From positions 62,001-126,000 of the forward strand of contig JABSRP010000011.1 of assembly GCA_013215145.1 (NCBI GenBank): 64,000 bases of DNA. The letters are read 5' to 3'. A program made the position numbers and the translations under genes. Below the pieces are notes generated by a model. It searched no databases. It was not told the origin of the DNA and saw only the letters and a list, made by a program, of their open reading frames with translations. The DNA comes from Pseudobacteriovorax sp. GTDB taxonomy: Bacteria > Bdellovibrionota_B > Oligoflexia > Oligoflexales > Oligoflexaceae. Of the stretch, positions 1 to 64,000 are shown one piece after another; position 1 is the stretch's first letter; each line of letters starts with the position of its first letter.

Positions 1-483
1 TTAGCGAACTTTAACACTCCAGGCTGGGCCGGTAGCGTATTTATTGATGGTTCGCTTATCTACGTTGCAGACGGACCAGGTGGGCTATTGCTCGTTGATT
101 CTTCCGATCCGGAGAATCCCAGAACTATCAGCTCGATTGAAACACGTGTCCGAGCGTACGGAGTTGCAGTGAGAGATGATATTGCATTTGTCGCGGATAA
201 CAGTGCAGGACTTGCTGTGATCGATGCAAGTGACCCAAGACGGATGGTAACCATCGAACGTTTGGCGATCCCAGGGGCATCCTACGATGTCTCTATCAGA
301 GGAGATTATGCCTGGGTAGCATCAACTGCTGGCGTTTTCGTTGTGGATATTGCTAACCCCAACAACGTTGAGCTCCTCACCAATATACCCAGCTCTCGCG
401 CTAGAGATGTTAAATTTTATAAAGATCACGCCTACATTGCTGATAGTTTTGGCGGCTTGAAGATTGTGCAGATCGCACGCTAA
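1..483 (+). CDS. LVIVD-repeat beta-propeller protein, 5' end outside window
   Basis: The reading frame is open from base 1, so this is the C-terminal about 160 residues of a longer protein. It is built of repeats of about 40 residues with the pattern 'YVADG.GGLLLVD.SDPENP' and 'AFVADNSAGLAVIDASDP', which is the LVIVD repeat of bacterial surface or secreted beta-propellers. The last blade ends 'GLKIVQIAR' just before the stop. A strong rho-independent terminator follows within 25 bases. Such proteins are usually exported and thought to bind partners; no catalytic residues are visible. The N terminus and any signal peptide lie before the window. Confidence 0.8.
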   Translation, partial: LANFNTPGWAGSVFIDGSLIYVADGPGGLLLVDSSDPENPRTISSIETRVRAYGVAVRDDIAFVADNSAGLAVIDASDPRRMVTIERLAIPGASYDVSIRGDYAWVASTAGVFVVDIANPNNVELLTNIPSSRARDVKFYKDHAYIADSFGGLKIVQIAR

Positions 484-505
484 CACTAGCTCTACTTGCA
501 ATAGC

Positions 506-536
506 GGCAGGCTTCGAAAGAGGTCTGCCCTTTTTT
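506..536 (+). terminator. Rho-independent terminator after the LVIVD gene
   Basis: A 7-bp stem (GGCAGGC paired with GTCTGCC, one G-U pair) is followed directly by CTTTTTTG. It sits 22 bases after the stop codon and separates this gene from the ArsR operon. Confidence 0.8.
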
Positions 537-570
537 GTATTTATTTCTTCATATTATCAGATGATTACAA

Positions 571-598
571 AAACATATTAGTAATTGCTAATATGTTT
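571..598. promoter_or_regulatory. Perfect 11-bp inverted repeat, candidate ArsR-family operator
   Basis: Arms AAACATATTAG and CTAATATGTTT are exact reverse complements around a 6-base spacer. The site lies 36 bases upstream of the arsR-like start codon, where autoregulatory ArsR operators normally lie. It has no T-tract, and the preceding gene already has a terminator, so an operator is more likely than a terminator. Binding is inferred. Confidence 0.6.
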
Positions 599-600
599 TG

Positions 601-615
601 CTATCGTGCCGATAG
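601..615. promoter_or_regulatory. Second short palindrome upstream of arsR
   Basis: CTATCG and CGATAG form a perfect 6-bp inverted repeat around TGC, immediately after the larger palindrome and 7 bases before the AAGGAGG ribosome binding site. It could be a second operator half or a 5' UTR hairpin. Confidence 0.35.
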
Positions 616-633
616 TTATAATAAGGAGGCACG

Positions 634-936
634 ATGGAGATCTATGGAGCATTAAAAGATCCCAAAAGGCGGGAGATACTCGAAACTTTAATGACGGGGA
701 CTCAGGATGTCTCCTCTATCATGACCAGCGTTCAACTGTCTCAATCGGCCACGTCTCAGCACCTTAAAAAACTGCAATCAGCCGGACTCGTTGAAAAAGA
801 GCGAAGCGGCAAACACATTATGTACACCGTAAGATTCGAACCTTTGGATGAAGTCGTGACCTGGATTCAGAGCCTTCGTAAGTTTTGGGAGCAGAGACTG
901 GATCGATTGGACGATTATTTAGGAGAAAAAAACTGA
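634..936 (+). CDS. ArsR-family HTH transcriptional regulator
   Basis: A 100-residue winged-helix protein covering the whole ArsR fold. The N terminus 'MEIYGALKDPKRREIL' is the typical first helix. The recognition segment 'LSQSATSQHLKKLQSAGLVE' (about 35-54) and wing 'ERSGKHIMYTV' follow. No metal-binding Cys box is seen, so it belongs with the non-metal ArsR proteins that sit beside SRPBCC/AHSA1 genes. A strong AAGGAGG lies 6 bases before the ATG. Its stop overlaps the ATG of the next gene, indicating an operon. The 11-bp inverted repeat upstream is its likely own operator. Confidence 0.85.
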   Translation: MEIYGALKDPKRREILETLMTGTQDVSSIMTSVQLSQSATSQHLKKLQSAGLVEKERSGKHIMYTVRFEPLDEVVTWIQSLRKFWEQRLDRLDDYLGEKN

Positions 937-1371
937 TGTTTACCCGTGAGATTCTGATCGAGAGAGTACTCCTACCCTGCTGAATCCTTATGGAAGGCAA
1001 TCTCTACTCGGGAAGCCTTAAGCAAATGGTTGATGCCCAATGATTTTAAGCTCGAGTTAGGCCACCGCTTCACAATGAAAACGGATCCCGCACCAGGCTT
1101 CGATGGAGTGATTCAATGTGAGGTTTTATCTTTCGAAGTTGGTAGGTCTATTAGTTTTTCTTGGAAGGGCGGGCCCATCGATACCGTCGTGAGCTTTATA
1201 ATTAGCTCTCCTACATCAGAAACTAGCAAGTTACTAGTTAAACACAGTGGGTTTTCCGGTATGAAAGCTCATATGGTGAAATGGATTCTTTTGAAAGGGT
1301 GGAAGAGTCTTTTGACTGATAAATTGGAAAGCTATTTGAAAAAAGGAAACACTAATGACGTCGAAGCATGA
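936..1371 (+). pseudogene. SRPBCC/AHSA1-like protein, disrupted by one-base frameshift
   Basis: The ATG at 936 overlaps the arsR stop. The first frame reads MFTREILIERVLL and hits TGA at 981. The next frame continues 'PAESLWKAISTREALSKWL' and on to 1371, with the 'GG.I' and C-terminal helix 'GFSGMKAHMVKWILLKGWKSL' typical of AHSA1/SRPBCC ligand-binding folds. Removing one C at 971/972 restores 'ERVLYPAESLWKAI' and one continuous frame of about 145 codons. ArsR plus SRPBCC is a common operon pair. Possible causes are a real inactivating mutation, a sequencing error or, less likely, programmed frameshifting. An internal start (about 1030) would give only a truncated domain. Confidence 0.7.
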
Positions 1372-1654
1372 GAAAATTCAAATTGAAAATATTAATACTC
1401 CTGGTAGAACGCAAAATGTCGACAAGACTAAGTATCTGGCGATGAAATCCTGTTTACTAAAAGTCATACCGAAGAAAAAGCCTGGTCTGACTCAAAAACA
1501 AATGATGGAAGCGGTAAAGGTTAAAGCAGACCAAAAACTTTGGCCAAAAGGAGAAAAGTCGGGATGGTGGGCTAAAACGGTTCAACTCGACTTAGAAGCA
1601 AAAGGAATTTTGATCAGGACGGACTTGAAGCCCCTGACTTGGTTTCGATCTTAG
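1355..1654 (+). CDS. Small conserved protein (DUF6958-like) of the ArsR operon
   Basis: A 99-residue soluble basic protein with no signal peptide. It has a central 'KYLAMKSCLLKVIPKKKPGLTQ' region and 'WWAKTVQLDLEAKGIL', which reads like a small winged-helix fold. From memory it resembles the family called DUF6958, often encoded next to ArsR and SRPBCC genes; I could not verify this. It overlaps the 3' end of the frameshifted SRPBCC gene by 17 bases and has AAAAGGAAA upstream, so it is third in the operon and may be translationally coupled. Confidence 0.65.
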   Translation: MTSKHEKIQIENINTPGRTQNVDKTKYLAMKSCLLKVIPKKKPGLTQKQMMEAVKVKADQKLWPKGEKSGWWAKTVQLDLEAKGILIRTDLKPLTWFRS

Positions 1655-1669
1655 GTGGTTTTCGAAGAA

Positions 1670-1702
1670 AAAAGCCAAGGTATTTTGCATACCCTGGCTT
1701 TT
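1670..1702. terminator. Bidirectional terminator between convergent genes
   Basis: A stem of about 14 bp with one mismatch (AAAAGCCAAGGTAT against ATACCCTGGCTTTT) has A-rich and T-rich flanks. It can therefore end both the ArsR operon and the VWA gene from the other strand. Confidence 0.75.
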
Positions 1703-1774
1703 CCAATTGTCGATTCTAAAGCGTCGGCTCACTCCCTATGAGCCTTCTTCTTCGAAATTTTAACATCTTAGCTT

Positions 1775-2728
1775 CTAAGCATCATCACATGTTTCTTTAA
1801 TCGTTTTATCGAGAATGTCTTCGAAAATAGCTGTTTCGAGCTGATCCGAAGAGGTTACCTCAATGACACTTTTATCTGTAGTGATGTCAGCGCCTAAACT
1901 CATTAAGGCATCAATGTAGGCGTCGCGTGAAGGGTAGATTCTAGAAAAGTTTTGGGGCGCTTGTGTTTTTAGTCGATTCTCGCGGTCTTCAACACTTATG
2001 CCTTCGTGATTGACTCTTAGGGTAAAGCGAATTCCATCGAGTTCGTTTGCCAAGTTCAAAACGTCACTTGGGTTTGTGTCGGTGGGCTCACCATCGGTGA
2101 GGAGGACGTAAATTTTTTGCATCTCTGACGGAACACCTGGGGCTTTCTTAATCAAATGCGCTAAGTCCATGGCATTTTTGTAGGGAGTTCCACCGTCGGG
2201 GCGACGATTAAACTTGAGTGCTTCAGCCAATGCCGGTCGCAGGCCGTCTTTTGTTGGAACTGTCAAATAATTTGCCTTTTCTAGGGTATCCGGTAGACCC
2301 GAGGCTTTGGGAGTAAATTGAGCAATACTAAGGTAACTTAGGGCATCTTCCGAGCCTGATTCTTCAAATACAGCCTTCAATTCATCGAAGGTGGCTAGGA
2401 TAGATTTTTCTCGATTGGTCTCTTGGCACGTCGTCCAGGAACCAGTTCCGGTCTTGTCCGGACAATCCGTTTCTCTCATAGATCCTGAATTATCGATCAG
2501 AAACACAAAGTGAGCTCCTTGAATCTCTTCCTCTTCAGTGCAAACTGGAGGAGGGGGCTCAACAGGGTTCACTGTGGGTGGTGGTTCAGGTGTCGGCACT
2601 GGCTCCGGCTGAACTGTTGGTGGTGGTTCTACGATAGGCTTTCCCACGTTTTTATTGGATCCAACGAAATCGCTGTCTTGGCAGGCAATAACCATAAAAC
2701 TAAGTAATAAAAGGCAAAAAGGACGCAT
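1775..2728 (-). CDS. VWA-domain lipoprotein
   Basis: A 317-residue lipoprotein. The start chosen is the ATG at 2728, with GGAG 7 bases upstream; longer starts at 2734 and 2785 lack this spacing. The N terminus 'MRPFCLLLLSFMVIAC' is a signal peptide with lipobox and lipidated Cys16. A Pro-rich spacer (about 31-62) leads to a von Willebrand A domain. The MIDAS motif DNSGS is at 79-83 and 'YVLLTDGEPTD' further on. VWA domains bind protein partners through a metal ion; the partner is unknown. It is convergent with the ArsR operon and shares its terminator. The region before it holds no gene. Confidence 0.8.
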   Translation of the reverse strand: MRPFCLLLLSFMVIACQDSDFVGSNKNVGKPIVEPPPTVQPEPVPTPEPPPTVNPVEPPPPVCTEEEEIQGAHFVFLIDNSGSMRETDCPDKTGTGSWTTCQETNREKSILATFDELKAVFEESGSEDALSYLSIAQFTPKASGLPDTLEKANYLTVPTKDGLRPALAEALKFNRRPDGGTPYKNAMDLAHLIKKAPGVPSEMQKIYVLLTDGEPTDTNPSDVLNLANELDGIRFTLRVNHEGISVEDRENRLKTQAPQNFSRIYPSRDAYIDALMSLGADITTDKSVIEVTSSDQLETAIFEDILDKTIKETCDDA

Positions 2729-3130
2729 TCCCATACTCCGCGGCAGAATCAACTGTAGGCTGAACAATTCAAGGTACTGTAGCAAGCGTGCTACATCAAC
2801 ATAGTCAAACTAGCATGGATTTTGGTTCTGTCCACAAAAAAATGAAAGATGGTGTTATTCCGCCTATTTGGCTAAAGCAGTCTTTATGGCTTAACCAATG
2901 GGCCGTCGGGATTTCCTAAGGATCTTAGATATTCCTACGAAAATGTACTTTTTTTCTTAACGAAAATTTAACGCTTTGATGCCTTGTTAGCCCTTTCCCA
3001 GTTTGGCCTACAGGTATCATGAAAAAAAGTCCTTTAATTTTTGTAAATTGGACTTGGCTGCTCGTCCAACTAACTATGTAAACACCAACTCAATAAATCT
3101 TAAGTTCAAAAATTTAAGGAAGGAAGAAAG
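2729..3130. other. Intergenic region with a hairpin, no gene seen
   Basis: 402 AT-rich bases between two divergently transcribed secreted-protein genes, so both promoters should be here. At 3027-3055 AAGTCC and GGACTT form an inverted repeat that encloses a second one (AATTT/AAATT). It has no T-tract and may be a 5' UTR structure or operator for the protease gene. Confidence 0.5.
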
Positions 3131-4012
3131 ATGCTCACTAAGTTAGCAACATGCGCAGGAATTACATTGTTGATGGCCTCATCGGCTCAAAGTGCGATTT
3201 TGCCGCCAAACAATCTTCATTTGCAGGACACCGTTTTGGCAGCAAATATGACGGAGGAAGAGTTTAACGAGATCATCACTCAGGCTGAAGAGATCTATAA
3301 GCCGGTCATTGAAGGTACCCATGGGGCAAGGCTTCGCTTCAATCGTCTGTGGACCAATAGCACCGTAAATGCAAGTGCAAGTCAGTCTTTTGGTGCTTGG
3401 ACGGTAAATATGTACGGAGGACTTGCAAGGCGCCCGGAGGTCACCCCTGATGGCTTTGCTCTTGTCGTTTGTCATGAATTGGGTCATCACCTAGCAGGAT
3501 TTCCTTTCTCCAGCCGTTGGGCGGCTAATGAAGGCCAATCAGACTATTACGCGACCCTAACCTGTGCAAGAGAACTCTGGCGAGATGATATCGAACGCAA
3601 TGCTGAATTTCGTGAGACCATAGACGAATTTCCAAAAGCTCTATGCGACGAGGTCTGGGAGGATATTGATGACCAGAACCTTTGCTACCGCAGTATGGAA
3701 GGTGGTAAGTCTCTCGCGGACTTGTTATCAGCATTACGCAATCAGACTGTGAGCTTTGAGACTCCAGATACAAATACCGTGAGCCGAACGCAAAACTCTC
3801 ACCCCCAAGGTCAGTGCCGACTAGATACCTATATGGCTGGTGCGCTGTGCAAGGCGGAGTGGGATATTGATGTGATTCCAGGTAAAGACCTGGGAAGTCG
3901 TAGAAATAGCGCTCAAGCCGAGGAAGCTGCAGGGGAATACTCTTGCCTCCAGCAAATTGCAGAACTAGAGGAGGGGGTTCGTCCACTTTGTTGGTTCAAA
4001 TCCCAGTTATAG
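3131..4012 (+). CDS. Secreted zinc metalloprotease-like protein
   Basis: A 293-residue protein with a signal peptide at 1-21 (hydrophobic 'ITLLMASSAQSA'). The zincin motif HELGH is at 115-119, and 'NEGQSDYYA' follows 15 residues later, giving a plausible third ligand Glu134. This is the layout of gluzincins such as the M48 group, although the rest is not a recognisable M48 protein and no membrane segments are seen. The C-terminal half has several Cys residues, fitting an exported, disulfide-bonded protein. AAGGAAGGA lies 5 bases before the ATG. The substrate is unknown. Confidence 0.65.
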   Translation: MLTKLATCAGITLLMASSAQSAILPPNNLHLQDTVLAANMTEEEFNEIITQAEEIYKPVIEGTHGARLRFNRLWTNSTVNASASQSFGAWTVNMYGGLARRPEVTPDGFALVVCHELGHHLAGFPFSSRWAANEGQSDYYATLTCARELWRDDIERNAEFRETIDEFPKALCDEVWEDIDDQNLCYRSMEGGKSLADLLSALRNQTVSFETPDTNTVSRTQNSHPQGQCRLDTYMAGALCKAEWDIDVIPGKDLGSRRNSAQAEEAAGEYSCLQQIAELEEGVRPLCWFKSQL

Positions 4013-4039
4013 GTCATGATACCTTTACTTTAGTTTTCT

Positions 4040-4678
4040 TTATCTGACGGAATGAATTTTGGAAGTGATACCGCCAGTTGTCTTATAGCTAGACAACTGG
4101 TTTTTGGGATTGGGTAATTGCCAATAAAGCGAGTAGTATAGCTGCATGAAGTTATCTGTTCCTATTCGTGCGGTTTCACAGCTAATTCTTCTTTTTGTCG
4201 AAGCATCGCGGAAGGAAAGCTTTACCTCAAACAACGCTTTGTCTGCAGCTAGGAAGCTATGATTGTCCAATGGGACTCCGTCCTGAATATCAATCCAAAT
4301 GCAGGTATGGATGGTATCTTTGTCCGTTGACTGACCCTCTAGGCAGCGTCTAAGAGCATCCCTCTGATCTCTCGAAGTAGTTGTCTCATCTATGTTTGAA
4401 GCATTGGTCAAAAGCAGTGACATATCCTTTTCGATGACGGCATCACTGAGATTAAATGGTAATTGACAGAAAGTTTTTAAGTTTTGATTCTTTTGAATAA
4501 GCTCTTCAAGAACTGCAGAAAGTCGCCTAACATCTTTTTTTGCAGAGGGGCTTCGATCTTTTTTTGCCCTCATGCTTATGATAGGGTCTCCCTGGACAAC
4601 CCACAAGATAATGACTGAGCTAGAGACAAAGCTTAGGAAAATCAACCAGAAAAAACTTTTATCGTTCTTATTTTCCAT
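4040..4678 (-). CDS. Membrane-anchored hypothetical protein
   Basis: A 212-residue protein with one N-terminal transmembrane helix (about 8-29, 'FFWLIFLSFVSSSVIILWVV') after a short basic cytoplasmic tail. The remainder would be periplasmic, with five Cys residues. I do not recognise a family. It overlaps the 3' end of the upstream PilZ gene by 11 bases, so the two form an operon, which suggests a link with c-di-GMP-responsive surface functions. That link is inferred from position only. Confidence 0.6.
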   Translation of the reverse strand: MENKNDKSFFWLIFLSFVSSSVIILWVVQGDPIISMRAKKDRSPSAKKDVRRLSAVLEELIQKNQNLKTFCQLPFNLSDAVIEKDMSLLLTNASNIDETTTSRDQRDALRRCLEGQSTDKDTIHTCIWIDIQDGVPLDNHSFLAADKALFEVKLSFRDASTKRRISCETARIGTDNFMQLYYSLYWQLPNPKNQLSSYKTTGGITSKIHSVR

Positions 4679-5081
4679 GAATCCCCTTGGCGGGTAAATC
4701 GGCGGAAGCTTGCAAAACCTCAGTGGGTTGCCTTAAGTTACCGAAACGTTTCAGTAGGAATCTTTGCTCAGCCATAATTTTACCGAAGGATAGTCCCTGG
4801 GAAAGTTTTAACACCACAGTTTGATCCTCTACGCGAAGCACATGACCCTTGACGTCCCAAACTTCATCGTTTTGAAAGAGAATTTTTCCAGTAAGTACCT
4901 TCGGTGATGGCTCTGCCAAATGCTCAGGATTGCGACCTGGCCGTACAAACTTCACCCCCTCCTCGGATAGGTTAATCACCGTGTACATGCCATCGTCCAC
5001 AAATATCTTGGGACGCACAGACTCCGGGTACTCGAGGCGAAAGAAGCTTCGAGGATGCTTAGCTTGTCTCATTTGGTTCAT
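4668..5081 (-). CDS. PilZ-domain protein
   Basis: A 137-residue single-domain protein. The segment 'FFRLEYPESVRPKIFV' followed by 'TVINLSEEGVKFV' matches the PilZ pattern: an Arg-containing N-terminal stretch, then [D/N]xSxxG, here NLSEEG. PilZ domains bind cyclic di-GMP. The RxxxR motif is imperfect (Arg before and after the FF/EY stretch), so binding needs testing. It is the first gene of a two-gene operon with the membrane protein downstream, and GAGGAA precedes the ATG. It diverges from the glycerol-3-phosphate dehydrogenase gene. Confidence 0.75.
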   Translation of the reverse strand: MNQMRQAKHPRSFFRLEYPESVRPKIFVDDGMYTVINLSEEGVKFVRPGRNPEHLAEPSPKVLTGKILFQNDEVWDVKGHVLRVEDQTVVLKLSQGLSFGKIMAEQRFLLKRFGNLRQPTEVLQASADLPAKGIHGK

Positions 5082-5243
5082 GGGTTCCTCTTTATATAGA
5101 TATTTTGACGGTATAATCTAGTTTCGTCAATGGTGAGGCTATAAACTGTTCCGCTTTACCCATTGCGTTATCGCAGCAACTGTTTTCACCCATGATGAGG
5201 CGTGGTAAGTTTGGGTGGAGACATCTTAGGAGGACCTCAGTTA

Positions 5244-6851
5244 ATGACATTAAGAACGTCAAATATTTTGGATTTGCAAAATGGAGTCTTGGACGTATTA
5301 GTCATCGGTGGTGGAATCAATGGGGCTGTTTCGGCAACAGCGCTTGCTGGTAAAGGAAGTCGGGTCGGATTGGTCGAAAAGTCGGATTACGCCTCTTACA
5401 CAAGTCAGGAATCATCCAACCTTGCATGGGGTGGTATCAAGTATCTCGAATCTTATGAGTTTTCTCTGGTCTGGGGGCTTTGTCAGTCTCGTAATCGCTT
5501 GATGAGGTCGTTTCCTTCGCAAGTTAAAGAGATACGGTTTTTTGCTATATTGCCGAAGGGTTTCCGAAAGCCCTCGTTTTTGATATACGCGGGCACTTGG
5601 TTGTATTGGTTTATGGGTCGCGGCTTTACCAAGACCCCCCGTTTTCTTTCCAAACGCAGGATAAAGAAAGAACAGCCCGTTATTGCCTCAAACAATTGTC
5701 AAGGTGGTGTTGAGTACTCGGATTCTTATCTAACAGATAATGACGCTCGATTTGTATTTAAGTTTGTGAGAAAAGCCATGGACTACGGATGTCATGCTGT
5801 AAACTATGCTGAAGTCATCGACTGCAATTATAGCAAGGGTATTTGGGATGTGACGATTCTTGACCACTTGACTACCAAAACGTTTACGATTCAATCGCGA
5901 TCTGTGGTGAACGCTTGTGGCCCCTTCGCCGATAAACTCAACCAAAATGTTGGAATCAAGACTAGTTTTAAGCACGTATTTTCCAAGGGGGTGCATCTTA
6001 TCGTGCCTCAGATAACCGATTCCAGAAAAGTTCTTACTTTTTTTGCTAGTGATGGGAGAATGTTTTTTGTGATACCTATGGGGCCTCGATCATGTATCGG
6101 CACCACAGATTCCCCTGTCAAACAACTACCTGCAATCGTTACAGATGAAGACAGGGACTTTATCCTAGAAAATATCAATCAGTTGTTGCAATTGAAAACA
6201 GCCCTGACCCGAGACGATATCATAGCAGAGCGGTGTGGTGTCAGGCCACTGGTGGTGAAAGGCGATCGAGAGAATACGAATGCCGATTGGCTCAGCCTCT
6301 CTAGAAAGCATGAAATCGAGGGTGACCGACAACGACGATTTGTCACAATATACGGGGGAAAGCTTACTGATTGCATTAATGTGGGAGAGGAGGTCGCTGG
6401 TCTGCTGGCGTCGATGAATATCCATATTCCGAATCCGAAAAGTGAGTGGTTTGGCGAACCAAGTGAGGCCGTAAGGCTTGAGTTTCAAAAGCAGGCCCAT
6501 GCTATCCAGCTTGATAATCTAACGGCACCAACGAGTTGCGAGCCTCTGTCCGTCAGGCTCTGGAGACGCTATGGGTTTCGAGCCCTCGAGTTAGTCGAGG
6601 ACATTCGTTGTGATCCGTCTATGGCTGACCTAGTGATTGAAGGTGCCGAATACATCCGCGCGGAGCTCCATTATGCTGCTAAGTCTGAGATGGTTGTGGA
6701 CCTATCTGATTTTTTACGGAGACGATCGAAAATTGCTTTAGTTGCCACCCGAGATACTATTCGCACAGCTCCTGGGCTTAAGGAAGCCTGCGAGATTCTC
6801 TTCGGCCCTGAAGCTCAGTCTAAGCTCGATGACTATTTTTCCAATCACTAA
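5244..6851 (+). CDS. glpD: FAD-dependent glycerol-3-phosphate dehydrogenase
   Basis: A 535-residue flavoprotein. The ATG at 5244 is chosen because AGGAGGA lies 9 bases upstream; a GTG at 5202 has no such site. The N terminus carries the FAD dinucleotide motif 'VIGGGINGAVSA', followed by 'LVEKSDYASYTSQESS' and 'GGIKYLE', which match the GlpD signature regions. The C-terminal domain contains 'YAAKSEMVVDLSDFLRRRS', typical of the family. It oxidises glycerol-3-phosphate to dihydroxyacetone phosphate at the inner membrane, passing electrons to quinone. The length is near the usual 500-560. No glycerol uptake or kinase genes are nearby. Confidence 0.85.
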   Translation: MTLRTSNILDLQNGVLDVLVIGGGINGAVSATALAGKGSRVGLVEKSDYASYTSQESSNLAWGGIKYLESYEFSLVWGLCQSRNRLMRSFPSQVKEIRFFAILPKGFRKPSFLIYAGTWLYWFMGRGFTKTPRFLSKRRIKKEQPVIASNNCQGGVEYSDSYLTDNDARFVFKFVRKAMDYGCHAVNYAEVIDCNYSKGIWDVTILDHLTTKTFTIQSRSVVNACGPFADKLNQNVGIKTSFKHVFSKGVHLIVPQITDSRKVLTFFASDGRMFFVIPMGPRSCIGTTDSPVKQLPAIVTDEDRDFILENINQLLQLKTALTRDDIIAERCGVRPLVVKGDRENTNADWLSLSRKHEIEGDRQRRFVTIYGGKLTDCINVGEEVAGLLASMNIHIPNPKSEWFGEPSEAVRLEFQKQAHAIQLDNLTAPTSCEPLSVRLWRRYGFRALELVEDIRCDPSMADLVIEGAEYIRAELHYAAKSEMVVDLSDFLRRRSKIALVATRDTIRTAPGLKEACEILFGPEAQSKLDDYFSNH

Positions 6852-7053
6852 CGCAAAGTCATTTCGGACTGAATCACAGAGTTTGCCCCTCTAGATTCGA
6901 TTTGCCTAGCAAATAATCGATTTTACCTAGACTAATACCTAGCTAATTTCTTTATTGATATTAAATACTTATGCTCGGTAGTAAAGATGCCAGTGGGAGG
7001 GACGAAACAAGATAGGTCGGTTTTTTCGCCAATGATTAGAGGAATTCCTGAAT

Positions 7054-7593
7054 ATGGGTTTTAATACACATCGACCTGAAAGTCTTATGACTGATCTGAA
7101 ACGCATATCCATTGAATTTAACCAGGAAGGACAGATAGACGAGCGCCAACTGATCGCCCAGTATGTGGAACAAATGATCTACTCAGACGGCAGCGAGAAT
7201 TGTCAGATTGATGACTGGAAAGTGATGAGTACCGTGTCCGAGAGCACGCGCCAGTTTCCAAGAATCAAATTTACCAATTGCTACATCAATGCCATCACTC
7301 TAAAAGCCTCCAACAATAAAATTGTCCGCGTTCGCTGCGAGCTGATTGATTTATCGGCTGGAGGCGCATGCATAGCCATTCCCGCTCATATCAAGGTTAT
7401 GCGTCGCCGTAAGGTGGATCAAATTTTTGGTGAAGAGATTCCTAACATCAAACTGAAATTTGACTTTATGAGCGACATCATCGTAAAGGGTGTCATCAGA
7501 TCCTTGAAAAAGCCGAAACTCGATCCACAGCTAGACATCGATAACTATGATTTTGATTATACTTTGCCACAGTACTGGAAGGTCAATGGTTGA
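7054..7593 (+). CDS. PilZ-domain protein with N-terminal extension
   Basis: A 179-residue cytoplasmic protein. The C-terminal part has RQFPR (an RxxxR motif) and, about 30 residues later, 'CELIDLSAGGACIAIP', which matches the DxSxxG motif of PilZ domains. Both c-di-GMP contact motifs are therefore present, unlike in the PilZ protein at 4.7 kb. The first 65 residues are not recognised. It is a monocistronic gene 200 bases after glpD. With the diguanylate cyclase at 15.4 kb it is part of the c-di-GMP signalling gene content of this window. Confidence 0.65.
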   Translation: MGFNTHRPESLMTDLKRISIEFNQEGQIDERQLIAQYVEQMIYSDGSENCQIDDWKVMSTVSESTRQFPRIKFTNCYINAITLKASNNKIVRVRCELIDLSAGGACIAIPAHIKVMRRRKVDQIFGEEIPNIKLKFDFMSDIIVKGVIRSLKKPKLDPQLDIDNYDFDYTLPQYWKVNG

Positions 7594-7688
7594 GCCCCGT
7601 CTGTCGGCTCAAAGTCTCTAGAATGCATCTATGGAAAGAAAGCGACGCCGCTAGCCTAGTACCCATCATTTGAGACTTAGCGGCGTTC
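7591..7688. terminator. Two hairpins between convergent genes, candidate terminator
   Basis: TGAGCC and GGCTCA (7591-7611) form a hairpin that includes the PilZ stop codon. GACGCCGCTA and TAGCGGCGTTC (7644-7688) form a second, larger inverted repeat with one mismatch. Neither has a good T-tract, so termination is likely but not certain. Confidence 0.4.
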
Positions 7689-7697
7689 GTAGTGACA

Positions 7698-7991
7698 CTA
7701 GTCTGGAATCACAATGACGGGGATTTTGCGATCCACTGTCCTGATTTCGTCATTAATTTTTTCTACTTCGACTTCGGTGCCAGGAAGTTTTGTGCGGTCG
7801 GTAAACGATAGCCTGATATTCGTCCGTTTAAACTCCGGCTCAGGCACCCCAATTTTGTCCTGACCAACTAGGCTGTAATCTTTCGGGGCTTGACGATTCC
7901 CGCCACCGACGATGACGCCAGCAGCAGCAGGGAGCTGAGGTGTGGCTAGGATAAATAAAACGGTAAGACTGAAAAACGCTCGACTAATCAT
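7698..7991 (-). CDS. Small secreted hypothetical protein
   Basis: A 97-residue protein with a signal peptide (about 1-24, 'AFFSLTVLFILATPQLPAAA'). The mature part of about 70 residues is charged and has no Cys. No family is recognised. Its start overlaps the end of the upstream regulator gene by 8 bases, so the two form an operon. Small exported proteins paired with TIGR02147-type regulators are common in Bdellovibrio-like genomes; this is general experience rather than something tested here. Confidence 0.6.
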   Translation of the reverse strand: MISRAFFSLTVLFILATPQLPAAAGVIVGGGNRQAPKDYSLVGQDKIGVPEPEFKRTNIRLSFTDRTKLPGTEVEVEKINDEIRTVDRKIPVIVIPD

Positions 7992-8718
7992 TTTCGATCT
8001 CCGAGATTAATGTGTTTGAAAACATGCCAAAGGTCCAGTTGTAGTCACCTTTACGATTTTGATCCTGACAGAACTTGGCGATTTTTGCCTCCAAGTTTCT
8101 AATATCTGTCGATAATTCTTCGATGGACTCCTGGTTAAAACCTTCGAAAACCGAAAACACGGTATTGGGATGACGATCGTCTTTCATATGTCCAAAGGAC
8201 TTAAAATGATCGATCATTTTATACGATGTTCGATCATTGAAGGTCACACTAAGTCTGGTGTCTGCCTTGATCGTATCCCCTTGTATCACAACGGCTCCTG
8301 ACTCATGTAGGGACTGCAGAACACTGTCTAATTTGACCGAGCCCATGAAGCGAGACAGTTCTAGCTTTGTCGTACCGTTTTCTTTAGTGGAAAAGCAATA
8401 AGCCAGAACTTCATACCTGTCTTCGAAGAGGTCGCGGATATTGTTTCCTGCCGCGGTTTCTCCCTTAAGTATCGGAGAATAAAGGTTCCCAAGTGAAGGA
8501 GAGTGCTGGGCTAAGATCGAGACCATTTCCTCGGGAGTGGCAACGACCTCGGCGATGGCAGCGACATTTTCAAGTGAGGTAGCGACCTCTCCCTGAATCA
8601 TTCTGCGAATAGAGCTGTAAGGGACCTTGGAAAGTCTTGATAGCATCCTGAGATCACGTCTCGGCGATGCATCGACCCACCTCTGCGCTAGATCTTTGAT
8701 CGATATTTTGTGATTCAA
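7984..8718 (-). CDS. TIGR02147-like HTH regulator
   Basis: A 244-residue cytoplasmic protein. The N-terminal 60 residues look like an XRE-type helix-turn-helix ('LRMLSRLSKVPYSSIRRMIQGE'). A C-terminal region of about 150 residues contains 'LEAKIAKFCQ' near the end, a pattern seen in TIGR02147/DUF4423 proteins that are abundant in Bdellovibrio-like and Fibrobacter genomes. The family assignment is from memory of its layout. It is likely a DNA-binding regulator of the secreted-protein gene downstream, with which it overlaps. A 6-bp inverted repeat (TGACTA/TAGTCA, 8771-8788) lies 53 bases upstream of the start and could be its operator. Confidence 0.55.
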   Translation of the reverse strand: MNHKISIKDLAQRWVDASPRRDLRMLSRLSKVPYSSIRRMIQGEVATSLENVAAIAEVVATPEEMVSILAQHSPSLGNLYSPILKGETAAGNNIRDLFEDRYEVLAYCFSTKENGTTKLELSRFMGSVKLDSVLQSLHESGAVVIQGDTIKADTRLSVTFNDRTSYKMIDHFKSFGHMKDDRHPNTVFSVFEGFNQESIEELSTDIRNLEAKIAKFCQDQNRKGDYNWTFGMFSNTLISEIEND

Positions 8719-9137
8719 ATTGAGCCTCTAATTATGACGATGTTCATCATGGTTAAGATTTTACCTATCATGACTAGGAAAATAGTCAAGTCTCTTGGTT
8801 TTGCTAACTCATTGAAACTGTCAATAACGGCTAATTGATTGTATTGTTTTACTCTCGCCATCTACCTATTGGGCTTGTAAGCAGGAATAATAATTTGATT
8901 CTTTTTTTCATTAAAAGTTTCTAAAGATCGCGGTGAATCCTTAGGTATTATCTATGACCACAGTGGAAATCCAAGGTCTCTATCTATGGTAAATTTGGCG
9001 TAAAAGCGAGTTTCACCCATTGGAAAAAACCAGGTTCTGACTTTGCGCTTTGAATACTAGGTGAATAGTTTAGAAGATTTTGACGGGGTTTATGCATCAC
9101 CCTAAGCGATGTGTTTTCGATTGCATTTTGAGGCTTT
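8719..9137. other. Intergenic region, no gene seen
   Basis: 419 bases between the end of the PilT-like gene and the regulator start, both on minus. It should hold the regulator promoter. The TGACTA-N6-TAGTCA dyad at 8771-8788 is the only clear structure. I see no T-tract hairpin for the PilT-like gene. Confidence 0.4.
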
Positions 9138-10211
9138 TTAGTCGCCAAACCCTTGCATGGCGAGTTCGAGATCCTTGCGGTTGGAGGCAAATCTAAGCGC
9201 TGTTTTTTCGGTGATAAGGCCTTTTTTTACCAGGTCTAGGAGAGATCGGTTGAAGTCTTGCATGCCATAAGACTCGTATCCCGATTTGATCGTATCGCGA
9301 AGCTTACTAAAATCAGTAGCCGTTTCGATTTCATCTTTTACTAACTGGTTTGCGACTAAGATCTCCATTGCCGGCACCATCCCTTTGCCATCAACTTTGG
9401 GCACAAGTCTTTGGGCCACGACGTACTTTAGAGTTTGGGCAAGCATAATTCTAAGTGACTGGTGTTGATGTGGCGGAAAATAGGCCAACAGTCTGGTTAG
9501 GGTCTCGACGGCATCCATGGTGTGAAGTGTGGACAAGACTAAGTGGCCTGTCTCGGCGGCCATCAGAGCCGTTTCTGTGGTCTCCTTGTCCCTGAGCTCA
9601 CCGACGAGAACCACGTCGGGATTCTGCCTTAGAGCACTCCTTAGAGCCGATTCAAAATTTGGGGTGTCGATACCTATTTCTCTTTGATTAATCGTTGATA
9701 GTTTTTCTTCAAAAAGAAATTCGATAGGATCTTCGATGGTAATGATATGAGCGGCTCGTTGACGATTAATCTTTTCGATAATAGAGGCTAAGGTTGTGGA
9801 TTTTCCGCTACCAGTAGCTCCTGTCACGAGGACGAGACCAAACTGCTGATTTGGTATGTCTTGGAGAACTGAGGCTAGCTGCAATTCCTCCATAGTCTTC
9901 ACATGATTGGATACGACCCTGAGTATCATCCCAAACTTTCCGCGCTGGCGAAATAAATTGACACGAAATCTTAAATGATCGGTTGTGTTGTAGGAAAAAT
10001 CTAGGTCTTCCAAACTATTGAGCTTTGCTTTCAGATGATCAGGGACCAAATGAGAAACCCAAAGATGCATCATCTCATCGCTGATGATTTTACCATCGCT
10101 TAAACTGATGAGTGCTCCATTGAAACGAAATCTAGGAATCGACCCCGTTTTTAGGATAACATCGCTCGCGCCCCCTCTTGCGGCGACTTTAAGGATCTTT
10201 TCGATTTTCAT
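9138..10211 (-). CDS. PilT/PilU-family twitching motility ATPase
   Basis: A 357-residue type IV pilus retraction ATPase of normal length. The N-terminal PAS-like domain begins 'GGASDVILKTGSIPRFR'. Walker A GATGSGKST is at 131-139, the Asp box 'ITIEDPIEF' at 157-165, Walker B 'NPDVVLVGELRD' at about 197-208 and the His box 'TGHLVLSTLH' at 221-230. The GATGSGKST form and C-terminal 'GMQDFNRSLLDL' fit PilU slightly better than PilT, but the choice is not secure. It hydrolyses ATP at the pilus base to depolymerise pilin. Its first 23 bases overlap the 3' end of a secreted peptidase gene. No other pilus genes are in the window. Confidence 0.85.
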   Translation of the reverse strand: MKIEKILKVAARGGASDVILKTGSIPRFRFNGALISLSDGKIISDEMMHLWVSHLVPDHLKAKLNSLEDLDFSYNTTDHLRFRVNLFRQRGKFGMILRVVSNHVKTMEELQLASVLQDIPNQQFGLVLVTGATGSGKSTTLASIIEKINRQRAAHIITIEDPIEFLFEEKLSTINQREIGIDTPNFESALRSALRQNPDVVLVGELRDKETTETALMAAETGHLVLSTLHTMDAVETLTRLLAYFPPHQHQSLRIMLAQTLKYVVAQRLVPKVDGKGMVPAMEILVANQLVKDEIETATDFSKLRDTIKSGYESYGMQDFNRSLLDLVKKGLITEKTALRFASNRKDLELAMQGFGD

Positions 10212-11859
10212 GAGATCGTCTCGCGAAAAGAATGCCCGGCAACAAGATTAATATCGCTAACGAGCCGGTATGTGCTGAACCGCCGATAGCCCCACAATTT
10301 CTTTTTGGCGTCTCATCGGTATCATTCACCAAAGGTATGGATGGAGGGGGAACATCGCAAGAACCTCTATCAATAGCATTGGTGTCTTCGGTAAACCCTC
10401 TTTCAATGGCTTTTTGAAGAATCTGGCAGCGATATTTGCTTCCAAAGTGATCTTGATCTGCGTGTATGAGAGCTAAAATTGCCGCTTGCATCGACATGGT
10501 AGGGGTCCAGTACGACATTGATTTGGCAATGACCTTATCTAACTCCGGATCGATTAGGTGGAGGTCCCACAAAAGCGCCGACCAGAATTGACCTAGTAAG
10601 TGAGGTCCACGATAGTCTTTCTCTTGATCAAAGTAGCGGTTGGGCGAAAGGTCTGCCGTCCTAAGATAAGGCGAGCCCGGTAGAATAGATTCGGCAAGTC
10701 TAGGGTTGCCGTTGATAATATACGCGAAAAAGTCTGCCATGCCTTCGTGAAGTATAAGAGAATCACCTCGAGTTGATTGAAGGTACTGAAAAATCACATG
10801 ATGGCTAAATTCGTGAATGACTACGTCGCTGTCGCGATTAAGGTTGGCCATTAGATTGCCGTCAGCGGTACCTATATAGATACGAGGACCTAGATTACCT
10901 CCGCTAGGAACATAGATAGCGTTGTTGTCCAGATCGGTATGGGTAAACAATTCAATGGGTTCCAAATCGCCTAAGGGAAGTAGTTCGCCAAGGAAAGATT
11001 TAGCTCGCGTAAGGCTGATATAGGCTTGAACCTGATCGAAAAATTGTTCGTCTTCAGGTAGATAGTTAAAAAGATCTCCCTCAGCTACAGCGCGCGTGTG
11101 TTCGAGGCTCGAACCGTAAACCTTAAAATCTTCACTCTCCAAGAGATCTGTTGAGTCCGAAATACCAGGTAATGTATGAAGGACAACCTCGTCTTCGAAG
11201 GGGTTTTCGATGTATCCATATCCTAGTTTTGCGGCGAAACTACGGTCGATGATATCAAGTGTCAGCCCCGAGTTAGCGTCCACGTAGACTGTGTAGTATT
11301 GATGACCCTCAGTGTGAGCTTCCATTTCGTAAGTCGGGACATAGGTATTCTCGTATTGCAAGTAATAGAAACCTAGTTTAGACCCAGTGACTGTGTAATT
11401 CTCGAAGGCCATTTGCCGTCGGATTTCCTCTTCTGATAGCACATTGTCTAAAGACTCAAAGATACTGAACTCATCGGGGACGTGCCGCCATGAATTCAAT
11501 GCCTTTGAGCCCTCGCCGGAACGGCTGACAAATGCACCAAAAATAGGAACTCCTTGGCAAATGACCCGAAACTGCTGGTGTCCTTTTCCCCTTAGCCCCT
11601 GCACTTTTTTGTTTTGACGGAGAGTGCAGTCTAGACCTGATAGGTCTTCCTGCAAAGTGTCCTCTAGTGTGTTGTCTGAGACAAAGTTGCGCAATTCTAA
11701 TGACTTGCGGACGTGTGGAGATACCAACGGATAAGATGAACCGAAAAAGGAGTAAGGTTTCGGCTCACCAGCAGTTTTTTGTGTGATCGCTAACAGTAGT
11801 TGAGGTTGTGTTATAATCAGAATAGCAATAGAAAAAAGTTTTCTCATTTTCCATCTCAT
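10189..11859 (-). CDS. Secreted thermolysin-like metallopeptidase with C-terminal sorting-type tail
   Basis: A 556-residue exported protein with a signal peptide in the first 26 residues. A propeptide-like region (about 45-210) resembles the FTP/PepSY prodomain of thermolysin and fungalysin families. The zinc motif HEFSH is at 349-353, with the third ligand in 'EGMADFFAY' (Glu372). The C terminus has a Cys-Gly-rich motif (CGAIGGSAHTG), a hydrophobic helix (SLAILILLPGILF) and a basic tail, which is the layout of GlyGly-CTERM or MYXO-CTERM sorting signals. It likely acts outside the cell or on its surface. Its stop lies inside the PilT/PilU-like gene, so the two are co-transcribed. Confidence 0.75.
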   Translation of the reverse strand: MRWKMRKLFSIAILIITQPQLLLAITQKTAGEPKPYSFFGSSYPLVSPHVRKSLELRNFVSDNTLEDTLQEDLSGLDCTLRQNKKVQGLRGKGHQQFRVICQGVPIFGAFVSRSGEGSKALNSWRHVPDEFSIFESLDNVLSEEEIRRQMAFENYTVTGSKLGFYYLQYENTYVPTYEMEAHTEGHQYYTVYVDANSGLTLDIIDRSFAAKLGYGYIENPFEDEVVLHTLPGISDSTDLLESEDFKVYGSSLEHTRAVAEGDLFNYLPEDEQFFDQVQAYISLTRAKSFLGELLPLGDLEPIELFTHTDLDNNAIYVPSGGNLGPRIYIGTADGNLMANLNRDSDVVIHEFSHHVIFQYLQSTRGDSLILHEGMADFFAYIINGNPRLAESILPGSPYLRTADLSPNRYFDQEKDYRGPHLLGQFWSALLWDLHLIDPELDKVIAKSMSYWTPTMSMQAAILALIHADQDHFGSKYRCQILQKAIERGFTEDTNAIDRGSCDVPPPSIPLVNDTDETPKRNCGAIGGSAHTGSLAILILLPGILFARRSHENRKDP

Positions 11860-12055
11860 TTTTAGCTGTTTACAGCGTGATAGCGTTAGAGATGGATTCG
11901 GAGAATTTCAATTTTCCCTTAGAAAAAAAGCGTTTTTTTATTTTTTTCTGCATAAATTCAGGTGGATACTTGCAGTAGGCTAGTTTGGCCATTTGCTTAG
12001 GGAGCAGAACCTTCTAAACTAGGAGGGTCTAGGTTTGTGCAGGCATGGAGAAGAC

Positions 12056-12463
12056 ATGAGATCAGTTTTATTGGTCATTAGCTTATGGTTTGCGAGCCCT
12101 CTGTTGTTGGCTCAAGGTTTTAATTTGCATGATTTACCTAAGGGAAAATCTGTAACCTTACCTCATCCGGCTACCACCTTAGTTCCCTTGGGCAGTCCAG
12201 TCAGGCTTACTGCCACTGACCGCAGCCAGACTCTAAAACTGTCAGGACGTTCTGCCAAAAACCTATACTGGAAGGCATTTACGGTTGCCATTTATGATCA
12301 AAACTCTGAGAAAGTCCGTTATATCAAAGTAGACCCCAAATCGGCCATGGTCTATTCATTCAAAAATTATACCCCCATTCAAATCATCCCCATGGCAAAT
12401 GCTGCCAGTGGCGACGTTTTTCTTAGAGTCGAAAGCAATAAACCATTGACTATAGCTCGCTGA
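12056..12463 (+). CDS. Small periplasmic hypothetical protein
   Basis: A 135-residue protein starting at the ATG with GGAG 5 bases upstream; an upstream ATG at 12035 would put extra residues before the signal peptide. Signal peptide at about 1-21 ('SVLLVISLWFASPLLLAQ'). The mature domain is about 110 residues, rich in beta-strand-like stretches, without Cys. No family is recognised. Only 8 bases separate it from the ABC ATPase gene, so it probably belongs to the same transcript. Confidence 0.6.
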   Translation: MRSVLLVISLWFASPLLLAQGFNLHDLPKGKSVTLPHPATTLVPLGSPVRLTATDRSQTLKLSGRSAKNLYWKAFTVAIYDQNSEKVRYIKVDPKSAMVYSFKNYTPIQIIPMANAASGDVFLRVESNKPLTIAR

Positions 12464-12471
12464 GGGCTCAT

Positions 12472-13470
12472 ATGGAGCCAATTCTAACGGTTAGTCAACT
12501 TGAAACGACGTTTACCACCGATATGGGAGAGGTAAAGGCCGTCGATGGCGTTTCCTTTTCGGTGGATCCAGGCAAAACCCTTGGGCTTGTGGGGGAGTCT
12601 GGAAGTGGAAAGTCAGTGACAGCCTTGTCCATCACCCAGTTGCTTCCACGTCCATCAGCCAGGATTTCCGGGGGCTCTATCATTTTCGAAGGCCAAGAAC
12701 TTGTCGGTGCCAGCCCTGAGACTCTACAAAACATTAGAGGTGGCGGGATTGCCACGATCTTTCAGGAGCCCATGACCGCTCTGAATCCAGTGAAAACCAT
12801 CGGATCGCAGGTTCTCGAGGCCATCCTACGCAATAAGGTGGGCCTAACCAAAGCTAAGTCCTACGATTTGGGGATTGAATGGTTGGAGCGTGTGGGAATT
12901 AGCGACCCGTCGCAGCGTTGGAAAGAGTACCCCCACCAGCTCTCGGGAGGGATGCGACAACGGGTTATGATTGCCATGGCTCTGGCGGGTGAACCACGGT
13001 TGCTGATTGCCGACGAGCCCACTACAGCATTGGACGTCACCATTCAGGCTCAGATATTAGATCTCTTGCGATCACTTCAAAAAGAGTTTCAGGTTGCTAT
13101 GCTTTTCATAACTCATGATCTTGGCGTAGTTGCGAACCTTTGTGATCACGTGGCTGTGATGTATGCGGGTGAGATCATTGAAGCCGCCTCGGTGCGCTCG
13201 ATATTCCACAATCCAGGGCACCCCTATACCCAAGGGCTTATTGGAGCCATACCAAAGCTAGATGGGGTAAGGAAAACCCGTTTAGCAACGATCACTGGAA
13301 TGGTACCAGCCTTAGGACAAATGCCACGTGGCTGTCGGTTTTCAAATCGCTGTGAATTTGCAAAGGACCTTTGCCGTGAGAGCTCTCCTCAGCTTTACAC
13401 CTTAAGGGAGGGGGTGCAAACTCGTTGCGTTCGAGCTAAGGAGGTTATGCGATATGACCCCCCTGCTTGA
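12472..13470 (+). CDS. Oligopeptide ABC transporter ATPase, OppD/DppD type
   Basis: A 332-residue ATP-binding subunit. Walker A GESGSGKS is at 41-48, the signature 'LSGGMRQRV' and Walker B '[12 protein letters not shown]' follow, and the C-terminal oligo_HPY extension has a Cys-containing '[15 protein letters not shown]'. It powers peptide import across the inner membrane with the second ATPase. The matching permeases and binding protein (yejB, yejE, yejA-like) are encoded 4-7 kb away on the minus strand. In E. coli YejF these two ATPase halves form one polypeptide; here they are separate genes. Its end overlaps the next ATPase by 17 bases. Confidence 0.85.
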
Positions 13471-14452
13471 GGTTCGCGGACTAAAAACCTACTTTCCTGT
13501 GTTTGGCGGCGTGTTTAACCGAAAAATTGCTGAGGTGAAGGCAGTTCAAGGCTTGTCTTTTCACATTAGCGAAGGGGAAATTCTTGGTTTGGTTGGGGAG
13601 TCGGGTTGTGGGAAGTCCACCACTGGACGCTCTTTGATGATGCTTAACCAGCCAACTGAGGGACAGATTCTTTTTGAAGGTCAGGATCTCCGTACCCTCA
13701 ACAAAAAGCACCTGAGGTCCTTGCGAAAACAAATACAGATGATTTTTCAAGACCCTTTTGAGTCTCTCAATCCCAAACATTCTGTTGGCCAGATACTGTC
13801 TGAACCCTTTTTGATTCATCAGCCTAATATGACCTATCCCGCTAGGCGCCGGGCTGTTTTGGAGCTGCTGGATCGTGTCGGCCTCAATCCAGATTCATAC
13901 GATAAATATCCCTTCGAGTTTTCTGGAGGACAGCGTCAACGGATCGGCATTGCGCGAGCGATTTCGCAAAAGCCAAAGCTTGTCATCTGCGATGAGCCTG
14001 TCTCCGCCTTAGATGTCTCAGTCCAGTCTCAGGTCATCAACCTTTTATTGGATCTTCAGAATGACCTAGGTCTATCCTATTTGTTCATCGCCCATGATCT
14101 TTCTGTTGTTCGACACGTTTCTGATAGAGTGGCCGTGATGTATTTAGGAAAAATTGTTGAGATTACCGATGCAGATAGTATTTATCTCAGGCCTCAGCAT
14201 CCCTATACCAAGGCTCTTATCGATGCGATCCCAACCCCCGACCCTGAGTCTGAGCAAAAAGTTGTGGCCCTTGAGGGCGACTTTCCGTCACCCTTAAACC
14301 CACCGTCTGGTTGTCAATTTCGAACGCGCTGTCCAATAGCGACGGAAGAGTGCGCCCGGGCGGTGCCCGAACTAAAGACGGTAGACCATGAGAAGAATCA
14401 TTTTGTGGCTTGTCATAAAGTGAACACTCGCCAGGCTAAAGTTAAAATTTGA
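13454..14452 (+). CDS. Oligopeptide ABC transporter ATPase, OppF/DppF type
   Basis: A 332-residue ATP-binding subunit corresponding to the C-terminal half of YejF or to OppF. Walker A GESGCGKST is at about 48-56, the signature 'FSGGQRQRIGIARAI', Walker B 'LVICDEPVSALD', and the oligo_HPY tail 'GCQFRTRCPIATEEC'. It pairs with the preceding ATPase, with which it overlaps by 17 bases, so synthesis is translationally coupled. It likely serves the Yej-type permeases at 19.5-21.6 kb. Confidence 0.85.
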   Translation: MTPLLEVRGLKTYFPVFGGVFNRKIAEVKAVQGLSFHISEGEILGLVGESGCGKSTTGRSLMMLNQPTEGQILFEGQDLRTLNKKHLRSLRKQIQMIFQDPFESLNPKHSVGQILSEPFLIHQPNMTYPARRRAVLELLDRVGLNPDSYDKYPFEFSGGQRQRIGIARAISQKPKLVICDEPVSALDVSVQSQVINLLLDLQNDLGLSYLFIAHDLSVVRHVSDRVAVMYLGKIVEITDADSIYLRPQHPYTKALIDAIPTPDPESEQKVVALEGDFPSPLNPPSGCQFRTRCPIATEECARAVPELKTVDHEKNHFVACHKVNTRQAKVKI

Positions 14453-14514
14453 GTTTTTGACAAATCCTCGTCATACTATAAGCATCTTTCCTGCTGTTTA
14501 TAGATGGGGGCTTT

Positions 14515-15228
14515 GTGTTAAAGAACCTTTATGATTTAGAAGAGATAAAGTCGAAAAATTACCGTCAACTTGACCCCAAGCTAGTCGCTTCTTTGGAAAA
14601 GTCTATTCTAGCCGCCGGACTACAAGAGCCTATTCAACTTTTTTATGTGGTAGAGACTGGAGAGTATTACGTCTTAGCTGGTCATCATCGGCTTGAGGCT
14701 ATGCGCAACATCAAAAAAAATCCGAAGCATGCTCATATTAAGTTCCAGGCTAATGTCGTCAGGGGAAGTCAGGAAGAATTTGACTCCCAAGATACAACCA
14801 TTAAAAGCATCATGTCCAATGCCATGAGACGGCCTTCCACCCTTATGGAAATGGCCGCTGCTGTGGGAGATCTTAAAAAAAGTGGTTTGTCCCTGCCAGT
14901 TATCAGCGAAGTATTAGCGCAACCAAAACGATATGTAGAAAAACTCTACGCCGTCAGCATTCTTCCAGAGGAAATTAAAGATTTTGTTGCCGCAAACCCC
15001 AATCTGTCAGATGATAGCATCATCCGGCTGTCAATGAAATTTCGTGATAAGCCCTCTGAAAGCATGTTGTCAGCTTTTGAGAGAATGGCAAAACGTAGAC
15101 AGGGTGCAGTGACCGCTCAAGCTCCAAAAAAGAGCCATTTTAAAAAGAGTTTGAACGCAACAGGATCGTTAACTCCACAGCAAATAAAGACTGTTATGAA
15201 AGTCTATAGCGATATCCTAGAAAATTAG
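14515..15228 (+). CDS. ParB/Spo0J-like nuclease-fold protein
   Basis: A 237-residue protein with GTG start. The N-terminal 90 residues match the ParB N domain, including 'LEKSILAAGLQEPI' and the box 'YVLAGHHRLEAM', where canonical ParB has GxRR. A helix-turn-helix-like region follows (about 120-160, 'LPVISEVLAQPKRYVEKLY'). There is no ParA gene beside it, and the GHHR variant is typical of stand-alone ParB-like proteins, so a chromosome-partition role should not be assumed. It lies 62 bases after the transporter ATPase. Confidence 0.7.
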   Translation: MLKNLYDLEEIKSKNYRQLDPKLVASLEKSILAAGLQEPIQLFYVVETGEYYVLAGHHRLEAMRNIKKNPKHAHIKFQANVVRGSQEEFDSQDTTIKSIMSNAMRRPSTLMEMAAAVGDLKKSGLSLPVISEVLAQPKRYVEKLYAVSILPEEIKDFVAANPNLSDDSIIRLSMKFRDKPSESMLSAFERMAKRRQGAVTAQAPKKSHFKKSLNATGSLTPQQIKTVMKVYSDILEN

Positions 15229-15354
15229 TAGATTTAATGTTTTGATAAAAATATTGATTTTGGTTCGAATGGTGCCTAGGGGTGCCGCAAGATTAAGCTT
15301 TATGGCTTATCAGTTTCTAGCTCTTGCCGTTGCATTAAGATTATAGCCCAAGTA

Positions 15355-16260
15355 TCAAGATGATGCTTTTATACCCAAGTTACATTGAGACCGGACCACT
15401 TGATTTCTTCCATGCTTCTTTGCCCAGTATAGACTTTCATCGGCTGACTTTAGCATCGCAAAAAGGTCACTGTTGGCTTCTTCGCTACTTACTACTCCAC
15501 AGCTGAAAGTTACCTTAAGATCGCTTCCCCGAGTCCCCCAGCTACTTTCCCTTGCCTTTTGTAGTATTCGTTCCATTATAGTGGTTGCGATGTCTCCATT
15601 GCTGTTGTGAAAGACGATGGCAAACTCCTCCCCTCCTATACGGCAGACATAATCGTCAATGCGGAGGTGAGAGCTTAAAAGCCTCGCTATCTGAACCAGA
15701 ACCATATCACCAACGTCATGACCGTAGGTATCGTTTACCTTTTTAAAAAAGTCGATATCAATTAGGGCTAAAGTTAATGAATTTTTTGGAGTCGAGAAGA
15801 ATAGGTCTGTTTGTTGTTGCAGATATCTTCTGTTGAAAGTTCCTGTTAATGGGTCGCGGATTGCTAACTCTAGGTATTTCTTTTGAAGACTAGCGAATCG
15901 AAGTGCACAGTTAAGTCGGGCATCCAATTCCAAAGATTTTAATGGTTTATGAACAAAATCAAAAGCTCCACAAGCGAGAGCTTCTTTTATTCTTTCGGGC
16001 TCTTCGTAGGCCGTCATAATAATAAATGGTGTCGTACAGGTTTCATCTTTCACTCTGGCTTCTACCAGTGATAATCCGCTGTTATCAGGAAGATTCCAAT
16101 CCACAAGTGCTGCGTCTATTGCCTTAGTGTCAAGGATGTTTGTAGCAGCTTCAACGCAATTGGCGGCTTCCGTATGGAACCCTAGTTTATCTAGTATGCA
16201 TATTAAAAGTTGACTTTGAATATAGTTATCTTCAACTACTAGTATTGTTGTTTGGCTCAT
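15355..16260 (-). CDS. Receiver-GGDEF response regulator (diguanylate cyclase)
   Basis: A 301-residue protein starting at the ATG with AGAGAAG upstream. A receiver domain (about 5-120) has the acidic pocket 'VVEDN' and phosphoacceptor Asp54 in 'LVDWNLP'. The GGDEF domain (about 130-295) has an intact active site, GGEEF at 209-213, and an intact inhibitory site RxxD (RIDD, 200-203) five residues before it. It should make cyclic di-GMP on phosphorylation and be feedback-inhibited by it, as in single-receiver relatives of PleD. No histidine kinase is encoded nearby. The two PilZ proteins in the window are possible downstream receptors. Confidence 0.9.
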   Translation of the reverse strand: MSQTTILVVEDNYIQSQLLICILDKLGFHTEAANCVEAATNILDTKAIDAALVDWNLPDNSGLSLVEARVKDETCTTPFIIMTAYEEPERIKEALACGAFDFVHKPLKSLELDARLNCALRFASLQKKYLELAIRDPLTGTFNRRYLQQQTDLFFSTPKNSLTLALIDIDFFKKVNDTYGHDVGDMVLVQIARLLSSHLRIDDYVCRIGGEEFAIVFHNSNGDIATTIMERILQKARESSWGTRGSDLKVTFSCGVVSSEEANSDLFAMLKSADESLYWAKKHGRNQVVRSQCNLGIKASS

Positions 16261-16342
16261 AGCTTCTCTTTTATTGTACTTTATCACCTCATTTCCCAAT
16301 TGTATCAAAAAAGAAGCTATGGAACTACTAAGCTAAACGCTA

Positions 16343-17497
16343 TCAGTAAGGCAATGAAGAGCCATGGGGAAAGTCTTTCTCGATATCTTGTTGTCCTTGG
16401 TAGGCTCCGAAGATACCAAACTTACGATCATTTATTTGTACAATAACCTGTAGTAGGTATTCATCCCGATTTCGAAAAACTCGTTCGTTATCGTCTTCCA
16501 GGAAACTTAGGTCGATGGCATCTCCACTATTTAGTTTGTCGGCCATAACTTCCCTGTTAGCTTTAAAAACTTGTAGGCCAACATTAGAAGCCTCTCCTCG
16601 CAGCTGACTGACTCTTAACTCGAGAGGACGAATGTGGCCTACTGGTACGTTCGGACCAATTGGAGCGGGTACTTTCCTACCTGCTACGGATTCATAATCC
16701 ATCTCAAAGCGATAGGTGAAACCTTTGTAATTCAATGTATTTCGAATGGTATTGACCCTACCAACACCTAGGAGGGCCCTTTTCTTGTTTTTTGGGTAGA
16801 TAACGGTTTGGCCATCAGGCGTACGAGTTTGGTTGGCGCCCAAGGTTTGCGAGTTATAAGTGTCTTGAAAGCCGATTTGAAATGCTTCTTGGCGTTCCTT
16901 TAGGGTCAGTAGCCAGGTGTATCGCTCTTTGGTCCCAGTTCGTTTGGTGGAGTCTATAAACAGAATCATATCACCGGCAGTTGCCCGTGACTGACGAAGA
17001 GGCTCTAGCACGTTATGAAACTGAATGGAATCTGTGACAAGTAGTGTAGACGTCAGCGGGTAGGTATGGCCGCTGATAGTTTCCCCTAGAAAACTAGGTA
17101 GGTTATCAGGTTGCCAGCCTCGAGACCCTTCAGGAGGAGCTCCTCGTTTAAAAACGACAAATCGTCCTCGACCTCTTTCTCCGATAAAAGTAGACTTAAC
17201 GGCAAGTTCAAATATGTCAAAAAAGCTCTTCTCGGCAATTAAATTGACTTTGCTAACCACCTGATAGGTAAGACCAGCGGGTGTACCCCCGTAAAGATGC
17301 ATGGCACCATCAAAGCGACCGACACTGGGAATTCGGTCTGATATTCCAATGGGAAAATAAACGCTCGAAAGAATATCGGGTCGGTCGTATATGGGGGGTA
17401 AATCGGGTACTGGGACCGATTGGGCTAATAGTAACGATTCACTGGCAAAAACAACCAGCAGGCAAATGATCCTCAAGTATCTCTTAAACGGTCTCAT
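16343..17497 (-). CDS. Secreted hypothetical protein
   Basis: A 384-residue protein starting at the ATG with GGAG 7 bases upstream; the open frame extends further but without a ribosome site. Signal peptide at about 1-26 ('RIICLLVVFASESLLLAQ'). The mature protein has no Cys and many short beta-like stretches. I do not recognise a family, and no membrane segment, repeat or catalytic motif stands out. It stands alone between the diguanylate cyclase and the peptide-binding protein gene. Confidence 0.6.
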   Translation of the reverse strand: MRPFKRYLRIICLLVVFASESLLLAQSVPVPDLPPIYDRPDILSSVYFPIGISDRIPSVGRFDGAMHLYGGTPAGLTYQVVSKVNLIAEKSFFDIFELAVKSTFIGERGRGRFVVFKRGAPPEGSRGWQPDNLPSFLGETISGHTYPLTSTLLVTDSIQFHNVLEPLRQSRATAGDMILFIDSTKRTGTKERYTWLLTLKERQEAFQIGFQDTYNSQTLGANQTRTPDGQTVIYPKNKKRALLGVGRVNTIRNTLNYKGFTYRFEMDYESVAGRKVPAPIGPNVPVGHIRPLELRVSQLRGEASNVGLQVFKANREVMADKLNSGDAIDLSFLEDDNERVFRNRDEYLLQVIVQINDRKFGIFGAYQGQQDIEKDFPHGSSLPY

Positions 17498-17693
17498 AAC
17501 TTGTCTCCGCAATACATTTAGATAAGTGTCTTTAGCAATAAATCGACTGTCAATCAATGCAGAGTACAAGAATGTTAATGATGCTCTTAGTAGTTGAAAT
17601 AAAAAAAGAAAGTTTGGTTTTGTCGAAGTGGCTGGATATCAATCCCTTTTGGCTTGAGAGCCTTAGGGTGATACCCTCCCAAAAATTTGGTAG

Positions 17694-19514
17694 TTAAGTC
17701 TTACGGCGAAAGGTTTCATTCTTCTCAATGATAGGTTGTCCAGGTTTTTTTTGCTTTGCCTCAGCCTTGGTCTTTTTTTTCTGCTCCTTATCAAGCCACA
17801 TGAGGCCTCCCGTGCTTAAGCCAAAGTACTTGAGGGTGTCGGACTCTTTTGTTGCCTGAACTTTAGGGAACTTGATCCAATTCCAATAGCCAACTCTGAA
17901 ATATGGGATTTCGAATAGAGGTATTTGGACCGCGGCGTCATGGATAAACTTTTGAATTTTTTGAGCCGCCTTCGTTCTTTCTTCGTGCTTCGTAGAAGCT
18001 CGATAGCTTTCTATCAGTTTGTCGAGCTCTGGATCGGCTAAATTAGAAAAGTTGTTTGTTTGTGTTTTGTTGGCATTGCTAGAGTGATACTGACTCCAAT
18101 ACTGAGGCCTGTGGAATGTTGCCCACACTACGTAGGCGATTTCTGTCTTACCATCACGAAAATATTTCCAACCTGAGGAGGAATCAAGGAGCTGCAGTTT
18201 GATGTTAAATCCGGCCTTTTTCGCCTCTTCTCTCAAAACGACAAATCGTTTCGCTACAGAAGCATCGCGGTAGGTTAGGGTCGCTTCTAGAGTTTGTCCA
18301 TCCTTTACCCGATAGCCATTCTTATCTCGTTTGGTCCAGCCAGCCGCACTCAATAGTTCATCTGCTTTCTTTAGGTCAAAGGGCCGTGCTTTTAGTGTTT
18401 CGTTTGTGTAGTCTCCATATCCTCGCGAAATCGCCTGAAGCCTTTGATAGTCCTTTCGAAGGACCTGATTGATGACCTTGTCAACGTTCATGGAGTAATG
18501 AAGAGCCTCCCGCACTCGTTTGTCCTGAAAAATCGGGTGTTTAGTATTCAGGGTGAGTACGTAGTCGTAGCGAGGGCGATCATTATAAAACCAAAGGCGT
18601 TTTATCCGACCAGATAGAAAGTCAGGTGTATTGGTTCTTTCATGCCAAAGATCGGGATAATTGAGGTTAATGTAGTCTAATTTTTGTTTGGTAAAATACT
18701 CAAATGCCGTATTTCTGTCACGAATCACTTGAAACTGAACTTTATCAAAACTAAATCGGTTCTGAAACCAAGGCCGTTTGTCACCCCACCAATCTTTAAC
18801 CCTTTTGAAGGTGATGGTCTTCCCTTTTCTGACTTTGTCGATATAGTAAGGACCTGATGTTGGTGGTGGCTTCCAGTTGTATGCTTTTACAAAGTTCTTA
18901 TCGAGCTTGTAAAAATGCTTAGGAAAAGGTCTAAAGTTAGTGAAATACTCGAGATCAGGTTTAGGTTTCGGTAACGTAACGGCCAGCAGGTCTTTGCCGT
19001 CCTTAGATTTGAATTTCTGGATAGCCTCTACCTCATCGGTAAAGTACTGGTTATACCAAGGGTGCACAATATGTGGTGAACGATAGAGTTCGAGCATAAA
19101 AAGGAAATCATCAGCTGTAATCGGTTTTCCATCTGACCACTTTGCTTGGGGGTCCAAGCGGTAGTACATAGTACGGCCATTTTTATCTTTGGCCCAGTGG
19201 GTGGCGATACCTGGAAGCCAAGCATTCGTGTTCGGGTGCCTCACGAGAAGACTGACATCATTTTCGTCCATATAGCCGCGAAAGGATCCGTTGGAATCGG
19301 GACCAACCTGTCTTAAAGTTAGCGGGAAGCTCCTTAAGTAGTCGTTGAAGCTGCCACCACGTTTAGCTTTTGGACTGGCAATCAATCCTTCTTTCACTGG
19401 GTCGGTAGTTTGCCAAACGATATCGTTTGGAATCTCTTTAACCCCTACGGCAAGAACTGAGGCCGAAGAAAGGGTACTTAAGATGATCAGGCGTAGAAAA
19501 TTAGTAAAAGTCAC
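17694..19514 (-). CDS. yejA: Peptide ABC transporter substrate-binding protein, YejA type
   Basis: A 606-residue SBP family 5 protein. The start is the GTG at 19514, preceded by AGGGAG at 7 bases; this gives a signal peptide at once (LRLIILSTLSSASVLAVG) and avoids overlap with yejE. Family hallmarks include 'YYRLDPQAKWSDGKPITADDFLF', 'TSGPYYIDKV', 'FKRVKDWWGD' and 'ALHYSMNVDKV', all as in YejA. It captures peptides in the periplasm for YejB/YejE. The C terminus is a Lys-rich tail of about 40 residues. It is last in the yejB-yejE-yejA operon, 10 bases after yejE. Confidence 0.85.
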   Translation of the reverse strand: MTFTNFLRLIILSTLSSASVLAVGVKEIPNDIVWQTTDPVKEGLIASPKAKRGGSFNDYLRSFPLTLRQVGPDSNGSFRGYMDENDVSLLVRHPNTNAWLPGIATHWAKDKNGRTMYYRLDPQAKWSDGKPITADDFLFMLELYRSPHIVHPWYNQYFTDEVEAIQKFKSKDGKDLLAVTLPKPKPDLEYFTNFRPFPKHFYKLDKNFVKAYNWKPPPTSGPYYIDKVRKGKTITFKRVKDWWGDKRPWFQNRFSFDKVQFQVIRDRNTAFEYFTKQKLDYINLNYPDLWHERTNTPDFLSGRIKRLWFYNDRPRYDYVLTLNTKHPIFQDKRVREALHYSMNVDKVINQVLRKDYQRLQAISRGYGDYTNETLKARPFDLKKADELLSAAGWTKRDKNGYRVKDGQTLEATLTYRDASVAKRFVVLREEAKKAGFNIKLQLLDSSSGWKYFRDGKTEIAYVVWATFHRPQYWSQYHSSNANKTQTNNFSNLADPELDKLIESYRASTKHEERTKAAQKIQKFIHDAAVQIPLFEIPYFRVGYWNWIKFPKVQATKESDTLKYFGLSTGGLMWLDKEQKKKTKAEAKQKKPGQPIIEKNETFRRKT

Positions 19515-19524
19515 GAGTTGCTCC

Positions 19525-20574
19525 CTACTGAAAGATACTATGTTTTTTCGGGTCGAAGGCTTCACGTACTGCTTCACCTATGAATGTTACCATGATTAAG
19601 ATGAAAACCATCATACAAACTACGGATGCGACGATCCAAGACGAGCTGAGATTCTCGGTTCCCTGTTGGAGGAGTTCTCCCCAGCTAGGGGTGGGAGAAG
19701 GCAGGCCAAAGCCAAGATAGTCAAGAGCTGTCAAACTTGTAATCCCAGCTGCAATCTGAAAGGGAACAAAGGTGACAATAGTGGAAACTGAGTTTGGTAG
19801 CACATGGTGAAAAAGTATCCTGGGTGTGCTGGCCCCAATCGATTTTGCTGCTGAAACGTAGTCCCGTGCCTTCTCTTTATAGGCACTGGTTCGCATGTAC
19901 CAGGTCATGCTTGGCCAACTAAATAGAACCATGATGACCAGCAGCATAGTAAAGTTAGGTACCACGATCGAGGACATAATAATGACCACATAGAGAAACG
20001 GGACATTCGACCAAACTTCGATGAGTCTTTGAAAAACGATATCAAAGCGTCCTCCAAAATACCCCATAGCGCAGCCAAGAGTGATACCGATACTGTATGT
20101 TAGAATCAAAAGACCGAAAGAGAATAGTATTGCTATCCGGAAACCATACACAAGCCGTGCTAGTACGTCTCGTCCCGTATTATCTGTTCCAAGATAGTGT
20201 TTGTCGGCAAAGTTTGGTGGAAACGGAGGATACCCCTCATCTTTCAGGTTATTTTCATAAGGGTTGTAAGGAACTAGAGGCATGATCACAAAACCATCAG
20301 CATTATTTGATTGGTTCAAGCGTTTTTTCAGATCACGGTAGTTCGTCTCGTATTCGTAGTCGAAGTCAAAGGTCGTCCCAGGAATGAATGACCCATAGGT
20401 TGGAAAATACACCTTCCCTTGATATGAGACGATGATTGCTCGGCTGTTAACGAATAGCTCTGCAGCAAAGGAAAACATGATAAGGGCCATTAATATATTG
20501 AAGGACCAATACCCACGTTTTACTTTGCGAAAGCGTAAGAAGCGCTTTTTTGTTTGTGGGCTGAACCACGACAT
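19525..20574 (-). CDS. yejE: Peptide ABC transporter permease, YejE type
   Basis: A 349-residue inner-membrane permease starting 'MSWFSPQTKKRFLRFRKVKRGYW', which resembles the E. coli YejE N terminus. It has one N-terminal membrane helix, a periplasmic insert of about 90 residues, 'HYLGTDNTGRDVLARLVYG', and five further helices. The EAA loop (about 240-270) carries 'SAAKSIGASTPRILFHHVLPN'. The end 'FIGEAVREAFDPKK' is also YejE-like. With YejB it forms the peptide channel. It lies 13 bases after yejB. Confidence 0.88.
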   Translation of the reverse strand: MSWFSPQTKKRFLRFRKVKRGYWSFNILMALIMFSFAAELFVNSRAIIVSYQGKVYFPTYGSFIPGTTFDFDYEYETNYRDLKKRLNQSNNADGFVIMPLVPYNPYENNLKDEGYPPFPPNFADKHYLGTDNTGRDVLARLVYGFRIAILFSFGLLILTYSIGITLGCAMGYFGGRFDIVFQRLIEVWSNVPFLYVVIIMSSIVVPNFTMLLVIMVLFSWPSMTWYMRTSAYKEKARDYVSAAKSIGASTPRILFHHVLPNSVSTIVTFVPFQIAAGITSLTALDYLGFGLPSPTPSWGELLQQGTENLSSSWIVASVVCMMVFILIMVTFIGEAVREAFDPKKHSIFQ

Positions 20575-20587
20575 CTTCTGTATCCTA

Positions 20588-21595
20588 TTAAAACTGCACC
20601 CGTGGATCGACAACGGCGACACAGATATCCGATAAAATGTTACCGAAAAGTTGAAGCAGGGACGAGATCACTAGGATGCCCATAACTACAGGGTAGTCCC
20701 TCTCCAAAATCGACTCGTATCCCAGCAGGCCAAAGCCATCGATGTTGAAAATCTTTTCGATTAAGAAGGAGCCGGCGATAATAATAGAAATATTATTGCC
20801 AAAGTGAGTCGCTAGGGGAATCAAACTGTTTTTGAAGGCATGGTTTAAGACAGCTTGCCGGAAGCTTAAGCCCTTGGCCATAGCAGTCCGTACATAGTCG
20901 GCTGCTAGATTATCCATTAGCGCGTTTTTCATCATGAATGTCATGACGGCAAAACTACCAGAAACATAGGCTGTGAGCGGTAATACTGCATGGGCCAGTA
21001 GGTCCTTGACTTGTTCCCAACGACTGAGATCTTCAAAATCGTCGCTAACGAACCCTCCTAGGGGGAACCATTCCAAATGGGATGCAAACACGACCATTAA
21101 AATAACAGCTACGACGTAACTGGGTAGGGCGTAACCGATAAAAACTAGGGAGCTTGATAGGTTGTCGAAAACCGATTGATGCTTGATCGCCTTAAAAATA
21201 CCAAGCGGCAGGCAGATAAAGTATGTGATGAGCATGGAGGTGACGCCGTAAAAGATGGATATTGGTAGCCGAGAACCGATAATTTCGGCCACTGGGTCGC
21301 CGTATCGAGACGAGGCGCCTAAATCTCCTTGAAAAACACGTCCTAACCAAATGCCGTAGGAAATGATAATGGGTTTATCGAAACCGTAGTACTCGTTTAA
21401 CTGTGCAATCTGCTCTTCATCGAGATCTATTTGGGCCGCATCCTGACCGGAGCTAGCCGCAGACTCTTGCATTTCGGCAATCATTCTCTCTACGGGGCCA
21501 CCAGGTACGAATCTGGTGATGACGAAAACAAGAAACGTCAACCCTAAAAATGTGGGTGGAATGAGTAGCAGGCGTCGCAGTAGGTATTGAGCCAC
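20588..21595 (-). CDS. yejB: Peptide ABC transporter permease, YejB type
   Basis: A 335-residue inner-membrane permease. The GTG at 21595 has GGAGA 6 bases upstream and gives 'VAQYLLRRLLLIPPTFLG', the usual YejB start. Further family features are 'YGFDKPIIISYGIWLGRVFQGDLG', the EAA loop 'TAMAKGLSFRQAVLNHAFKNS' and the ending 'ILSDICVAVVDPRVQF'. It is the first gene of the yejB-yejE-yejA operon and diverges from era. Confidence 0.88.
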   Translation of the reverse strand: MAQYLLRRLLLIPPTFLGLTFLVFVITRFVPGGPVERMIAEMQESAASSGQDAAQIDLDEEQIAQLNEYYGFDKPIIISYGIWLGRVFQGDLGASSRYGDPVAEIIGSRLPISIFYGVTSMLITYFICLPLGIFKAIKHQSVFDNLSSSLVFIGYALPSYVVAVILMVVFASHLEWFPLGGFVSDDFEDLSRWEQVKDLLAHAVLPLTAYVSGSFAVMTFMMKNALMDNLAADYVRTAMAKGLSFRQAVLNHAFKNSLIPLATHFGNNISIIIAGSFLIEKIFNIDGFGLLGYESILERDYPVVMGILVISSLLQLFGNILSDICVAVVDPRVQF

Positions 21596-21809
21596 AGTTA
21601 TCTCCAATGGGAACACAGCCACAATCGGCTGGGCCTTCCCTGACGTCTCCAGCTTATCATTTCAAACCAGGCAAAATAGCTCTGGCTCGGTCCCGCTAAC
21701 CAGATGGGATCCTTGCAAAAAGCTGTTTTGGTTCTTGCAATTTTGGTGAAAATGACGTATCCAGAGGGATCGTAGTTGCGCGTAAATTTTAGAAAGATAA
21801 GTAAAAATA

Positions 21810-22763
21810 ATGACTTATGAATCAGGTAACACCAAAGCAGGCTATATTTCTCTAGTAGGGCGCCCCAATGCGGGAAAAAGCACCTTACTTAACGCTCTTG
21901 TGGGCCAAAAAATTGCTGGTGTCAGCGCGAAGCCACAAACTACGCGGAACAAAATCTTAGGCATTGCCCACCATAACGATGCCCAGCTGCTGTTTTTAGA
22001 TACTCCAGGGATGCATCGGATGAAACGGGCCGCGACGATTAACTCCCTAATGAATCGGGAAGCCTTCTCCGTCGTCGAAGAATCTCATCTCATTCTATAT
22101 CTTATCGATGGCGTCGTTGGACCCACGAAAATGGACGAAACTTTCTTGCAGTCTGTCTTGCGTGCCAGCGAAGTTCCCGTAGCTGTCATGATCAGTAAAA
22201 GTGATCGGTTGAAAAAGTCGGCCCTGCGTGAACTCGAAATCTCGATCCGCTCCTTGACTCAAGAGGTGCTTTCTCAGTTAGAACCGTCAAAGGAAAGTCT
22301 TCTTTGTCAAGATATACTGGTGGTTAGCGCTAAGCAAAAAACGAGCTTTCTTCCGCTCCTAGATTTCATCGAAGATAAACTTCCAGAGTCTGCTTGGCTT
22401 TATCCCGAAGATGATCTTACCGACAGACCTCAGCGCTTCATCGTGAGCGAGCTGATTCGCGAAAAGGTTTTTCGTAATTTTGGAGAGGAAATCCCTTATC
22501 AGACGGCTGTTCGCATTGATGAAATGAGCTCCGGAAGAAATATTACGAATGTTATAGCATCAATCGTGGTAGCCCGTTCCTCTCAAAAAGGGATGGTTAT
22601 TGGCAAGCGAGCTTCGAAAATTAAAGCCATTGGTATCGAAGCCAGGGCCGAAATCGAGCAATTATTGGGTCAAAAAGTATTTTTGGACCTTCAAGTTAAG
22701 GTTGATGCCAATTGGTTCAACAGCCGTAGCCTGATCGCAGAGTATTCCAGTCTGGACGTTTAA
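21810..22763 (+). CDS. era: GTPase Era
   Basis: A 317-residue protein of normal Era length. The G domain has G1 GRPNAGKST (17-25), G3 'DTPG' and G4-like 'SKSD'. The C-terminal KH domain carries 'GMVIGKRASKIKAIG', the RNA-binding GxxG loop region. Era binds the 3' end of 16S rRNA in 30S ribosome assembly. The usual neighbours (rnc, recO) are absent, and the Shine-Dalgarno site is weak. Confidence 0.95.
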   Translation: MTYESGNTKAGYISLVGRPNAGKSTLLNALVGQKIAGVSAKPQTTRNKILGIAHHNDAQLLFLDTPGMHRMKRAATINSLMNREAFSVVEESHLILYLIDGVVGPTKMDETFLQSVLRASEVPVAVMISKSDRLKKSALRELEISIRSLTQEVLSQLEPSKESLLCQDILVVSAKQKTSFLPLLDFIEDKLPESAWLYPEDDLTDRPQRFIVSELIREKVFRNFGEEIPYQTAVRIDEMSSGRNITNVIASIVVARSSQKGMVIGKRASKIKAIGIEARAEIEQLLGQKVFLDLQVKVDANWFNSRSLIAEYSSLDV

Positions 22764-22835
22764 TTTTTCTCCTCTTTTCAAGATTTTCTTATAAAAAAAG
22801 CGTTATAATTTCAGTATCCAATGGGTTAGGGTGCT

Positions 22836-22865
22836 AGCCTGCCCATCCGCGCAGGTTGGTTTTTG
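22836..22865 (+). terminator. Hairpin with T-tract between era and the murA-like gene
   Basis: AGCCTGC and GCAGGTT pair over 7 bp (one G-U), followed by GGTTTTTG. It lies 18 bases upstream of the murA-like ATG and about 25 bases after a TATAAT box (22804-22809). It may end era transcripts or act as an attenuator within the murA-like leader. Confidence 0.45.
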
Positions 22866-22883
22866 TAGCTATTACGAGGAGAG

Positions 22884-24227
22884 ATGAATCTTATGGAAGT
22901 CGATTCACGGCGATTAAAAATTGTTGGTGGTAAAAAGCTAACAGGTGGAGAGATCTCTATTGCGGGAAGCTCGAACCAAGTCACTAAGTGTATTATTGCT
23001 TCTTTGCTTACCGACGATCCTGTCACCATCAAGGGTGCGCCTGACGTCGATGAACGTAAAGTTGTTGCTGGTTTATTTTCTTATCTTGGAGGCGAGATTA
23101 GTTATCACTCCGAAGAGGAGTTTACCTTATCGGCGAAGCATGTCGGTGTGCATGAAATTACAGAGGAGCTTTGCTCTCGCAATCGGATTTCTGTTTTAGC
23201 TGCTGGGCCCCTGCTTCACCGCTTTGGCGAAGTGAGTTTTTATGGGGTACTTGGTGGCGATAAAATTGGTAAAAGGCCCGTGAATTTTCACATAGAAGGC
23301 TTGCGGCAGATGGGGGCTGAGGTCGTTTTAGAGGGGAATAAGTATCACTTATCCGTTGGCGATGGAGGGTTGCATGGTGCTCATATACAGTTACCGTATC
23401 CGTCGGTGATGACTACCGAGAACATCCTAATCGCAGCAAGTCGGGCCAAGGGAAGAACTATCATTGAGAATGCCGCCATTGAGCCAGAGATACTCGAGCT
23501 CTGTAAAATGCTGCAGAAAATGGGTGCAGATATTACCCAAAGACCCAACCGAACCTTCGTTGTTCAAGGAGTACCAAAACTCAGGGGTTGTGAGCTACGT
23601 TGTATGTTTGACCGCAACCAAGCTGTATCTTTTGCAGTGGCAGCTCTAGCCACTGGTGGTGATGTCCTTTTGAAAAATGTCAGCCACGACCCTGTCTATC
23701 CGTTTGTCAATTTGATCCAAAGAATGGGTGCCGAATTTAACATCAGCTCGAAGGGACTTTTTGTCAAGGCACCTCGAGATGGGTTCTCTGGCACTCACGT
23801 CGAAGTCGAGGTTCATCCTGGATTTATGACAGACTGGCAGCAGCCGTTTATGGTGCTGTTCACCCAGGCAAAAGGTGTGAGTCTTTTGCACGAGACCGTT
23901 TTCGAAGAGCGCCTTGGGTATACGGAGTTTCTTAACGAAATGGGCGCCAAAATAACCCTGTCGACAAAGTGCTTGGGAGAGACCCCTTGCCGTTTTCGTG
24001 ATAAAAACTTTGTCCACTCGGCCATCATTCAGGGGGAAACACCTCTGTCTGGCCGGGAGTTTCGCCTGCCGACTGATATCCGAGCTGGAAAATGTTTGGT
24101 TATTGCTGGACTCGCAGCTCAAGGTGAAACATACTTAAGCAATATTAGAGAATTAGAAAGAAAGTACGACAATATTGTACCCAAACTTCAGCAGATGGGA
24201 GCCAATATTGAGGTCCTTGATGGTTAG
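22884..24227 (+). CDS. Divergent MurA-like enolpyruvyl transferase
   Basis: A 447-residue protein that aligns along its length with UDP-GlcNAc 1-carboxyvinyltransferase (EPT fold, two inside-out barrels). Conserved points include '[12 protein letters not shown]' (Arg91 region in E. coli), '[10 protein letters not shown]' (Arg120), 'HPGFMTDWQ' (Asp305) and '[15 protein letters not shown]' (Arg397). Two active-site positions differ. The loop Cys115 is Asp126 here, a change that in other species gives fosfomycin resistance with activity kept. Lys22, normally invariant in 'GAKN', is Ser30 in 'GSSN'. Loss of this Lys is expected to impair catalysis, so this may be a second, repurposed MurA. An alternative ATG lies at 22893. 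A lipoprotein gene overlaps its end. Confidence 0.8.
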
Positions 24228-24798
24228 AGACAATAGTTTGTTGATGGCTGGATTTTTGTGGATGTATCTTGGTTGCAGCGCATCAAACCGAGCTGCCGAC
24301 CCGTCTCAAAGTATCGTCGACGGGATCTGGCTCAGCGAGTGTTTAGAAAATCAGGAGGTTTCCCAGGTAGAGTTTAGTTTTGCTAGTATCATATCCTGGG
24401 AGCAGAAGGCTTTTGAGGGTCAATCCTGTGAGGAAAGTACTTTCGACATAGTGTATCAAGGGAGTTACGAGCTAATCGTGACTCAGGAGCAAGATGTCTT
24501 TCAGCTTGATGTTCGTATCCAAAACACAGGCGTTGTCCCTCGCAGCGAGATCTGGGTAGCGGAAGCGCGAAAAAATCGATACTGTGGCTTTGATGGCTGG
24601 GAAAATGGTCAACTAATATCTTTCGATCAAGTAGATTCTGCGGAGACGTGTCCAAGCTACCGAGGGACTCAATTCATCCATTACAATACGATTAAGATTG
24701 ACGATGGTTTTGCTGTTTTCGCTGGAATTATCGAGCCTGAAAACGAAAGGCCGCTGATAGGTTCTGCAAGCAACCTTTTGCTGACAAAAATAGATTGA
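24220..24798 (+). CDS. Hypothetical lipoprotein
   Basis: A 192-residue lipoprotein starting at the ATG that overlaps the murA-like stop by 8 bases, with GAGG upstream. The N terminus '[19 protein letters not shown]' has a lipobox with Cys19. The mature part contains 'DGIWLSECLE' and several Cys residues, and it resembles small lipocalin-like lipoproteins, but no family is recognised with confidence. It is translationally coupled to the MurA-like gene, and DoxX follows after 10 bases. Confidence 0.65.
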   Translation: MVRDNSLLMAGFLWMYLGCSASNRAADPSQSIVDGIWLSECLENQEVSQVEFSFASIISWEQKAFEGQSCEESTFDIVYQGSYELIVTQEQDVFQLDVRIQNTGVVPRSEIWVAEARKNRYCGFDGWENGQLISFDQVDSAETCPSYRGTQFIHYNTIKIDDGFAVFAGIIEPENERPLIGSASNLLLTKID

Positions 24799-24808
24799 GA
24801 AGAGGCTC

Positions 24809-25207
24809 ATGTCGTTTTTGAAAAAACCAATGAATGATATTGGATGCCTAGTTTTGAGATTAGGTTTTGGAGGAACTATGCTACTAGCTCACGGCCTTCC
24901 AAAAGTTGGTGCATACCCTAATCCAAACTTTCCCGACCCTTTGGGTGTTGGAGCTGATGTGAGCTTAGCGTTAGCCATATTTGCCGAGGCTATCGCCCCG
25001 GTTTTCGTGCTTCTTGGTTTATGGACTAGACTGGCACTAATTCCTTTAATCGTGACTATGCTAGTCGCCGTATTTTTAGTGCATGGCCAGGATCCCTTCG
25101 CAAAGATGGAACTTGGATTTATGTATTTGGTAGGATATATCGCTTTGTTTTTTACAGGTTCAGGTAAGTTTTCTATTGATTATCGATTGGGACAACGCTC
25201 CGCATGA
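24809..25207 (+). CDS. DoxX-family membrane protein
   Basis: A 132-residue inner-membrane protein with four predicted helices. Typical DoxX features are 'VLRLGFGGTMLLAHGLPKV' at the N terminus, 'FAEAIAPVFVLLGLWTRLALIP' and 'LGFMYLVGYIALFFTGSGKFSID'. DoxX proteins are linked to redox or envelope functions, but their reaction is mostly unknown. Its stop overlaps the next gene's ATG (ATGA). Confidence 0.85.
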   Translation: MSFLKKPMNDIGCLVLRLGFGGTMLLAHGLPKVGAYPNPNFPDPLGVGADVSLALAIFAEAIAPVFVLLGLWTRLALIPLIVTMLVAVFLVHGQDPFAKMELGFMYLVGYIALFFTGSGKFSIDYRLGQRSA

Positions 25208-26181
25208 AGAAATCATTTCGTAAAGATGTCAATCAAGATCGTAGGATTTGGCTGGTTACCTCGATCACAATCTCTATTGTCTTTGTAGGGCTTATGTTTG
25301 GGTTTTTGAGTTCGCCAAAACCTGCGCTGTCCACTGCTACCGTAGACATCAAATCCGGTTCCCGTGAGGCGGTGGGTCGACATCAAGCGATTGTAGAAAC
25401 CTCTGATGATCCCTCTTCGGAGTTCATCGCCGCCACTGATCTCGTAGATAGCGGCCGTATTGAAGAGGCCCGGAGAAAGTTTCTAACAATTTTGGATGAG
25501 TACCCGTTTCATATCGATTCACTCCTCGAATTGAGTCTCATTGAGTTGCTTGATCGGAATAACCCTGCTGCTGCGATTCCGTATTTGCAGCGCACTCTAG
25601 AAATAGATCCACTCAACGATGAGTTGCTGGGTGAAGTTGCAGAGATTTATCTGTCTTCGGGGCGCCTGTCTGAGGGTTTAAAGTTCTTTTCGGATCTCAA
25701 TCGTATGCAGAATCCAACACCGATAGTTAGCCTTTGGTTGGCCCAATTGGAACTCAGGTCTGAAAGGTATCTGGAGTCCATGTCGGCCTTAACGGGAGCG
25801 CTAAGGGATCCGGAAACGAAGCTTAGAGCTCAAAGTATTCAGGTTAGAGTGCTTCTTGGGCAGGGTAAGTACCTGAGAGCTCTGACCATGTATGAGAGAG
25901 TGAGTGAGGAGCTTCTAGACGAGGTGAGAGCGTGCATCAAACAAAACTTAACCTGTGAAGGTCTGAACTCGTGGCTTGAAATGATGCAGTTCGCTGTTGT
26001 CGAAATGCTCATTAAGGAAAAAAACTATCTCTTGGCTGAGGATATTCTGTACGATCTCAGCGCTCGTATTCCATCTGATCCTGACGTGATTCGGCTGCTG
26101 AATGTCTCGAAGAAACAGCAAAGAGGAAGCTTAGATGTCGGGATTCAGAAGGACGACAAAAAAAAGGAGCTTCTGTATTAA
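25204..26181 (+). CDS. Membrane-anchored TPR protein
   Basis: A 325-residue protein with an N-terminal transmembrane helix (about 17-37, 'TSITISIVFVGLMFGFLSS') and a periplasmic or cytoplasmic domain made of tetratricopeptide-type repeats. Two clear repeats are 'AATDLVDSGRIEEARRKFL' and 'AAIPYLQRTLEIDPLNDELL'. TPRs mediate protein contacts; the partner is unknown. It is the last gene of the murA-like/lipoprotein/DoxX/TPR run, and its stop codon is embedded in a strong terminator hairpin. Confidence 0.75.
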   Translation: MKKSFRKDVNQDRRIWLVTSITISIVFVGLMFGFLSSPKPALSTATVDIKSGSREAVGRHQAIVETSDDPSSEFIAATDLVDSGRIEEARRKFLTILDEYPFHIDSLLELSLIELLDRNNPAAAIPYLQRTLEIDPLNDELLGEVAEIYLSSGRLSEGLKFFSDLNRMQNPTPIVSLWLAQLELRSERYLESMSALTGALRDPETKLRAQSIQVRVLLGQGKYLRALTMYERVSEELLDEVRACIKQNLTCEGLNSWLEMMQFAVVEMLIKEKNYLLAEDILYDLSARIPSDPDVIRLLNVSKKQQRGSLDVGIQKDDKKKELLY

Positions 26182-26194
26182 CAGAAGCTCTTTT
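26167..26194 (+). terminator. Strong terminator overlapping the TPR gene stop
   Basis: A perfect 10-bp stem GAGCTTCTGT/ACAGAAGCTC has a 4-base loop and is followed by TTTT. The TAA stop lies inside the hairpin. Confidence 0.85.
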
Positions 26195-26648
26195 ATCAAA
26201 GTACAACTAGGGGATGAGTACAACAACAAAAAGGGAAACAACAGGAACAGGGAACATCATGTCAAAATTTAAGTCATATGCATGACTCATTCAAAATGTT
26301 CAATCGATCAATTATCGATTACCTTATATGTAGCAAAGCCTGTGCCATAAATTTTCTAGTTATTTCGTACTAAATACAAGCCATGATTTTGACAGATTTG
26401 TCATCTATAATTCCCTGCTTTTCAAAATAACCCACTATTTTTAGCTACTTGCATTCAATGTCTGATTTTTCTCAACTGTCACCTTTATTGACAGAGCTTC
26501 TAGACAGCAGTGGCTGAAGACTTTTCACTATCGATCTATGTTAGTGAGCAAAAGAAATCTTCAGTCATGGTTGACGCGAGTCGGTGCACCTGTGTCATAA
26601 TACTTCCAATCCCATTTTGATAAAAAAATGTAACCACACGAGACACTG
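26195..26648. other. Intergenic region, no gene seen
   Basis: About 450 AT-rich bases before a lipoprotein gene. The visible structure is a 6-bp inverted repeat CTGTCA/TGACAG at 26476-26494. I see no ORF with a ribosome binding site. Confidence 0.4.
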
Positions 26649-27344
26649 ATGACCTTATTTTCGCGCACGAAATGTGTTGTCTTTATAGGAATAGGTTTTG
26701 GCTTTTTTCAGGCCTGTAAAAATCCAGACGGAGACTCTCCACAAACTGATGTTCCTCAAGATGCGGCCACTGATTTTTACACTGATGGAGCGGAACTACC
26801 AGCTTCACTTTGCCGGGCGACAGCGCGAGAAAATGTGACTCTCAAAGAGTTTGAAAGCCCCAAATATCAGCTGAAGCAGAACGCTATCGCTTTTGTGACG
26901 AGACTAGGTGCGAATGCGGAGGATATTGAAGATCTTGGTTTATTTGTTAAAGGCAAAGGCTTTGTAGAGGTCGGCGCTGATGGTCAAGCTGGAAGTTTCG
27001 AGCTGTCTTGCGACGTCAGCAAAGCTAAGGGTCGTAAGATCGCTTTAGCAGACGTGGACCTGTTCTCCGATCTTAGTTTGACACAGAAGCTCTGCACGGT
27101 AGCCGAAGGCACTCTTTTCTTACCTAATGGCGGCTGGCAAGCGGAAACTGGTGACGGGGAGTACTTTTTATATCAAGGCAACTTTCATTTAGATGCCAAT
27201 TGCCAAGCGAGTGAATCCTTTAACGACCGTCCCGTTTATTTTCGAGCACATGCGGCAACCATAAAAACCATTGATGGAACTATTGTTGCCGAATCTATTA
27301 TTCCCTTTGCCAACGTCTATATTGCCGAGCAAGCCTTACCTTAA
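26649..27344 (+). CDS. Hypothetical lipoprotein
   Basis: A 231-residue protein with signal peptide and lipobox ('GFGFFQAC', Cys23). The mature protein has five further Cys residues and no recognised domain. Its last four bases overlap the end of the convergent dehydrogenase fusion gene. Confidence 0.65.
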   Translation: MTLFSRTKCVVFIGIGFGFFQACKNPDGDSPQTDVPQDAATDFYTDGAELPASLCRATARENVTLKEFESPKYQLKQNAIAFVTRLGANAEDIEDLGLFVKGKGFVEVGADGQAGSFELSCDVSKAKGRKIALADVDLFSDLSLTQKLCTVAEGTLFLPNGGWQAETGDGEYFLYQGNFHLDANCQASESFNDRPVYFRAHAATIKTIDGTIVAESIIPFANVYIAEQALP

Positions 27345-28828
27345 GACTTTGGAGGAACAACTAAGTTCTTAAGGTCTTTCCCTCGGTATCCATGCTCATA
27401 TTGCTGAATATTCTCTATGGTTATTTTTGCAATTTGTGTCAATGCATCTTCCGTTAAGAAGGCCTGATGACTTGTAACTAGAACGTTATTAAAAGTCAGT
27501 AGCCTGGCTAAGGTATCGTCGGAAATGACGTCAGCTGACTTATCTTGGAAAAAGTACTCGGATTCTTCTTCGTATACATCCAGTGCAGCTCCACCAATCT
27601 GTTTCGTTTTTAAGCCATTGATCAGAGCTACCGTATCAATCAAACCACCTCGGCTTGTGTTGACGAGAATAACTCCCTTTTTCATACGAGAAATACTCTC
27701 GCCATCGATCATATGATGAGTTTCCGGCGTTAATGGGCTATGTAGGCTGATGATATCGGACTTAGCGAAAACATCGTTTAGGTCGAGATATTGGACCAAT
27801 CCAGCATCGCTGAGCGATAGATCGGGATAAAGATCATAGGCCACGACGTTAGCGCCAAAGCCGTTCATTTGTTTGACGAAAGCTTTGCCAATTTTTCCAG
27901 TCCCTATGATGCCAACGGTTTTTCCGTGAATATCAAATCCAACTAACTCGTTGAGTGTAAAGTTACCCTCCCGGACTCGGTTGTAGGCACGGTGGAGTCG
28001 TCTATTTAAGCACATGAGCATAGCAGTGGCATGCTCGGCGACAGCATAGGGAGAGTATTCTGGTACTCTGACCACAGTCACATCACGAGCCTCGCATGCC
28101 TGGAGATCCACATGATTGAAACCGGCGCAACGAAGTGCTACGAGTTTGATCCCAAGGTTACGTAGAATATCTATCGTTAATTCATCAACGGTGTCATTGA
28201 CAAAGGAACAAACAGCCCTATGACCTTCAGCTAGTCTGGCAGTCTCTGCTGATAGTCTAGCGTTGATGAACGTGTAATCCTGATCTTCCGGGCAGAATTT
28301 CTTAAATACGGCCTCCATATAGGGTTGAGTATCGAAGAAGGCGATCTTTGTTTTGCCTTTTCTGCCATTGGGAGACGACTCGGCTATGAGCTTATTTTTC
28401 GTACGGATCTTTTCACTCAAGAGCGATATCAGGGCCTCTGACAGCAGTGAGCCATCCTGACCTTCAGGAAACATGTATTGTTTAAGAGTCGGAAAATCTA
28501 ATGCCCAAACCTTCGTTGGCATAAAAGCCTTCAGAGTGGCTGAACGCAACCCATTAGTGAAAAAGCTGGTAAGGCCAACTAATTCGCCATCAGGAATCCG
28601 TCTTAAGAAAACGTTATTACCTTGATTTGATTGCCGAAATGCGTCAAATCCTCCGGATTTAATAATGATCAGGCGCTCGTCTTTTTGGCCTTCTTCAAAA
28701 AAAGTTTCACCTTCCTCAATCGAGATTTCCTGGCTTTTGTCGCGTAAGAATTGGAACACAGATTCGGGAAGATTTTCGAAACTCGCATAGTTTTTTAGAA
28801 TAGCCTTAATGTCATATTTTTCAGTCAT
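27341..28828 (-). CDS. Cyclic-nucleotide-binding domain fused to D-lactate dehydrogenase (LdhA-like)
   Basis: A 495-residue protein. Residues about 18-120 form a CRP-type cNMP-binding beta-roll (EGETFFEEGQ, 'GELVGLTSFFTNGLRSAT'). Residues 160-495 match D-lactate dehydrogenase LdhA along its full length: 'LVALRCAGFNHVDL', the NAD motif GTGKIG (309-314), 'LHSPLTPETHHMI', 'NTSRGGLID' and 'TSHQAFLT' with the catalytic His. It should reduce pyruvate to D-lactate with NADH. In the phosphate-binding cassette the ribose-contact Glu of CRP is Leu here, while the Arg is kept, so ligand identity is uncertain. The start at 28828 has GAAGG upstream; an ATG at 28873 is also possible. Confidence 0.82.
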   Translation of the reverse strand: MTEKYDIKAILKNYASFENLPESVFQFLRDKSQEISIEEGETFFEEGQKDERLIIIKSGGFDAFRQSNQGNNVFLRRIPDGELVGLTSFFTNGLRSATLKAFMPTKVWALDFPTLKQYMFPEGQDGSLLSEALISLLSEKIRTKNKLIAESSPNGRKGKTKIAFFDTQPYMEAVFKKFCPEDQDYTFINARLSAETARLAEGHRAVCSFVNDTVDELTIDILRNLGIKLVALRCAGFNHVDLQACEARDVTVVRVPEYSPYAVAEHATAMLMCLNRRLHRAYNRVREGNFTLNELVGFDIHGKTVGIIGTGKIGKAFVKQMNGFGANVVAYDLYPDLSLSDAGLVQYLDLNDVFAKSDIISLHSPLTPETHHMIDGESISRMKKGVILVNTSRGGLIDTVALINGLKTKQIGGAALDVYEEESEYFFQDKSADVISDDTLARLLTFNNVLVTSHQAFLTEDALTQIAKITIENIQQYEHGYRGKDLKNLVVPPKS

Positions 28829-28994
28829 AAAAGAAAAACCTTCGGTCTTAAAGTCAACAGCGGTCAATTTCATCTACTTAACCCGCCAACACAGGATTCG
28901 ATAGGGAAAATGTGCGGAGAACTCTACATTTTTGTTGAAGGTAGGTTGGTGAGAGAGGCTTTAGGAAGGGAGGGGCAAAAGGAATGAAAGAAAA

Positions 28995-29029
28995 CTGGCC
29001 AGACCCCGAGGGTTCGGGAATCTGGCCGG
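28995..29029 (-). terminator. Terminator for the minus-strand small gene at 29.1-29.4 kb
   Basis: Nested stems GGCCAGA/TCTGGCC and CCCGA/TCGGG form a long hairpin. On the minus strand it is followed by AGTTTTCTTT. It supports real transcription from the left-pointing gene upstream. Confidence 0.7.
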
Positions 29030-29076
29030 AACTATAAAGGACAACCGTTCGGGTTGCTGACACTTAACCGTTAGAG

Positions 29077-29403
29077 TTAAATAATAAACTCGTTGAATAG
29101 ACCTTCTTTGTTGGTTGTTTCTTTTTTGTTTTCGGACGGCTTTGCTGCTTCTGCTGTGGATTTGTTGTAACGAGTCATAGGTTGTGATCCTAGGTTTGGT
29201 TGTTTTGGTGTTTGTGAACCGGAATGTCCCATGGGAGCTTTCGGCTGCTGAAATCCATAAGAGCGCTGTGACGGGCTCTTGTCTTCTGTACGGTAAGCAG
29301 GTGACGCTGGACGATCGTAGGGGGAGTAGTCAGAAAAATTCTGTGCAGCTGGTTGATACATTTTGGCGGCTCCTACAAATACGGGTGAATCAGATATGTT
29401 CAT
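29077..29403 (-). CDS. Small Pro/Gln/Ser-rich hypothetical protein
   Basis: A 108-residue protein starting 'MNISDSPVFVGAAKMYQPA'. Its composition is low-complexity (Pro, Ser, Gln, Asn, Lys), suggesting disorder. The open frame extends to 29742, but the upstream part lacks a ribosome binding site. A good terminator lies 48 bases after the stop, which favours a real gene. No family is recognised. Confidence 0.45.
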   Translation of the reverse strand: MNISDSPVFVGAAKMYQPAAQNFSDYSPYDRPASPAYRTEDKSPSQRSYGFQQPKAPMGHSGSQTPKQPNLGSQPMTRYNKSTAEAAKPSENKKETTNKEGLFNEFII

Positions 29404-29876
29404 TAACAGTCTTCTGTTCCAATAAAATCCTTTTATAAAACTTGTTGTCTTCGTGACGTCTAACGGGAACTTAATTTGGTTTTTGCCAGCTTGCATATTC
29501 TCCTGCAAGTGATTCTCAGTTTTGGCTGAAATTGAGAAAAACTGCGCAAGCTTGGTGACATTATTGGATGATTTTCTCAAAAACTTTGCCAAACTGAGAA
29601 AATCTTTTCGTACTTCAGGCCCAAAAGTTGATGTTAGAAAACTCTGTAAATAGCTTGCCTTAAGGACTGCGAGACGTCTGTGTTCTCTTTCTCCGTCACT
29701 CACACATAGGAAACTAGACGGATATCGTATTCGACATCTCAATATTAACTAAATTTTACGATTACACTTTGAATAAGGGATTTTTGCTGTGAAGTGGGGG
29801 TAGGACAAAGGTCCTCCCCGTATTTTTAGGGATGGTGTTATGCTTTTTTTGATAAAGCCTAGAACTGCTCGCTGGT
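29404..29876. other. Intergenic region, probably promoter of the small gene
   Basis: About 470 bases. An in-frame extension of the small gene runs to 29742, but its codon content looks non-coding and no ribosome binding site was seen. Nothing else is recognised. Confidence 0.35.
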
Positions 29877-30770
29877 TTAATCAGATTCTTTGGTTTCGGA
29901 ATCTGTGACGAGAGAGTAGCGCAGCACTTGGTTGTTCCCTTCGAAAACTCCAGTGCCGATAATGCTTCCGTCAATGTCGTTGGTCATCATGATGGGAAGA
30001 TGAACAAAGTTAGCCTCTGTTTGGGCGATAAGACCACCTTCAGGATTAAAAGCGTAAACAATTGATGCCCCAGTATCCGCTACGTAGAGATTGTCCGACC
30101 CATCCAAGGCAATACCTTCTGGGTTTTGAAATACGACCTCAGTAATGCGCTGGAGTATCTCTCCGTTCACGTTGTACTGAGTGACCCGACCGGGAGATTG
30201 GCCATTGAGTCCTTGCTCCGAAACCCAAATATTCCCGCGAGAGTCTCGAGCAAGATCAAAAGGATTTTGCAAACCGCTGATAAAAATTTGGGCCTGTCCA
30301 CCAGGTTGGAGCAATGCGATACCTCCATTCGACAGTCCATAAGTAGCTAGTAGTCGATTGCTATCGTAGGCTATGACGTTCCAGGGAACAAATACATCCC
30401 AACTATCGACGATAGTTTCGTTTTGCACAGATTGGATTAGATTACGTCCAATATCGGTTGTGGTGATCAAGCCTTGTTGATTGAGAATCCCCCCAGGCTG
30501 CTGAATAAAGTTATTCACGGATAACCGTATATTAGATTCGGGAACAATCTCAACAATACGGTCTTGTACTATGGGTGAATAGGTATCAGAGACAAGGTAA
30601 CTAACCCCATCGATAGGTGCCAGACCATGAACAGCAGAGTCAATTTTCTTGATTGCTTGGACATTGATCGTGGTTTCCTTTTCATCATTTAGCAGGTTAC
30701 TGTCTTGTTTTTTGACAGAGCAGGACAAGGCAAGCAGGCACAAAAATGGTAAGTATTTGGAATTCAACAT
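29877..30770 (-). CDS. NHL-type beta-propeller lipoprotein
   Basis: A 297-residue lipoprotein starting at the ATG with AAGGAAAAAT directly upstream. Lipobox 'LLALSC' with Cys17. The mature protein has several NHL-like blades, for example 'NPFDLARDSRGNIWVSEQG' and 'GIALDGSDNLYVADTGASIVY'. Such propellers bind ligands or proteins; vgb-lyase-like proteins share the fold, but no active-site evidence is seen. It stands alone on the minus strand. Confidence 0.75.
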   Translation of the reverse strand: MLNSKYLPFLCLLALSCSVKKQDSNLLNDEKETTINVQAIKKIDSAVHGLAPIDGVSYLVSDTYSPIVQDRIVEIVPESNIRLSVNNFIQQPGGILNQQGLITTTDIGRNLIQSVQNETIVDSWDVFVPWNVIAYDSNRLLATYGLSNGGIALLQPGGQAQIFISGLQNPFDLARDSRGNIWVSEQGLNGQSPGRVTQYNVNGEILQRITEVVFQNPEGIALDGSDNLYVADTGASIVYAFNPEGGLIAQTEANFVHLPIMMTNDIDGSIIGTGVFEGNNQVLRYSLVTDSETKESD

Positions 30771-31010
30771 ATTTTTCCTTCGGAAGAGGTTAGTGGGGAC
30801 GCCCAAGAATGAACTATGCAAATTTTGGGCCAGGACTGTGACTATTTGAAAGTGACAGTGAAGGCACCAAGGCTTTAGCTTAGCTGACGGGTTATCCTTT
30901 AAGAACTTTCTTTCGACAAAAACTGCAATATGATTGAAGCTTAGTTGTCTAATGATAGGTGTCATGTGCCTTGAAATAAATATTTATTAGCCGTCTCGAG
31001 GATAGCATTC

Positions 31011-31568
31011 ATGTGGAACAGACTTTCGAAACTTGTCACCAAATATGGTGCTGGAATCATTGCTTTAGCTGCTATTTTGTTGGCAGCATGGGAGGGTTAC
31101 GAGAACCGTCGCCATAACAGGCTGACAGTAGCACCAAAACTCGACTTTGGTACGTTTTACAATGAAAAGCAAACTCCAGATCAAGTGAGTCGTGAATTCA
31201 AATTAGTGCTAGAAAGCTCAGGTCTTGGACAAGCAGTCATTACAAGTTTTTTTACTTATTGGGACGGACAACTCAAGTTTAATAGTTTGGAACATGAGGA
31301 TGAAAGAAAAGCCTGGTCTCACATCCGAGCAGCGTTAAAAGATTTATCATTTGATGTCAAGCATACCTCCCAAGTGACCCAGGGCGTGTACTTAAGAGCG
31401 GGGAGTCGCCAGACTATATTGACTATGGAGAGTCGCCAACAAAATGCCAATGTTGACTTCTCAGATAGATTCGGAATTGCCATTTGTTATTGCTCTGTTT
31501 ACAACGAAGCTTGCACAAGAGAGACATTCGGTAATACACCAGATCAGACCCTATGTCATCATAGGTGA
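31011..31568 (+). CDS. Membrane-anchored hypothetical protein
   Basis: A 185-residue protein with one N-terminal transmembrane helix (about 12-28, 'GAGIIALAAILLAAWEGY') followed by 'ENRRHNRLTVAPKLDF', a pattern common in small inner-membrane proteins with a beta-rich outer domain. Cys residues near the C terminus may form disulfides. No function can be assigned. It is convergent with the flavoprotein gene. Confidence 0.6.
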   Translation: MWNRLSKLVTKYGAGIIALAAILLAAWEGYENRRHNRLTVAPKLDFGTFYNEKQTPDQVSREFKLVLESSGLGQAVITSFFTYWDGQLKFNSLEHEDERKAWSHIRAALKDLSFDVKHTSQVTQGVYLRAGSRQTILTMESRQQNANVDFSDRFGIAICYCSVYNEACTRETFGNTPDQTLCHHR

Positions 31569-31581
31569 GTATATTGGGATG

Positions 31582-33249
31582 TTACAGTTTTAGGAGATTC
31601 CTGCGGCTTTTCTTTGGCATCAGTAATCTGACAAGTTTCCGGGACTTTAGAGGTCCCAACACTCTTATGGATGTTAAGACTCCTGCGACCAATCCTCCAC
31701 CAACACCACAAGTCACCAAGTCCTGCCCGGTCAAGTAAAGGTTTTTGACGGGTGTCTCCACTCGAATGTTTTTATCCTTAAATCTTTCAGGACTATGTTC
31801 GAGTCCATAAGTCTCTCCACGTGAGTATTGAGAGAACGTTTTCGTCGAAAGAGGAGTTGATACTTCGTAGTAGTCAATGTGTCCTTTTACTTTTGGAACT
31901 TTTTGGTAGAGGATATCGAGGCTACGCCGAGCAATTTGTTCTTTTTTCTTTTCATAATCTTCCCCACGCTTCATCCAAGGCTTATGCTGCCAGCTTTCGA
32001 ACCAGCTATAATGAGCCGGAATTACCATAGCTATTGTCGAGGAATTAGGGTTTTGTTTTTCCCATTCTGGATCTTTTGCTGATGGAAAGGAAATATAGAC
32101 CACAGGAAGTGTAAGGGATGAGTCCACTCGATTTTTTTCAACATGCTCGTTATGGTTTTCATCGGGGTATACCCATAAGTTTGTGGTGTCGAGTCCAAGG
32201 TTTTTTGCAGACTGTTTCAAGCCAATGTAGATACCGATATGGCCTATGGAGGGTTTTTGAAATTGGGGAATTTGTTTTTGCCGTGATACATTCTTTGGCT
32301 TAAGAAGGTGGTTATAGGTCAAATCTAAGCCAATACCACTGATGATTTTATCGGCTTTTAGGATGGTGCCATTTTCAATTTTAACGCCAACGGCTTGATT
32401 CTTTCGTACAACAATCTCTTTCACTTTGGCATTTGTTATAACGTTCCCTCCGTATTTTTCAATCGTAGGGAGAATACCTTTTGCTATTGAGGAAGCCCCT
32501 CCAATTGGATAGCTCGCCCCCTTAAAGTAGTGATTAGCCACAGTCGCATGCATGGCAAAGCTTGATATGTTCGGGGGAAGTCCATAATCACCCCATTGGC
32601 CTGTTAGCACGGAGATAAGCCTTTTGTTGTTGGTGAGGTCACTGAGGACCTCCTCTGTGGTCCTGTTGGCAAGTTTCAGATATTTCTTTCGCAATAACGG
32701 TCCCATAATCTTGCTGATCCACCTCGGGAGAGTCTTTTCGATGAAAAAAGTGGAAGATGCTTTACTAGATTGCTTTATGAGGTGGAAATACCGATCGATG
32801 GCATGCCGGTCTTGGGGAAAGTACTCTTTTAGCTTTGCGATGAGCTCCTTTTTGCCAGTAACTAAATCGTAAGAATCATCGCCGAGAAAAATTCGGTCGT
32901 AAACTTTATTCATGGGGGCCCAACCGATACGATCCTCTGAAATTTCGTCGAAAATTCGCCTCATAACAGAAGGCTTACATTGAACGTCTCCAATATAGTG
33001 GACTCCTACATCCCATTCGTAACCCTTTCTTTGGTAGCTGTGGGTCATGCCTCCGGCAGTATAGTGTTGTTCGAGGACTAACACTCGTTTTCCAGCTTTG
33101 CTAAGTAATGAGGCACAACATAAGCCTCCTATTCCTGAGCCGATGATAATCACATCATAGGGCTCTCCCAGATTAGCTCTGTGTAGTGGGGTGCCTTGCC
33201 GCATACGGGCCTCATGCAGGATGTTGACGAAGTCAACATTATTTATCAC
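31582..33249 (-). CDS. FAD-dependent oxidoreductase of the RetSat/CrtI (phytoene desaturase) superfamily
   Basis: A 555-residue flavoprotein. The dinucleotide-binding motif 'YDVIIIGSGIGGLCCASLL' is followed by 'LVLEQHYTAGGMTHSYQRKGYEWDVGVHYIG', the signature of retinol saturase and carotenoid isomerase-like proteins. The C-terminal FAD motif is 'NLYLTGQDLVTCGVGGGLVAG'. Members saturate, desaturate or isomerise polyenes. No carotenoid genes are in the window, so the substrate is unknown. The GTG at 33249 lacks a ribosome binding site; the ATG at 33204 with GAGG upstream is an alternative start. Confidence 0.75.
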   Translation of the reverse strand: MINNVDFVNILHEARMRQGTPLHRANLGEPYDVIIIGSGIGGLCCASLLSKAGKRVLVLEQHYTAGGMTHSYQRKGYEWDVGVHYIGDVQCKPSVMRRIFDEISEDRIGWAPMNKVYDRIFLGDDSYDLVTGKKELIAKLKEYFPQDRHAIDRYFHLIKQSSKASSTFFIEKTLPRWISKIMGPLLRKKYLKLANRTTEEVLSDLTNNKRLISVLTGQWGDYGLPPNISSFAMHATVANHYFKGASYPIGGASSIAKGILPTIEKYGGNVITNAKVKEIVVRKNQAVGVKIENGTILKADKIISGIGLDLTYNHLLKPKNVSRQKQIPQFQKPSIGHIGIYIGLKQSAKNLGLDTTNLWVYPDENHNEHVEKNRVDSSLTLPVVYISFPSAKDPEWEKQNPNSSTIAMVIPAHYSWFESWQHKPWMKRGEDYEKKKEQIARRSLDILYQKVPKVKGHIDYYEVSTPLSTKTFSQYSRGETYGLEHSPERFKDKNIRVETPVKNLYLTGQDLVTCGVGGGLVAGVLTSIRVLGPLKSRKLVRLLMPKKSRRNLLKL

Positions 33250-33383
33250 GAGGTCTATTAGAGGTCAAGTCGAACCGAAAAACTAAGATTTTTGCCTATA
33301 ATGACAGGCTTTTTTGATTGCTGCTTGAAAATACTCAGTCCAAAAAGTAGTGTCTTACTGACATTCTAATCTTGGGGAGAGTT

Positions 33384-34970
33384 ATGATGCTGCTACGATT
33401 TGTTTGGATGTTTGGCTTGATAGGAAGTTTTGCTTTTTCCGCAGAAAATGTCGCGGCGCCTATCGAAGTTGAAAAGAGTATTTTAATCACCGAACCGTCT
33501 CTATTGGATACGATCAATCAGACTTATGACTTTGGTTTATTATTGGGGCGACTAGGCCGTTGGTCCCAGAATCAACTGCCAAGGGAAGAAAGGCTGACTC
33601 CAGGCGAGTATGTGAGGATACCTTTTAATCGCGCCGCCAACGAGCAAAGACAGCATGCTGCCGCTCCTAAATCCAAGCGACTCGGAGGGGTGCCTCTCGA
33701 TGATCGCTATCTCGACAGAGTCTTAGAGAAGTGGTTGCCCATCGTAATAGGTAACGCCTCTGCAGATAATGTCAGTGTTAACAGCTTTAAAGATGTTAAG
33801 TCCCCCAAATACTTGCGAGAAGGTCCGTTTAGAATGCTCGCTGTCGCGAATTTGCTAGACCAGGCAGGTGATATAGATGACCGTGGAAATAGCGAAGCGG
33901 CTCGCAACGCTAGATCTCTTGGTGAATTACACCTGGTCTATGGGTTTGTCGATGAGGATTATGAAGAGTTTTATGGCAAAGCCTTTCCTCAGACCTTCGT
34001 ACTGAGTTTTGTCGTTCCCCCTCTAGAAAAACACTCCTCTGGAAGCTTTGTAAGAAGTCAATCCATCACCCATCATCAGTTGATGCAAAAGGATAAGGAA
34101 AGTCGGAGACTGTGGCGATCTCAGATGAAAGTTTGGGGGCAATTGTGGGCTGATCTATCTCGAAAAGAATTGCACAGTTCAGACTATCGCGAAGCCTTGA
34201 AACGCATTTTAAATCTCGTTGTGGTACCAGAAACATTTTTGAACCTTCGTAGTAATACCAAGATCAATCATTCTGAATTCGAATTACGAGAATGGTATAC
34301 CCTTCAGAGAACTCAGTTCCTCAATCCTAGACGTCCGCGCTCAGAACCTCATCCTTGTCTATCAGGATCAGATGAACTCAGCACTATCGTCCAGTATTAC
34401 TGGAAGCAAGATTATCAAGATCTTGATGTCACAACCTATGTAGGTCCAACACGTCCTGGCTTTCGAACCAAAGGCCGCAATGGCTTTACAGTTTTTCGTG
34501 ACAACGATCCTTATAACGCTAAGTTTGGAACCGATCTGGATGCATTTTCCACCTGTCCGAAAAAACGCGGTCGTATGCCTTTTGAAATGGCTGGAACACG
34601 ACAGGAAACAAACGGTTTGGACAACACGCGGTTATTGGCTCCCTTTGGACGGATTAAAGGAAGAGGGCCCCTCTGGCAGTTGGCGCCTGGTGTTTCCGAA
34701 CAAAAACGTCATGCCCTAGCGATCCGAACCTGTACAGGTTGCCACTCACAGGAAGGGGCTGCCGCGGGCTTTCATATTAGTCCTAGACTAAAGGGTGAGC
34801 CCTCTAGGCTTTCTGCGTTTTTGACAGGGGAGTTAGACCGCAACACATTTCGCCATGACGGAGTGACTTACCAGTATAATATCTTAGAAACGCGACGAAA
34901 GTGGATCGAGTCTATTTTGGCGGGTAAAGCCAAATTGGGCGATTCACTCATGCGACCGGAAACGAGATAA
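33384..34970 (+). CDS. Secreted protein with a single CxxCH motif
   Basis: A 528-residue exported protein (signal peptide about 1-20) starting at the ATG with GGGGAGAG upstream. The C-terminal region has 'RTCTGCHSQEGAAAGFHISPR', a CxxCH heme c attachment motif, followed by 'GEPSRLSAFLTG'. No distal Met is obvious. This C-terminal block resembles proteins of unknown function seen in Myxococcota-like genomes, from memory. The N-terminal 400 residues are not recognised. Heme attachment is inferred from the motif only. Confidence 0.6.
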   Translation: MMLLRFVWMFGLIGSFAFSAENVAAPIEVEKSILITEPSLLDTINQTYDFGLLLGRLGRWSQNQLPREERLTPGEYVRIPFNRAANEQRQHAAAPKSKRLGGVPLDDRYLDRVLEKWLPIVIGNASADNVSVNSFKDVKSPKYLREGPFRMLAVANLLDQAGDIDDRGNSEAARNARSLGELHLVYGFVDEDYEEFYGKAFPQTFVLSFVVPPLEKHSSGSFVRSQSITHHQLMQKDKESRRLWRSQMKVWGQLWADLSRKELHSSDYREALKRILNLVVVPETFLNLRSNTKINHSEFELREWYTLQRTQFLNPRRPRSEPHPCLSGSDELSTIVQYYWKQDYQDLDVTTYVGPTRPGFRTKGRNGFTVFRDNDPYNAKFGTDLDAFSTCPKKRGRMPFEMAGTRQETNGLDNTRLLAPFGRIKGRGPLWQLAPGVSEQKRHALAIRTCTGCHSQEGAAAGFHISPRLKGEPSRLSAFLTGELDRNTFRHDGVTYQYNILETRRKWIESILAGKAKLGDSLMRPETR

Positions 34971-34972
34971 AC

Positions 34973-35566
34973 CTATGAACCAGGGTGGTTCATGGCAACA
35001 AACTTAAGGCATAGGTCACGAATGGAAGTTCTTGGCCGTTTGCCTAAAGGAATCTGGCCACCGATAACAAGGTCAGCGAGCCCATGAACAAAGGACCAGG
35101 CGACTATGGTAAACTTTTCACTTTGTTTGCCATGATCCAAAGGGATGAAGTCGCAGATTGTATTAGCTAGAATATCAAACGCCTCTTTTGGAAGCGATTC
35201 TGAGCCTTGAGGAGCCTTGCCTTTTTGAAAACGACGGTCAAACATCAATCGATAATGAGATGGATTGTCGACAGCAAATGCCACGTAAGCGACGCCAAGT
35301 TCAATGAATGTCTCTCTGGGATCAGTCTTATGACTGTCTTGCACTTTTTTTAGTCTCTCAATAAGAAATCTGTACCCTTCTTCAATAACGACTTCGTAAA
35401 TATCGTCAATATTTTTGAAGTGACGGTAGGGAGCACTTCTCGAAACATTAAGCCGACGAGCAATCTCTCTTATACCGATTTTATCCTCTTCACGATCCTT
35501 GATCATCTCAAGAGTTATCGAAATGATCGCCTGCCTCAAATCACCATGATGGTAAGATGTCGTCAT
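34973..35566 (-). CDS. TetR-family transcriptional regulator
   Basis: A 197-residue regulator. The N-terminal helix-turn-helix has 'IGIREIARRLNVSRSAPYRHFKNIDDIYE', the TetR signature. The C-terminal ligand domain contains 'FIELGVAYVAFAVDNPSHYRLMF', as in the WHG/TetR_C_33 group. It is convergent with the CxxCH protein gene (2 bases between stops) and divergent from the phytase-like gene at 35.8 kb, which it might control. Confidence 0.88.
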   Translation of the reverse strand: MTTSYHHGDLRQAIISITLEMIKDREEDKIGIREIARRLNVSRSAPYRHFKNIDDIYEVVIEEGYRFLIERLKKVQDSHKTDPRETFIELGVAYVAFAVDNPSHYRLMFDRRFQKGKAPQGSESLPKEAFDILANTICDFIPLDHGKQSEKFTIVAWSFVHGLADLVIGGQIPLGKRPRTSIRDLCLKFVAMNHPGS

Positions 35567-35811
35567 TGGCCTCGATCTCCTTTCAAAGTCGTCCTCTATA
35601 TGTGGCTATGTCCATTGGTTTAATTTTTTTATGTTAGGGCAAATTGATTAAAACCTGGATGAAGCCTTAAGACTGATGGTGGAGTTTTTTTTACGGTAAA
35701 ACAACGATAAATTTACTGTGAAATTGTGGTTCCCTCACTAGAGTCCAGAGTTTTTTCTTGATATCTCTAAAGCCATTATCCATTTATCCAAGCTCTTAAG
35801 GAAAATCGTCT

Positions 35812-38049
35812 ATGAAGATTCATCGTAGTATTAAAGTACTCTCGTGTTTTGCGATGCTGATGGGGCCATCATGGTATCAAGCTCACGGGGTTGTCCCCGA
35901 AGCCGAGTTTTTTAACCGTACGGCTACGTTTCCCGTATATTTGAATGGGGATATCACCGAAGAAAGTGCGGCGGAAATAGTAAGTGCCACTGACGATGGC
36001 ATGACACTGATATATACAGACAGCGAAAATGATCGTGTCGGGTTCGTTGATATTACTGACGCTAATAATCCTTTGCCAGCTGGAGTTCTAGATGTAGGTG
36101 GAGAGCCGACATCAGTAGCAACAGCAGGGGATTACGTACTTGTCGCAGTCAATACCTCGGAAGATTTTGTCAATGTCAGCGGTGATCTGGTCGTCATTTC
36201 ACTTGCTGATCGGAACATTGCTAGGCGTATCCCCTTATTAGGACAACCTGATTCCATTGCTGTTAGTCCAGATGGTCAGTATGCGGCCATCGCGATCGAA
36301 AATGAGCGAGATGAAGATTTGGGCGAAGGGCTTCCCAACCAAATGCCTGCTGGATTTATGACTATTATCTACTTAATAGGAACTCCAAAATCTTGGCAAA
36401 CGCGAGAGGTGGATTTGCTTGGGTTGGCTGAGGCTTTTCCTAACGATCCAGAGCCGGAGTATGTTGCGATCAATGAGTTGAATGTTGCCGTGGTCACACT
36501 CCAAGAAAACAATCATCTTGTGATTGTCGATCTTCCCTCTGGAAAAATCCTTAACGATTTTTCCGCTGGATTTGTCGACTTGGAAAACATCGATAACAAT
36601 GAGGACGGGTTGCTTTGCTTCAAAGATAATCTCCAAGGGATCCCACGTGAACCAGATGGTGTGACTTGGATCTCACCGTTTTCTTTCGCAACAGCTGATG
36701 AGGGAGATCTGTTTGGAGGTAGCCGCGGATTTACGATTTTTAGTATTTTCGGCGATATTCTTTACGAGGCTGAAGAAAGCAACGAATACCTAGCGGCAAG
36801 CATTGGTCATTACCCCGAAGATCGAGCTGAAAATAAAGGAGTCGAACCGGAAAACGTCTCCTTTGCTTCCTATGACGGAAGAGATATTTTATTTGTTGGT
36901 GCTGAGCGCGCTAACATCGTTTTTGCTTACGAACTAAATCAAAACCTAGAACCGGGCCTGATTCAAATTCTTCCAACATCAGTAGCTCCCGAAGGAATCC
37001 TGACGATTCCTCAGAGAAATCTGGTCGTGATTGCTGCGGAAAAAGATAGCAGAGATGATGGGTTTAGATCATCCTTATCTATCTTCGAGCTAGGAGCATC
37101 AGCACCAGATTATCCTACTCTTATTGCCGCAAATAATCAGAATGATCTGCCTATGAGTTGGGGGGCTCTATCTGGTCTTACTATCGAGGGTCAAACAGCT
37201 TACACTGTCGGCGATAGTGCCTTCGCGAAAAGCAGGATCTTCGAGATGGATCTTTCGCAGACCCCCGCTCTGATAACGTCTGAAATTCTACTTAAGGACA
37301 CCATGGGACTTATGAAAGACTTCGGTCAATTTAAAGTTCATACGGACATGGCAGTGGATCTTGATCTTGAGGGAATTACTCGCGATTCTGCAGGAAATTT
37401 TTGGCTAGTTACGGAAGGTGCTGGGTCGGTGAACGATTTGGATAGACCTGTGACGAAAGAAAATCTACTAATAAAGGCAAATGCTAACGGCGATATCGTC
37501 AAAATCATAAGGCTGCCGGCTGCCATAAACGCCACTCAGTCTCGTTTTGGTCTTGAAGGTATCAGCTATATGGAAACTATGGATGAAGCGCTACTGACAG
37601 TGATCTTTCAGAGGGAATGGCTCAATGATCCCAAAGGATCTGTCCGTATCGGCCAGTACAGCCTAACCGATGATACTTGGGCATTTGCCTTCTATCCTAT
37701 TGATCCTGTAGAATCCCCAAGAGGCGGTTGGGTTGGGTTATCTGATATCACTCCCACTGGTGAGGGAGCATTTGCAGTCATCGAACGAGATAATCAGTCT
37801 GGTGCTGATGCCAAGGTTAAGCGTATCTACGAGATTGATCTTGCCAATTTACGTGCAGAACAAAGTCCAAGAATTCTACAGAAGCGATTGATTGCTGATC
37901 TACTTCCGCTTTTAAGAAAAGAGTTTACCGCTGTTCCTGATAAAGTTGAAGGTTTGGCCAAAGCTGAGGACGGAGCTCTCTACATCTTAAATGATAATGA
38001 TGGTCTTGATGACAGCAGCGGTGAAACGCGGCTGCTAAAGATCAAATGA
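35812..38049 (+). CDS. Secreted phytase-like/esterase-like propeller protein
   Basis: A 745-residue exported protein with a signal peptide in the first 25 residues. The N-terminal two thirds are propeller repeats with LVIVD-like and choice-of-anchor-I-like strands ('GQPDSIAVSPDGQYAAIA', 'PEGILTIPQRNLVVIAAE'). The C-terminal third (about 440-745) has 'DLDLEGITRDSAGNFWLVTE' and 'KVEGLAKAEDGALYILND', the hallmarks of the phytase-like esterase domain (pfam13449 from memory). It probably acts at the cell surface or in the medium on phosphate esters, but this is not proven. A terminator follows the stop. Confidence 0.75.
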   Translation: MKIHRSIKVLSCFAMLMGPSWYQAHGVVPEAEFFNRTATFPVYLNGDITEESAAEIVSATDDGMTLIYTDSENDRVGFVDITDANNPLPAGVLDVGGEPTSVATAGDYVLVAVNTSEDFVNVSGDLVVISLADRNIARRIPLLGQPDSIAVSPDGQYAAIAIENERDEDLGEGLPNQMPAGFMTIIYLIGTPKSWQTREVDLLGLAEAFPNDPEPEYVAINELNVAVVTLQENNHLVIVDLPSGKILNDFSAGFVDLENIDNNEDGLLCFKDNLQGIPREPDGVTWISPFSFATADEGDLFGGSRGFTIFSIFGDILYEAEESNEYLAASIGHYPEDRAENKGVEPENVSFASYDGRDILFVGAERANIVFAYELNQNLEPGLIQILPTSVAPEGILTIPQRNLVVIAAEKDSRDDGFRSSLSIFELGASAPDYPTLIAANNQNDLPMSWGALSGLTIEGQTAYTVGDSAFAKSRIFEMDLSQTPALITSEILLKDTMGLMKDFGQFKVHTDMAVDLDLEGITRDSAGNFWLVTEGAGSVNDLDRPVTKENLLIKANANGDIVKIIRLPAAINATQSRFGLEGISYMETMDEALLTVIFQREWLNDPKGSVRIGQYSLTDDTWAFAFYPIDPVESPRGGWVGLSDITPTGEGAFAVIERDNQSGADAKVKRIYEIDLANLRAEQSPRILQKRLIADLLPLLRKEFTAVPDKVEGLAKAEDGALYILNDNDGLDDSSGETRLLKIK

Positions 38050-38070
38050 TACACCGAGATTGAAATTTGA

Positions 38071-38098
38071 AATCACCAGGATTCCACTGGTGGTTTTC
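38071..38098 (+). terminator. Terminator after the phytase-like gene
   Basis: CACCAG and CTGGTG pair over 6 bp, extended by A-T and one G-U pair to about 10 bp, followed by GGTTTTC. Confidence 0.6.
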
Positions 38099-38121
38099 TA
38101 ATGAATTTCGGCCTTAATATC

Positions 38122-39105
38122 TTAGAAAAATGGAATTGGCCACAGCTCGATATCACTATCCTTAATAGGCTCTCCCGCAAATTTAGAAAAACGCTCTAGA
38201 TTAACGATAGACTTGTTATCGCAAGTAGGGACGTGGGACACTAGCTGGTCACAGGTAGCTTTAACCACAAACAAGGGGTTGCTACCGGGCTCGTCAGGGG
38301 CAGGAGTGTGCAGAACCTCGTAGTCGAAGGTGAAGTCTCCCAATTCCTCGTAGTTGGTCCCCTCAACGCGAGATTGCTCGACAAATAAGGGTAGGATCTT
38401 ATCTCTGCTACTAACGTGGTAAGCAATTTTCTTGTGGATTTCGGAATCCGAGATCACAGGCCAATCGATATCATCTGGGTGAATCGGCGCAATCGGTTGT
38501 TTGGAGAAGGCGCGAATTCTGGAAAGGCTCGCTAAAGCAGCTTTTCGCACAGCTTCGGAAAGATTATCGTGCACAGATGATTCAACTAGAACTCCCTGTT
38601 TTTTATCATCGGGAACCGCCGCAATCACCACAACGAAAGGATCCAAGGTACGAAGGAGGCCTATTTTTAGGGAGAATCGATGCCGATTAGCATACATATC
38701 GATTTTCGCAATCAAGCGATCCTGTTTTGCCTGATCGGTCATATCAATCCAGGGCGTTTGGGTCAGGTAATGGGAGAATAAGCAGTCCATCTTTACCAGC
38801 TCCTGGCTTGCCGCCTTCTCGGCCAACTCCTTGTGGAAGTGGCAGGCGATTCCCTTATATCCCGGAGGTAGGTCCAAATCACTGGTCGTTTTGTCCTCGA
38901 CATAACGTGCTATCGCTTTGGTTAAAGCGATGGATTTATCGATATGGATTCCATTAAACGAGGCCGATTGGCTTACAGCACGAAACTCAAATAATGGTTC
39001 GTGCATCTCGCCGTCCCAGGGAACTTGGCGAAACTTAAGGTCTTTAATAGATCCAGCAAATTCTAACAGGGATTTCAGTTTTCTAGAATTGTTCGGTTTT
39101 GACAT
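38122..39105 (-). CDS. YcaO-like protein, divergent
   Basis: A 327-residue cytoplasmic protein with the overall pattern of a YcaO domain. A first helix region 'DKSIALTKAIARYVED' is followed by 'GYKGIACHFHKELAEKAA' and 'SQELVKMDCLFSHYL', matching the SxGxA...ELIERDA region. In the last motif one acidic ATP/Mg contact is Lys here (ELVKMD). The C terminus ends 'LWPIPFF', close to the usual PHPFP end. YcaO enzymes activate peptide or thioamide carbonyls with ATP. No precursor peptide or partner dehydrogenase is beside it, and substitutions suggest an unusual or lost activity. Classification is by eye. Confidence 0.5.
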   Translation of the reverse strand: MSKPNNSRKLKSLLEFAGSIKDLKFRQVPWDGEMHEPLFEFRAVSQSASFNGIHIDKSIALTKAIARYVEDKTTSDLDLPPGYKGIACHFHKELAEKAASQELVKMDCLFSHYLTQTPWIDMTDQAKQDRLIAKIDMYANRHRFSLKIGLLRTLDPFVVVIAAVPDDKKQGVLVESSVHDNLSEAVRKAALASLSRIRAFSKQPIAPIHPDDIDWPVISDSEIHKKIAYHVSSRDKILPLFVEQSRVEGTNYEELGDFTFDYEVLHTPAPDEPGSNPLFVVKATCDQLVSHVPTCDNKSIVNLERFSKFAGEPIKDSDIELWPIPFF

Positions 39106-39265
39106 GCAGGCTTTCCGTCAACTTTCCTAACTAAGGCGTTTATAAGACATTACTCTATGGCTGATATCATTGCTTCGTGTTTGAGACAAAGGCAAATTGT
39201 GACTTCAGCTGAATATTTCTAGGTCCTTTAAGCAGTCTTTATGACGCTTTTTACCAACCACGGGC

Positions 39266-40270
39266 TTAGCCCTTATCAGTTCTGGCATTTTGATAGCTTT
39301 CTCTCAATTTTTCAAACCCCTCTACCATACTCACTTTTGGTGTGTACCGGAGATCCTGTCTTACCTGTTTGCTTGAGAACCAATGGGACGTAGCTAACTG
39401 TTTGACGACGAACTTGGTCAAGGGAGGCTCCTTTCGAATCTGTAGCAAACCATAAACAAACTCCAAGGCTCCTCCAACTAGAAGGGCAATCCCATAGGAT
39501 ATTCGTTTGTTTAGTGGCTTCAAGCCGGCGCTCGCCAGGATAGTATTGATCAGCTTTTCTGTAGGCCAGGGCTCTTGATTGGTGATGAAATAAGCCTTGC
39601 CATTAATCGCTGCCTCTGGTTTTAGTTGGTCCAAAGCTTGGATATGAGCTGCTGCTGCATTATCGATGAAAACAGCGTCGACCTTAGCACTAGATCGTCC
39701 AATAAACCTAAGTTTGCCTGCCTGATAGGACTTTATGAGTCGTGGTGCTAAATGATTATCGCCGGGCCCCCATATCAAGTGAGGCCTTAGTGAAGTGACA
39801 GATAATGAAGGGGACTTCGCGTTTAAAACCAGACGCTCTGCTTCAGCTTTAGTTTTTGGATAATGTGCATCGTAGGTCTGAGGATAAGGGGCGCTTTCAT
39901 CAATGCCTTCTTGATCATCGCCTCCAAATACAACACTTGGTGAGCTAGTATAGACGAGTTTTGGTACCTTCAATAGCTGGCAGGCATTGACGACGTTTTT
40001 GGTGCCAACGACATTAGCTTCGTAGTACTCGCGATAAGCTCCCCAAACCCCAGCTTTGGCTGCTGTGTGAATAACAGCATCACAACCTTCCATAGCTTTT
40101 TTAACGAGATTAAAATTAGCTATGCTCCCGCGAAAGCAGGTGACTCCGGGTTGTTCCAGTTCAGGGTACCGCCCACGATTGATGGTATGAACTTCGTCCC
40201 CTCTAGCGAGCAGGAGTTTTACAATAGCCGACCCTAGGAAACCGCCGCCGCCGGTTACAAAAACCTTCAA
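39266..40270 (-). CDS. oleD: OleD, NAD(P)-dependent 2-alkyl-3-ketoalkanoic acid reductase
   Basis: A 334-residue extended short-chain dehydrogenase. The start is the TTG at 40270, which overlaps the oleC stop as TTGA and has AAGGA upstream. The Rossmann motif 'VTGGGGFLGSAIV' is at the N terminus, and the catalytic 'YTSSPSVVFGG' and YPKTK (YxxxK) follow. OleD reduces the 2-alkyl-3-keto acid made by OleA to the beta-hydroxy acid used by OleC. It is the last gene of the oleABCD operon. Confidence 0.88.
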   Translation of the reverse strand: MKVFVTGGGGFLGSAIVKLLLARGDEVHTINRGRYPELEQPGVTCFRGSIANFNLVKKAMEGCDAVIHTAAKAGVWGAYREYYEANVVGTKNVVNACQLLKVPKLVYTSSPSVVFGGDDQEGIDESAPYPQTYDAHYPKTKAEAERLVLNAKSPSLSVTSLRPHLIWGPGDNHLAPRLIKSYQAGKLRFIGRSSAKVDAVFIDNAAAAHIQALDQLKPEAAINGKAYFITNQEPWPTEKLINTILASAGLKPLNKRISYGIALLVGGALEFVYGLLQIRKEPPLTKFVVKQLATSHWFSSKQVRQDLRYTPKVSMVEGFEKLRESYQNARTDKG

Positions 40271-41919
40271 TGTCTTATTTCCTTTTCTGCCCAAATGGCA
40301 AGTTTCTCACGAAATATTTTAGAGTTGTGCCTGATATCTACGGGAAAGCTTTTGTGAAACAAAACGCGATTGATATCTTTAGTTTCGGGAAACTTTTTGC
40401 CCTCGTTCAATAGCTCTTCTGTTAGTTTTTGCCTTCTTTGTTTGCTCAAAGGCACTAGTGTCTCGACACAAAGAACTGGGGATTTGTATTTTCCTGTTCT
40501 AGATAAGCCTACTATAGCGCTACGAGAGACATCTTTGTTCTGATTGAAGATAGACTCTCCGGGAATGGTGTAGATATCACGCCCAGGTTCTACTGCGACA
40601 CGATGAGTTTTGCGGCCGCAAAACCATAATCGGCCTTCAGAGTCGAGGTAGCCTAGGTCACCCATGCGGTGAACGGTACGTCCAGAGTCATCAATTTTCG
40701 CCAGTAAGTTCGCCTGTGGTCTTCCGAAATATGAGGCTGTCACTTGAGGACCTAAGACGGTGATCTCTCCGATTTCGCCTTGAGAGCAGAGTAAATCATC
40801 TGACCACGTATCGATAGGTTCATCGGTCACTCGAATGATTCTGACTTTAATGGAAGGTACGGGATGCCCGACGCAAACTCCTGAACCAGTCGCAGTCCGT
40901 TTTTGTATGTCGCTGTGAAGTAGAGAGTCACTCGAGGTGATGGCAACGGGCAATGATTCTGTAGCGCCATAAGGTGTATAGATAGGACAAGACTCCGGCA
41001 AAATAGCCTTAAGGGCCGTCATAGTGCTAGCGGGAACTGGCGCTCCAGCCGAAATCACACGGCGTAAGCTTGTAAAACTTTTGTCTGCACTACTACTATG
41101 TTGGCTTAGTTTCTTTAGGAGTGCAGGGGAACCAAACATATTTGTAACCTGGAAGGTCTTAGCCGCGAGAAAGATCTTATGCGGATCGACCTGGGCTGGC
41201 CTGGTAAAATCCATTTCTGGGATAACCGCCGTCATTCCTAAGGCAGGAGCAAACAAAGCAAATAGTGGGAAGGTGCAAAGATCGATTTCCCCTGGTTCGA
41301 TGTCAAACGCCCGGCCGAGAGCGTCAATCTGAGCGCGAAAGTTCTCATGAGTGTAAATCGCCCCCTTGGGTATCCCAGTACTGCCGCTAGTGAAAAGTAT
41401 AGCAGCGATGTCTGGCAGTGACTTTGGCAATGTTGTAGAGCTTTCTGTGCGTCCCCTAGCACTTGCTTTGGCGAAAGAATCAGTACATCCGAAGAGGTTT
41501 TTTCCAACCGTCAAGGTCTTCTTCCACTTGCCGGGTCGCCAGCGAAGGATATGTCGTGCCAAGTGGGCCTTATTGATCCCCATAAAATAGTCTGGATCGG
41601 CCTCTTCGATACACTTACCAAAATTTTTAACACCTATGCCTGGATCAATAAACACAGGAGCAATATTGGCGCGAAACAAGGCAAACGTGCAGATAAAGAG
41701 CTCGAGGGAAGGGGGAATCATCATGGCCGCTCGCGTTCCGGGAGCGTATCCCGACTGTAAAAGGCCTCTTGCTAACTCATCGGCTCTACTGTCAAGATCC
41801 TCGTAGGTAATATGAGAATGGCGCATATGGCCAAGACTATCACGCCCCTTAGTTACGACGATCGCCTTTTGCTTTGGGTGTTTTAGGGCCATACGCTTGA
41901 GGTGATCTGCAATGTTCAC
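40267..41919 (-). CDS. oleC: OleC, beta-lactone synthetase (AMP-forming ligase family)
   Basis: A 550-residue ANL-superfamily enzyme. The P-loop 'TSGSTGIPKG' is at 177-186, 'YTPYGATESLPVAI' follows, and 'RMGDLGYLDSEGRLWFCGR' is the hinge region. OleC adenylates the beta-hydroxy acid and closes it to a cis-beta-lactone. It overlaps oleD by the TTGA junction and lies 12 bases after oleB. Its length matches known OleC proteins. Confidence 0.9.
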   Translation of the reverse strand: MNIADHLKRMALKHPKQKAIVVTKGRDSLGHMRHSHITYEDLDSRADELARGLLQSGYAPGTRAAMMIPPSLELFICTFALFRANIAPVFIDPGIGVKNFGKCIEEADPDYFMGINKAHLARHILRWRPGKWKKTLTVGKNLFGCTDSFAKASARGRTESSTTLPKSLPDIAAILFTSGSTGIPKGAIYTHENFRAQIDALGRAFDIEPGEIDLCTFPLFALFAPALGMTAVIPEMDFTRPAQVDPHKIFLAAKTFQVTNMFGSPALLKKLSQHSSSADKSFTSLRRVISAGAPVPASTMTALKAILPESCPIYTPYGATESLPVAITSSDSLLHSDIQKRTATGSGVCVGHPVPSIKVRIIRVTDEPIDTWSDDLLCSQGEIGEITVLGPQVTASYFGRPQANLLAKIDDSGRTVHRMGDLGYLDSEGRLWFCGRKTHRVAVEPGRDIYTIPGESIFNQNKDVSRSAIVGLSRTGKYKSPVLCVETLVPLSKQRRQKLTEELLNEGKKFPETKDINRVLFHKSFPVDIRHNSKIFREKLAIWAEKEIRH

Positions 41920-41931
41920 AAAGTCTTCCTC

Positions 41932-42807
41932 CTAATGACGGACAAAACTGTGCATGCGTTCTACGATATCATCGTGAGAATCTTCTACGACGAAGTGACC
42001 TGAATCAGGGTAGGTATGAACCTCAGCATGAGGAAAGTACTCGCGCCACCTGGTTAGAAATTTGTCGTCGAACACAAAGTCTTTCTCGCCCCAAAGGATC
42101 AACAAGGGTTTGTCAGACAGGGTTGATAACCTCTTTTCTACGTCATTCACGACGGACCAAGCTTGATCGTCTTTCGTCAAAGGGATGTCTTTGACAAACC
42201 TGTGGACAGCGAGTCGATTCTTCCAGTTATTATAAGGTGCTAGGTACCCGCGTTTTTCTTCGGCCGACAGACTCTTTTTTGTACAGCAGGTTAGGGTTGC
42301 CCCCTTGCTGAATGCATTGAAGCCCCTTACGAGGATCTCACCAAGAAGGCCTGTTCGACACATTCTAATAGACATCGGCAACTGCAACCCTTTGGGATTA
42401 TGAAATGCTGCGGTGTTAAATACCACGAGGCTCTTGATAAGCTCAGGAAACCTTGTGGCAAAGGTAAATCCAATCATGCCACCCCAATCATGGACAACTA
42501 ATGTGATATCTTTGAGGCCCAATGACGTCACAAGGCTTTCCAGGTCTTGAACGCGTCTCTCTAACGTGAAGTCGTACTGGGAGTCATCGGGCTTCTCGCT
42601 GAGTCCACAACCGATATGATCTGGTGCGATCACTCGATGGCTGGTGCTGAACTCTTTGATTAAGTTCCGGTAGTAGAAGGACCATGTGGGGTTGCCATGA
42701 ATCATCAGGATGGGATCGCCTTCGCCTTCATCCACGTAGTGCATACGATGGGAGTCGACGACGTGATACTGCGGTTGAAACGGATACATTTCCTTTGAGA
42801 CTACCAT
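41932..42807 (-). CDS. oleB: OleB, beta-lactone decarboxylase (alpha/beta hydrolase)
   Basis: A 291-residue alpha/beta hydrolase of the haloalkane-dehalogenase-like group. The motif 'IHGNPTWSFYYRNL' forms the oxyanion region, and 'VVHDWGGMIGF' has nucleophile Asp107 with the following Trp. 'DSGHFVVED' has the catalytic His at about 271. OleB opens the beta-lactone and releases CO2 to give the cis-olefin. The ATG is preceded by a G-rich ribosome site, and its start overlaps the oleA end by 7 bases. Confidence 0.88.
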   Translation of the reverse strand: MVVSKEMYPFQPQYHVVDSHRMHYVDEGEGDPILMIHGNPTWSFYYRNLIKEFSTSHRVIAPDHIGCGLSEKPDDSQYDFTLERRVQDLESLVTSLGLKDITLVVHDWGGMIGFTFATRFPELIKSLVVFNTAAFHNPKGLQLPMSIRMCRTGLLGEILVRGFNAFSKGATLTCCTKKSLSAEEKRGYLAPYNNWKNRLAVHRFVKDIPLTKDDQAWSVVNDVEKRLSTLSDKPLLILWGEKDFVFDDKFLTRWREYFPHAEVHTYPDSGHFVVEDSHDDIVERMHSFVRH

Positions 42808-43844
42808 TCCACCCCCAACATTAGGCAGTTAAGCCCAGAGCCAATGCCAAGAAATCCCACGCGATCTCCTTTAACCAAAAAGTTTTGTTCTGCAGCGATC
42901 GCGGCCGTAAGAGGTAGCGACACCGTACCCATGTTACCTAGGCGATCAAAGGTAGGAAAGTCTATGGCTTCGGGAAGCCCTAAGGCCTTTAGAATACTGG
43001 ACCTGTGCCCTTTGCTCACTTGATGGGATATGGTTTTATCAATGGCCTCGTGGGCCCATTTTAACTCAGCTAAAAGAGCCTGCCATGTGTTGATACCAAG
43101 CTGGACACCGTACTTCATGACGTTGACTGCGTCGGTCATAAGGAATTGTTCCAGAACTTTTTCGGGAAGCCTTCGGACTCCCCAGCGACACAACTCATGA
43201 TGGCGAGTATCACTGCGATTAGCGCCACCGATAAGTCGATGACCGAGGCCTTGGCCCTTGGCTTCGCTGGATAGGACAATCGCAACGGCTCCTGATCCGC
43301 CTGTAAGTGTTGCGAGGGTCTCTTTAAAAAAGTCAATATTTCGATTTGCCAACATCTTTTGAATCGTATCTTCGTTGATTTCTCTGGCGGACTCGCAAGA
43401 TACCACCATGCCGACATCTACCTGACCCAGCTCAATGCGGTTAGCTATTTCGATGATTCCATTGAGAACCCCAAGGCATGCGTTACTAAGATCGTAAACC
43501 ATCGCCTGATCTTTCAGTCCGAGTTTATGGGCTACTCGACAGGCAGTGGCCGGTTCGTAGTAATCACGACAAACGCCCGCGTAGATCAAGATATCGACAT
43601 CTTCGCGGCTATAGGGAGTGCTACGGAGGGCATTCTCGGCTGCTACAGTAGCACCATCAGAGACTTGAAAGTTCTCCGGCCACCAACGACGCTCTTTGAT
43701 CCCAGTCAAAAACTCGAGTTGGCCCTTAGGAACGCGAAGGCTTTCATAAACAGGTTGGATTCGTTCTTCAATCTCTTTTGTTGATATCACCGTGTCAGGA
43801 AGGTGGTAACCAATCGCATCCAAATAGACATTTTTATATCTCAT
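42801..43844 (-). CDS. oleA: OleA, head-to-head thiolase-type condensing enzyme
   Basis: A 347-residue thiolase-superfamily protein resembling FabH but of the OleA type. The active site is Cys123 in 'DLSNACLGVLNG', with Glu97 in 'YYEPATACR' 26 residues earlier, the same spacing as Cys143/Glu117 of Xanthomonas OleA. His274 and Asn304 are 30 residues apart, again as in OleA. It condenses two acyl thioesters without decarboxylation to a 2-alkyl-3-keto acid. It is the first gene of the operon and diverges from pfaD. The usual substrates are acyl-CoAs; here the neighbouring Pfa synthase suggests polyunsaturated chains. Confidence 0.9.
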   Translation of the reverse strand: MRYKNVYLDAIGYHLPDTVISTKEIEERIQPVYESLRVPKGQLEFLTGIKERRWWPENFQVSDGATVAAENALRSTPYSREDVDILIYAGVCRDYYEPATACRVAHKLGLKDQAMVYDLSNACLGVLNGIIEIANRIELGQVDVGMVVSCESAREINEDTIQKMLANRNIDFFKETLATLTGGSGAVAIVLSSEAKGQGLGHRLIGGANRSDTRHHELCRWGVRRLPEKVLEQFLMTDAVNVMKYGVQLGINTWQALLAELKWAHEAIDKTISHQVSKGHRSSILKALGLPEAIDFPTFDRLGNMGTVSLPLTAAIAAEQNFLVKGDRVGFLGIGSGLNCLMLGVEW

Positions 43845-44144
43845 AGACTCCCCAAAATGCGCCGTATGGTCTAATCTCGACGCATCGTAACCAGAACTTA
43901 CTGCAACTTAGTCCTTCATAGTGCAACAACTTGGCCAGCTAATCATGCTTTTTTTGCTCAAATTGACGACCCGCAGGTCTTCGACCCTAACATTCGACGT
44001 CGCGCGAGAATAAATCAAGCTCTTTTGCCTTTACTGCTACGATTCGACGCAAGGGTTGTATCGTAAATGTTTTTTAAAAGCTAGGAGGAGCCGTTTGCAG
44101 CAGAGTTTTTTAGCTTCTCCAACAAAAACCTGCGTGATAACCTT
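43845..44144. promoter_or_regulatory. Divergent ole/pfa intergenic region
   Basis: A 300-base region that must hold promoters for both operons. The sequence TCGAC occurs four times on the plus strand, at 43877, 43981, 43994 and 44044, three of them as TCGACG. An 8-bp palindrome CGACGTCG lies at 43995-44002. This clustering suggests a common regulator site. No -10/-35 pair was strong enough to name. Confidence 0.5.
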
Positions 44145-44166
44145 ATGGCCGTCGATTTACAGGTAA
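44095..44166 (+). other. Possible 23-codon leader ORF overlapping the pfaD start
   Basis: The strong ribosome site AGGAGGAG (44083-44090) has no start in the pfaD frame nearby. A TTG at 44095, 4 bases after it, opens a 23-codon frame that ends at TAA 44164-44166, 19 bases inside pfaD. The pfaD ATG at 44145 has no good ribosome site of its own. Translational coupling through the leader is possible. A sequence error near the start is an alternative. Confidence 0.35.
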
Positions 44167-45758
44167 AAGATGTCATACCATCAAGTAGACGCAGAAATGG
44201 ACCGAACTCTCTTGATCTGCTGCAGAGGAGCCTTTGTATGATACCCGTGACAGAAGTCATTCCATCTCTTTGGAGTTTTCAACAACCGCATAACCTTCCT
44301 AGTGACGAAGGCTACCTAAGCTTACCTGCTACCCCATTGCGGGCATTCGGGTCTTATGAGTTTTGTCGGGAACTAAATGTTTCCATTCCCTACGTTTCAG
44401 GAGCTATGGCTAACGGAATCGCTAGTCCCGAGCTTGTCATTGCTATGGCCCGTGGACGTCTGTTGGGTTTTTACGGTGCTGCTGGTTTGACCATCCCTAC
44501 TATCACTGAAGGGATTGAAACAATTATAAAGGCCGTTGGCGATAAAGCCTTTGGTGTGAATCTAATTCATAATCCAAGCGAACCTCATTGGGAGTGGGAC
44601 TTAGCAAAGCTATTGATCCAGAAAGGTATCGACGTGATCGAAGCGTCAGCCTTTATGAAAATCACTGAACCTTTAGTTTATTTTCGTTGCAAGGGTTTGA
44701 GTCGTTCTAAGGACGGCAAGGTCGTTGCTAAAAACAAGATTATGGCTAAGATTTCTCGTGGTGAGCTTGCCATTAAATTTATGCAGCCGCCGGAAGAAAA
44801 GCTATTAGATTCACTGAAAACAAAGGGGTTGCTGACAGAAGAAGAGATTTCATGCGCCCGTGAGATTCCCTTGGCCCAGTATATTACTGTGGAGTCAGAT
44901 TCGGGCGGTCATACGGATAATCGGCCAGCGTTAACTCTGTTTCCGGCCATGCAGTCTCTAGCCCAAAAAGTTCAAAATGATTTTGACTACGAGCAACCAT
45001 TGAGACTCGGACTGGCCGGAGGTATCGCGACTCCACAAGCCGTAGCGTCTGCGATTGCGATGGGGGCTTCTTATGTTGTCACAGGCAGTATTAATCAGGC
45101 TTGTTTAGAATCAGGAAGCAGCGATCCTGTGAGAAAAATGCTTTCGGAGGTAGACCAAGCTGATGTCGTCATGGCTCCAGCAGCAGATATGTTTGAGATG
45201 GGAGTCGAAGTCCAAGTCATGAAGAAGGGAACTATGTTCCCAATGAGGGCTAAAAAGCTTTTCGAGATTTATAAAACTTATGATGGGCTAGAAAGCATTC
45301 CGGAGGCGACCAAAACTCAGCTAGAAAAGCAAATCTTTCGGATGACTTTAGATGATGTCTGGGAAGAAACTAAAAAGTTTTTTCAAAGCAGGAACCCCGA
45401 ACTGCTCAAAAAATGTGAATCGAGACCCAAGGTGAAGATGGGATTGGTATTTCGTTGGTATCTGGGCCTTTCTTCTCGTTGGGCAAATCAGGGGGTCGAC
45501 GATCGGAAGCTTGATTACCAGGTGTGGTGTGGCCCTTCTATGGGGGCGTTCAATGCCTGGACGGAAGGCAGTTACCTTGCTGATCCAGAAGAGCGCTCGG
45601 TAGTGACCGTTGCCCATAATTTATTTCTTGTGGCCTTCGCATTGTATCGCCTTAATTTTCTAAAGGCTCAGGGATACTCCACAGAATTGGTGGAACGAAC
45701 CATAAATAAACCTCTCACGCGTGAAGTTATTGCACAACTATTACAGGAAGACATATGA
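44145..45758 (+). CDS. pfaD: PfaD, enoyl reductase of the polyunsaturated fatty acid synthase
   Basis: A 537-residue FMN-dependent enoyl reductase of the 2-nitropropane dioxygenase fold. Strong PfaD signatures include 'YVSGAMANGIASPELVIAMA', 'ESDSGGHTDNRPALTL', 'VVTGSINQAC', 'APAADMFEMGVEVQVMKKG' and 'FRWYLGLSSRWANQG'. It reduces the enoyl intermediates where the chain is saturated in each PUFA synthase cycle. It is the first gene of the pfaD-pfaA-pfaC operon, the same order as the myxobacterial pfa1-pfa2-pfa3, and overlaps pfaA as ATGA. Confidence 0.93.
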   Translation: MAVDLQVKDVIPSSRRRNGPNSLDLLQRSLCMIPVTEVIPSLWSFQQPHNLPSDEGYLSLPATPLRAFGSYEFCRELNVSIPYVSGAMANGIASPELVIAMARGRLLGFYGAAGLTIPTITEGIETIIKAVGDKAFGVNLIHNPSEPHWEWDLAKLLIQKGIDVIEASAFMKITEPLVYFRCKGLSRSKDGKVVAKNKIMAKISRGELAIKFMQPPEEKLLDSLKTKGLLTEEEISCAREIPLAQYITVESDSGGHTDNRPALTLFPAMQSLAQKVQNDFDYEQPLRLGLAGGIATPQAVASAIAMGASYVVTGSINQACLESGSSDPVRKMLSEVDQADVVMAPAADMFEMGVEVQVMKKGTMFPMRAKKLFEIYKTYDGLESIPEATKTQLEKQIFRMTLDDVWEETKKFFQSRNPELLKKCESRPKVKMGLVFRWYLGLSSRWANQGVDDRKLDYQVWCGPSMGAFNAWTEGSYLADPEERSVVTVAHNLFLVAFALYRLNFLKAQGYSTELVERTINKPLTREVIAQLLQEDI

Positions 45759-48700
45759 GTACTGAAAAAGAACCGATTGCTATCGTTGGGATGAGCTGTC
45801 TATTTCCCGATTGTGAAAACCTGCAGGAATATTGGACAGCGATCAAACACGGTAGCGATTTTGTTAAGGATATTCCCTGTACTCATTGGGATCCTGCCGA
45901 TTACTATGACGAAGACCCGAAGAAACGCGATCATACCTTAGCCAAGACCGGAGCTTTTCTTAAACCTTATCCATTCAATCCTATCGAGTATGGGATCACG
46001 CCCTCTGCACTTGAGGCAACGGATACAACTCAGCTCTTAGGAATGGTCGTAGCGAAACAAGCACTAGAGAACGCAGGCTATACCTCTGATAAAGAGTTCG
46101 ATCGCAACCGAGTAAGTTGTATCTTGGGAGTCACGGGTACACTGGAGCTAGTCATTCCCTTGGGCGCAAGGTTAGGTCATCCTAAATGGAAAAAAGCTTT
46201 GCAAAAAGCCGGCCTTCCGCAGGATCAGATTGATGATATTTTAGACGACGTTAGCGATTCATTCGTAGACTGGCAGGAAGCAAGCTTCCCTGGACTCTTA
46301 GGAAACGTAGTCGCAGGGAGAATTGCTAATAGACTCGATTTGGGGGGAAGTAACTCCGTAGTCGATGCTGCGTGCGCTAGTTCACTGGCAGCTGTTCGCA
46401 CTGCTATCATGGAATTGCAAACGGGGCGTAGCGATGTCGTTGTTACCGGCGGGATGGATACTTTTAACGATATATTCATGTACATGTGTTTTAGCAAAAC
46501 ACCAGCATTATCTCCCACGGGCAACGCAAAACCATTCGATGCTGATGGAGATGGTACGATCCTAGGCGAAGGCCTAGGTGCTGTCATTCTCAAGCGGCTT
46601 AGCGATGCCGAAGCTGACGGTGATAGAATTTTTGGAGTGATTCGAGGTGTAGGCGCTTCTAGTGACGGCAAAGGTAAAGCTATCTATGCTCCCGATTCAG
46701 ATGGTCAAAAGAAAGCCCTGACCGCGGCTTATAAAGAAGCGGGTGTGGAGCCTAGAACCATTGATTTGCTGGAATGTCATGGTACTGGAACGAAAGTTGG
46801 GGACGGTATCGAGTTGACTGCACTGCGCGAGGTGTTTACCGCTTCCAACTCTGACGAACGATGGTGTACCTTAGGGTCGGTAAAATCACAAATTGGTCAC
46901 GCAAAGGCAGCCGCTGGAGTCGCGGGACTGATTAAGGCAGTTATGGCTTTGTATCATAAAGTACTTCCGCCGACCATTAAGGTAAAGACTCCCCATCCCA
47001 AATTAGTGAACTCCCCTTTTATTATTAGAAACAAACCGGCCCCATGGCTGCATTCGAAAGAGCATCCGCGGCGTGCGGGAGTGAGTGCCTTCGGCTTTGG
47101 CGGTAGTAATTACCATATGGTTCTCGAAGAGTACGATAGTCGCAAATTGGAGTACGATTGGGACACCGGTAGTCACTTACTAGTCGCCTCTTCATCTTCG
47201 AAAAAGGACCTTATTAGTAAATTAGGATCGTACTTTAAGCAGTTAGAATCGTCTGCTGATCCAAAATATTTGGCTGAGTGGCGTGAGCAGTTGGTTTCAA
47301 CTGATCGGCATAGGCTGATGATATTGTCGTCATCTATGGAAAGTCTCTGTCAGTCTTTGGAAAAGGCTATAAAAGATCTAGCAAACGACCAACCTCTGTC
47401 AAGTGACGAGAGTCAGATTCTGTATACCGAATCAGAGAGCACACCGCGATTGGCCGTGGTCTTCGCTGGGCAAGGATCTCAGCATCCAAACATGTTGAGT
47501 CAGTTTGCCTGTCAATCGCCGATTGCCCAAGAAAAGCTCACGTTGACCAACGATCTGATGGATGGGACTTTATTTCCTGTTCTTTATCCTGGTCAGGCCT
47601 TCACGAAAGATGAGCGTAAGGCACAAGAAGCGCATTTAGCTGCCACAGCCTTTGCCCAACCAGCTATTGGCGCCTTGTCAGCCGGTATCTGGGAGACACT
47701 TTCTGGATTCGGTATCAAAGCTCAAATGTTCGGGGGGCATTCTTATGGTGAGCTAACGGCACTTTACGCGGCTGGAGCATTTTCCGACCAAGACTTTCTC
47801 AAGGTCTCTGCATGTCGTGGCGAATTGATGGCTGGTGCAGCCTCTGATCTTGGGGGCATGATTGTTGTTGAGGCGGAGTACAACGATGTTGCCAAACTGC
47901 TAAGCGAGATCAATAGCTCCTTGGTCATTGCCAATCACAATAGTCCGGATCAAGTGGTTGTTTCCGGTGATGACGACGATTTAGATGCCTTTAAGGTGGC
48001 TGCAGAAGCTAAAGGCTTCACTCCTCGTGTCCTCCGGGTTGGAGCTGCCTTTCACAGCCCTAAAATGAGAGGGTTGGTGGGACCCTTTGCCGATTACTTA
48101 GATCATACCGATATCGGTACGCTTTCTGCGCCTGTCTTTGCCAATTGCAATGGACAGCCTTACGAGAATTCGAAAAAAGATATCGTTCGAGTTCTTTCGG
48201 AACAACTTGCCCAGGAAGTGCGCTTTGTTGATCAGATTAAGAATATGAAGGATGCTGGCGCTGATCTGTTTTTGGAGATTGGTCCATCCTCTATCCTTTC
48301 AAGACTGGTAGGCAAAATTCTTCCGGAGCAGAGAGATAAAATTCTCTCCTTCGATGCACAGAAAAATTCTACGCGCCAGTTGGAAAGTATTCTCGGAAAA
48401 TTATTTGTGGCAGGGGTGGATATAGATTGGCAAAACTTTGCCAAATCGTGGCAGCCAGAGTATAGAAAGCCTGCGAAATTTTCTGTCCCCATTACTGGCG
48501 CTAACTATTGGGATACCTCAAAGCGTCCGGAGCGAAAACGGCGTTATGTGCCCAAACCCGAGATAGCCCAACCAGTCCATCAAAACTCTGAAACTTCTGA
48601 CGCTCCTACTCTAGCAAAAAGACAAGGAGCTCAGGTTAACCCTATACAGCAGACTGCTAAGAAGGATGAAAACGCTAAACTGCCTAGCAGCTTAGGTCAG

Positions 48701-51700
48701 CAGAGCCAAACGATTTCCTCTAACATCTCAAGGCGGGAGAAACGCATCGTGAAACAAGACAAAGATCAGAATCACAGCCCAATTCCAGCGGACTCCTTTG
48801 GCAGGCATTTACTCGCAATGCAGAAAATGCAACAGCAAAGTGCAGACCTTCATCGTCAGTTTTTGGAAAATCAGGCTAATTCCCAGCAGATGTTTTTCGA
48901 GTTACTTAGAGAGTTTTCACAACTCGAGGAAACCTCGGTGCAAGCGCCCCAAGATACTTTGCGAAGGGGGGGGACTGAAGCCTTTGTGGAAAATACCTTA
49001 CCATCGGAGCCGACATCCTTTTCTTTGCCGACTGGTGGAGAGCCGCATGCATTGACCATCGATCAGTCAAGCTCTGAGCAGCGGTCTGGTGGATTCGAGA
49101 GTCGTGCAGCAAGCGAGACCGCATCCTCTGCTCAAACACGAGCTCCTGCAAAGCCTCAATCACCGACGCCAAGAGCTTCGGTGGCTAGTACAGGCGATAA
49201 GGGACGAATGGAAACCGATCGAAAGACAGCACCATCTCAACCATCGGCAGCAACAGAAGTCCTCAAAATTGTGTCTGATGCAACGGGATATCCCATCGAA
49301 TCTCTCAATCTGGATATGGATCTGGAAGAAGATTTGGGGATCGACTCGATAAAACGTGTTGAGATATTTTCTCTGCTTCAAGAGAGCTTTCCAATACTAC
49401 AATCCATGGCTCCTGAGGAGTTATCTGAGCTAGCGACCCTTGCCGATATTATTGTAGCCGCAGATGGTCATGAAAAAGCGGAATTATCACAATCGGTCTC
49501 GGTAACTGCGTCAGCGGTTACGGAAGAAACTACTACGAGCTTGAATACTGAGTCTTCAGCGGATCGCGAGCAAAAGATTTTGGCAGTTATCTCTGACAAG
49601 ACTGGTTATCCTATGGAATCCTTGATAGGCGATATGAGCTTAGAGGACGATTTAGGAATCGACTCGATTAAGCGTGTTGAAATTATTTCGGACCTCCAAG
49701 AGGCGTTTCCCATTTTAGCGGGATTGAGTGCCGAAGAGCTTTCCGAAGCATCAACGATTAGTGATTTGGTAGAGTTGACCGGAGGTAGTGATAAAGACTC
49801 TGCAACGGTATCGCCAGTACCTACAGCAAAACAGGACTTGTCATCATCCATAACTCCATTGACGCCTTCACCATCTGAGTCACAGGCCATGGATGCGAAT
49901 GAAGCTATGCAAAAGGTACAAACTGTTATAGCCGAGAAGACGGGATATCCTGTGGATTCTCTTTCTCCAGAAATGAATCTTGAAGAAGATTTAGGTATTG
50001 ATAGTATAAAAAGGGTAGAAATTCTTTCCGACCTTGGTGAGTCCTTCCCTAAAATTGCTGCGGCGACACAAGATGAGCTCGTAGAATTGGAGTCGATTGA
50101 GGACATTGTTGGGTTTGTAACGGGAGAAACATCCAGTAATGTAGCGGAAGATGTCCCTCAAGTTGCTCAACCCATAAGTAAAGAAACTATTGAAGCTCCG
50201 ATAGCTGAGGAAGCACCAAGCTTAGAAGAGGAGCTCCCTCCACAAGATATCGTCCGATCTTATGGGATTTCGATGGTAACCAAAGATCTGGAGCCAGAGG
50301 CGAAACCCCTTGGTCTATCAAAAGGAGCAAAGATTTGGATATGCGATGATGGTAGTAATCTAGCTAGAAATCTAGTCATGAAGCTTCGCGACCAAGGATA
50401 TATGCCACGATTGGTTTCGATTGCTTTTGTTGACCGATTGCAGGCACCGGATGATTTAGATGGTCTCATAATCCTGGGGCCTCTCAAACTAGAAGGAAAT
50501 CCACACAAGTTTCTACTCAATTGCTTTAAACTGGTAAAACTGTGTGCACAAGCGCTTGACGGGTCAGAAGCAAAACTATTGGCAACAGTAAGTCGCAATG
50601 AAGGTGAACTTGGCATTCTTGGTTTGGATTCCTTGTCTCAGGTTTATAGTGGTGCTCTTGCTGGGCTTTCCAAGTGTGTTAGGCATGAATGGGAAGGCGT
50701 ACGAGCCACACATATTGATTTGAGTCGCGACTTTGCTAATGGCTCTGCTGTGGCTGAAAGATTAATTGATACTTTATTCCGATTTGATCTGCCTGAAATT
50801 GGACTTTTTGAGTCTTATTACAAAGTTCCAGAGCTCTTGATCAAGGATATCAGCGAAGAAACTCCCGCGGTTTTTGAGACCAATGATTTGGTTTTGATCA
50901 CGGGCGGAGGTCGTGGTGTTACGGCAGCAATAGCTAAAGAACTGTCTTCGCAACCGATTAAGATTTGTCTATGGGGTCGCACTTCGATAGAAGAGAAGCT
51001 CCCTGAATTTATTAAGGTGGATATGGATGATAGCGCCCTCAAGGCAGCTATCCATTCATCAGGACTTGCTGCGACTCCTAAAGAGATTAACGATCTATTC
51101 CATAAATTCAAAAGACAATTAGAGTTGGAGAATACTCTCGAAACGTTAAGGTCGGGACAGGCCACGGTAATTTACCAAAGCGTGGATGTGTCCTCCGAGC
51201 AGAGTATCCGCAAAGGCCTAAGTCAGCTTGTTGAGGCAGAAGGTCCGATTGTGGGTCTGATCCATGGTGCAGGAGTACTTGCAGACAAATTTATCAATCA
51301 GTTGAGCGAGAAGGAATTTTCCTTTGTTGCAGATACAAAAATAAGAATTCTAACTGAATTAGAAAAGCAATGTGGGCAAAGTCTGAAACAGTTAGTCTTT
51401 TTCTCATCTTCTACCGCTCGCTTTGGACGTAAAGGACAGGTGGCCTACGCTGTTGCCAATGAGGTTTTGAATAAGTATGCCCAGTACTTTAAGCGTCTCC
51501 ATCCAACTTGTCGGGTCTCTTCCCTAAATTGGGGGCCTTGGGATGGCGGTATGGTTGATTCGGGGCTGAAAAACCTATTTGCCGCGGAAGGAATTGGTTT
51601 GATTCCTTTAGCTGAAGGTGCCGGCCTACTTGGGCGTCAAATGTCTAGGGCTGAGCAGACAGAGCTTGTCGTCATGGCGACTCCAGCTGGTGCTGAGGAA

Positions 51701-52579
51701 TCCGAAAGAGTGGAAGCAGGTCGCATAGATTTTCAAACTTGGCCGATACTAAATTCTCATGTCCTGAGACAAAAGGGTGTTGTTCCCACGGTACTACTTA
51801 TCGAAACGATGCTGGCCGAGGTGAAAAGTCAGCAGTCGGGAACGTTTGTTAGCTTCAAAAACTTCAAGATACTAAAGGGTATAGCCTTAAATTCGGATGA
51901 AATTTATTCCTATCGAGTTGAGTTTCAAGAAACGGAATCCGTAGCAACCGGCGATATTAAAGGGTTTTTGACGACCATGTCGGCGAAGGGTGCCCAGGCG
52001 GATAAATGGTTTCCAGTGGCCAAGGCAAATATTTACTTGTCAAACGATGCTGCATGGAAACCTCACGACGCAGCACCGTCCATCGAAATAGAAGGCTCGT
52101 GGTCGATGCCTGAGTTGGACGACCTCTACGAGATTTATCTGTTTCATGGTGAGGAGCTACAAGGAATTTCCGGTATTCGATCCTTCGGGCCTGAGGGGAT
52201 TGTCGGTACCTCGCTTCCTAGTCCTGAGCCACGAAAGTGGATTAAAGGATTCGAGCATGATGCTTGGTTTACTGATCCCATGGTAATTGACGTCGCCTTC
52301 CAGCTCGCTGTTGTCTGGAGTGAGCGCAGGTTCGGTTCTAAATCGCTTCCGACATCGATTGAAAGTTTCCAGCAATTCCGGCCGTTCCCAAAACAGGGCT
52401 GCGAAATTCGGGTTCAGTTCACCGAAAGGATAGGACAGTCTTTTAAGGCTTCCATTGAGTTTGTGTTAGAAAACAAGTTGATTGCAAGTATTTCTGGCTA
52501 TGGCGCCATCACAGACGATTCCCTTCGGGAGTCCTTTGCGATGAATAAGGCTATTCCATTATCTGCCGAACGTGATTAA
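45755..52579 (+). CDS. pfaA: PfaA, polyunsaturated fatty acid synthase subunit (KS-MAT-ACPx3-KR-DH)
   Basis: A 2274-residue multidomain enzyme. Ketosynthase at about 1-455 has Cys207 in VDAACASS, His342 and His382. Malonyl/acyl transferase at about 565-880 has Ser663 in GHSYGE. A coiled-coil-like linker (about 1010-1060) leads to three ACP domains with DSIK phosphopantetheine sites, Ser1198, Ser1304 and Ser1417. The ketoreductase has the nucleotide motif TGGGRG near 1716 and Tyr1898 in 'VAYAVANEV'. A C-terminal PS-DH-type hot-dog domain (about 2000-2274) follows with a HxxxxxGxxP motif. It builds the polyene chain iteratively. The number of ACPs is at the low end of the 3-9 range known. It needs a phosphopantetheinyl transferase, which is not in the window. 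Confidence 0.95.
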   Translation: MSTEKEPIAIVGMSCLFPDCENLQEYWTAIKHGSDFVKDIPCTHWDPADYYDEDPKKRDHTLAKTGAFLKPYPFNPIEYGITPSALEATDTTQLLGMVVAKQALENAGYTSDKEFDRNRVSCILGVTGTLELVIPLGARLGHPKWKKALQKAGLPQDQIDDILDDVSDSFVDWQEASFPGLLGNVVAGRIANRLDLGGSNSVVDAACASSLAAVRTAIMELQTGRSDVVVTGGMDTFNDIFMYMCFSKTPALSPTGNAKPFDADGDGTILGEGLGAVILKRLSDAEADGDRIFGVIRGVGASSDGKGKAIYAPDSDGQKKALTAAYKEAGVEPRTIDLLECHGTGTKVGDGIELTALREVFTASNSDERWCTLGSVKSQIGHAKAAAGVAGLIKAVMALYHKVLPPTIKVKTPHPKLVNSPFIIRNKPAPWLHSKEHPRRAGVSAFGFGGSNYHMVLEEYDSRKLEYDWDTGSHLLVASSSSKKDLISKLGSYFKQLESSADPKYLAEWREQLVSTDRHRLMILSSSMESLCQSLEKAIKDLANDQPLSSDESQILYTESESTPRLAVVFAGQGSQHPNMLSQFACQSPIAQEKLTLTNDLMDGTLFPVLYPGQAFTKDERKAQEAHLAATAFAQPAIGALSAGIWETLSGFGIKAQMFGGHSYGELTALYAAGAFSDQDFLKVSACRGELMAGAASDLGGMIVVEAEYNDVAKLLSEINSSLVIANHNSPDQVVVSGDDDDLDAFKVAAEAKGFTPRVLRVGAAFHSPKMRGLVGPFADYLDHTDIGTLSAPVFANCNGQPYENSKKDIVRVLSEQLAQEVRFVDQIKNMKDAGADLFLEIGPSSILSRLVGKILPEQRDKILSFDAQKNSTRQLESILGKLFVAGVDIDWQNFAKSWQPEYRKPAKFSVPITGANYWDTSKRPERKRRYVPKPEIAQPVHQNSETSDAPTLAKRQGAQVNPIQQTAKKDENAKLPSSLGQQSQTISSNISRREKRIVKQDKDQNHSPIPADSFGRHLLAMQKMQQQSADLHRQFLENQANSQQMFFELLREFSQLEETSVQAPQDTLRRGGTEAFVENTLPSEPTSFSLPTGGEPHALTIDQSSSEQRSGGFESRAASETASSAQTRAPAKPQSPTPRASVASTGDKGRMETDRKTAPSQPSAATEVLKIVSDATGYPIESLNLDMDLEEDLGIDSIKRVEIFSLLQESFPILQSMAPEELSELATLADIIVAADGHEKAELSQSVSVTASAVTEETTTSLNTESSADREQKILAVISDKTGYPMESLIGDMSLEDDLGIDSIKRVEIISDLQEAFPILAGLSAEELSEASTISDLVELTGGSDKDSATVSPVPTAKQDLSSSITPLTPSPSESQAMDANEAMQKVQTVIAEKTGYPVDSLSPEMNLEEDLGIDSIKRVEILSDLGESFPKIAAATQDELVELESIEDIVGFVTGETSSNVAEDVPQVAQPISKETIEAPIAEEAPSLEEELPPQDIVRSYGISMVTKDLEPEAKPLGLSKGAKIWICDDGSNLARNLVMKLRDQGYMPRLVSIAFVDRLQAPDDLDGLIILGPLKLEGNPHKFLLNCFKLVKLCAQALDGSEAKLLATVSRNEGELGILGLDSLSQVYSGALAGLSKCVRHEWEGVRATHIDLSRDFANGSAVAERLIDTLFRFDLPEIGLFESYYKVPELLIKDISEETPAVFETNDLVLITGGGRGVTAAIAKELSSQPIKICLWGRTSIEEKLPEFIKVDMDDSALKAAIHSSGLAATPKEINDLFHKFKRQLELENTLETLRSGQATVIYQSVDVSSEQSIRKGLSQLVEAEGPIVGLIHGAGVLADKFINQLSEKEFSFVADTKIRILTELEKQCGQSLKQLVFFSSSTARFGRKGQVAYAVANEVLNKYAQYFKRLHPTCRVSSLNWGPWDGGMVDSGLKNLFAAEGIGLIPLAEGAGLLGRQMSRAEQTELVVMATPAGAEESERVEAGRIDFQTWPILNSHVLRQKGVVPTVLLIETMLAEVKSQQSGTFVSFKNFKILKGIALNSDEIYSYRVEFQETESVATGDIKGFLTTMSAKGAQADKWFPVAKANIYLSNDAAWKPHDAAPSIEIEGSWSMPELDDLYEIYLFHGEELQGISGIRSFGPEGIVGTSLPSPEPRKWIKGFEHDAWFTDPMVIDVAFQLAVVWSERRFGSKSLPTSIESFQQFRPFPKQGCEIRVQFTERIGQSFKASIEFVLENKLIASISGYGAITDDSLRESFAMNKAIPLSAERD

Positions 52580-52590
52580 GGGGAATCCTA

Positions 52591-55500
52591 TTGGAAATTG
52601 CCATTGTTGGAATGTCAGGTCAGCTGCCCGGTTGCTCTTCTATTGAAGAGTTCTGGGAAGCAGTCAAAGACGGTAAGTCGTTAGCCTCGGATGTCCCTCG
52701 ATACCGTTGGGGCCGACCAGAAAAATACATCTCTAAAGGAGATACCAAAGATCGGGCCTTTCATGCTCGAGGTTATTTCGGCAGAGATTCCTACGAAATG
52801 CCTGTGGATTTTACTGAGAGTGCCGAAAGCTGGGAGCGTTTAGATCCTTTGATTCAGATGGCTATCAGGGTGTCTTCAGATGCTCTCGCCGATAGTCTTA
52901 GCAAAAATTCAGCCCTGCACCCACGCACTGCAGCTGTTTTTGGAAATATCGCACTACCAACGGAGAAATCCGGTCGTATCGTTGATCAATACCTGAGGCA
53001 TGCGCTATTCCATCGTCTCGGAGTAGATAACAACGAAAAAACCATCGAAGATATTGATGCTAGAAACTACTTTCCTGCAAGTATGCCAGCCATCATGGTA
53101 GCCAAAACTTTTGGCTTTGGTTTAGGGGGATATAGTGTTGATGCGGCCTGCGCCTCATCTTTATATGCCTTAGAACAGGCCTGCGATATGCTGCTTGAAA
53201 ACAAAGCTGATATGGTTTTGGCTGGTGGATTTAATCGAGCAAATTCACTTTATACCCAGATGGGATTCACCCAGTTAGGGGCGTTGTCACCCACAGGTCA
53301 CAGTCGACCCTTCGACGAACGCGGCGATGGTCTGATTGTTGGTGAAGGGGGAGCCGTTTTTGTTCTTAAGCGGTTGCTGGATGCGGAATCTTCTGGAGAT
53401 AGAATCTACGGAGTCATTAGAGGGATCGGTCTAAGCAACGATCGCTCAGGAAAGCTTATGGCACCAGATTCTGAAGGGCAAACCAGAGCTATGCGCGACG
53501 CCTATCAGGCGGCGGGTTGGACGCCTCAGGACATAGATTATATAGAGTGTCACGCGACAGGAACTCCAAAAGGAGATCGTACAGAGCTGGAGAGTCTCAG
53601 ACAGCTCTACTCTGGTCGGCGTGGATCGGCGTCCCTAGGTTCCGTTAAAGGCAATATCGGCCATCTTTTAACGGGAGCCGGTGCCTCGGGTTTGCTGCGA
53701 CTACTTCTAGCAATGAAAAACAAGACTAAGCCTCCGTTACTCAAAGAAACGCAAGTGATCGACTCGTTTCCCTGGAAAGACTCAGGACTATCAGTGAGCT
53801 TGCGCCAAGAACCTTGGGATGTTCAAGAACATGCTAAGACAAGAAAAGCTGCTCTCTCGGGTTTTGGTTTTGGCGGAATAAACGCTCATGTCCTCATTGA
53901 AGAGTACAATAGTGATAGATCTCGGAGCGAAGTGATTTCGAAAGGTTCAGCCAATCGTCGTGTCGCTCTGGTAGCCATGGGTGAGCATCGCCCTGAGACT
54001 ACTGATCCCTGTCCCAAATGGTTTGGTTTTGAAGCATCACCCTTCTATCAGAAAAAAGTCGCTGCCGGTCTCAAGGTGACGACGAGTCAATTTGATGATT
54101 TTAACATTCCTTACGCCTCCTTCCGAATACCCCCTAAAGAAGTCCAAGATATGCTTCCTCAGCAGATCGGTGCACTTCTAAGTGTTAATGCAGCTATGAA
54201 AGGCCTTGATTTGGAAGCAAATCAACTTGAAAAAGCTGCAGTCTATGTTGGGGTGGAATTAGACGGAATGGTGAATGCCTACCTGAGTCGCTGGTGGTTT
54301 GACGGGCTAGATACGGAAGGCATGTTGGAAATCTCCGGCGAAGGCCATGAGGAAAAAGCTGAAATATGGATCGAGCAAGCTAAAGATGCTTTGCTTACCC
54401 AATTGAACGCTAATAAGGTGATTGGGTCTCTAGCAAGCATTGTTGCCTCTCGGATTGGTCGGGAATATCGCGTGGGTGGTTCGGCGATTACGGTTTCGCA
54501 AATGGATGGGTCTGGATTGCGGGCATTGTCTTTGGCACTGCGGGATATCTCTAGTGGTAAACGAAACTTGGCCCTTGTCACTGGAGTCGATACGCCAGCA
54601 GAAGTATTTTCTGCCCTAAATTGGAGCTCGTTGTTTAATGAAGCGAGCGCTGAGCATAATTATACGGATTCTGCGATAACTCTGGTTCTCGAAGACTATG
54701 AAACAGCAAAGGCAAAGGGACATCCCATTCTTTGCGTTATAGACGATGGCGATGCAAATTTAGTTTCGCGTGCGTCCTCGACCTCTGGTTCAATCCATTA
54801 CGGCGCTTGCCAAGGGATTCAAACCTTGGCCCAGTTTATTTCGGCGGACTCCGGTCAAGACACTAAAGGGTTTCACTACTCTGGACCTTTTGATGCCGGT
54901 TTTCAGTTTCAAATAGAAAAACAATCGCCGACTCTACCTAAACATTTTGCGGTGTCATCGGACACAAAAGCATTTAAAGTCATCGTTAGAGGTGGCGAGG
55001 TTGATGTATCGCATCTGAAGCGTACCTCACCCATAGCTGGAGCGCAAAAGTCTCCAAATTATGGGGCACTCAAAAGTCATACTGCTGCGGAACGGCCGCT
55101 GAGAAAGGACCTTATGGATTCTCACATTTACAGCCATATTTTAAGTGAAATGGGTCGCACCAATGAAGCACAAGTTGCGGCACAGCAGGCTTTCGAATCA
55201 TTAACCCATGCGTCTTTACAGAATCAAACTGAGTTATTAAAACAAGCCATGGAGGCTAAAGCCCCCACAGCTGTTACCTATGATGAATCATTAGTTGATT
55301 TTGATGGTGTGATCGGTAGCGAAACACAACGTGTAGATCATGAGCAAGCAATAGACAATCATATTGCCTATCAGCCAATGAATCCGAAAGAGGCTTTGTG
55401 GGATTACGAAGCTTGTGAGACCTTTGCCCTTGGTAAGATTGGTGATGTATTCGGACCGGAGTTTGCTCATGTGGATGAATACCCCACTCGTGTCAGACTG

Positions 55501-57669
55501 CCTTCAGATCGTCTGCTACTCTGTCACAGGATTATGGATATTTCCGGTGAAAAGTTCTCTCTGGGAAGCGGAACCTTGGTAACAGAGCACGATGTCAATC
55601 CAGATGCTTGGTATTTGGATCAAAATAAAATCCCTACGTCTATTGCCATCGAATCGGGGCAAGCTGATTTGCTACTTTCCGCTTGGCTGGGCGCTGATGA
55701 CCATACCAAAGGACTGGCCTTGTACCGCTTGTTAGATGCGGAAGTGACATTTTATTCGGCATTGCCATCGGCAGGCGAATATATCCGTTATGACATTCAT
55801 ATCGATAATTTCTTCAAGCGTGGGTCCACTCTTCTGTTTAGGTTTGGATTTTCCGCCTATGTCGGAGATAAAAAACTCATGACCATGAGACATGGATGTG
55901 CTGGATTCTTTACAAGTGAGGAGTTGGATCAGGGGCGCGGTATTATCAAATCCCAAGAAGAAGTTGAGCCTGGGGTCTTTACGGGTGGCTACCAACATCG
56001 CTTCGCCTTTGAAAACGAAGTTCTGTCAGCTGATGAATTAGACTATATTCGAGGGGGAAATCTTGCCAAAGCTTTTGGAGATGACTTCCAAGACCTTGAT
56101 GTTAGATTACCTGTTGGCATTCCAGGAGGAGATTTACGTCTCGTTCATCGTATCACTGAAATGAGCTCTCATGGTGGTAAATTTGGAGTTGGATTAGTGA
56201 TAGGAGAGGCTGATATTCAGCCTGACGATTGGTTTTTGACCTGTCACTTTAAAGACGATCATGTCATGCCTGGTACTCTGATGTACGAATGCTGTCTCCA
56301 TACATTGCGTGTGTTTTTACTAAGGCAAGGCCTTATTGGAGAGACTGGTGAGGTCACCATCGATCCAGTCCAAGGTGAGATGTCCAAACTATTGTGCCGA
56401 GGACAGGTCCTTCCGCGGACGAAGTCGGTCCAATATGAACTTCATATCCGTGAGATCGGTTTCAATCCCAACGCTTATGCTTTGGTAGATGCTTATATGT
56501 ACTCCGATCACCATTGCATTGTAGATATACGCAATATGACCTTGCAAATGACTGGTGTTACTAAGGAGTCTGTTGATAAGGTTTGGGGAAGTTCCGAACA
56601 AGAGTTGGTATTTTCCGATGCTATGATTAAAGAGTTTGCTGCAGGTCATCCTTCAAAGGCCTTTGGCGCACCCTACAAAAAATTCGATCATGATCGAAAA
56701 ATGGCGCGACTTCCTCGTGGTAGATTGCAATGCATTAACGAGGTGATCTCAACTTCAGCGAAACCTTTTGTCTTAAAAGAAGGCTCAGAAGCAACGGCGA
56801 TTTTTTATAATCAGTCGGACTCTTGGTTTTACGACAACCCAAGTAAACAGATGCCTTACAGTATTCTGTTGGAAGTAGCCTTACAGCCGTGCGGTTGGAT
56901 GGCCGCTTATATGGGCTCCGCCCTGGCCAGTGAAAACGAAGATTTGTTTTTCCGCAATTTGCAGGGGGCGTCTCGTTACTCCAAATCAGTGACTCCAGAT
57001 ATGGGGCCTCTAACCGCTCATGCTAAAGTCACAAAGATATCTCAGGCGTCGGGAATGATTATCCAAGAGTACAGCTATCGCGTGATGGCTGGTGACGATG
57101 AAATCTATTCTGGGACAACAGCATTTGGATTCTTCTCGGCAAAAGCACTAGCGGAACAACAAGGTATCACTCCCCAGACTCAGCGTTTCACGGATTTGAG
57201 TTCGGAATGGATCCCAGTTGGTGTTGACATTCATACCAATCCTCTGAGCTTGATCGATGATTTCAGTCCCCTGAATACAGATGTTGACAAGGCGATAGTC
57301 GCTCGTATGAAAGGACGGTTGTCAGTAGAGGCTAGTCAGTGGTTCTTTCATGACCACTTCTACCAAGATCCAGTTATGCCTGGGTCCTTAGGGCTAGAGT
57401 CCATACTCATGACCGCTTCTGCAGCTGCTAGAGATATTCTTGGGCTTGTCGACACTCCGTTCGCTTTAGCCCCTGGTTCAGAGCAACAATGGGTTTATCG
57501 AGGGCAGGTCTTGCCAGATAATAAGCTGGTAGAGACCGAAATAGAGGTGATATCAGTTGACGAGTCGTCTCAGTCCGTTACTTTTGATGCTTATTTATAT
57601 TGCGATAATCTGGCGATTTATCAAGCGAAGCGCTTTGTCTTAAGGGCGATCAATGATGAAATTGCTTAG
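52591..57669 (+). CDS. pfaC: PfaC, polyunsaturated fatty acid synthase subunit (KS-CLF-DH-DH)
   Basis: A 1692-residue protein with TTG start and AAGGGGA upstream, 11 bases after pfaA. Ketosynthase at about 1-440 has Cys187, His321 and His358. A chain length factor at about 470-830 has Asp639 where the Cys should be, in 'VSQMDGSGL'. Four FabA-like hot-dog units follow: an inactive one near 1000, an active one with His1219 in 'CHFKDDHVMPG', an inactive one near 1400, and an active one with His1589 in 'DHFYQDPVMPG'. This pseudo-DH/DH pairing is the PfaC layout. These units make the cis double bonds. No acyltransferase or AGPAT domain is present, unlike myxobacterial Pfa3. A strong terminator follows. 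Confidence 0.93.
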   Translation: MEIAIVGMSGQLPGCSSIEEFWEAVKDGKSLASDVPRYRWGRPEKYISKGDTKDRAFHARGYFGRDSYEMPVDFTESAESWERLDPLIQMAIRVSSDALADSLSKNSALHPRTAAVFGNIALPTEKSGRIVDQYLRHALFHRLGVDNNEKTIEDIDARNYFPASMPAIMVAKTFGFGLGGYSVDAACASSLYALEQACDMLLENKADMVLAGGFNRANSLYTQMGFTQLGALSPTGHSRPFDERGDGLIVGEGGAVFVLKRLLDAESSGDRIYGVIRGIGLSNDRSGKLMAPDSEGQTRAMRDAYQAAGWTPQDIDYIECHATGTPKGDRTELESLRQLYSGRRGSASLGSVKGNIGHLLTGAGASGLLRLLLAMKNKTKPPLLKETQVIDSFPWKDSGLSVSLRQEPWDVQEHAKTRKAALSGFGFGGINAHVLIEEYNSDRSRSEVISKGSANRRVALVAMGEHRPETTDPCPKWFGFEASPFYQKKVAAGLKVTTSQFDDFNIPYASFRIPPKEVQDMLPQQIGALLSVNAAMKGLDLEANQLEKAAVYVGVELDGMVNAYLSRWWFDGLDTEGMLEISGEGHEEKAEIWIEQAKDALLTQLNANKVIGSLASIVASRIGREYRVGGSAITVSQMDGSGLRALSLALRDISSGKRNLALVTGVDTPAEVFSALNWSSLFNEASAEHNYTDSAITLVLEDYETAKAKGHPILCVIDDGDANLVSRASSTSGSIHYGACQGIQTLAQFISADSGQDTKGFHYSGPFDAGFQFQIEKQSPTLPKHFAVSSDTKAFKVIVRGGEVDVSHLKRTSPIAGAQKSPNYGALKSHTAAERPLRKDLMDSHIYSHILSEMGRTNEAQVAAQQAFESLTHASLQNQTELLKQAMEAKAPTAVTYDESLVDFDGVIGSETQRVDHEQAIDNHIAYQPMNPKEALWDYEACETFALGKIGDVFGPEFAHVDEYPTRVRLPSDRLLLCHRIMDISGEKFSLGSGTLVTEHDVNPDAWYLDQNKIPTSIAIESGQADLLLSAWLGADDHTKGLALYRLLDAEVTFYSALPSAGEYIRYDIHIDNFFKRGSTLLFRFGFSAYVGDKKLMTMRHGCAGFFTSEELDQGRGIIKSQEEVEPGVFTGGYQHRFAFENEVLSADELDYIRGGNLAKAFGDDFQDLDVRLPVGIPGGDLRLVHRITEMSSHGGKFGVGLVIGEADIQPDDWFLTCHFKDDHVMPGTLMYECCLHTLRVFLLRQGLIGETGEVTIDPVQGEMSKLLCRGQVLPRTKSVQYELHIREIGFNPNAYALVDAYMYSDHHCIVDIRNMTLQMTGVTKESVDKVWGSSEQELVFSDAMIKEFAAGHPSKAFGAPYKKFDHDRKMARLPRGRLQCINEVISTSAKPFVLKEGSEATAIFYNQSDSWFYDNPSKQMPYSILLEVALQPCGWMAAYMGSALASENEDLFFRNLQGASRYSKSVTPDMGPLTAHAKVTKISQASGMIIQEYSYRVMAGDDEIYSGTTAFGFFSAKALAEQQGITPQTQRFTDLSSEWIPVGVDIHTNPLSLIDDFSPLNTDVDKAIVARMKGRLSVEASQWFFHDHFYQDPVMPGSLGLESILMTASAAARDILGLVDTPFALAPGSEQQWVYRGQVLPDNKLVETEIEVISVDESSQSVTFDAYLYCDNLAIYQAKRFVLRAINDEIA

Positions 57670-57682
57670 GTGAAAATTCATA

Positions 57683-57723
57683 GCGGTGACGAGCTTTTAT
57701 GCTGGTCACCGAGTTTTTTTTCT
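57683..57723 (+). terminator. Terminator of the pfa operon
   Basis: Stem CGGTGAC/GTCACCG with an inner AGC/GCT pair is followed by GAGTTTTTTTT, 15 bases after the pfaC stop. Confidence 0.85.
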
Positions 57724-57737
57724 TCTGAATTGTGTTT

Positions 57738-58703
57738 TTACTCGAAAACCCAAGGTTTGAAAGTTACCTGCTGATCGCTTTTGACTTTAACTCCTTTGAA
57801 TAGAAACTCGTCAAAAAGCCCAAGAGAAGAACCCGAGAATAGCTCGATTTTATAGGTGCCCGCCTTTAACTCGCCTTCAAAGAAGTTTTCCCCGGAATAG
57901 TCTTCTAACACAGTGACGCTGACAGGAATAAACGTGTTAAATAGATACTCGTAGAATATCATTCTTGTCCCGTTGTGCTGGACATCGCAAACCCCGTCCA
58001 GAGCAATGCTGGTTTGCTGTGAATCCGCCGCAACTGAAAATTCAATGGTGGCTCGTTTGCCTTTAAGAAAGGTTTGGTTATTCAAAACATTTGGTTCGTC
58101 AAGAGCCTCCTCACACACATCTCCTGTGTTTGTGAAGCCATCTCCCAGATGAATAAAATCGCCATTATCGTTTGATCTGTACGCAAATCTCGGAGCGCCG
58201 GTTAGGGCAGCCATGACAGGCTCTTCGCTAGTGTATTCAGTCCCATCCTGATCGATGAGAACAATCTTAATTCGTAGCGCATTGCGCGGAATTTCGAATA
58301 TAAACTGCCAGCGATCTTGATCATCCACCTCATCTTCAATGGAGAATATTTCAACAGCACCTTCAGGATAAATCGCATAGGCTGCCTTGAGCATAACGCC
58401 ATCTAAAGGAATGTTGTTCCCTTCTGGGTCCTGCATAGCACATCCAATAGATTCCGTATCGTCATCGATTTCTGTACTAGCACAGTACAAAAACGCGCCT
58501 CCTACCATAGCTGGTTCGGCAACGGTGATAGCCGTCTCTGCGTCTACCTCGTTAACCGCTTCAGCTGCCTCTAGGTCGGCTGTCGGGGAACTGATTTCTT
58601 CTACTTTTTCGGACTTTTCGGAGCTTTGCAATTGGGCGTCGTTACATGCTGTCAACAGTAGACTTAATGAGGCGCATGCCACTAAGCTAAGTGCTTTTCT
58701 CAT
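57738..58703 (-). CDS. Lipoprotein with the MVGGAFL module
   Basis: A 321-residue lipoprotein starting at the ATG with AAAGGAAAAA upstream. Lipobox 'LLLTAC' with Cys20. An acidic spacer leads to 'VAEPAMVGGAFLYC', a module shared with the lipoprotein at 59.8-61.1 kb. The C-terminal half has paired Cys and a beta-rich pattern ('GTYKIELFSGSS') that could be a carbohydrate-binding-like fold, but no family is assigned. It is convergent with the pfa operon. Confidence 0.65.
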   Translation of the reverse strand: MRKALSLVACASLSLLLTACNDAQLQSSEKSEKVEEISSPTADLEAAEAVNEVDAETAITVAEPAMVGGAFLYCASTEIDDDTESIGCAMQDPEGNNIPLDGVMLKAAYAIYPEGAVEIFSIEDEVDDQDRWQFIFEIPRNALRIKIVLIDQDGTEYTSEEPVMAALTGAPRFAYRSNDNGDFIHLGDGFTNTGDVCEEALDEPNVLNNQTFLKGKRATIEFSVAADSQQTSIALDGVCDVQHNGTRMIFYEYLFNTFIPVSVTVLEDYSGENFFEGELKAGTYKIELFSGSSLGLFDEFLFKGVKVKSDQQVTFKPWVFE

Positions 58704-58858
58704 GATTTTTCCTTTAATGTTTGCTCTGTGAGACATATCGGCTTTTTGTAGGAAAAACGTAATAAATGAGAAAACTGACAATAATATTTGATTGTTGATT
58801 GGAGGTAATTTTTGCGTAAGGATTGGGGCCTTGGCCAATAGGCCTCAGTCCCTCGGTT

Positions 58859-59566
58859 CTAGGGTATTTCTTGGAGTTGAATCAACTGATTGTCATCGCC
58901 ATGACATTCCCACTGGATAACGTTATTCGGGTTAAAAATATTGGTAGTATTGTCTAAACACTTCTGGGAGTATAGGTTTTTAATAGTAGCAAAACCATTT
59001 TCTTGAGCCAGTGTTGCAAATTTTTGACTGTCAGAATTGATACAATCAAATTGGAAAATATTAGTCCCGTCATTGCGATTTAATTCAGATAGGGTGACAC
59101 ATAAATTACTATTGATGTTACGAATGAAGAAGTACCCCTCAGAGGCGCTAGGGATAAGATGGAATCTCTGAGAGTTTGAGTTGTTGCAGGCAAGTTGGTG
59201 GATATTAGCCTGGTTTGCAAGAGAGCCTCCTAACACACCGAGGCACATCGAGCTATGCTTAAATTTGAGGGCAAAAACTTTGGGGGGAGAGACTTTTTCT
59301 TCCTCTTCAATAAGAGTTTCCGCCTCTTGCTTACCTTGTTCGGCATCTTCTTTTGTGGTTCCGAGATCGTCAAGCACCTCTTCATCGGGCTTGAGAGCTT
59401 CAAGATTTCTCGAGTTAGGGTTTGGCGATTCATTTACAGGCTCAAGTTCAGGGCCTGCTACAGGTTTTGCGTAGGGGTTATCGTCCTCGGGCACGGGATC
59501 TCTGGTTTCGCGGCACGATAGACTGCTGCTAATGGCAACCATTAACAAGATTGTCAGGAGTTTCAT
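58859..59566 (-). CDS. Lipoprotein with ricin-type (beta-trefoil) lectin domain
   Basis: A 235-residue lipoprotein with lipobox 'SSSLSC' (Cys18) and a Pro/Glu/Lys-rich spacer to about residue 95. The C-terminal about 140 residues hold three repeats of the ricin B type, each with a Cys pair and 'NSQRFHLIP', 'DSQKFATLA' or 'DNQLIQLQE', where the QxW motif is degenerate. Ricin domains bind sugars. It is likely anchored in the outer membrane. It lies between two lipoprotein genes on the same strand but has its own upstream gap of 214 bases. Confidence 0.8.
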   Translation of the reverse strand: MKLLTILLMVAISSSLSCRETRDPVPEDDNPYAKPVAGPELEPVNESPNPNSRNLEALKPDEEVLDDLGTTKEDAEQGKQEAETLIEEEEKVSPPKVFALKFKHSSMCLGVLGGSLANQANIHQLACNNSNSQRFHLIPSASEGYFFIRNINSNLCVTLSELNRNDGTNIFQFDCINSDSQKFATLAQENGFATIKNLYSQKCLDNTTNIFNPNNVIQWECHGDDNQLIQLQEIP

Positions 59567-59780
59567 TTTATACCTCTACTCGTAAACTCTGATCCTAGAG
59601 ACGGTATCGGCATATTGGGTGAAAATACTTAGTTTATTTAGTTTCAGGCGTGAAAACAGGACGATATGGATTTGAAAACCATAGGTTTAAGTGAACAATG
59701 GCGTGATTTTGCAAATCATCTGGTAGGAATGTTTAGGGTGTTCGGGGACATCCTAACGCGTCCCCTAGGGAAGAGTTTTG

Positions 59781-61061
59781 CTAGCCGTCATCATCGCTGG
59801 TAGGGGTCCATACACAGCGAAATCCCGTTACTGTATGCATCGCATCTATCGCAAGATCCAACGCAAGTGCGTAAATCCCAGTATTAGCATTATCTCCATA
59901 TGAGCCTCCTCTTTGAACGGTTCCCCCTTGATCGTTTCGTCCAGGAAAGTATCCGCCTATCCCATGACTTCGATTTAAATCTAGGTTGGTAGGAAGGTAG
60001 CTAATTGCTGGCATAGATTGAGTTGGTAAAGTAGAATTGAGCTCAGTCCAAGCATTTTGCGGTGATGCCTTGTCAGAAGTATCCACTTGCCAATCCACAT
60101 GCTCGTGAACATTTCCAGCAAAATCCCAAATGATATGGTTGAACGTTAGTACATGCGTTCTCTTTTGACTATCCCAAGCTACGTGCGAGCAAGTTTGCTC
60201 TGTTTCAAAGCAGGCTTCACGGCGATTTACTGATGCTTGTAGGCTTTGCGCCGGGCTGTTATCACTATGACCGCGATTAATCGACCCTTCATTCACACGA
60301 CCACTGCTCCAGTTTTCTGGATTGAGTTCAATGGTTCGAGCAATAGCCATCCATTGATCGTTTGTCATGAGGCTATATCCATCTCCCAAGTCGGCGCAGC
60401 GATCCATGGCATCACTTTTGGTGATCGCAACCCAAGGCCTTCCGGCGGCCTGAGAAACCGGTTTATCGTCGGCCCCTTGTTTCATCTCATAAGTTGCCAC
60501 GCAAAACGGAGGAGCATTCGTTGTGGGGTCTCCTGCCAAAACAGGAGTATAGTTTTCTGGGCATCCCAATAGGGCTTCTTGTGTAGAAATAGCTGTTGGC
60601 GGTTGGTCACCAAACTGAATATCCGCTTTGACACTGACGACGCGATCAATCAGGTCTGATTGTATAGCGAGCACCATGGCCCAAGATTTGATGGTATAGG
60701 CTAGCGATCTTGGCTCAAAAACCTCGCCGGAGTCGGTCATAACCCCAACCGAAGACAGTTGAAACCCTTCAGACACAACGTTATCTTCATTATCGCGAAC
60801 CTCACAGGCTAAAATTGCCTCTTCCGCAGACAAGTCGTCAGGACTGACACCTGTGGATGTGACCGATTCGGGATTACACACAAGGAAAGCTCCGCCGACC
60901 ATTTGCGGCTCGGCAACGGTTTTGTCCGAATCCTTTAGTTCACTTTGCTCAGGAGTGGATTCCTTTTGGTTGCTTTTGTCTTTTTTATTAAAGCCTGTAT
61001 TGGAGCAGCCGAAGCTCATGACGACTGCTATACAGGTGAAAACCTTCAGAAAATGATACAT
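59781..61061 (-). CDS. Lipoprotein with MVGGAFL module and SUMF1/FGE-fold domain
   Basis: A 426-residue lipoprotein (lipobox 'VVMSFGC', Cys19). Residues about 50-160 share 'VAEPQMVGGAFLVC' and the following 'ACEVRDNEDN' pattern with the lipoprotein at 57.7 kb. Residues 165-420 match a formylglycine-generating-enzyme-like (SUMF1) fold: 'FAGNVHEHVDW', 'TVQRGGSYGDNANTG' and 'GFRCVW'. The Cys pair that does the oxidation in true FGE is not present, so this is more likely a binding or structural version. Such domains are frequent in Bdellovibrio-like lipoproteins, from general experience. Confidence 0.75.
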   Translation of the reverse strand: MYHFLKVFTCIAVVMSFGCSNTGFNKKDKSNQKESTPEQSELKDSDKTVAEPQMVGGAFLVCNPESVTSTGVSPDDLSAEEAILACEVRDNEDNVVSEGFQLSSVGVMTDSGEVFEPRSLAYTIKSWAMVLAIQSDLIDRVVSVKADIQFGDQPPTAISTQEALLGCPENYTPVLAGDPTTNAPPFCVATYEMKQGADDKPVSQAAGRPWVAITKSDAMDRCADLGDGYSLMTNDQWMAIARTIELNPENWSSGRVNEGSINRGHSDNSPAQSLQASVNRREACFETEQTCSHVAWDSQKRTHVLTFNHIIWDFAGNVHEHVDWQVDTSDKASPQNAWTELNSTLPTQSMPAISYLPTNLDLNRSHGIGGYFPGRNDQGGTVQRGGSYGDNANTGIYALALDLAIDAMHTVTGFRCVWTPTSDDDG

Positions 61062-61415
61062 AAATTTCGCCCCTTTATTCGTCCTTGTACCGTATCGGGT
61101 AGTCTTTGCTGTATTTTTAATTCATATTTATTAGGTAGTATTGTCTGAGGGTTATATTGCAAAATCCAACGTCCGTGGTAAAGTTCCCCGGCTGCCGGAA
61201 CATCGGCTCTGCTATTCTTATCAATAGCTTAGGGTCGATTTGGTAGAGTGCAGGTTTGGGTAAGTTTACTGACCCAAAAAGGCTATAAATCCCCTGATAC
61301 AATATGAGGGGCGACGCATTTTTTTGATTTCATTTTCTCGAGCCGATATTGGCCTAAGTTGTCGGGTCAAACTGCCGAAACTTATCGTAACCCTGTCTAG
61401 ATAGGATGCCATTTA
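61062..61415. other. Intergenic region with several hairpins, no gene seen
   Basis: 354 bases between divergent genes. Inverted repeats: GTTCC/GGAAC at 61183-61201, TTGGGT/ACCCAA at 61256-61277 (with inner AGT/ACT), and CCCCT/AGGGG at 61291-61311 followed 8 bases later by TTTTTTT. The last could end transcription to the right. No ORF with a ribosome site is seen. Confidence 0.4.
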
Positions 61416-62072
61416 GTGGGATTTTCAGAAGATCAGTTGTTCGCTTGGTTTGCTCAGTATGCTTATCAGCCTGGAACCGTTTACTTTCTTGTCTGCGCTT
61501 TGATGCTTGCCAGCAGTTTTGGGCTACCATTCCCCGAGGAAGTTACCTTGGTGAGTCTGGGTGTTGTTTGTTATATGGGGTCGCGCCCCGATCTGTTTCC
61601 TCCTCCTTTCGAGGGGGCTCCCAAAGTCAATGTGACAACAGCCTCGATTGTTGCTTTTTGTGCGGTGTTTTTATCCGATTTCCTGGTGTTTTCCCTCGGA
61701 AAGTTTTTTGGGGGGAAATTGATTAACAAACCATTCTTAGCCTCCCAACGAGACCGATTAGACAAAGTAAGCTCCTGGGTTAGGAAATACGGGGCGTGGG
61801 CTGCTGGCATATTTCGGTTCACTCCTGGGTTGCGATTTCCTGGACACTTCAGCTGTGGCATGCTTGGTCTTCAACCGGCGAAGTTTATTGCCGTTGATGG
61901 GGTTGCTGCTCTTATTAGCGTGCCCTCACAGGTTATCCTTATCGCTGTGTATGGCGAAACCATCCTGGAACACATAAAAGAAGCTAAAATTGTGTTTTTT
62001 GGTGTACTTGCCGTTGTGCTGGCTGTCTATTTCATCAAGAAGAAAATGGCTGGCAAAGCTAAGGCTACCTGA
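61416..62072 (+). CDS. DedA-family membrane protein
   Basis: A 218-residue inner-membrane protein with GTG start and AGGA upstream. The DedA core is seen in 'ASSFGLPFPEEVTLVSLG' (re-entrant loop with the acidic pair) and 'GIFRFTPGLRFPGHFSCGMLG' (the Arg-rich motif). DedA proteins help move phospholipids or undecaprenyl phosphate across the membrane. The C terminus is a hydrophobic helix with a basic tail. Hydropathy suggests about five membrane segments. Confidence 0.85.
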   Translation: MGFSEDQLFAWFAQYAYQPGTVYFLVCALMLASSFGLPFPEEVTLVSLGVVCYMGSRPDLFPPPFEGAPKVNVTTASIVAFCAVFLSDFLVFSLGKFFGGKLINKPFLASQRDRLDKVSSWVRKYGAWAAGIFRFTPGLRFPGHFSCGMLGLQPAKFIAVDGVAALISVPSQVILIAVYGETILEHIKEAKIVFFGVLAVVLAVYFIKKKMAGKAKAT

Positions 62073-62150
62073 ACTAGCGTCTTGGTTTTTTAAGGAAACC
62101 CTCAAACAAGCCGATATTACTCCTTTAGGGTTTAACCAAGGGGGATAGGT

Positions 62151-62558
62151 TTGCGCCTTTTTTTAGTTTTCCTTGTCATGCTACCTTTGTCAGTTTCCTG
62201 CTTGAAAAAAGCCAAACAACTTCCTCAATCAGGAGCTGTCTCTGCTGATGCAGACAGCGCTACTGAAGACGATCCTCAAGCCGCTCTCCATGAAGGGCGA
62301 ACCGAGTGTGCAGTCTGTCATGAAGCAGTACGTCCGGAAGACGAGTCTCATCCGGCCGAAGGTGATTGCGTCTCTTGCCATTCATACCCCACTTGGGCAA
62401 TTAGTGAAGAAGAAGAAGAAGGAGCGACGACCTTCAATCATGATCCATTGCCTGACAGTTGTGTTAGCTGTCATGAAGGGGATCGGCCTCAGCCTGAGCA
62501 TAACGGTACCACTGACTGTGCGTTGTGTCATACTTTTCCCAATTGGGACGACATCTAG
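62151..62558 (+). CDS. Tetraheme c-type cytochrome-like lipoprotein
   Basis: A 135-residue lipoprotein with TTG start and AAGGGGGA upstream. Lipobox 'LPLSVSC' with Cys17. Four CxxCH motifs (CAVCH, CVSCH, CVSCH, CALCH) with spaced His residues suggest four bound hemes in about 90 residues, with acidic linkers. It would sit on a membrane facing the periplasm or the outside and carry electrons. No partner reductase is nearby. A 116-bp repeat array follows its stop. Confidence 0.8.
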   Translation: MRLFLVFLVMLPLSVSCLKKAKQLPQSGAVSADADSATEDDPQAALHEGRTECAVCHEAVRPEDESHPAEGDCVSCHSYPTWAISEEEEEGATTFNHDPLPDSCVSCHEGDRPQPEHNGTTDCALCHTFPNWDDI

Positions 62559-62584
62559 GCGGGATTAGTAAAAAACGACGGATG

Positions 62585-62985
62585 CTGCGTTACGCCCACA
62601 CTGCGAAATCCTCACGCACGTTTGTGCGCTGCGGTTTAGCATTGTGGCCAAGCCTTGCCTCCGGCGTTTTTCCAAATCCCGCAAATAAAAGCGAGGTATG
62701 CTGCGTTACGCCCACACTGCGAAATCCTCACGCACGTTTGTGCGCTGCGGTTTAGCATTGTGGCCAAGCCTTGCCTCCGCCGTTTTTCCAAATCCCGCAA
62801 AAAAAAGCGAGGTATGCTGCGTTACGCTCCCACTGCGAAATCCTCACGCACGTTTGTGCGCTGCGGTTTAGCATTGTGGCCAAGCCTTGCCTCCGCCGTT
62901 TTTCCAAATCCCGCAAAAAAAAGCGAGGTATGCTGCGTTACGCTCCCACTGCGAAATCCACAGCCAGGTTTGTGCGCAGCGTTTA
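62585..62985. repeat. 116-bp tandem repeat array, about 3.5 copies
   Basis: The start CTGCGTTACG recurs at 62585, 62701, 62817 and 62933, exactly 116 bases apart. Copies 1-3 are nearly identical; the fourth is cut off and diverges just before the fumarase stop codon. Each full copy holds a CGCAC-GTTT-GTGCG hairpin and three CTGCG words. Copy-specific changes (CCGGCG only in copy 1; ACGCTCCCA only in copies 3 and 4) suggest stepwise duplication. Short ORFs here are artefacts of the repeat. Confidence 0.92.
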
Positions 62986-64000
62986 GGCTAGCTCGGCAAA
63001 GAAGTCGTTGCCCTTGTCATCACAGATGATAAAAGCTGGAAAGTTTACGACCTCGATTTTTCTTATGGCTTCCATACCTAAGTCCTCAAAGTCTACAACT
63101 TCGACTTTCTTTATGCTGTCTTTTGCCAAGATGGCAGCAGGACCGCCGATGGAACCAAGATAGAAACCACCATGGGTTTTACAAGCTGCAGTGACCTCCG
63201 GTGATCGGTTACCCTTTGCCAGCATGATCATAGAGCCTCCCAATGACTGGAACTGGTCTACATAAGGGTCCATGCGATTGGCAGTGGTTGGTCCAAAGCT
63301 TCCTGAGGCCATACCTTTAGGGGTTTTAGCGGGACCGGCATAATAAATGGGGTGATTTTTAAAGTAGTCTGGCATGGGTTTGCCTGAATCAATAATTTCT
63401 TTTATCTTTGCATGAGCAATATCTCTGGCTACAATGAGCGTTCCGCTCAGATTTAATCTGGTTTTGATCGGGTACTTGCTCAGGGTCTTTAAAATCTCAG
63501 ACATGGGCTGATTCAGATCGATAGCCACGGGCTTATCGTTAACCTCTTGAGACTTGTTTAAGAAGCGCGCAGGATTGGTTTCCAGCTTTTCTAGAAAAAT
63601 TCCGTCTTTGTTTATTTTGCCTTTAATATTCCGGTCAGCGCTGCAGCTAACGCCAATTCCCACTGGGCATGAAGCGGCATGTCTGGGGAGGCGAATGACT
63701 TTTACATCGTGGGTGAAGTACTTGCCACCAAATTGAGCACCAATGCTGCTGTTTTGGCAAATCTCTTGGACTTTAGCTTCCCACTCAAGGTCGCGAAAGG
63801 CTTGACCACCCATATTGCCTTCGTTTGGAAGCTCGTCAAAATTCCCAGCAGATGCCTCTTTAACGGCTTTCAGGTTCGCTTCGGCTGACGTTCCACCGAT
63901 AACAATAGCCAAGTGATAGGGTGGGCACGCTGCGGTACCTAGTCTCTTAATTTCACTCTGAATAAACTCAGTGAGAGAGGCTTCGTTTAGTAAGGACTTT
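62983..64000 (-). CDS. Class I (iron-sulfur) fumarate hydratase, 5' end outside window
   Basis: The frame is open to the right edge, so at least 338 C-terminal residues are present. The stretch '[21 protein letters not shown]' near the window edge is a class I fumarase landmark with a cluster-ligand Cys. Further signatures are '[19 protein letters not shown]' and the C-terminal beta domain with '[16 protein letters not shown]' and '[16 protein letters not shown]'. It interconverts fumarate and malate using a 4Fe-4S cluster. The TTG at 63912 is not the real start. The stop codon sits at the end of the tandem repeat array. Confidence 0.92.

What the first reader, a model, noticed from the sequence alone, without database searches (positions are those of the whole stretch)
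39266..57669. Divergent oleABCD and pfaDAC operons form one locus: candidate dedicated polyunsaturated hydrocarbon pathway
The sequence shows a complete oleABCD operon and a complete pfaD-pfaA-pfaC operon leaving one 300-bp intergenic region in opposite directions. Established knowledge: OleABCD joins two acyl thioesters head to head into a long olefin, and in Shewanella the polyunsaturated hydrocarbon hentriacontanonaene depends on both Pfa and Ole proteins. Inference: the side-by-side arrangement suggests co-regulation and a main product that is a long polyene hydrocarbon rather than membrane EPA or DHA.
Basis: partly seen in the sequence, partly recalled or inferred. Interest (0 to 1): 0.85.

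Follow-up and report, generated by a model that had tools for sequence, protein, structure and literature searches.

The report
AT-less polyunsaturated hydrocarbon gene cluster
Two neighbouring gene sets, one building polyunsaturated fatty chains and one joining two chains head to head into a long hydrocarbon, form one conserved pathway; pathways of this kind are known, but this bacterial family has turned the two halves back to back and lost the part that would normally release the fatty acid, which suggests that hydrocarbon is its only product.

Summary
In detail: oleDCBA (39266-43844, minus strand) and pfaD-pfaA-pfaC (44145-57669, plus strand) diverge from a 300-bp gap. Chance is excluded. 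The divergent pair occurs in all seven genomes of the window's family (six contiguous, one split by contig ends). Among 27 genomes from other phyla with the nearest PfaD and a neighbouring pfaA, 25 carry OleA, and in all 24 that can be checked oleA lies directly behind pfaC on the same strand. Window OleA and PfaD fall in ole-linked clades, apart from Xanthomonas OleA and from Shewanella PfaD.

The kind is already known: Geobacter bemidjiensis has pfaDABC-oleABCD in tandem and makes C31:9 (PMC4882568), and OleA taps the Pfa synthase (PMC6463001). The terminal acyltransferase (AT) that releases PUFA is missing here and in the family's other ole-linked PfaC proteins examined, while all seven relatives tested have it. 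In relative G001 the PfaC ketosynthase triad and one dehydratase are also lost.

Best reading: a PUFA synthase whose only exit is OleA, making a long polyene hydrocarbon. Chemistry, co-regulation and product identity were not tested. New variant of a known kind.

The parts
39266..40294 (-). oleD, 2-alkyl-3-oxoalkanoate reductase (NAD(P)-dependent)
   Evidence: PF01073 1e-52. Best NCBIfam models NF042423/NF042422 oxyalk_red, 398/387 bits, below their strict equivalog cut-offs of 580.
40267..41919 (-). oleC, olefin beta-lactone synthetase (AMP-binding)
   Evidence: PF00501. NF006754 669 bits over cut-off 478. NF045786/NF045785 olefin beta-lactone synthetase 619/590 bits, below cut-off.
41932..42807 (-). 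oleB, beta-lactone decarboxylase (haloalkane-dehalogenase-like alpha/beta hydrolase)
   Evidence: PF00561 1e-32. Dehalogenase-like NCBIfam models. Motif HDWGG and a C-terminal His in the translation.
42801..43844 (-). oleA, head-to-head acyl-thioester condensing thiolase
   Evidence: NF006720 466 bits over cut-off 285. Best solved relative is OleA 3row/3s21, E 2.5e-59, with Cys (NACL), the RDYxEP Glu, His (HQVS) and Asn (GN.G) conserved.
43845..44144 (.). 300-bp shared intergenic region from which both operons diverge
   Evidence: Sequence. Not conserved in sequence with the other genus of the family.
44145..45758 (+). pfaD, enoyl reductase
   Evidence: TIGR02814 588 bits over cut-off 449. Solved PfaD 6lkc/4yx6 E 1e-144.
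45755..52579 (+). pfaA, KS-MAT-ACP3-KR-DH
   Evidence: TIGR02813 1377 bits over cut-off 1010. Pfam domains. Three LGIDSIK ACP motifs.
47459..48328 (+). MAT domain of PfaA, the only AT-type domain in the cluster
   Evidence: PF00698, motif GHSYGE
49232..50134 (+). tandem ACP region of PfaA (three ACPs)
   Evidence: PF00550, 3 stretches. Three motifs.
52591..57669 (+). pfaC, KS-CLF-DH-DH, without the AT found in relatives
   Evidence: PF00109/PF02801 and PF07977 x2, no PF00698. KS Cys-His-His triad present, both FabA-type DH motifs present.
54742..55401 (+). 221-residue CLF-to-DH linker, where relatives carry 602-804 residues including the AT domain
   Evidence: Alignment. AT detected in relatives by Pfam and by direct search.
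55402..56550 (+). first FabA-type dehydratase block (DH1) of PfaC
   Evidence: PF07977 at aa 1178-1313, CHFKDDHVMPG
56605..57642 (+). second FabA-type dehydratase block (DH2) of PfaC
   Evidence: PF07977, second stretch. HDHFYQDPVMPG.

Best explanation
The locus is a dedicated polyunsaturated-hydrocarbon pathway. PfaA loads malonyl units on its three ACPs with its own MAT and, with PfaC (dehydration/isomerisation, KS-CLF) and PfaD (enoyl reduction), builds a polyunsaturated acyl chain. The chain stays on the ACP, because this family has lost the PfaB-type terminal acyltransferase that elsewhere releases EPA or DHA. OleA takes two such chains and condenses them head to head into a beta-keto acid, OleD reduces it, OleC closes the beta-lactone and OleB decarboxylates it, giving a long polyene hydrocarbon of the C31:9 type. 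The exact length and number of double bonds are not predictable from sequence. Shown here: gene content, domain content, catalytic residues, conserved linkage, clade membership, and AT absence throughout the family's ole-linked clusters examined. Inferred: substrate, product, OleA as sole exit, co-expression.
For: (1) Divergent ole|pfa is kept in all seven family genomes across three genera. (2) 25 of 27 genomes with the nearest pfaDA clusters carry OleA, and pfaC directly precedes oleA in 24 of 24 checkable ones, from Planctomycetota, Geobacterales, Myxococcota, Elusimicrobiota and others. (3) OleA tree: the OleA proteins of pfa genomes, window included, form a 100/99 clade. Most OleA of the same order without PfaD, OleA of two genomes without PfaA beside PfaD, and Xanthomonas OleA lie outside. 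(4) PfaD tree: the window is in the ole-linked clade (97/97), apart from Shewanella, Persicobacter and thraustochytrid PfaD (100/96). Concatenated tree: the family is one 100/100 clade inside the ole-linked clade. (5) The AT is absent from the family's ole-linked clusters and present, at 45-55% identity to the query AT, in PfaBC of the six other relatives searched. (6) PfaB is the terminal acyltransferase and its deletion abolishes DHA in E. coli (PMC12895367). OleA makes the 31:8 ketone from a Pfa synthase without FadD and probably reads acyl-ACP (PMC6463001). G. bemidjiensis with the tandem cluster makes C31:9 (PMC4882568). (7) In relative G001 the ole-linked PfaC has also lost the KS Cys-His-His triad and DH1, as expected if late elongation is no longer needed.
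Against: No metabolite, expression or enzyme data. Ole-linked relatives in other phyla keep the AT, so coupling to ole does not by itself make the AT useless. An AT could act in trans: PfaA MAT, FabD, or the NRPS/PKS AT on contig C84. G001 has a second, AT-containing pfa cluster not linked to ole, so loss there may reflect redundancy. P. profundum SS9 has ole beside pfa and makes EPA but no detectable polyene hydrocarbon (PMC6463001). The genome is 94% complete, so an unlinked pfaB could be missing from the assembly.
Confidence: 0.66

Rival explanations
1. A dual-output Pfa synthase as in Shewanella: most acyl chains are released as EPA/DHA-like PUFA into membrane lipids by an acyltransferase acting in trans, and OleA diverts a side stream into hydrocarbon.
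For: Shewanella and other C31:9 producers make both (PMC6463001, PMC4882568). PfaC in the window keeps an intact KS triad, CLF and both DH blocks, so full-length PUFA assembly is possible. Three AT-type domains exist in the genome.
Against: No PfaB-type AT in the genome or in the family's ole-linked clusters. PfaB is required for PUFA in the reconstituted system (PMC12895367). PfaD belongs to the ole-linked clade, not the EPA/DHA clade.
Confidence: 0.2
2. The Pfa part makes a different secondary lipid (for example a polyene or hydroxylated acyl chain) that OleACD(B) turns into a beta-lactone or an unusual ketone or olefin, not a C31:9-type hydrocarbon.
For: Pfa-like synthases make many lipids, and products of most types are unknown (PMC3098273). 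OleA/C/D also start beta-lactone natural products (PMC7064751). Only three ACPs here.
Against: A full oleB is present, and beta-lactone clusters are described as lacking oleB (PMC7064751). The nearest characterised tandem cluster makes C31:9 (PMC4882568).
Confidence: 0.1
3. Two unrelated lipid operons that merely neighbour each other: ole uses ordinary FAS-derived chains and pfa makes something else.
For: In Xanthomonas and Stenotrophomonas, Ole uses ordinary FAS chains (PMC6463001). In one related genome, G009, both genes exist unlinked.
Against: Near-universal linkage in this Pfa clade and matched clades of OleA and PfaD.
Confidence: 0.04

Closest known systems
Tandem pfaDABC-oleABCD cluster of Geobacter bemidjiensis and relatives (Type I secondary lipid synthase of Shulse and Allen)
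   Same: Same core gene set, same PfaD and OleA clades as the Geobacteraceae clusters read here, pfa and ole in one locus. G. bemidjiensis makes hentriacontanonaene (PMC4882568, PMC3098273).
   Different: There ole follows pfa on the same strand and the PfaB-type AT is present. Here the operons diverge and the AT is missing.
Shewanella / Photobacterium pfaABCD(E) with oleABCD
   Same: OleA couples to the Pfa synthase to give C31:9 in Shewanella. P. profundum SS9 has the two operons adjacent with pfaT between (PMC6463001).
   Different: Separate PfaB and pfaE, EPA/DHA as main PUFA. PfaD falls in another clade. No gene lies between the operons here.
Xanthomonas / Stenotrophomonas oleABCD
   Same: OleA with the same catalytic residues and the same four-step head-to-head chemistry.
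   Different: Ordinary FAS chains as substrate (PMC6463001). OleA outside the pfa-linked clade.

Membership tests
OleABCD head-to-head olefin pathway | oleA, oleB, oleC and oleD all present with conserved OleA catalytic residues | tested here: met
   OleA Cys, Glu, His and Asn conserved.
OleABCD head-to-head olefin pathway | Makes a long internal olefin | not testable with these tools
   Needs GC-MS
PUFA (Pfa) synthase, canonical pfaABCDE | PfaA KS-MAT-tandem ACP-KR(-DH), PfaC KS-CLF-DH2, PfaD ER | tested here: met
PUFA (Pfa) synthase, canonical pfaABCDE | PfaB-type terminal AT, separate or fused | tested here: not met
   Absent from the cluster and from the 94%-complete genome
PUFA (Pfa) synthase, canonical pfaABCDE | PfaE PPTase in the cluster or genome | tested here: inconclusive
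   Three PPTase-domain hits elsewhere in the genome, none in the cluster. Which one serves PfaA is unknown.
Type I (ole-linked) secondary lipid synthase | PfaD and OleA in the ole-linked clades | tested here: met
Type I (ole-linked) secondary lipid synthase | pfaBC fusion carrying an AT | tested here: not met
Type I (ole-linked) secondary lipid synthase | ole genes directly behind pfaC on the same strand (the layout seen in relatives) | tested here: not met
   Divergent here and in the whole family; collinear in 24 of 24 others

The most novel reading that the evidence does not exclude
A PUFA synthase that has lost its terminal acyltransferase because OleA has taken over as the only off-loading enzyme: a natural, obligatorily Ole-coupled megasynthase that yields hydrocarbon and no free PUFA, with further decay of late-elongation domains (PfaC KS triad, DH1) in relative G001.
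Probability: 0.45. Interest if true: 0.65.

Novelty: new variant of a known kind. Interest (0 to 1): 0.5.

Why it matters
How a Pfa synthase chooses between PUFA and polyene hydrocarbon, and what the terminal AT is for in ole-linked clusters, is open. A natural AT-less cluster makes this directly testable: if it yields hydrocarbon in a host without PUFA, OleA alone suffices as exit. The comparison also shows that, in this Pfa clade, ole and pfa are one conserved unit across several phyla, so the ancestral product of this branch may well be hydrocarbon rather than membrane PUFA.

Tried and rejected
A hidden AT inside window PfaC was considered and rejected: the CLF-DH linker is too short (221 aa) and Pfam and direct searches are negative, while positive controls work. 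The genome's 2421-aa AT-bearing ORF on C84 as a PfaB was rejected: it is an AMP-binding/KS/AT/aminotransferase hybrid beside an NRPS. Plasmid collections gave only PfaD relatives at most 50% identical and no true OleA; Persicobacter, Streptomyces and Azospirillum served as outgroups or context. A shared operator in the intergenic region was sought: only members of the other genus of the family share motifs, so no regulator is claimed. Neighbouring ORFs at 38122-39105, 57738-58838 and 59781-61061 have no counterparts at the family's other loci, so they are not counted as part of the cluster. The organism's name could not be established. A small phylum of 58 genomes with 7.4-Mb members suggests an Oligoflexia-like lineage, but this is only a guess.

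Full report
Observation. Pfam and NCBIfam name each gene as stated. OleA aligns with solved OleA over its full length, with all four catalytic residues kept. PfaD aligns with solved PfaD at E 1e-144. PfaA is KS-MAT-ACP3-KR-DH. PfaC is KS-CLF and two FabA-type dehydratase blocks with an intact KS triad.

More than chance. The window lies in a 7.39-Mb genome of a small phylum (58 genomes held). In its family all seven genomes carry both genes: six have oleA and pfaD divergent on one contig, 0.3 to 2.1 kb apart, and in the seventh both genes sit at contig ends in a way that fits the same layout. Elsewhere in the phylum G009 has both, unlinked; G038 and G042 have PfaD without OleA; nine others have OleA without PfaD. 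Outside the phylum, the 29 genomes with the closest PfaD were examined. Two (Sandaracinaceae, a deltaproteobacterium) lack PfaA beside PfaD. Of the other 27, 25 have OleA, and in 24 the dehydratase end of pfaC lies directly upstream of oleA on the same strand; the 25th is at a contig start. In the 15 loci read further, oleB, and usually oleC and oleD, follow. These genomes were chosen by closeness to the window's PfaD, so they are not a random sample of all pfa clusters.

Trees. OleA of pfa genomes, including the window family, forms a 100/99 clade. Six OleA of the window's own order without PfaD, two from genomes without PfaA beside PfaD, and Xanthomonas OleA are outside. G009, G027 and G030 are inside; G009 has PfaD unlinked, and G027 and G030 have no PfaD. 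PfaD of the window falls in the ole-linked clade (97/97), and Shewanella, Persicobacter, Streptomyces and a thraustochytrid form another (100/96). A concatenated PfaD/PfaA/PfaC tree makes the family one clade (100/100) inside the ole-linked clade (100/100), beside Myxococcota and beside the Planctomycetota/Geobacter/Elusimicrobia group.

The missing part. Relatives in other phyla have 644-804 residues between CLF and the dehydratases (602 in the second pfa cluster of G001), including an AT that Pfam detects. The window and its relatives G004 and G005 have 221-233, with no AT. A search with the AT of the Isosphaeraceae PfaBC found it at 45-55% identity in all six other relatives tested, but in the family found only MAT, FabD or PKS domains at 23-34%, apart from the second pfa cluster of G001, which is not linked to ole. 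The genome's only AT-type domains are PfaA MAT, FabD and an NRPS/PKS hybrid. Since the neighbouring branches tested have the AT, the simplest history is loss, together with the turning of the operons, once on the family stem; this is a parsimony argument, not a formal test. In G001 the ole-linked PfaC has gone further: KS Cys and both His are replaced and DH1 is gone, while the DH2 His and Asp remain.

Mechanism. Literature: PfaB is the terminal acyltransferase and is required for PUFA (PMC12895367). The PfaC KS-CLF is credited with the last elongations (cited there). OleA taps the Pfa synthase, probably at the ACPs, for a 16:4 chain (PMC6463001). A synthase without the AT but with a dedicated OleA should therefore give hydrocarbon and little or no free PUFA. 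That step is inference.

Known or new. Ole-pfa linkage and a hydrocarbon role for Type I clusters were proposed in 2011 (PMC3098273). The tandem cluster of G. bemidjiensis and its C31:9 are reviewed in PMC4882568. What I found no mention of in the held library is the divergent, AT-less form and its conservation in this family; most subscription papers are not held, so this is not proof of novelty. It is therefore a new variant of a known kind, of moderate interest because it makes the role of the AT and of OleA as exit testable.

Noticed in passing
L043:8640-12416 (relative G001, contig C9): The ole-linked PfaC of the nearest relative has lost the KS catalytic triad (Cys to Ser, both His replaced) and the first dehydratase block, while PfaA and PfaD look intact.
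   Followed up: partly
L054 (G001, contig C22): A second pfa cluster in the same relative, with AT-containing PfaBC and not linked to ole. Its PfaD is in another clade with Azospirillum.
   Followed up: partly
L176:1732-6386 (G027; also G030): An oleABCD operon whose OleA belongs to the pfa-linked clade although no PfaD is found in the genome; a PKS-like ORF lies about 8 kb away.
   Followed up: partly
L045/L046/L048, ole-pfa intergenic region: Three relatives of one genus share a block GCTAGCTAAAAAAGGACAGTCCTTATAAGCTC with the palindrome AAGGAC-A-GTCCTT between oleA and pfaD, a possible operator, absent from the window.
   Followed up: no
L119:5247-18045 (G000, contig C84): NRPS followed by a 2421-aa AMP-binding/KS/AT/ACP/aminotransferase hybrid: an unrelated biosynthetic cluster in the same genome.
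   Followed up: no
window 58859-59566 (-): Small protein with ricin-type beta-trefoil lectin repeats, next to two ORFs (57738-58838, 59781-61061) without any Pfam match.
   Followed up: no
L159:6906-8027, L161:9098-10294, L151: OleA of Gemmataceae and two other genomes (Planctomycetota, SCN18) carries an extra insertion after about residue 230.
   Followed up: no
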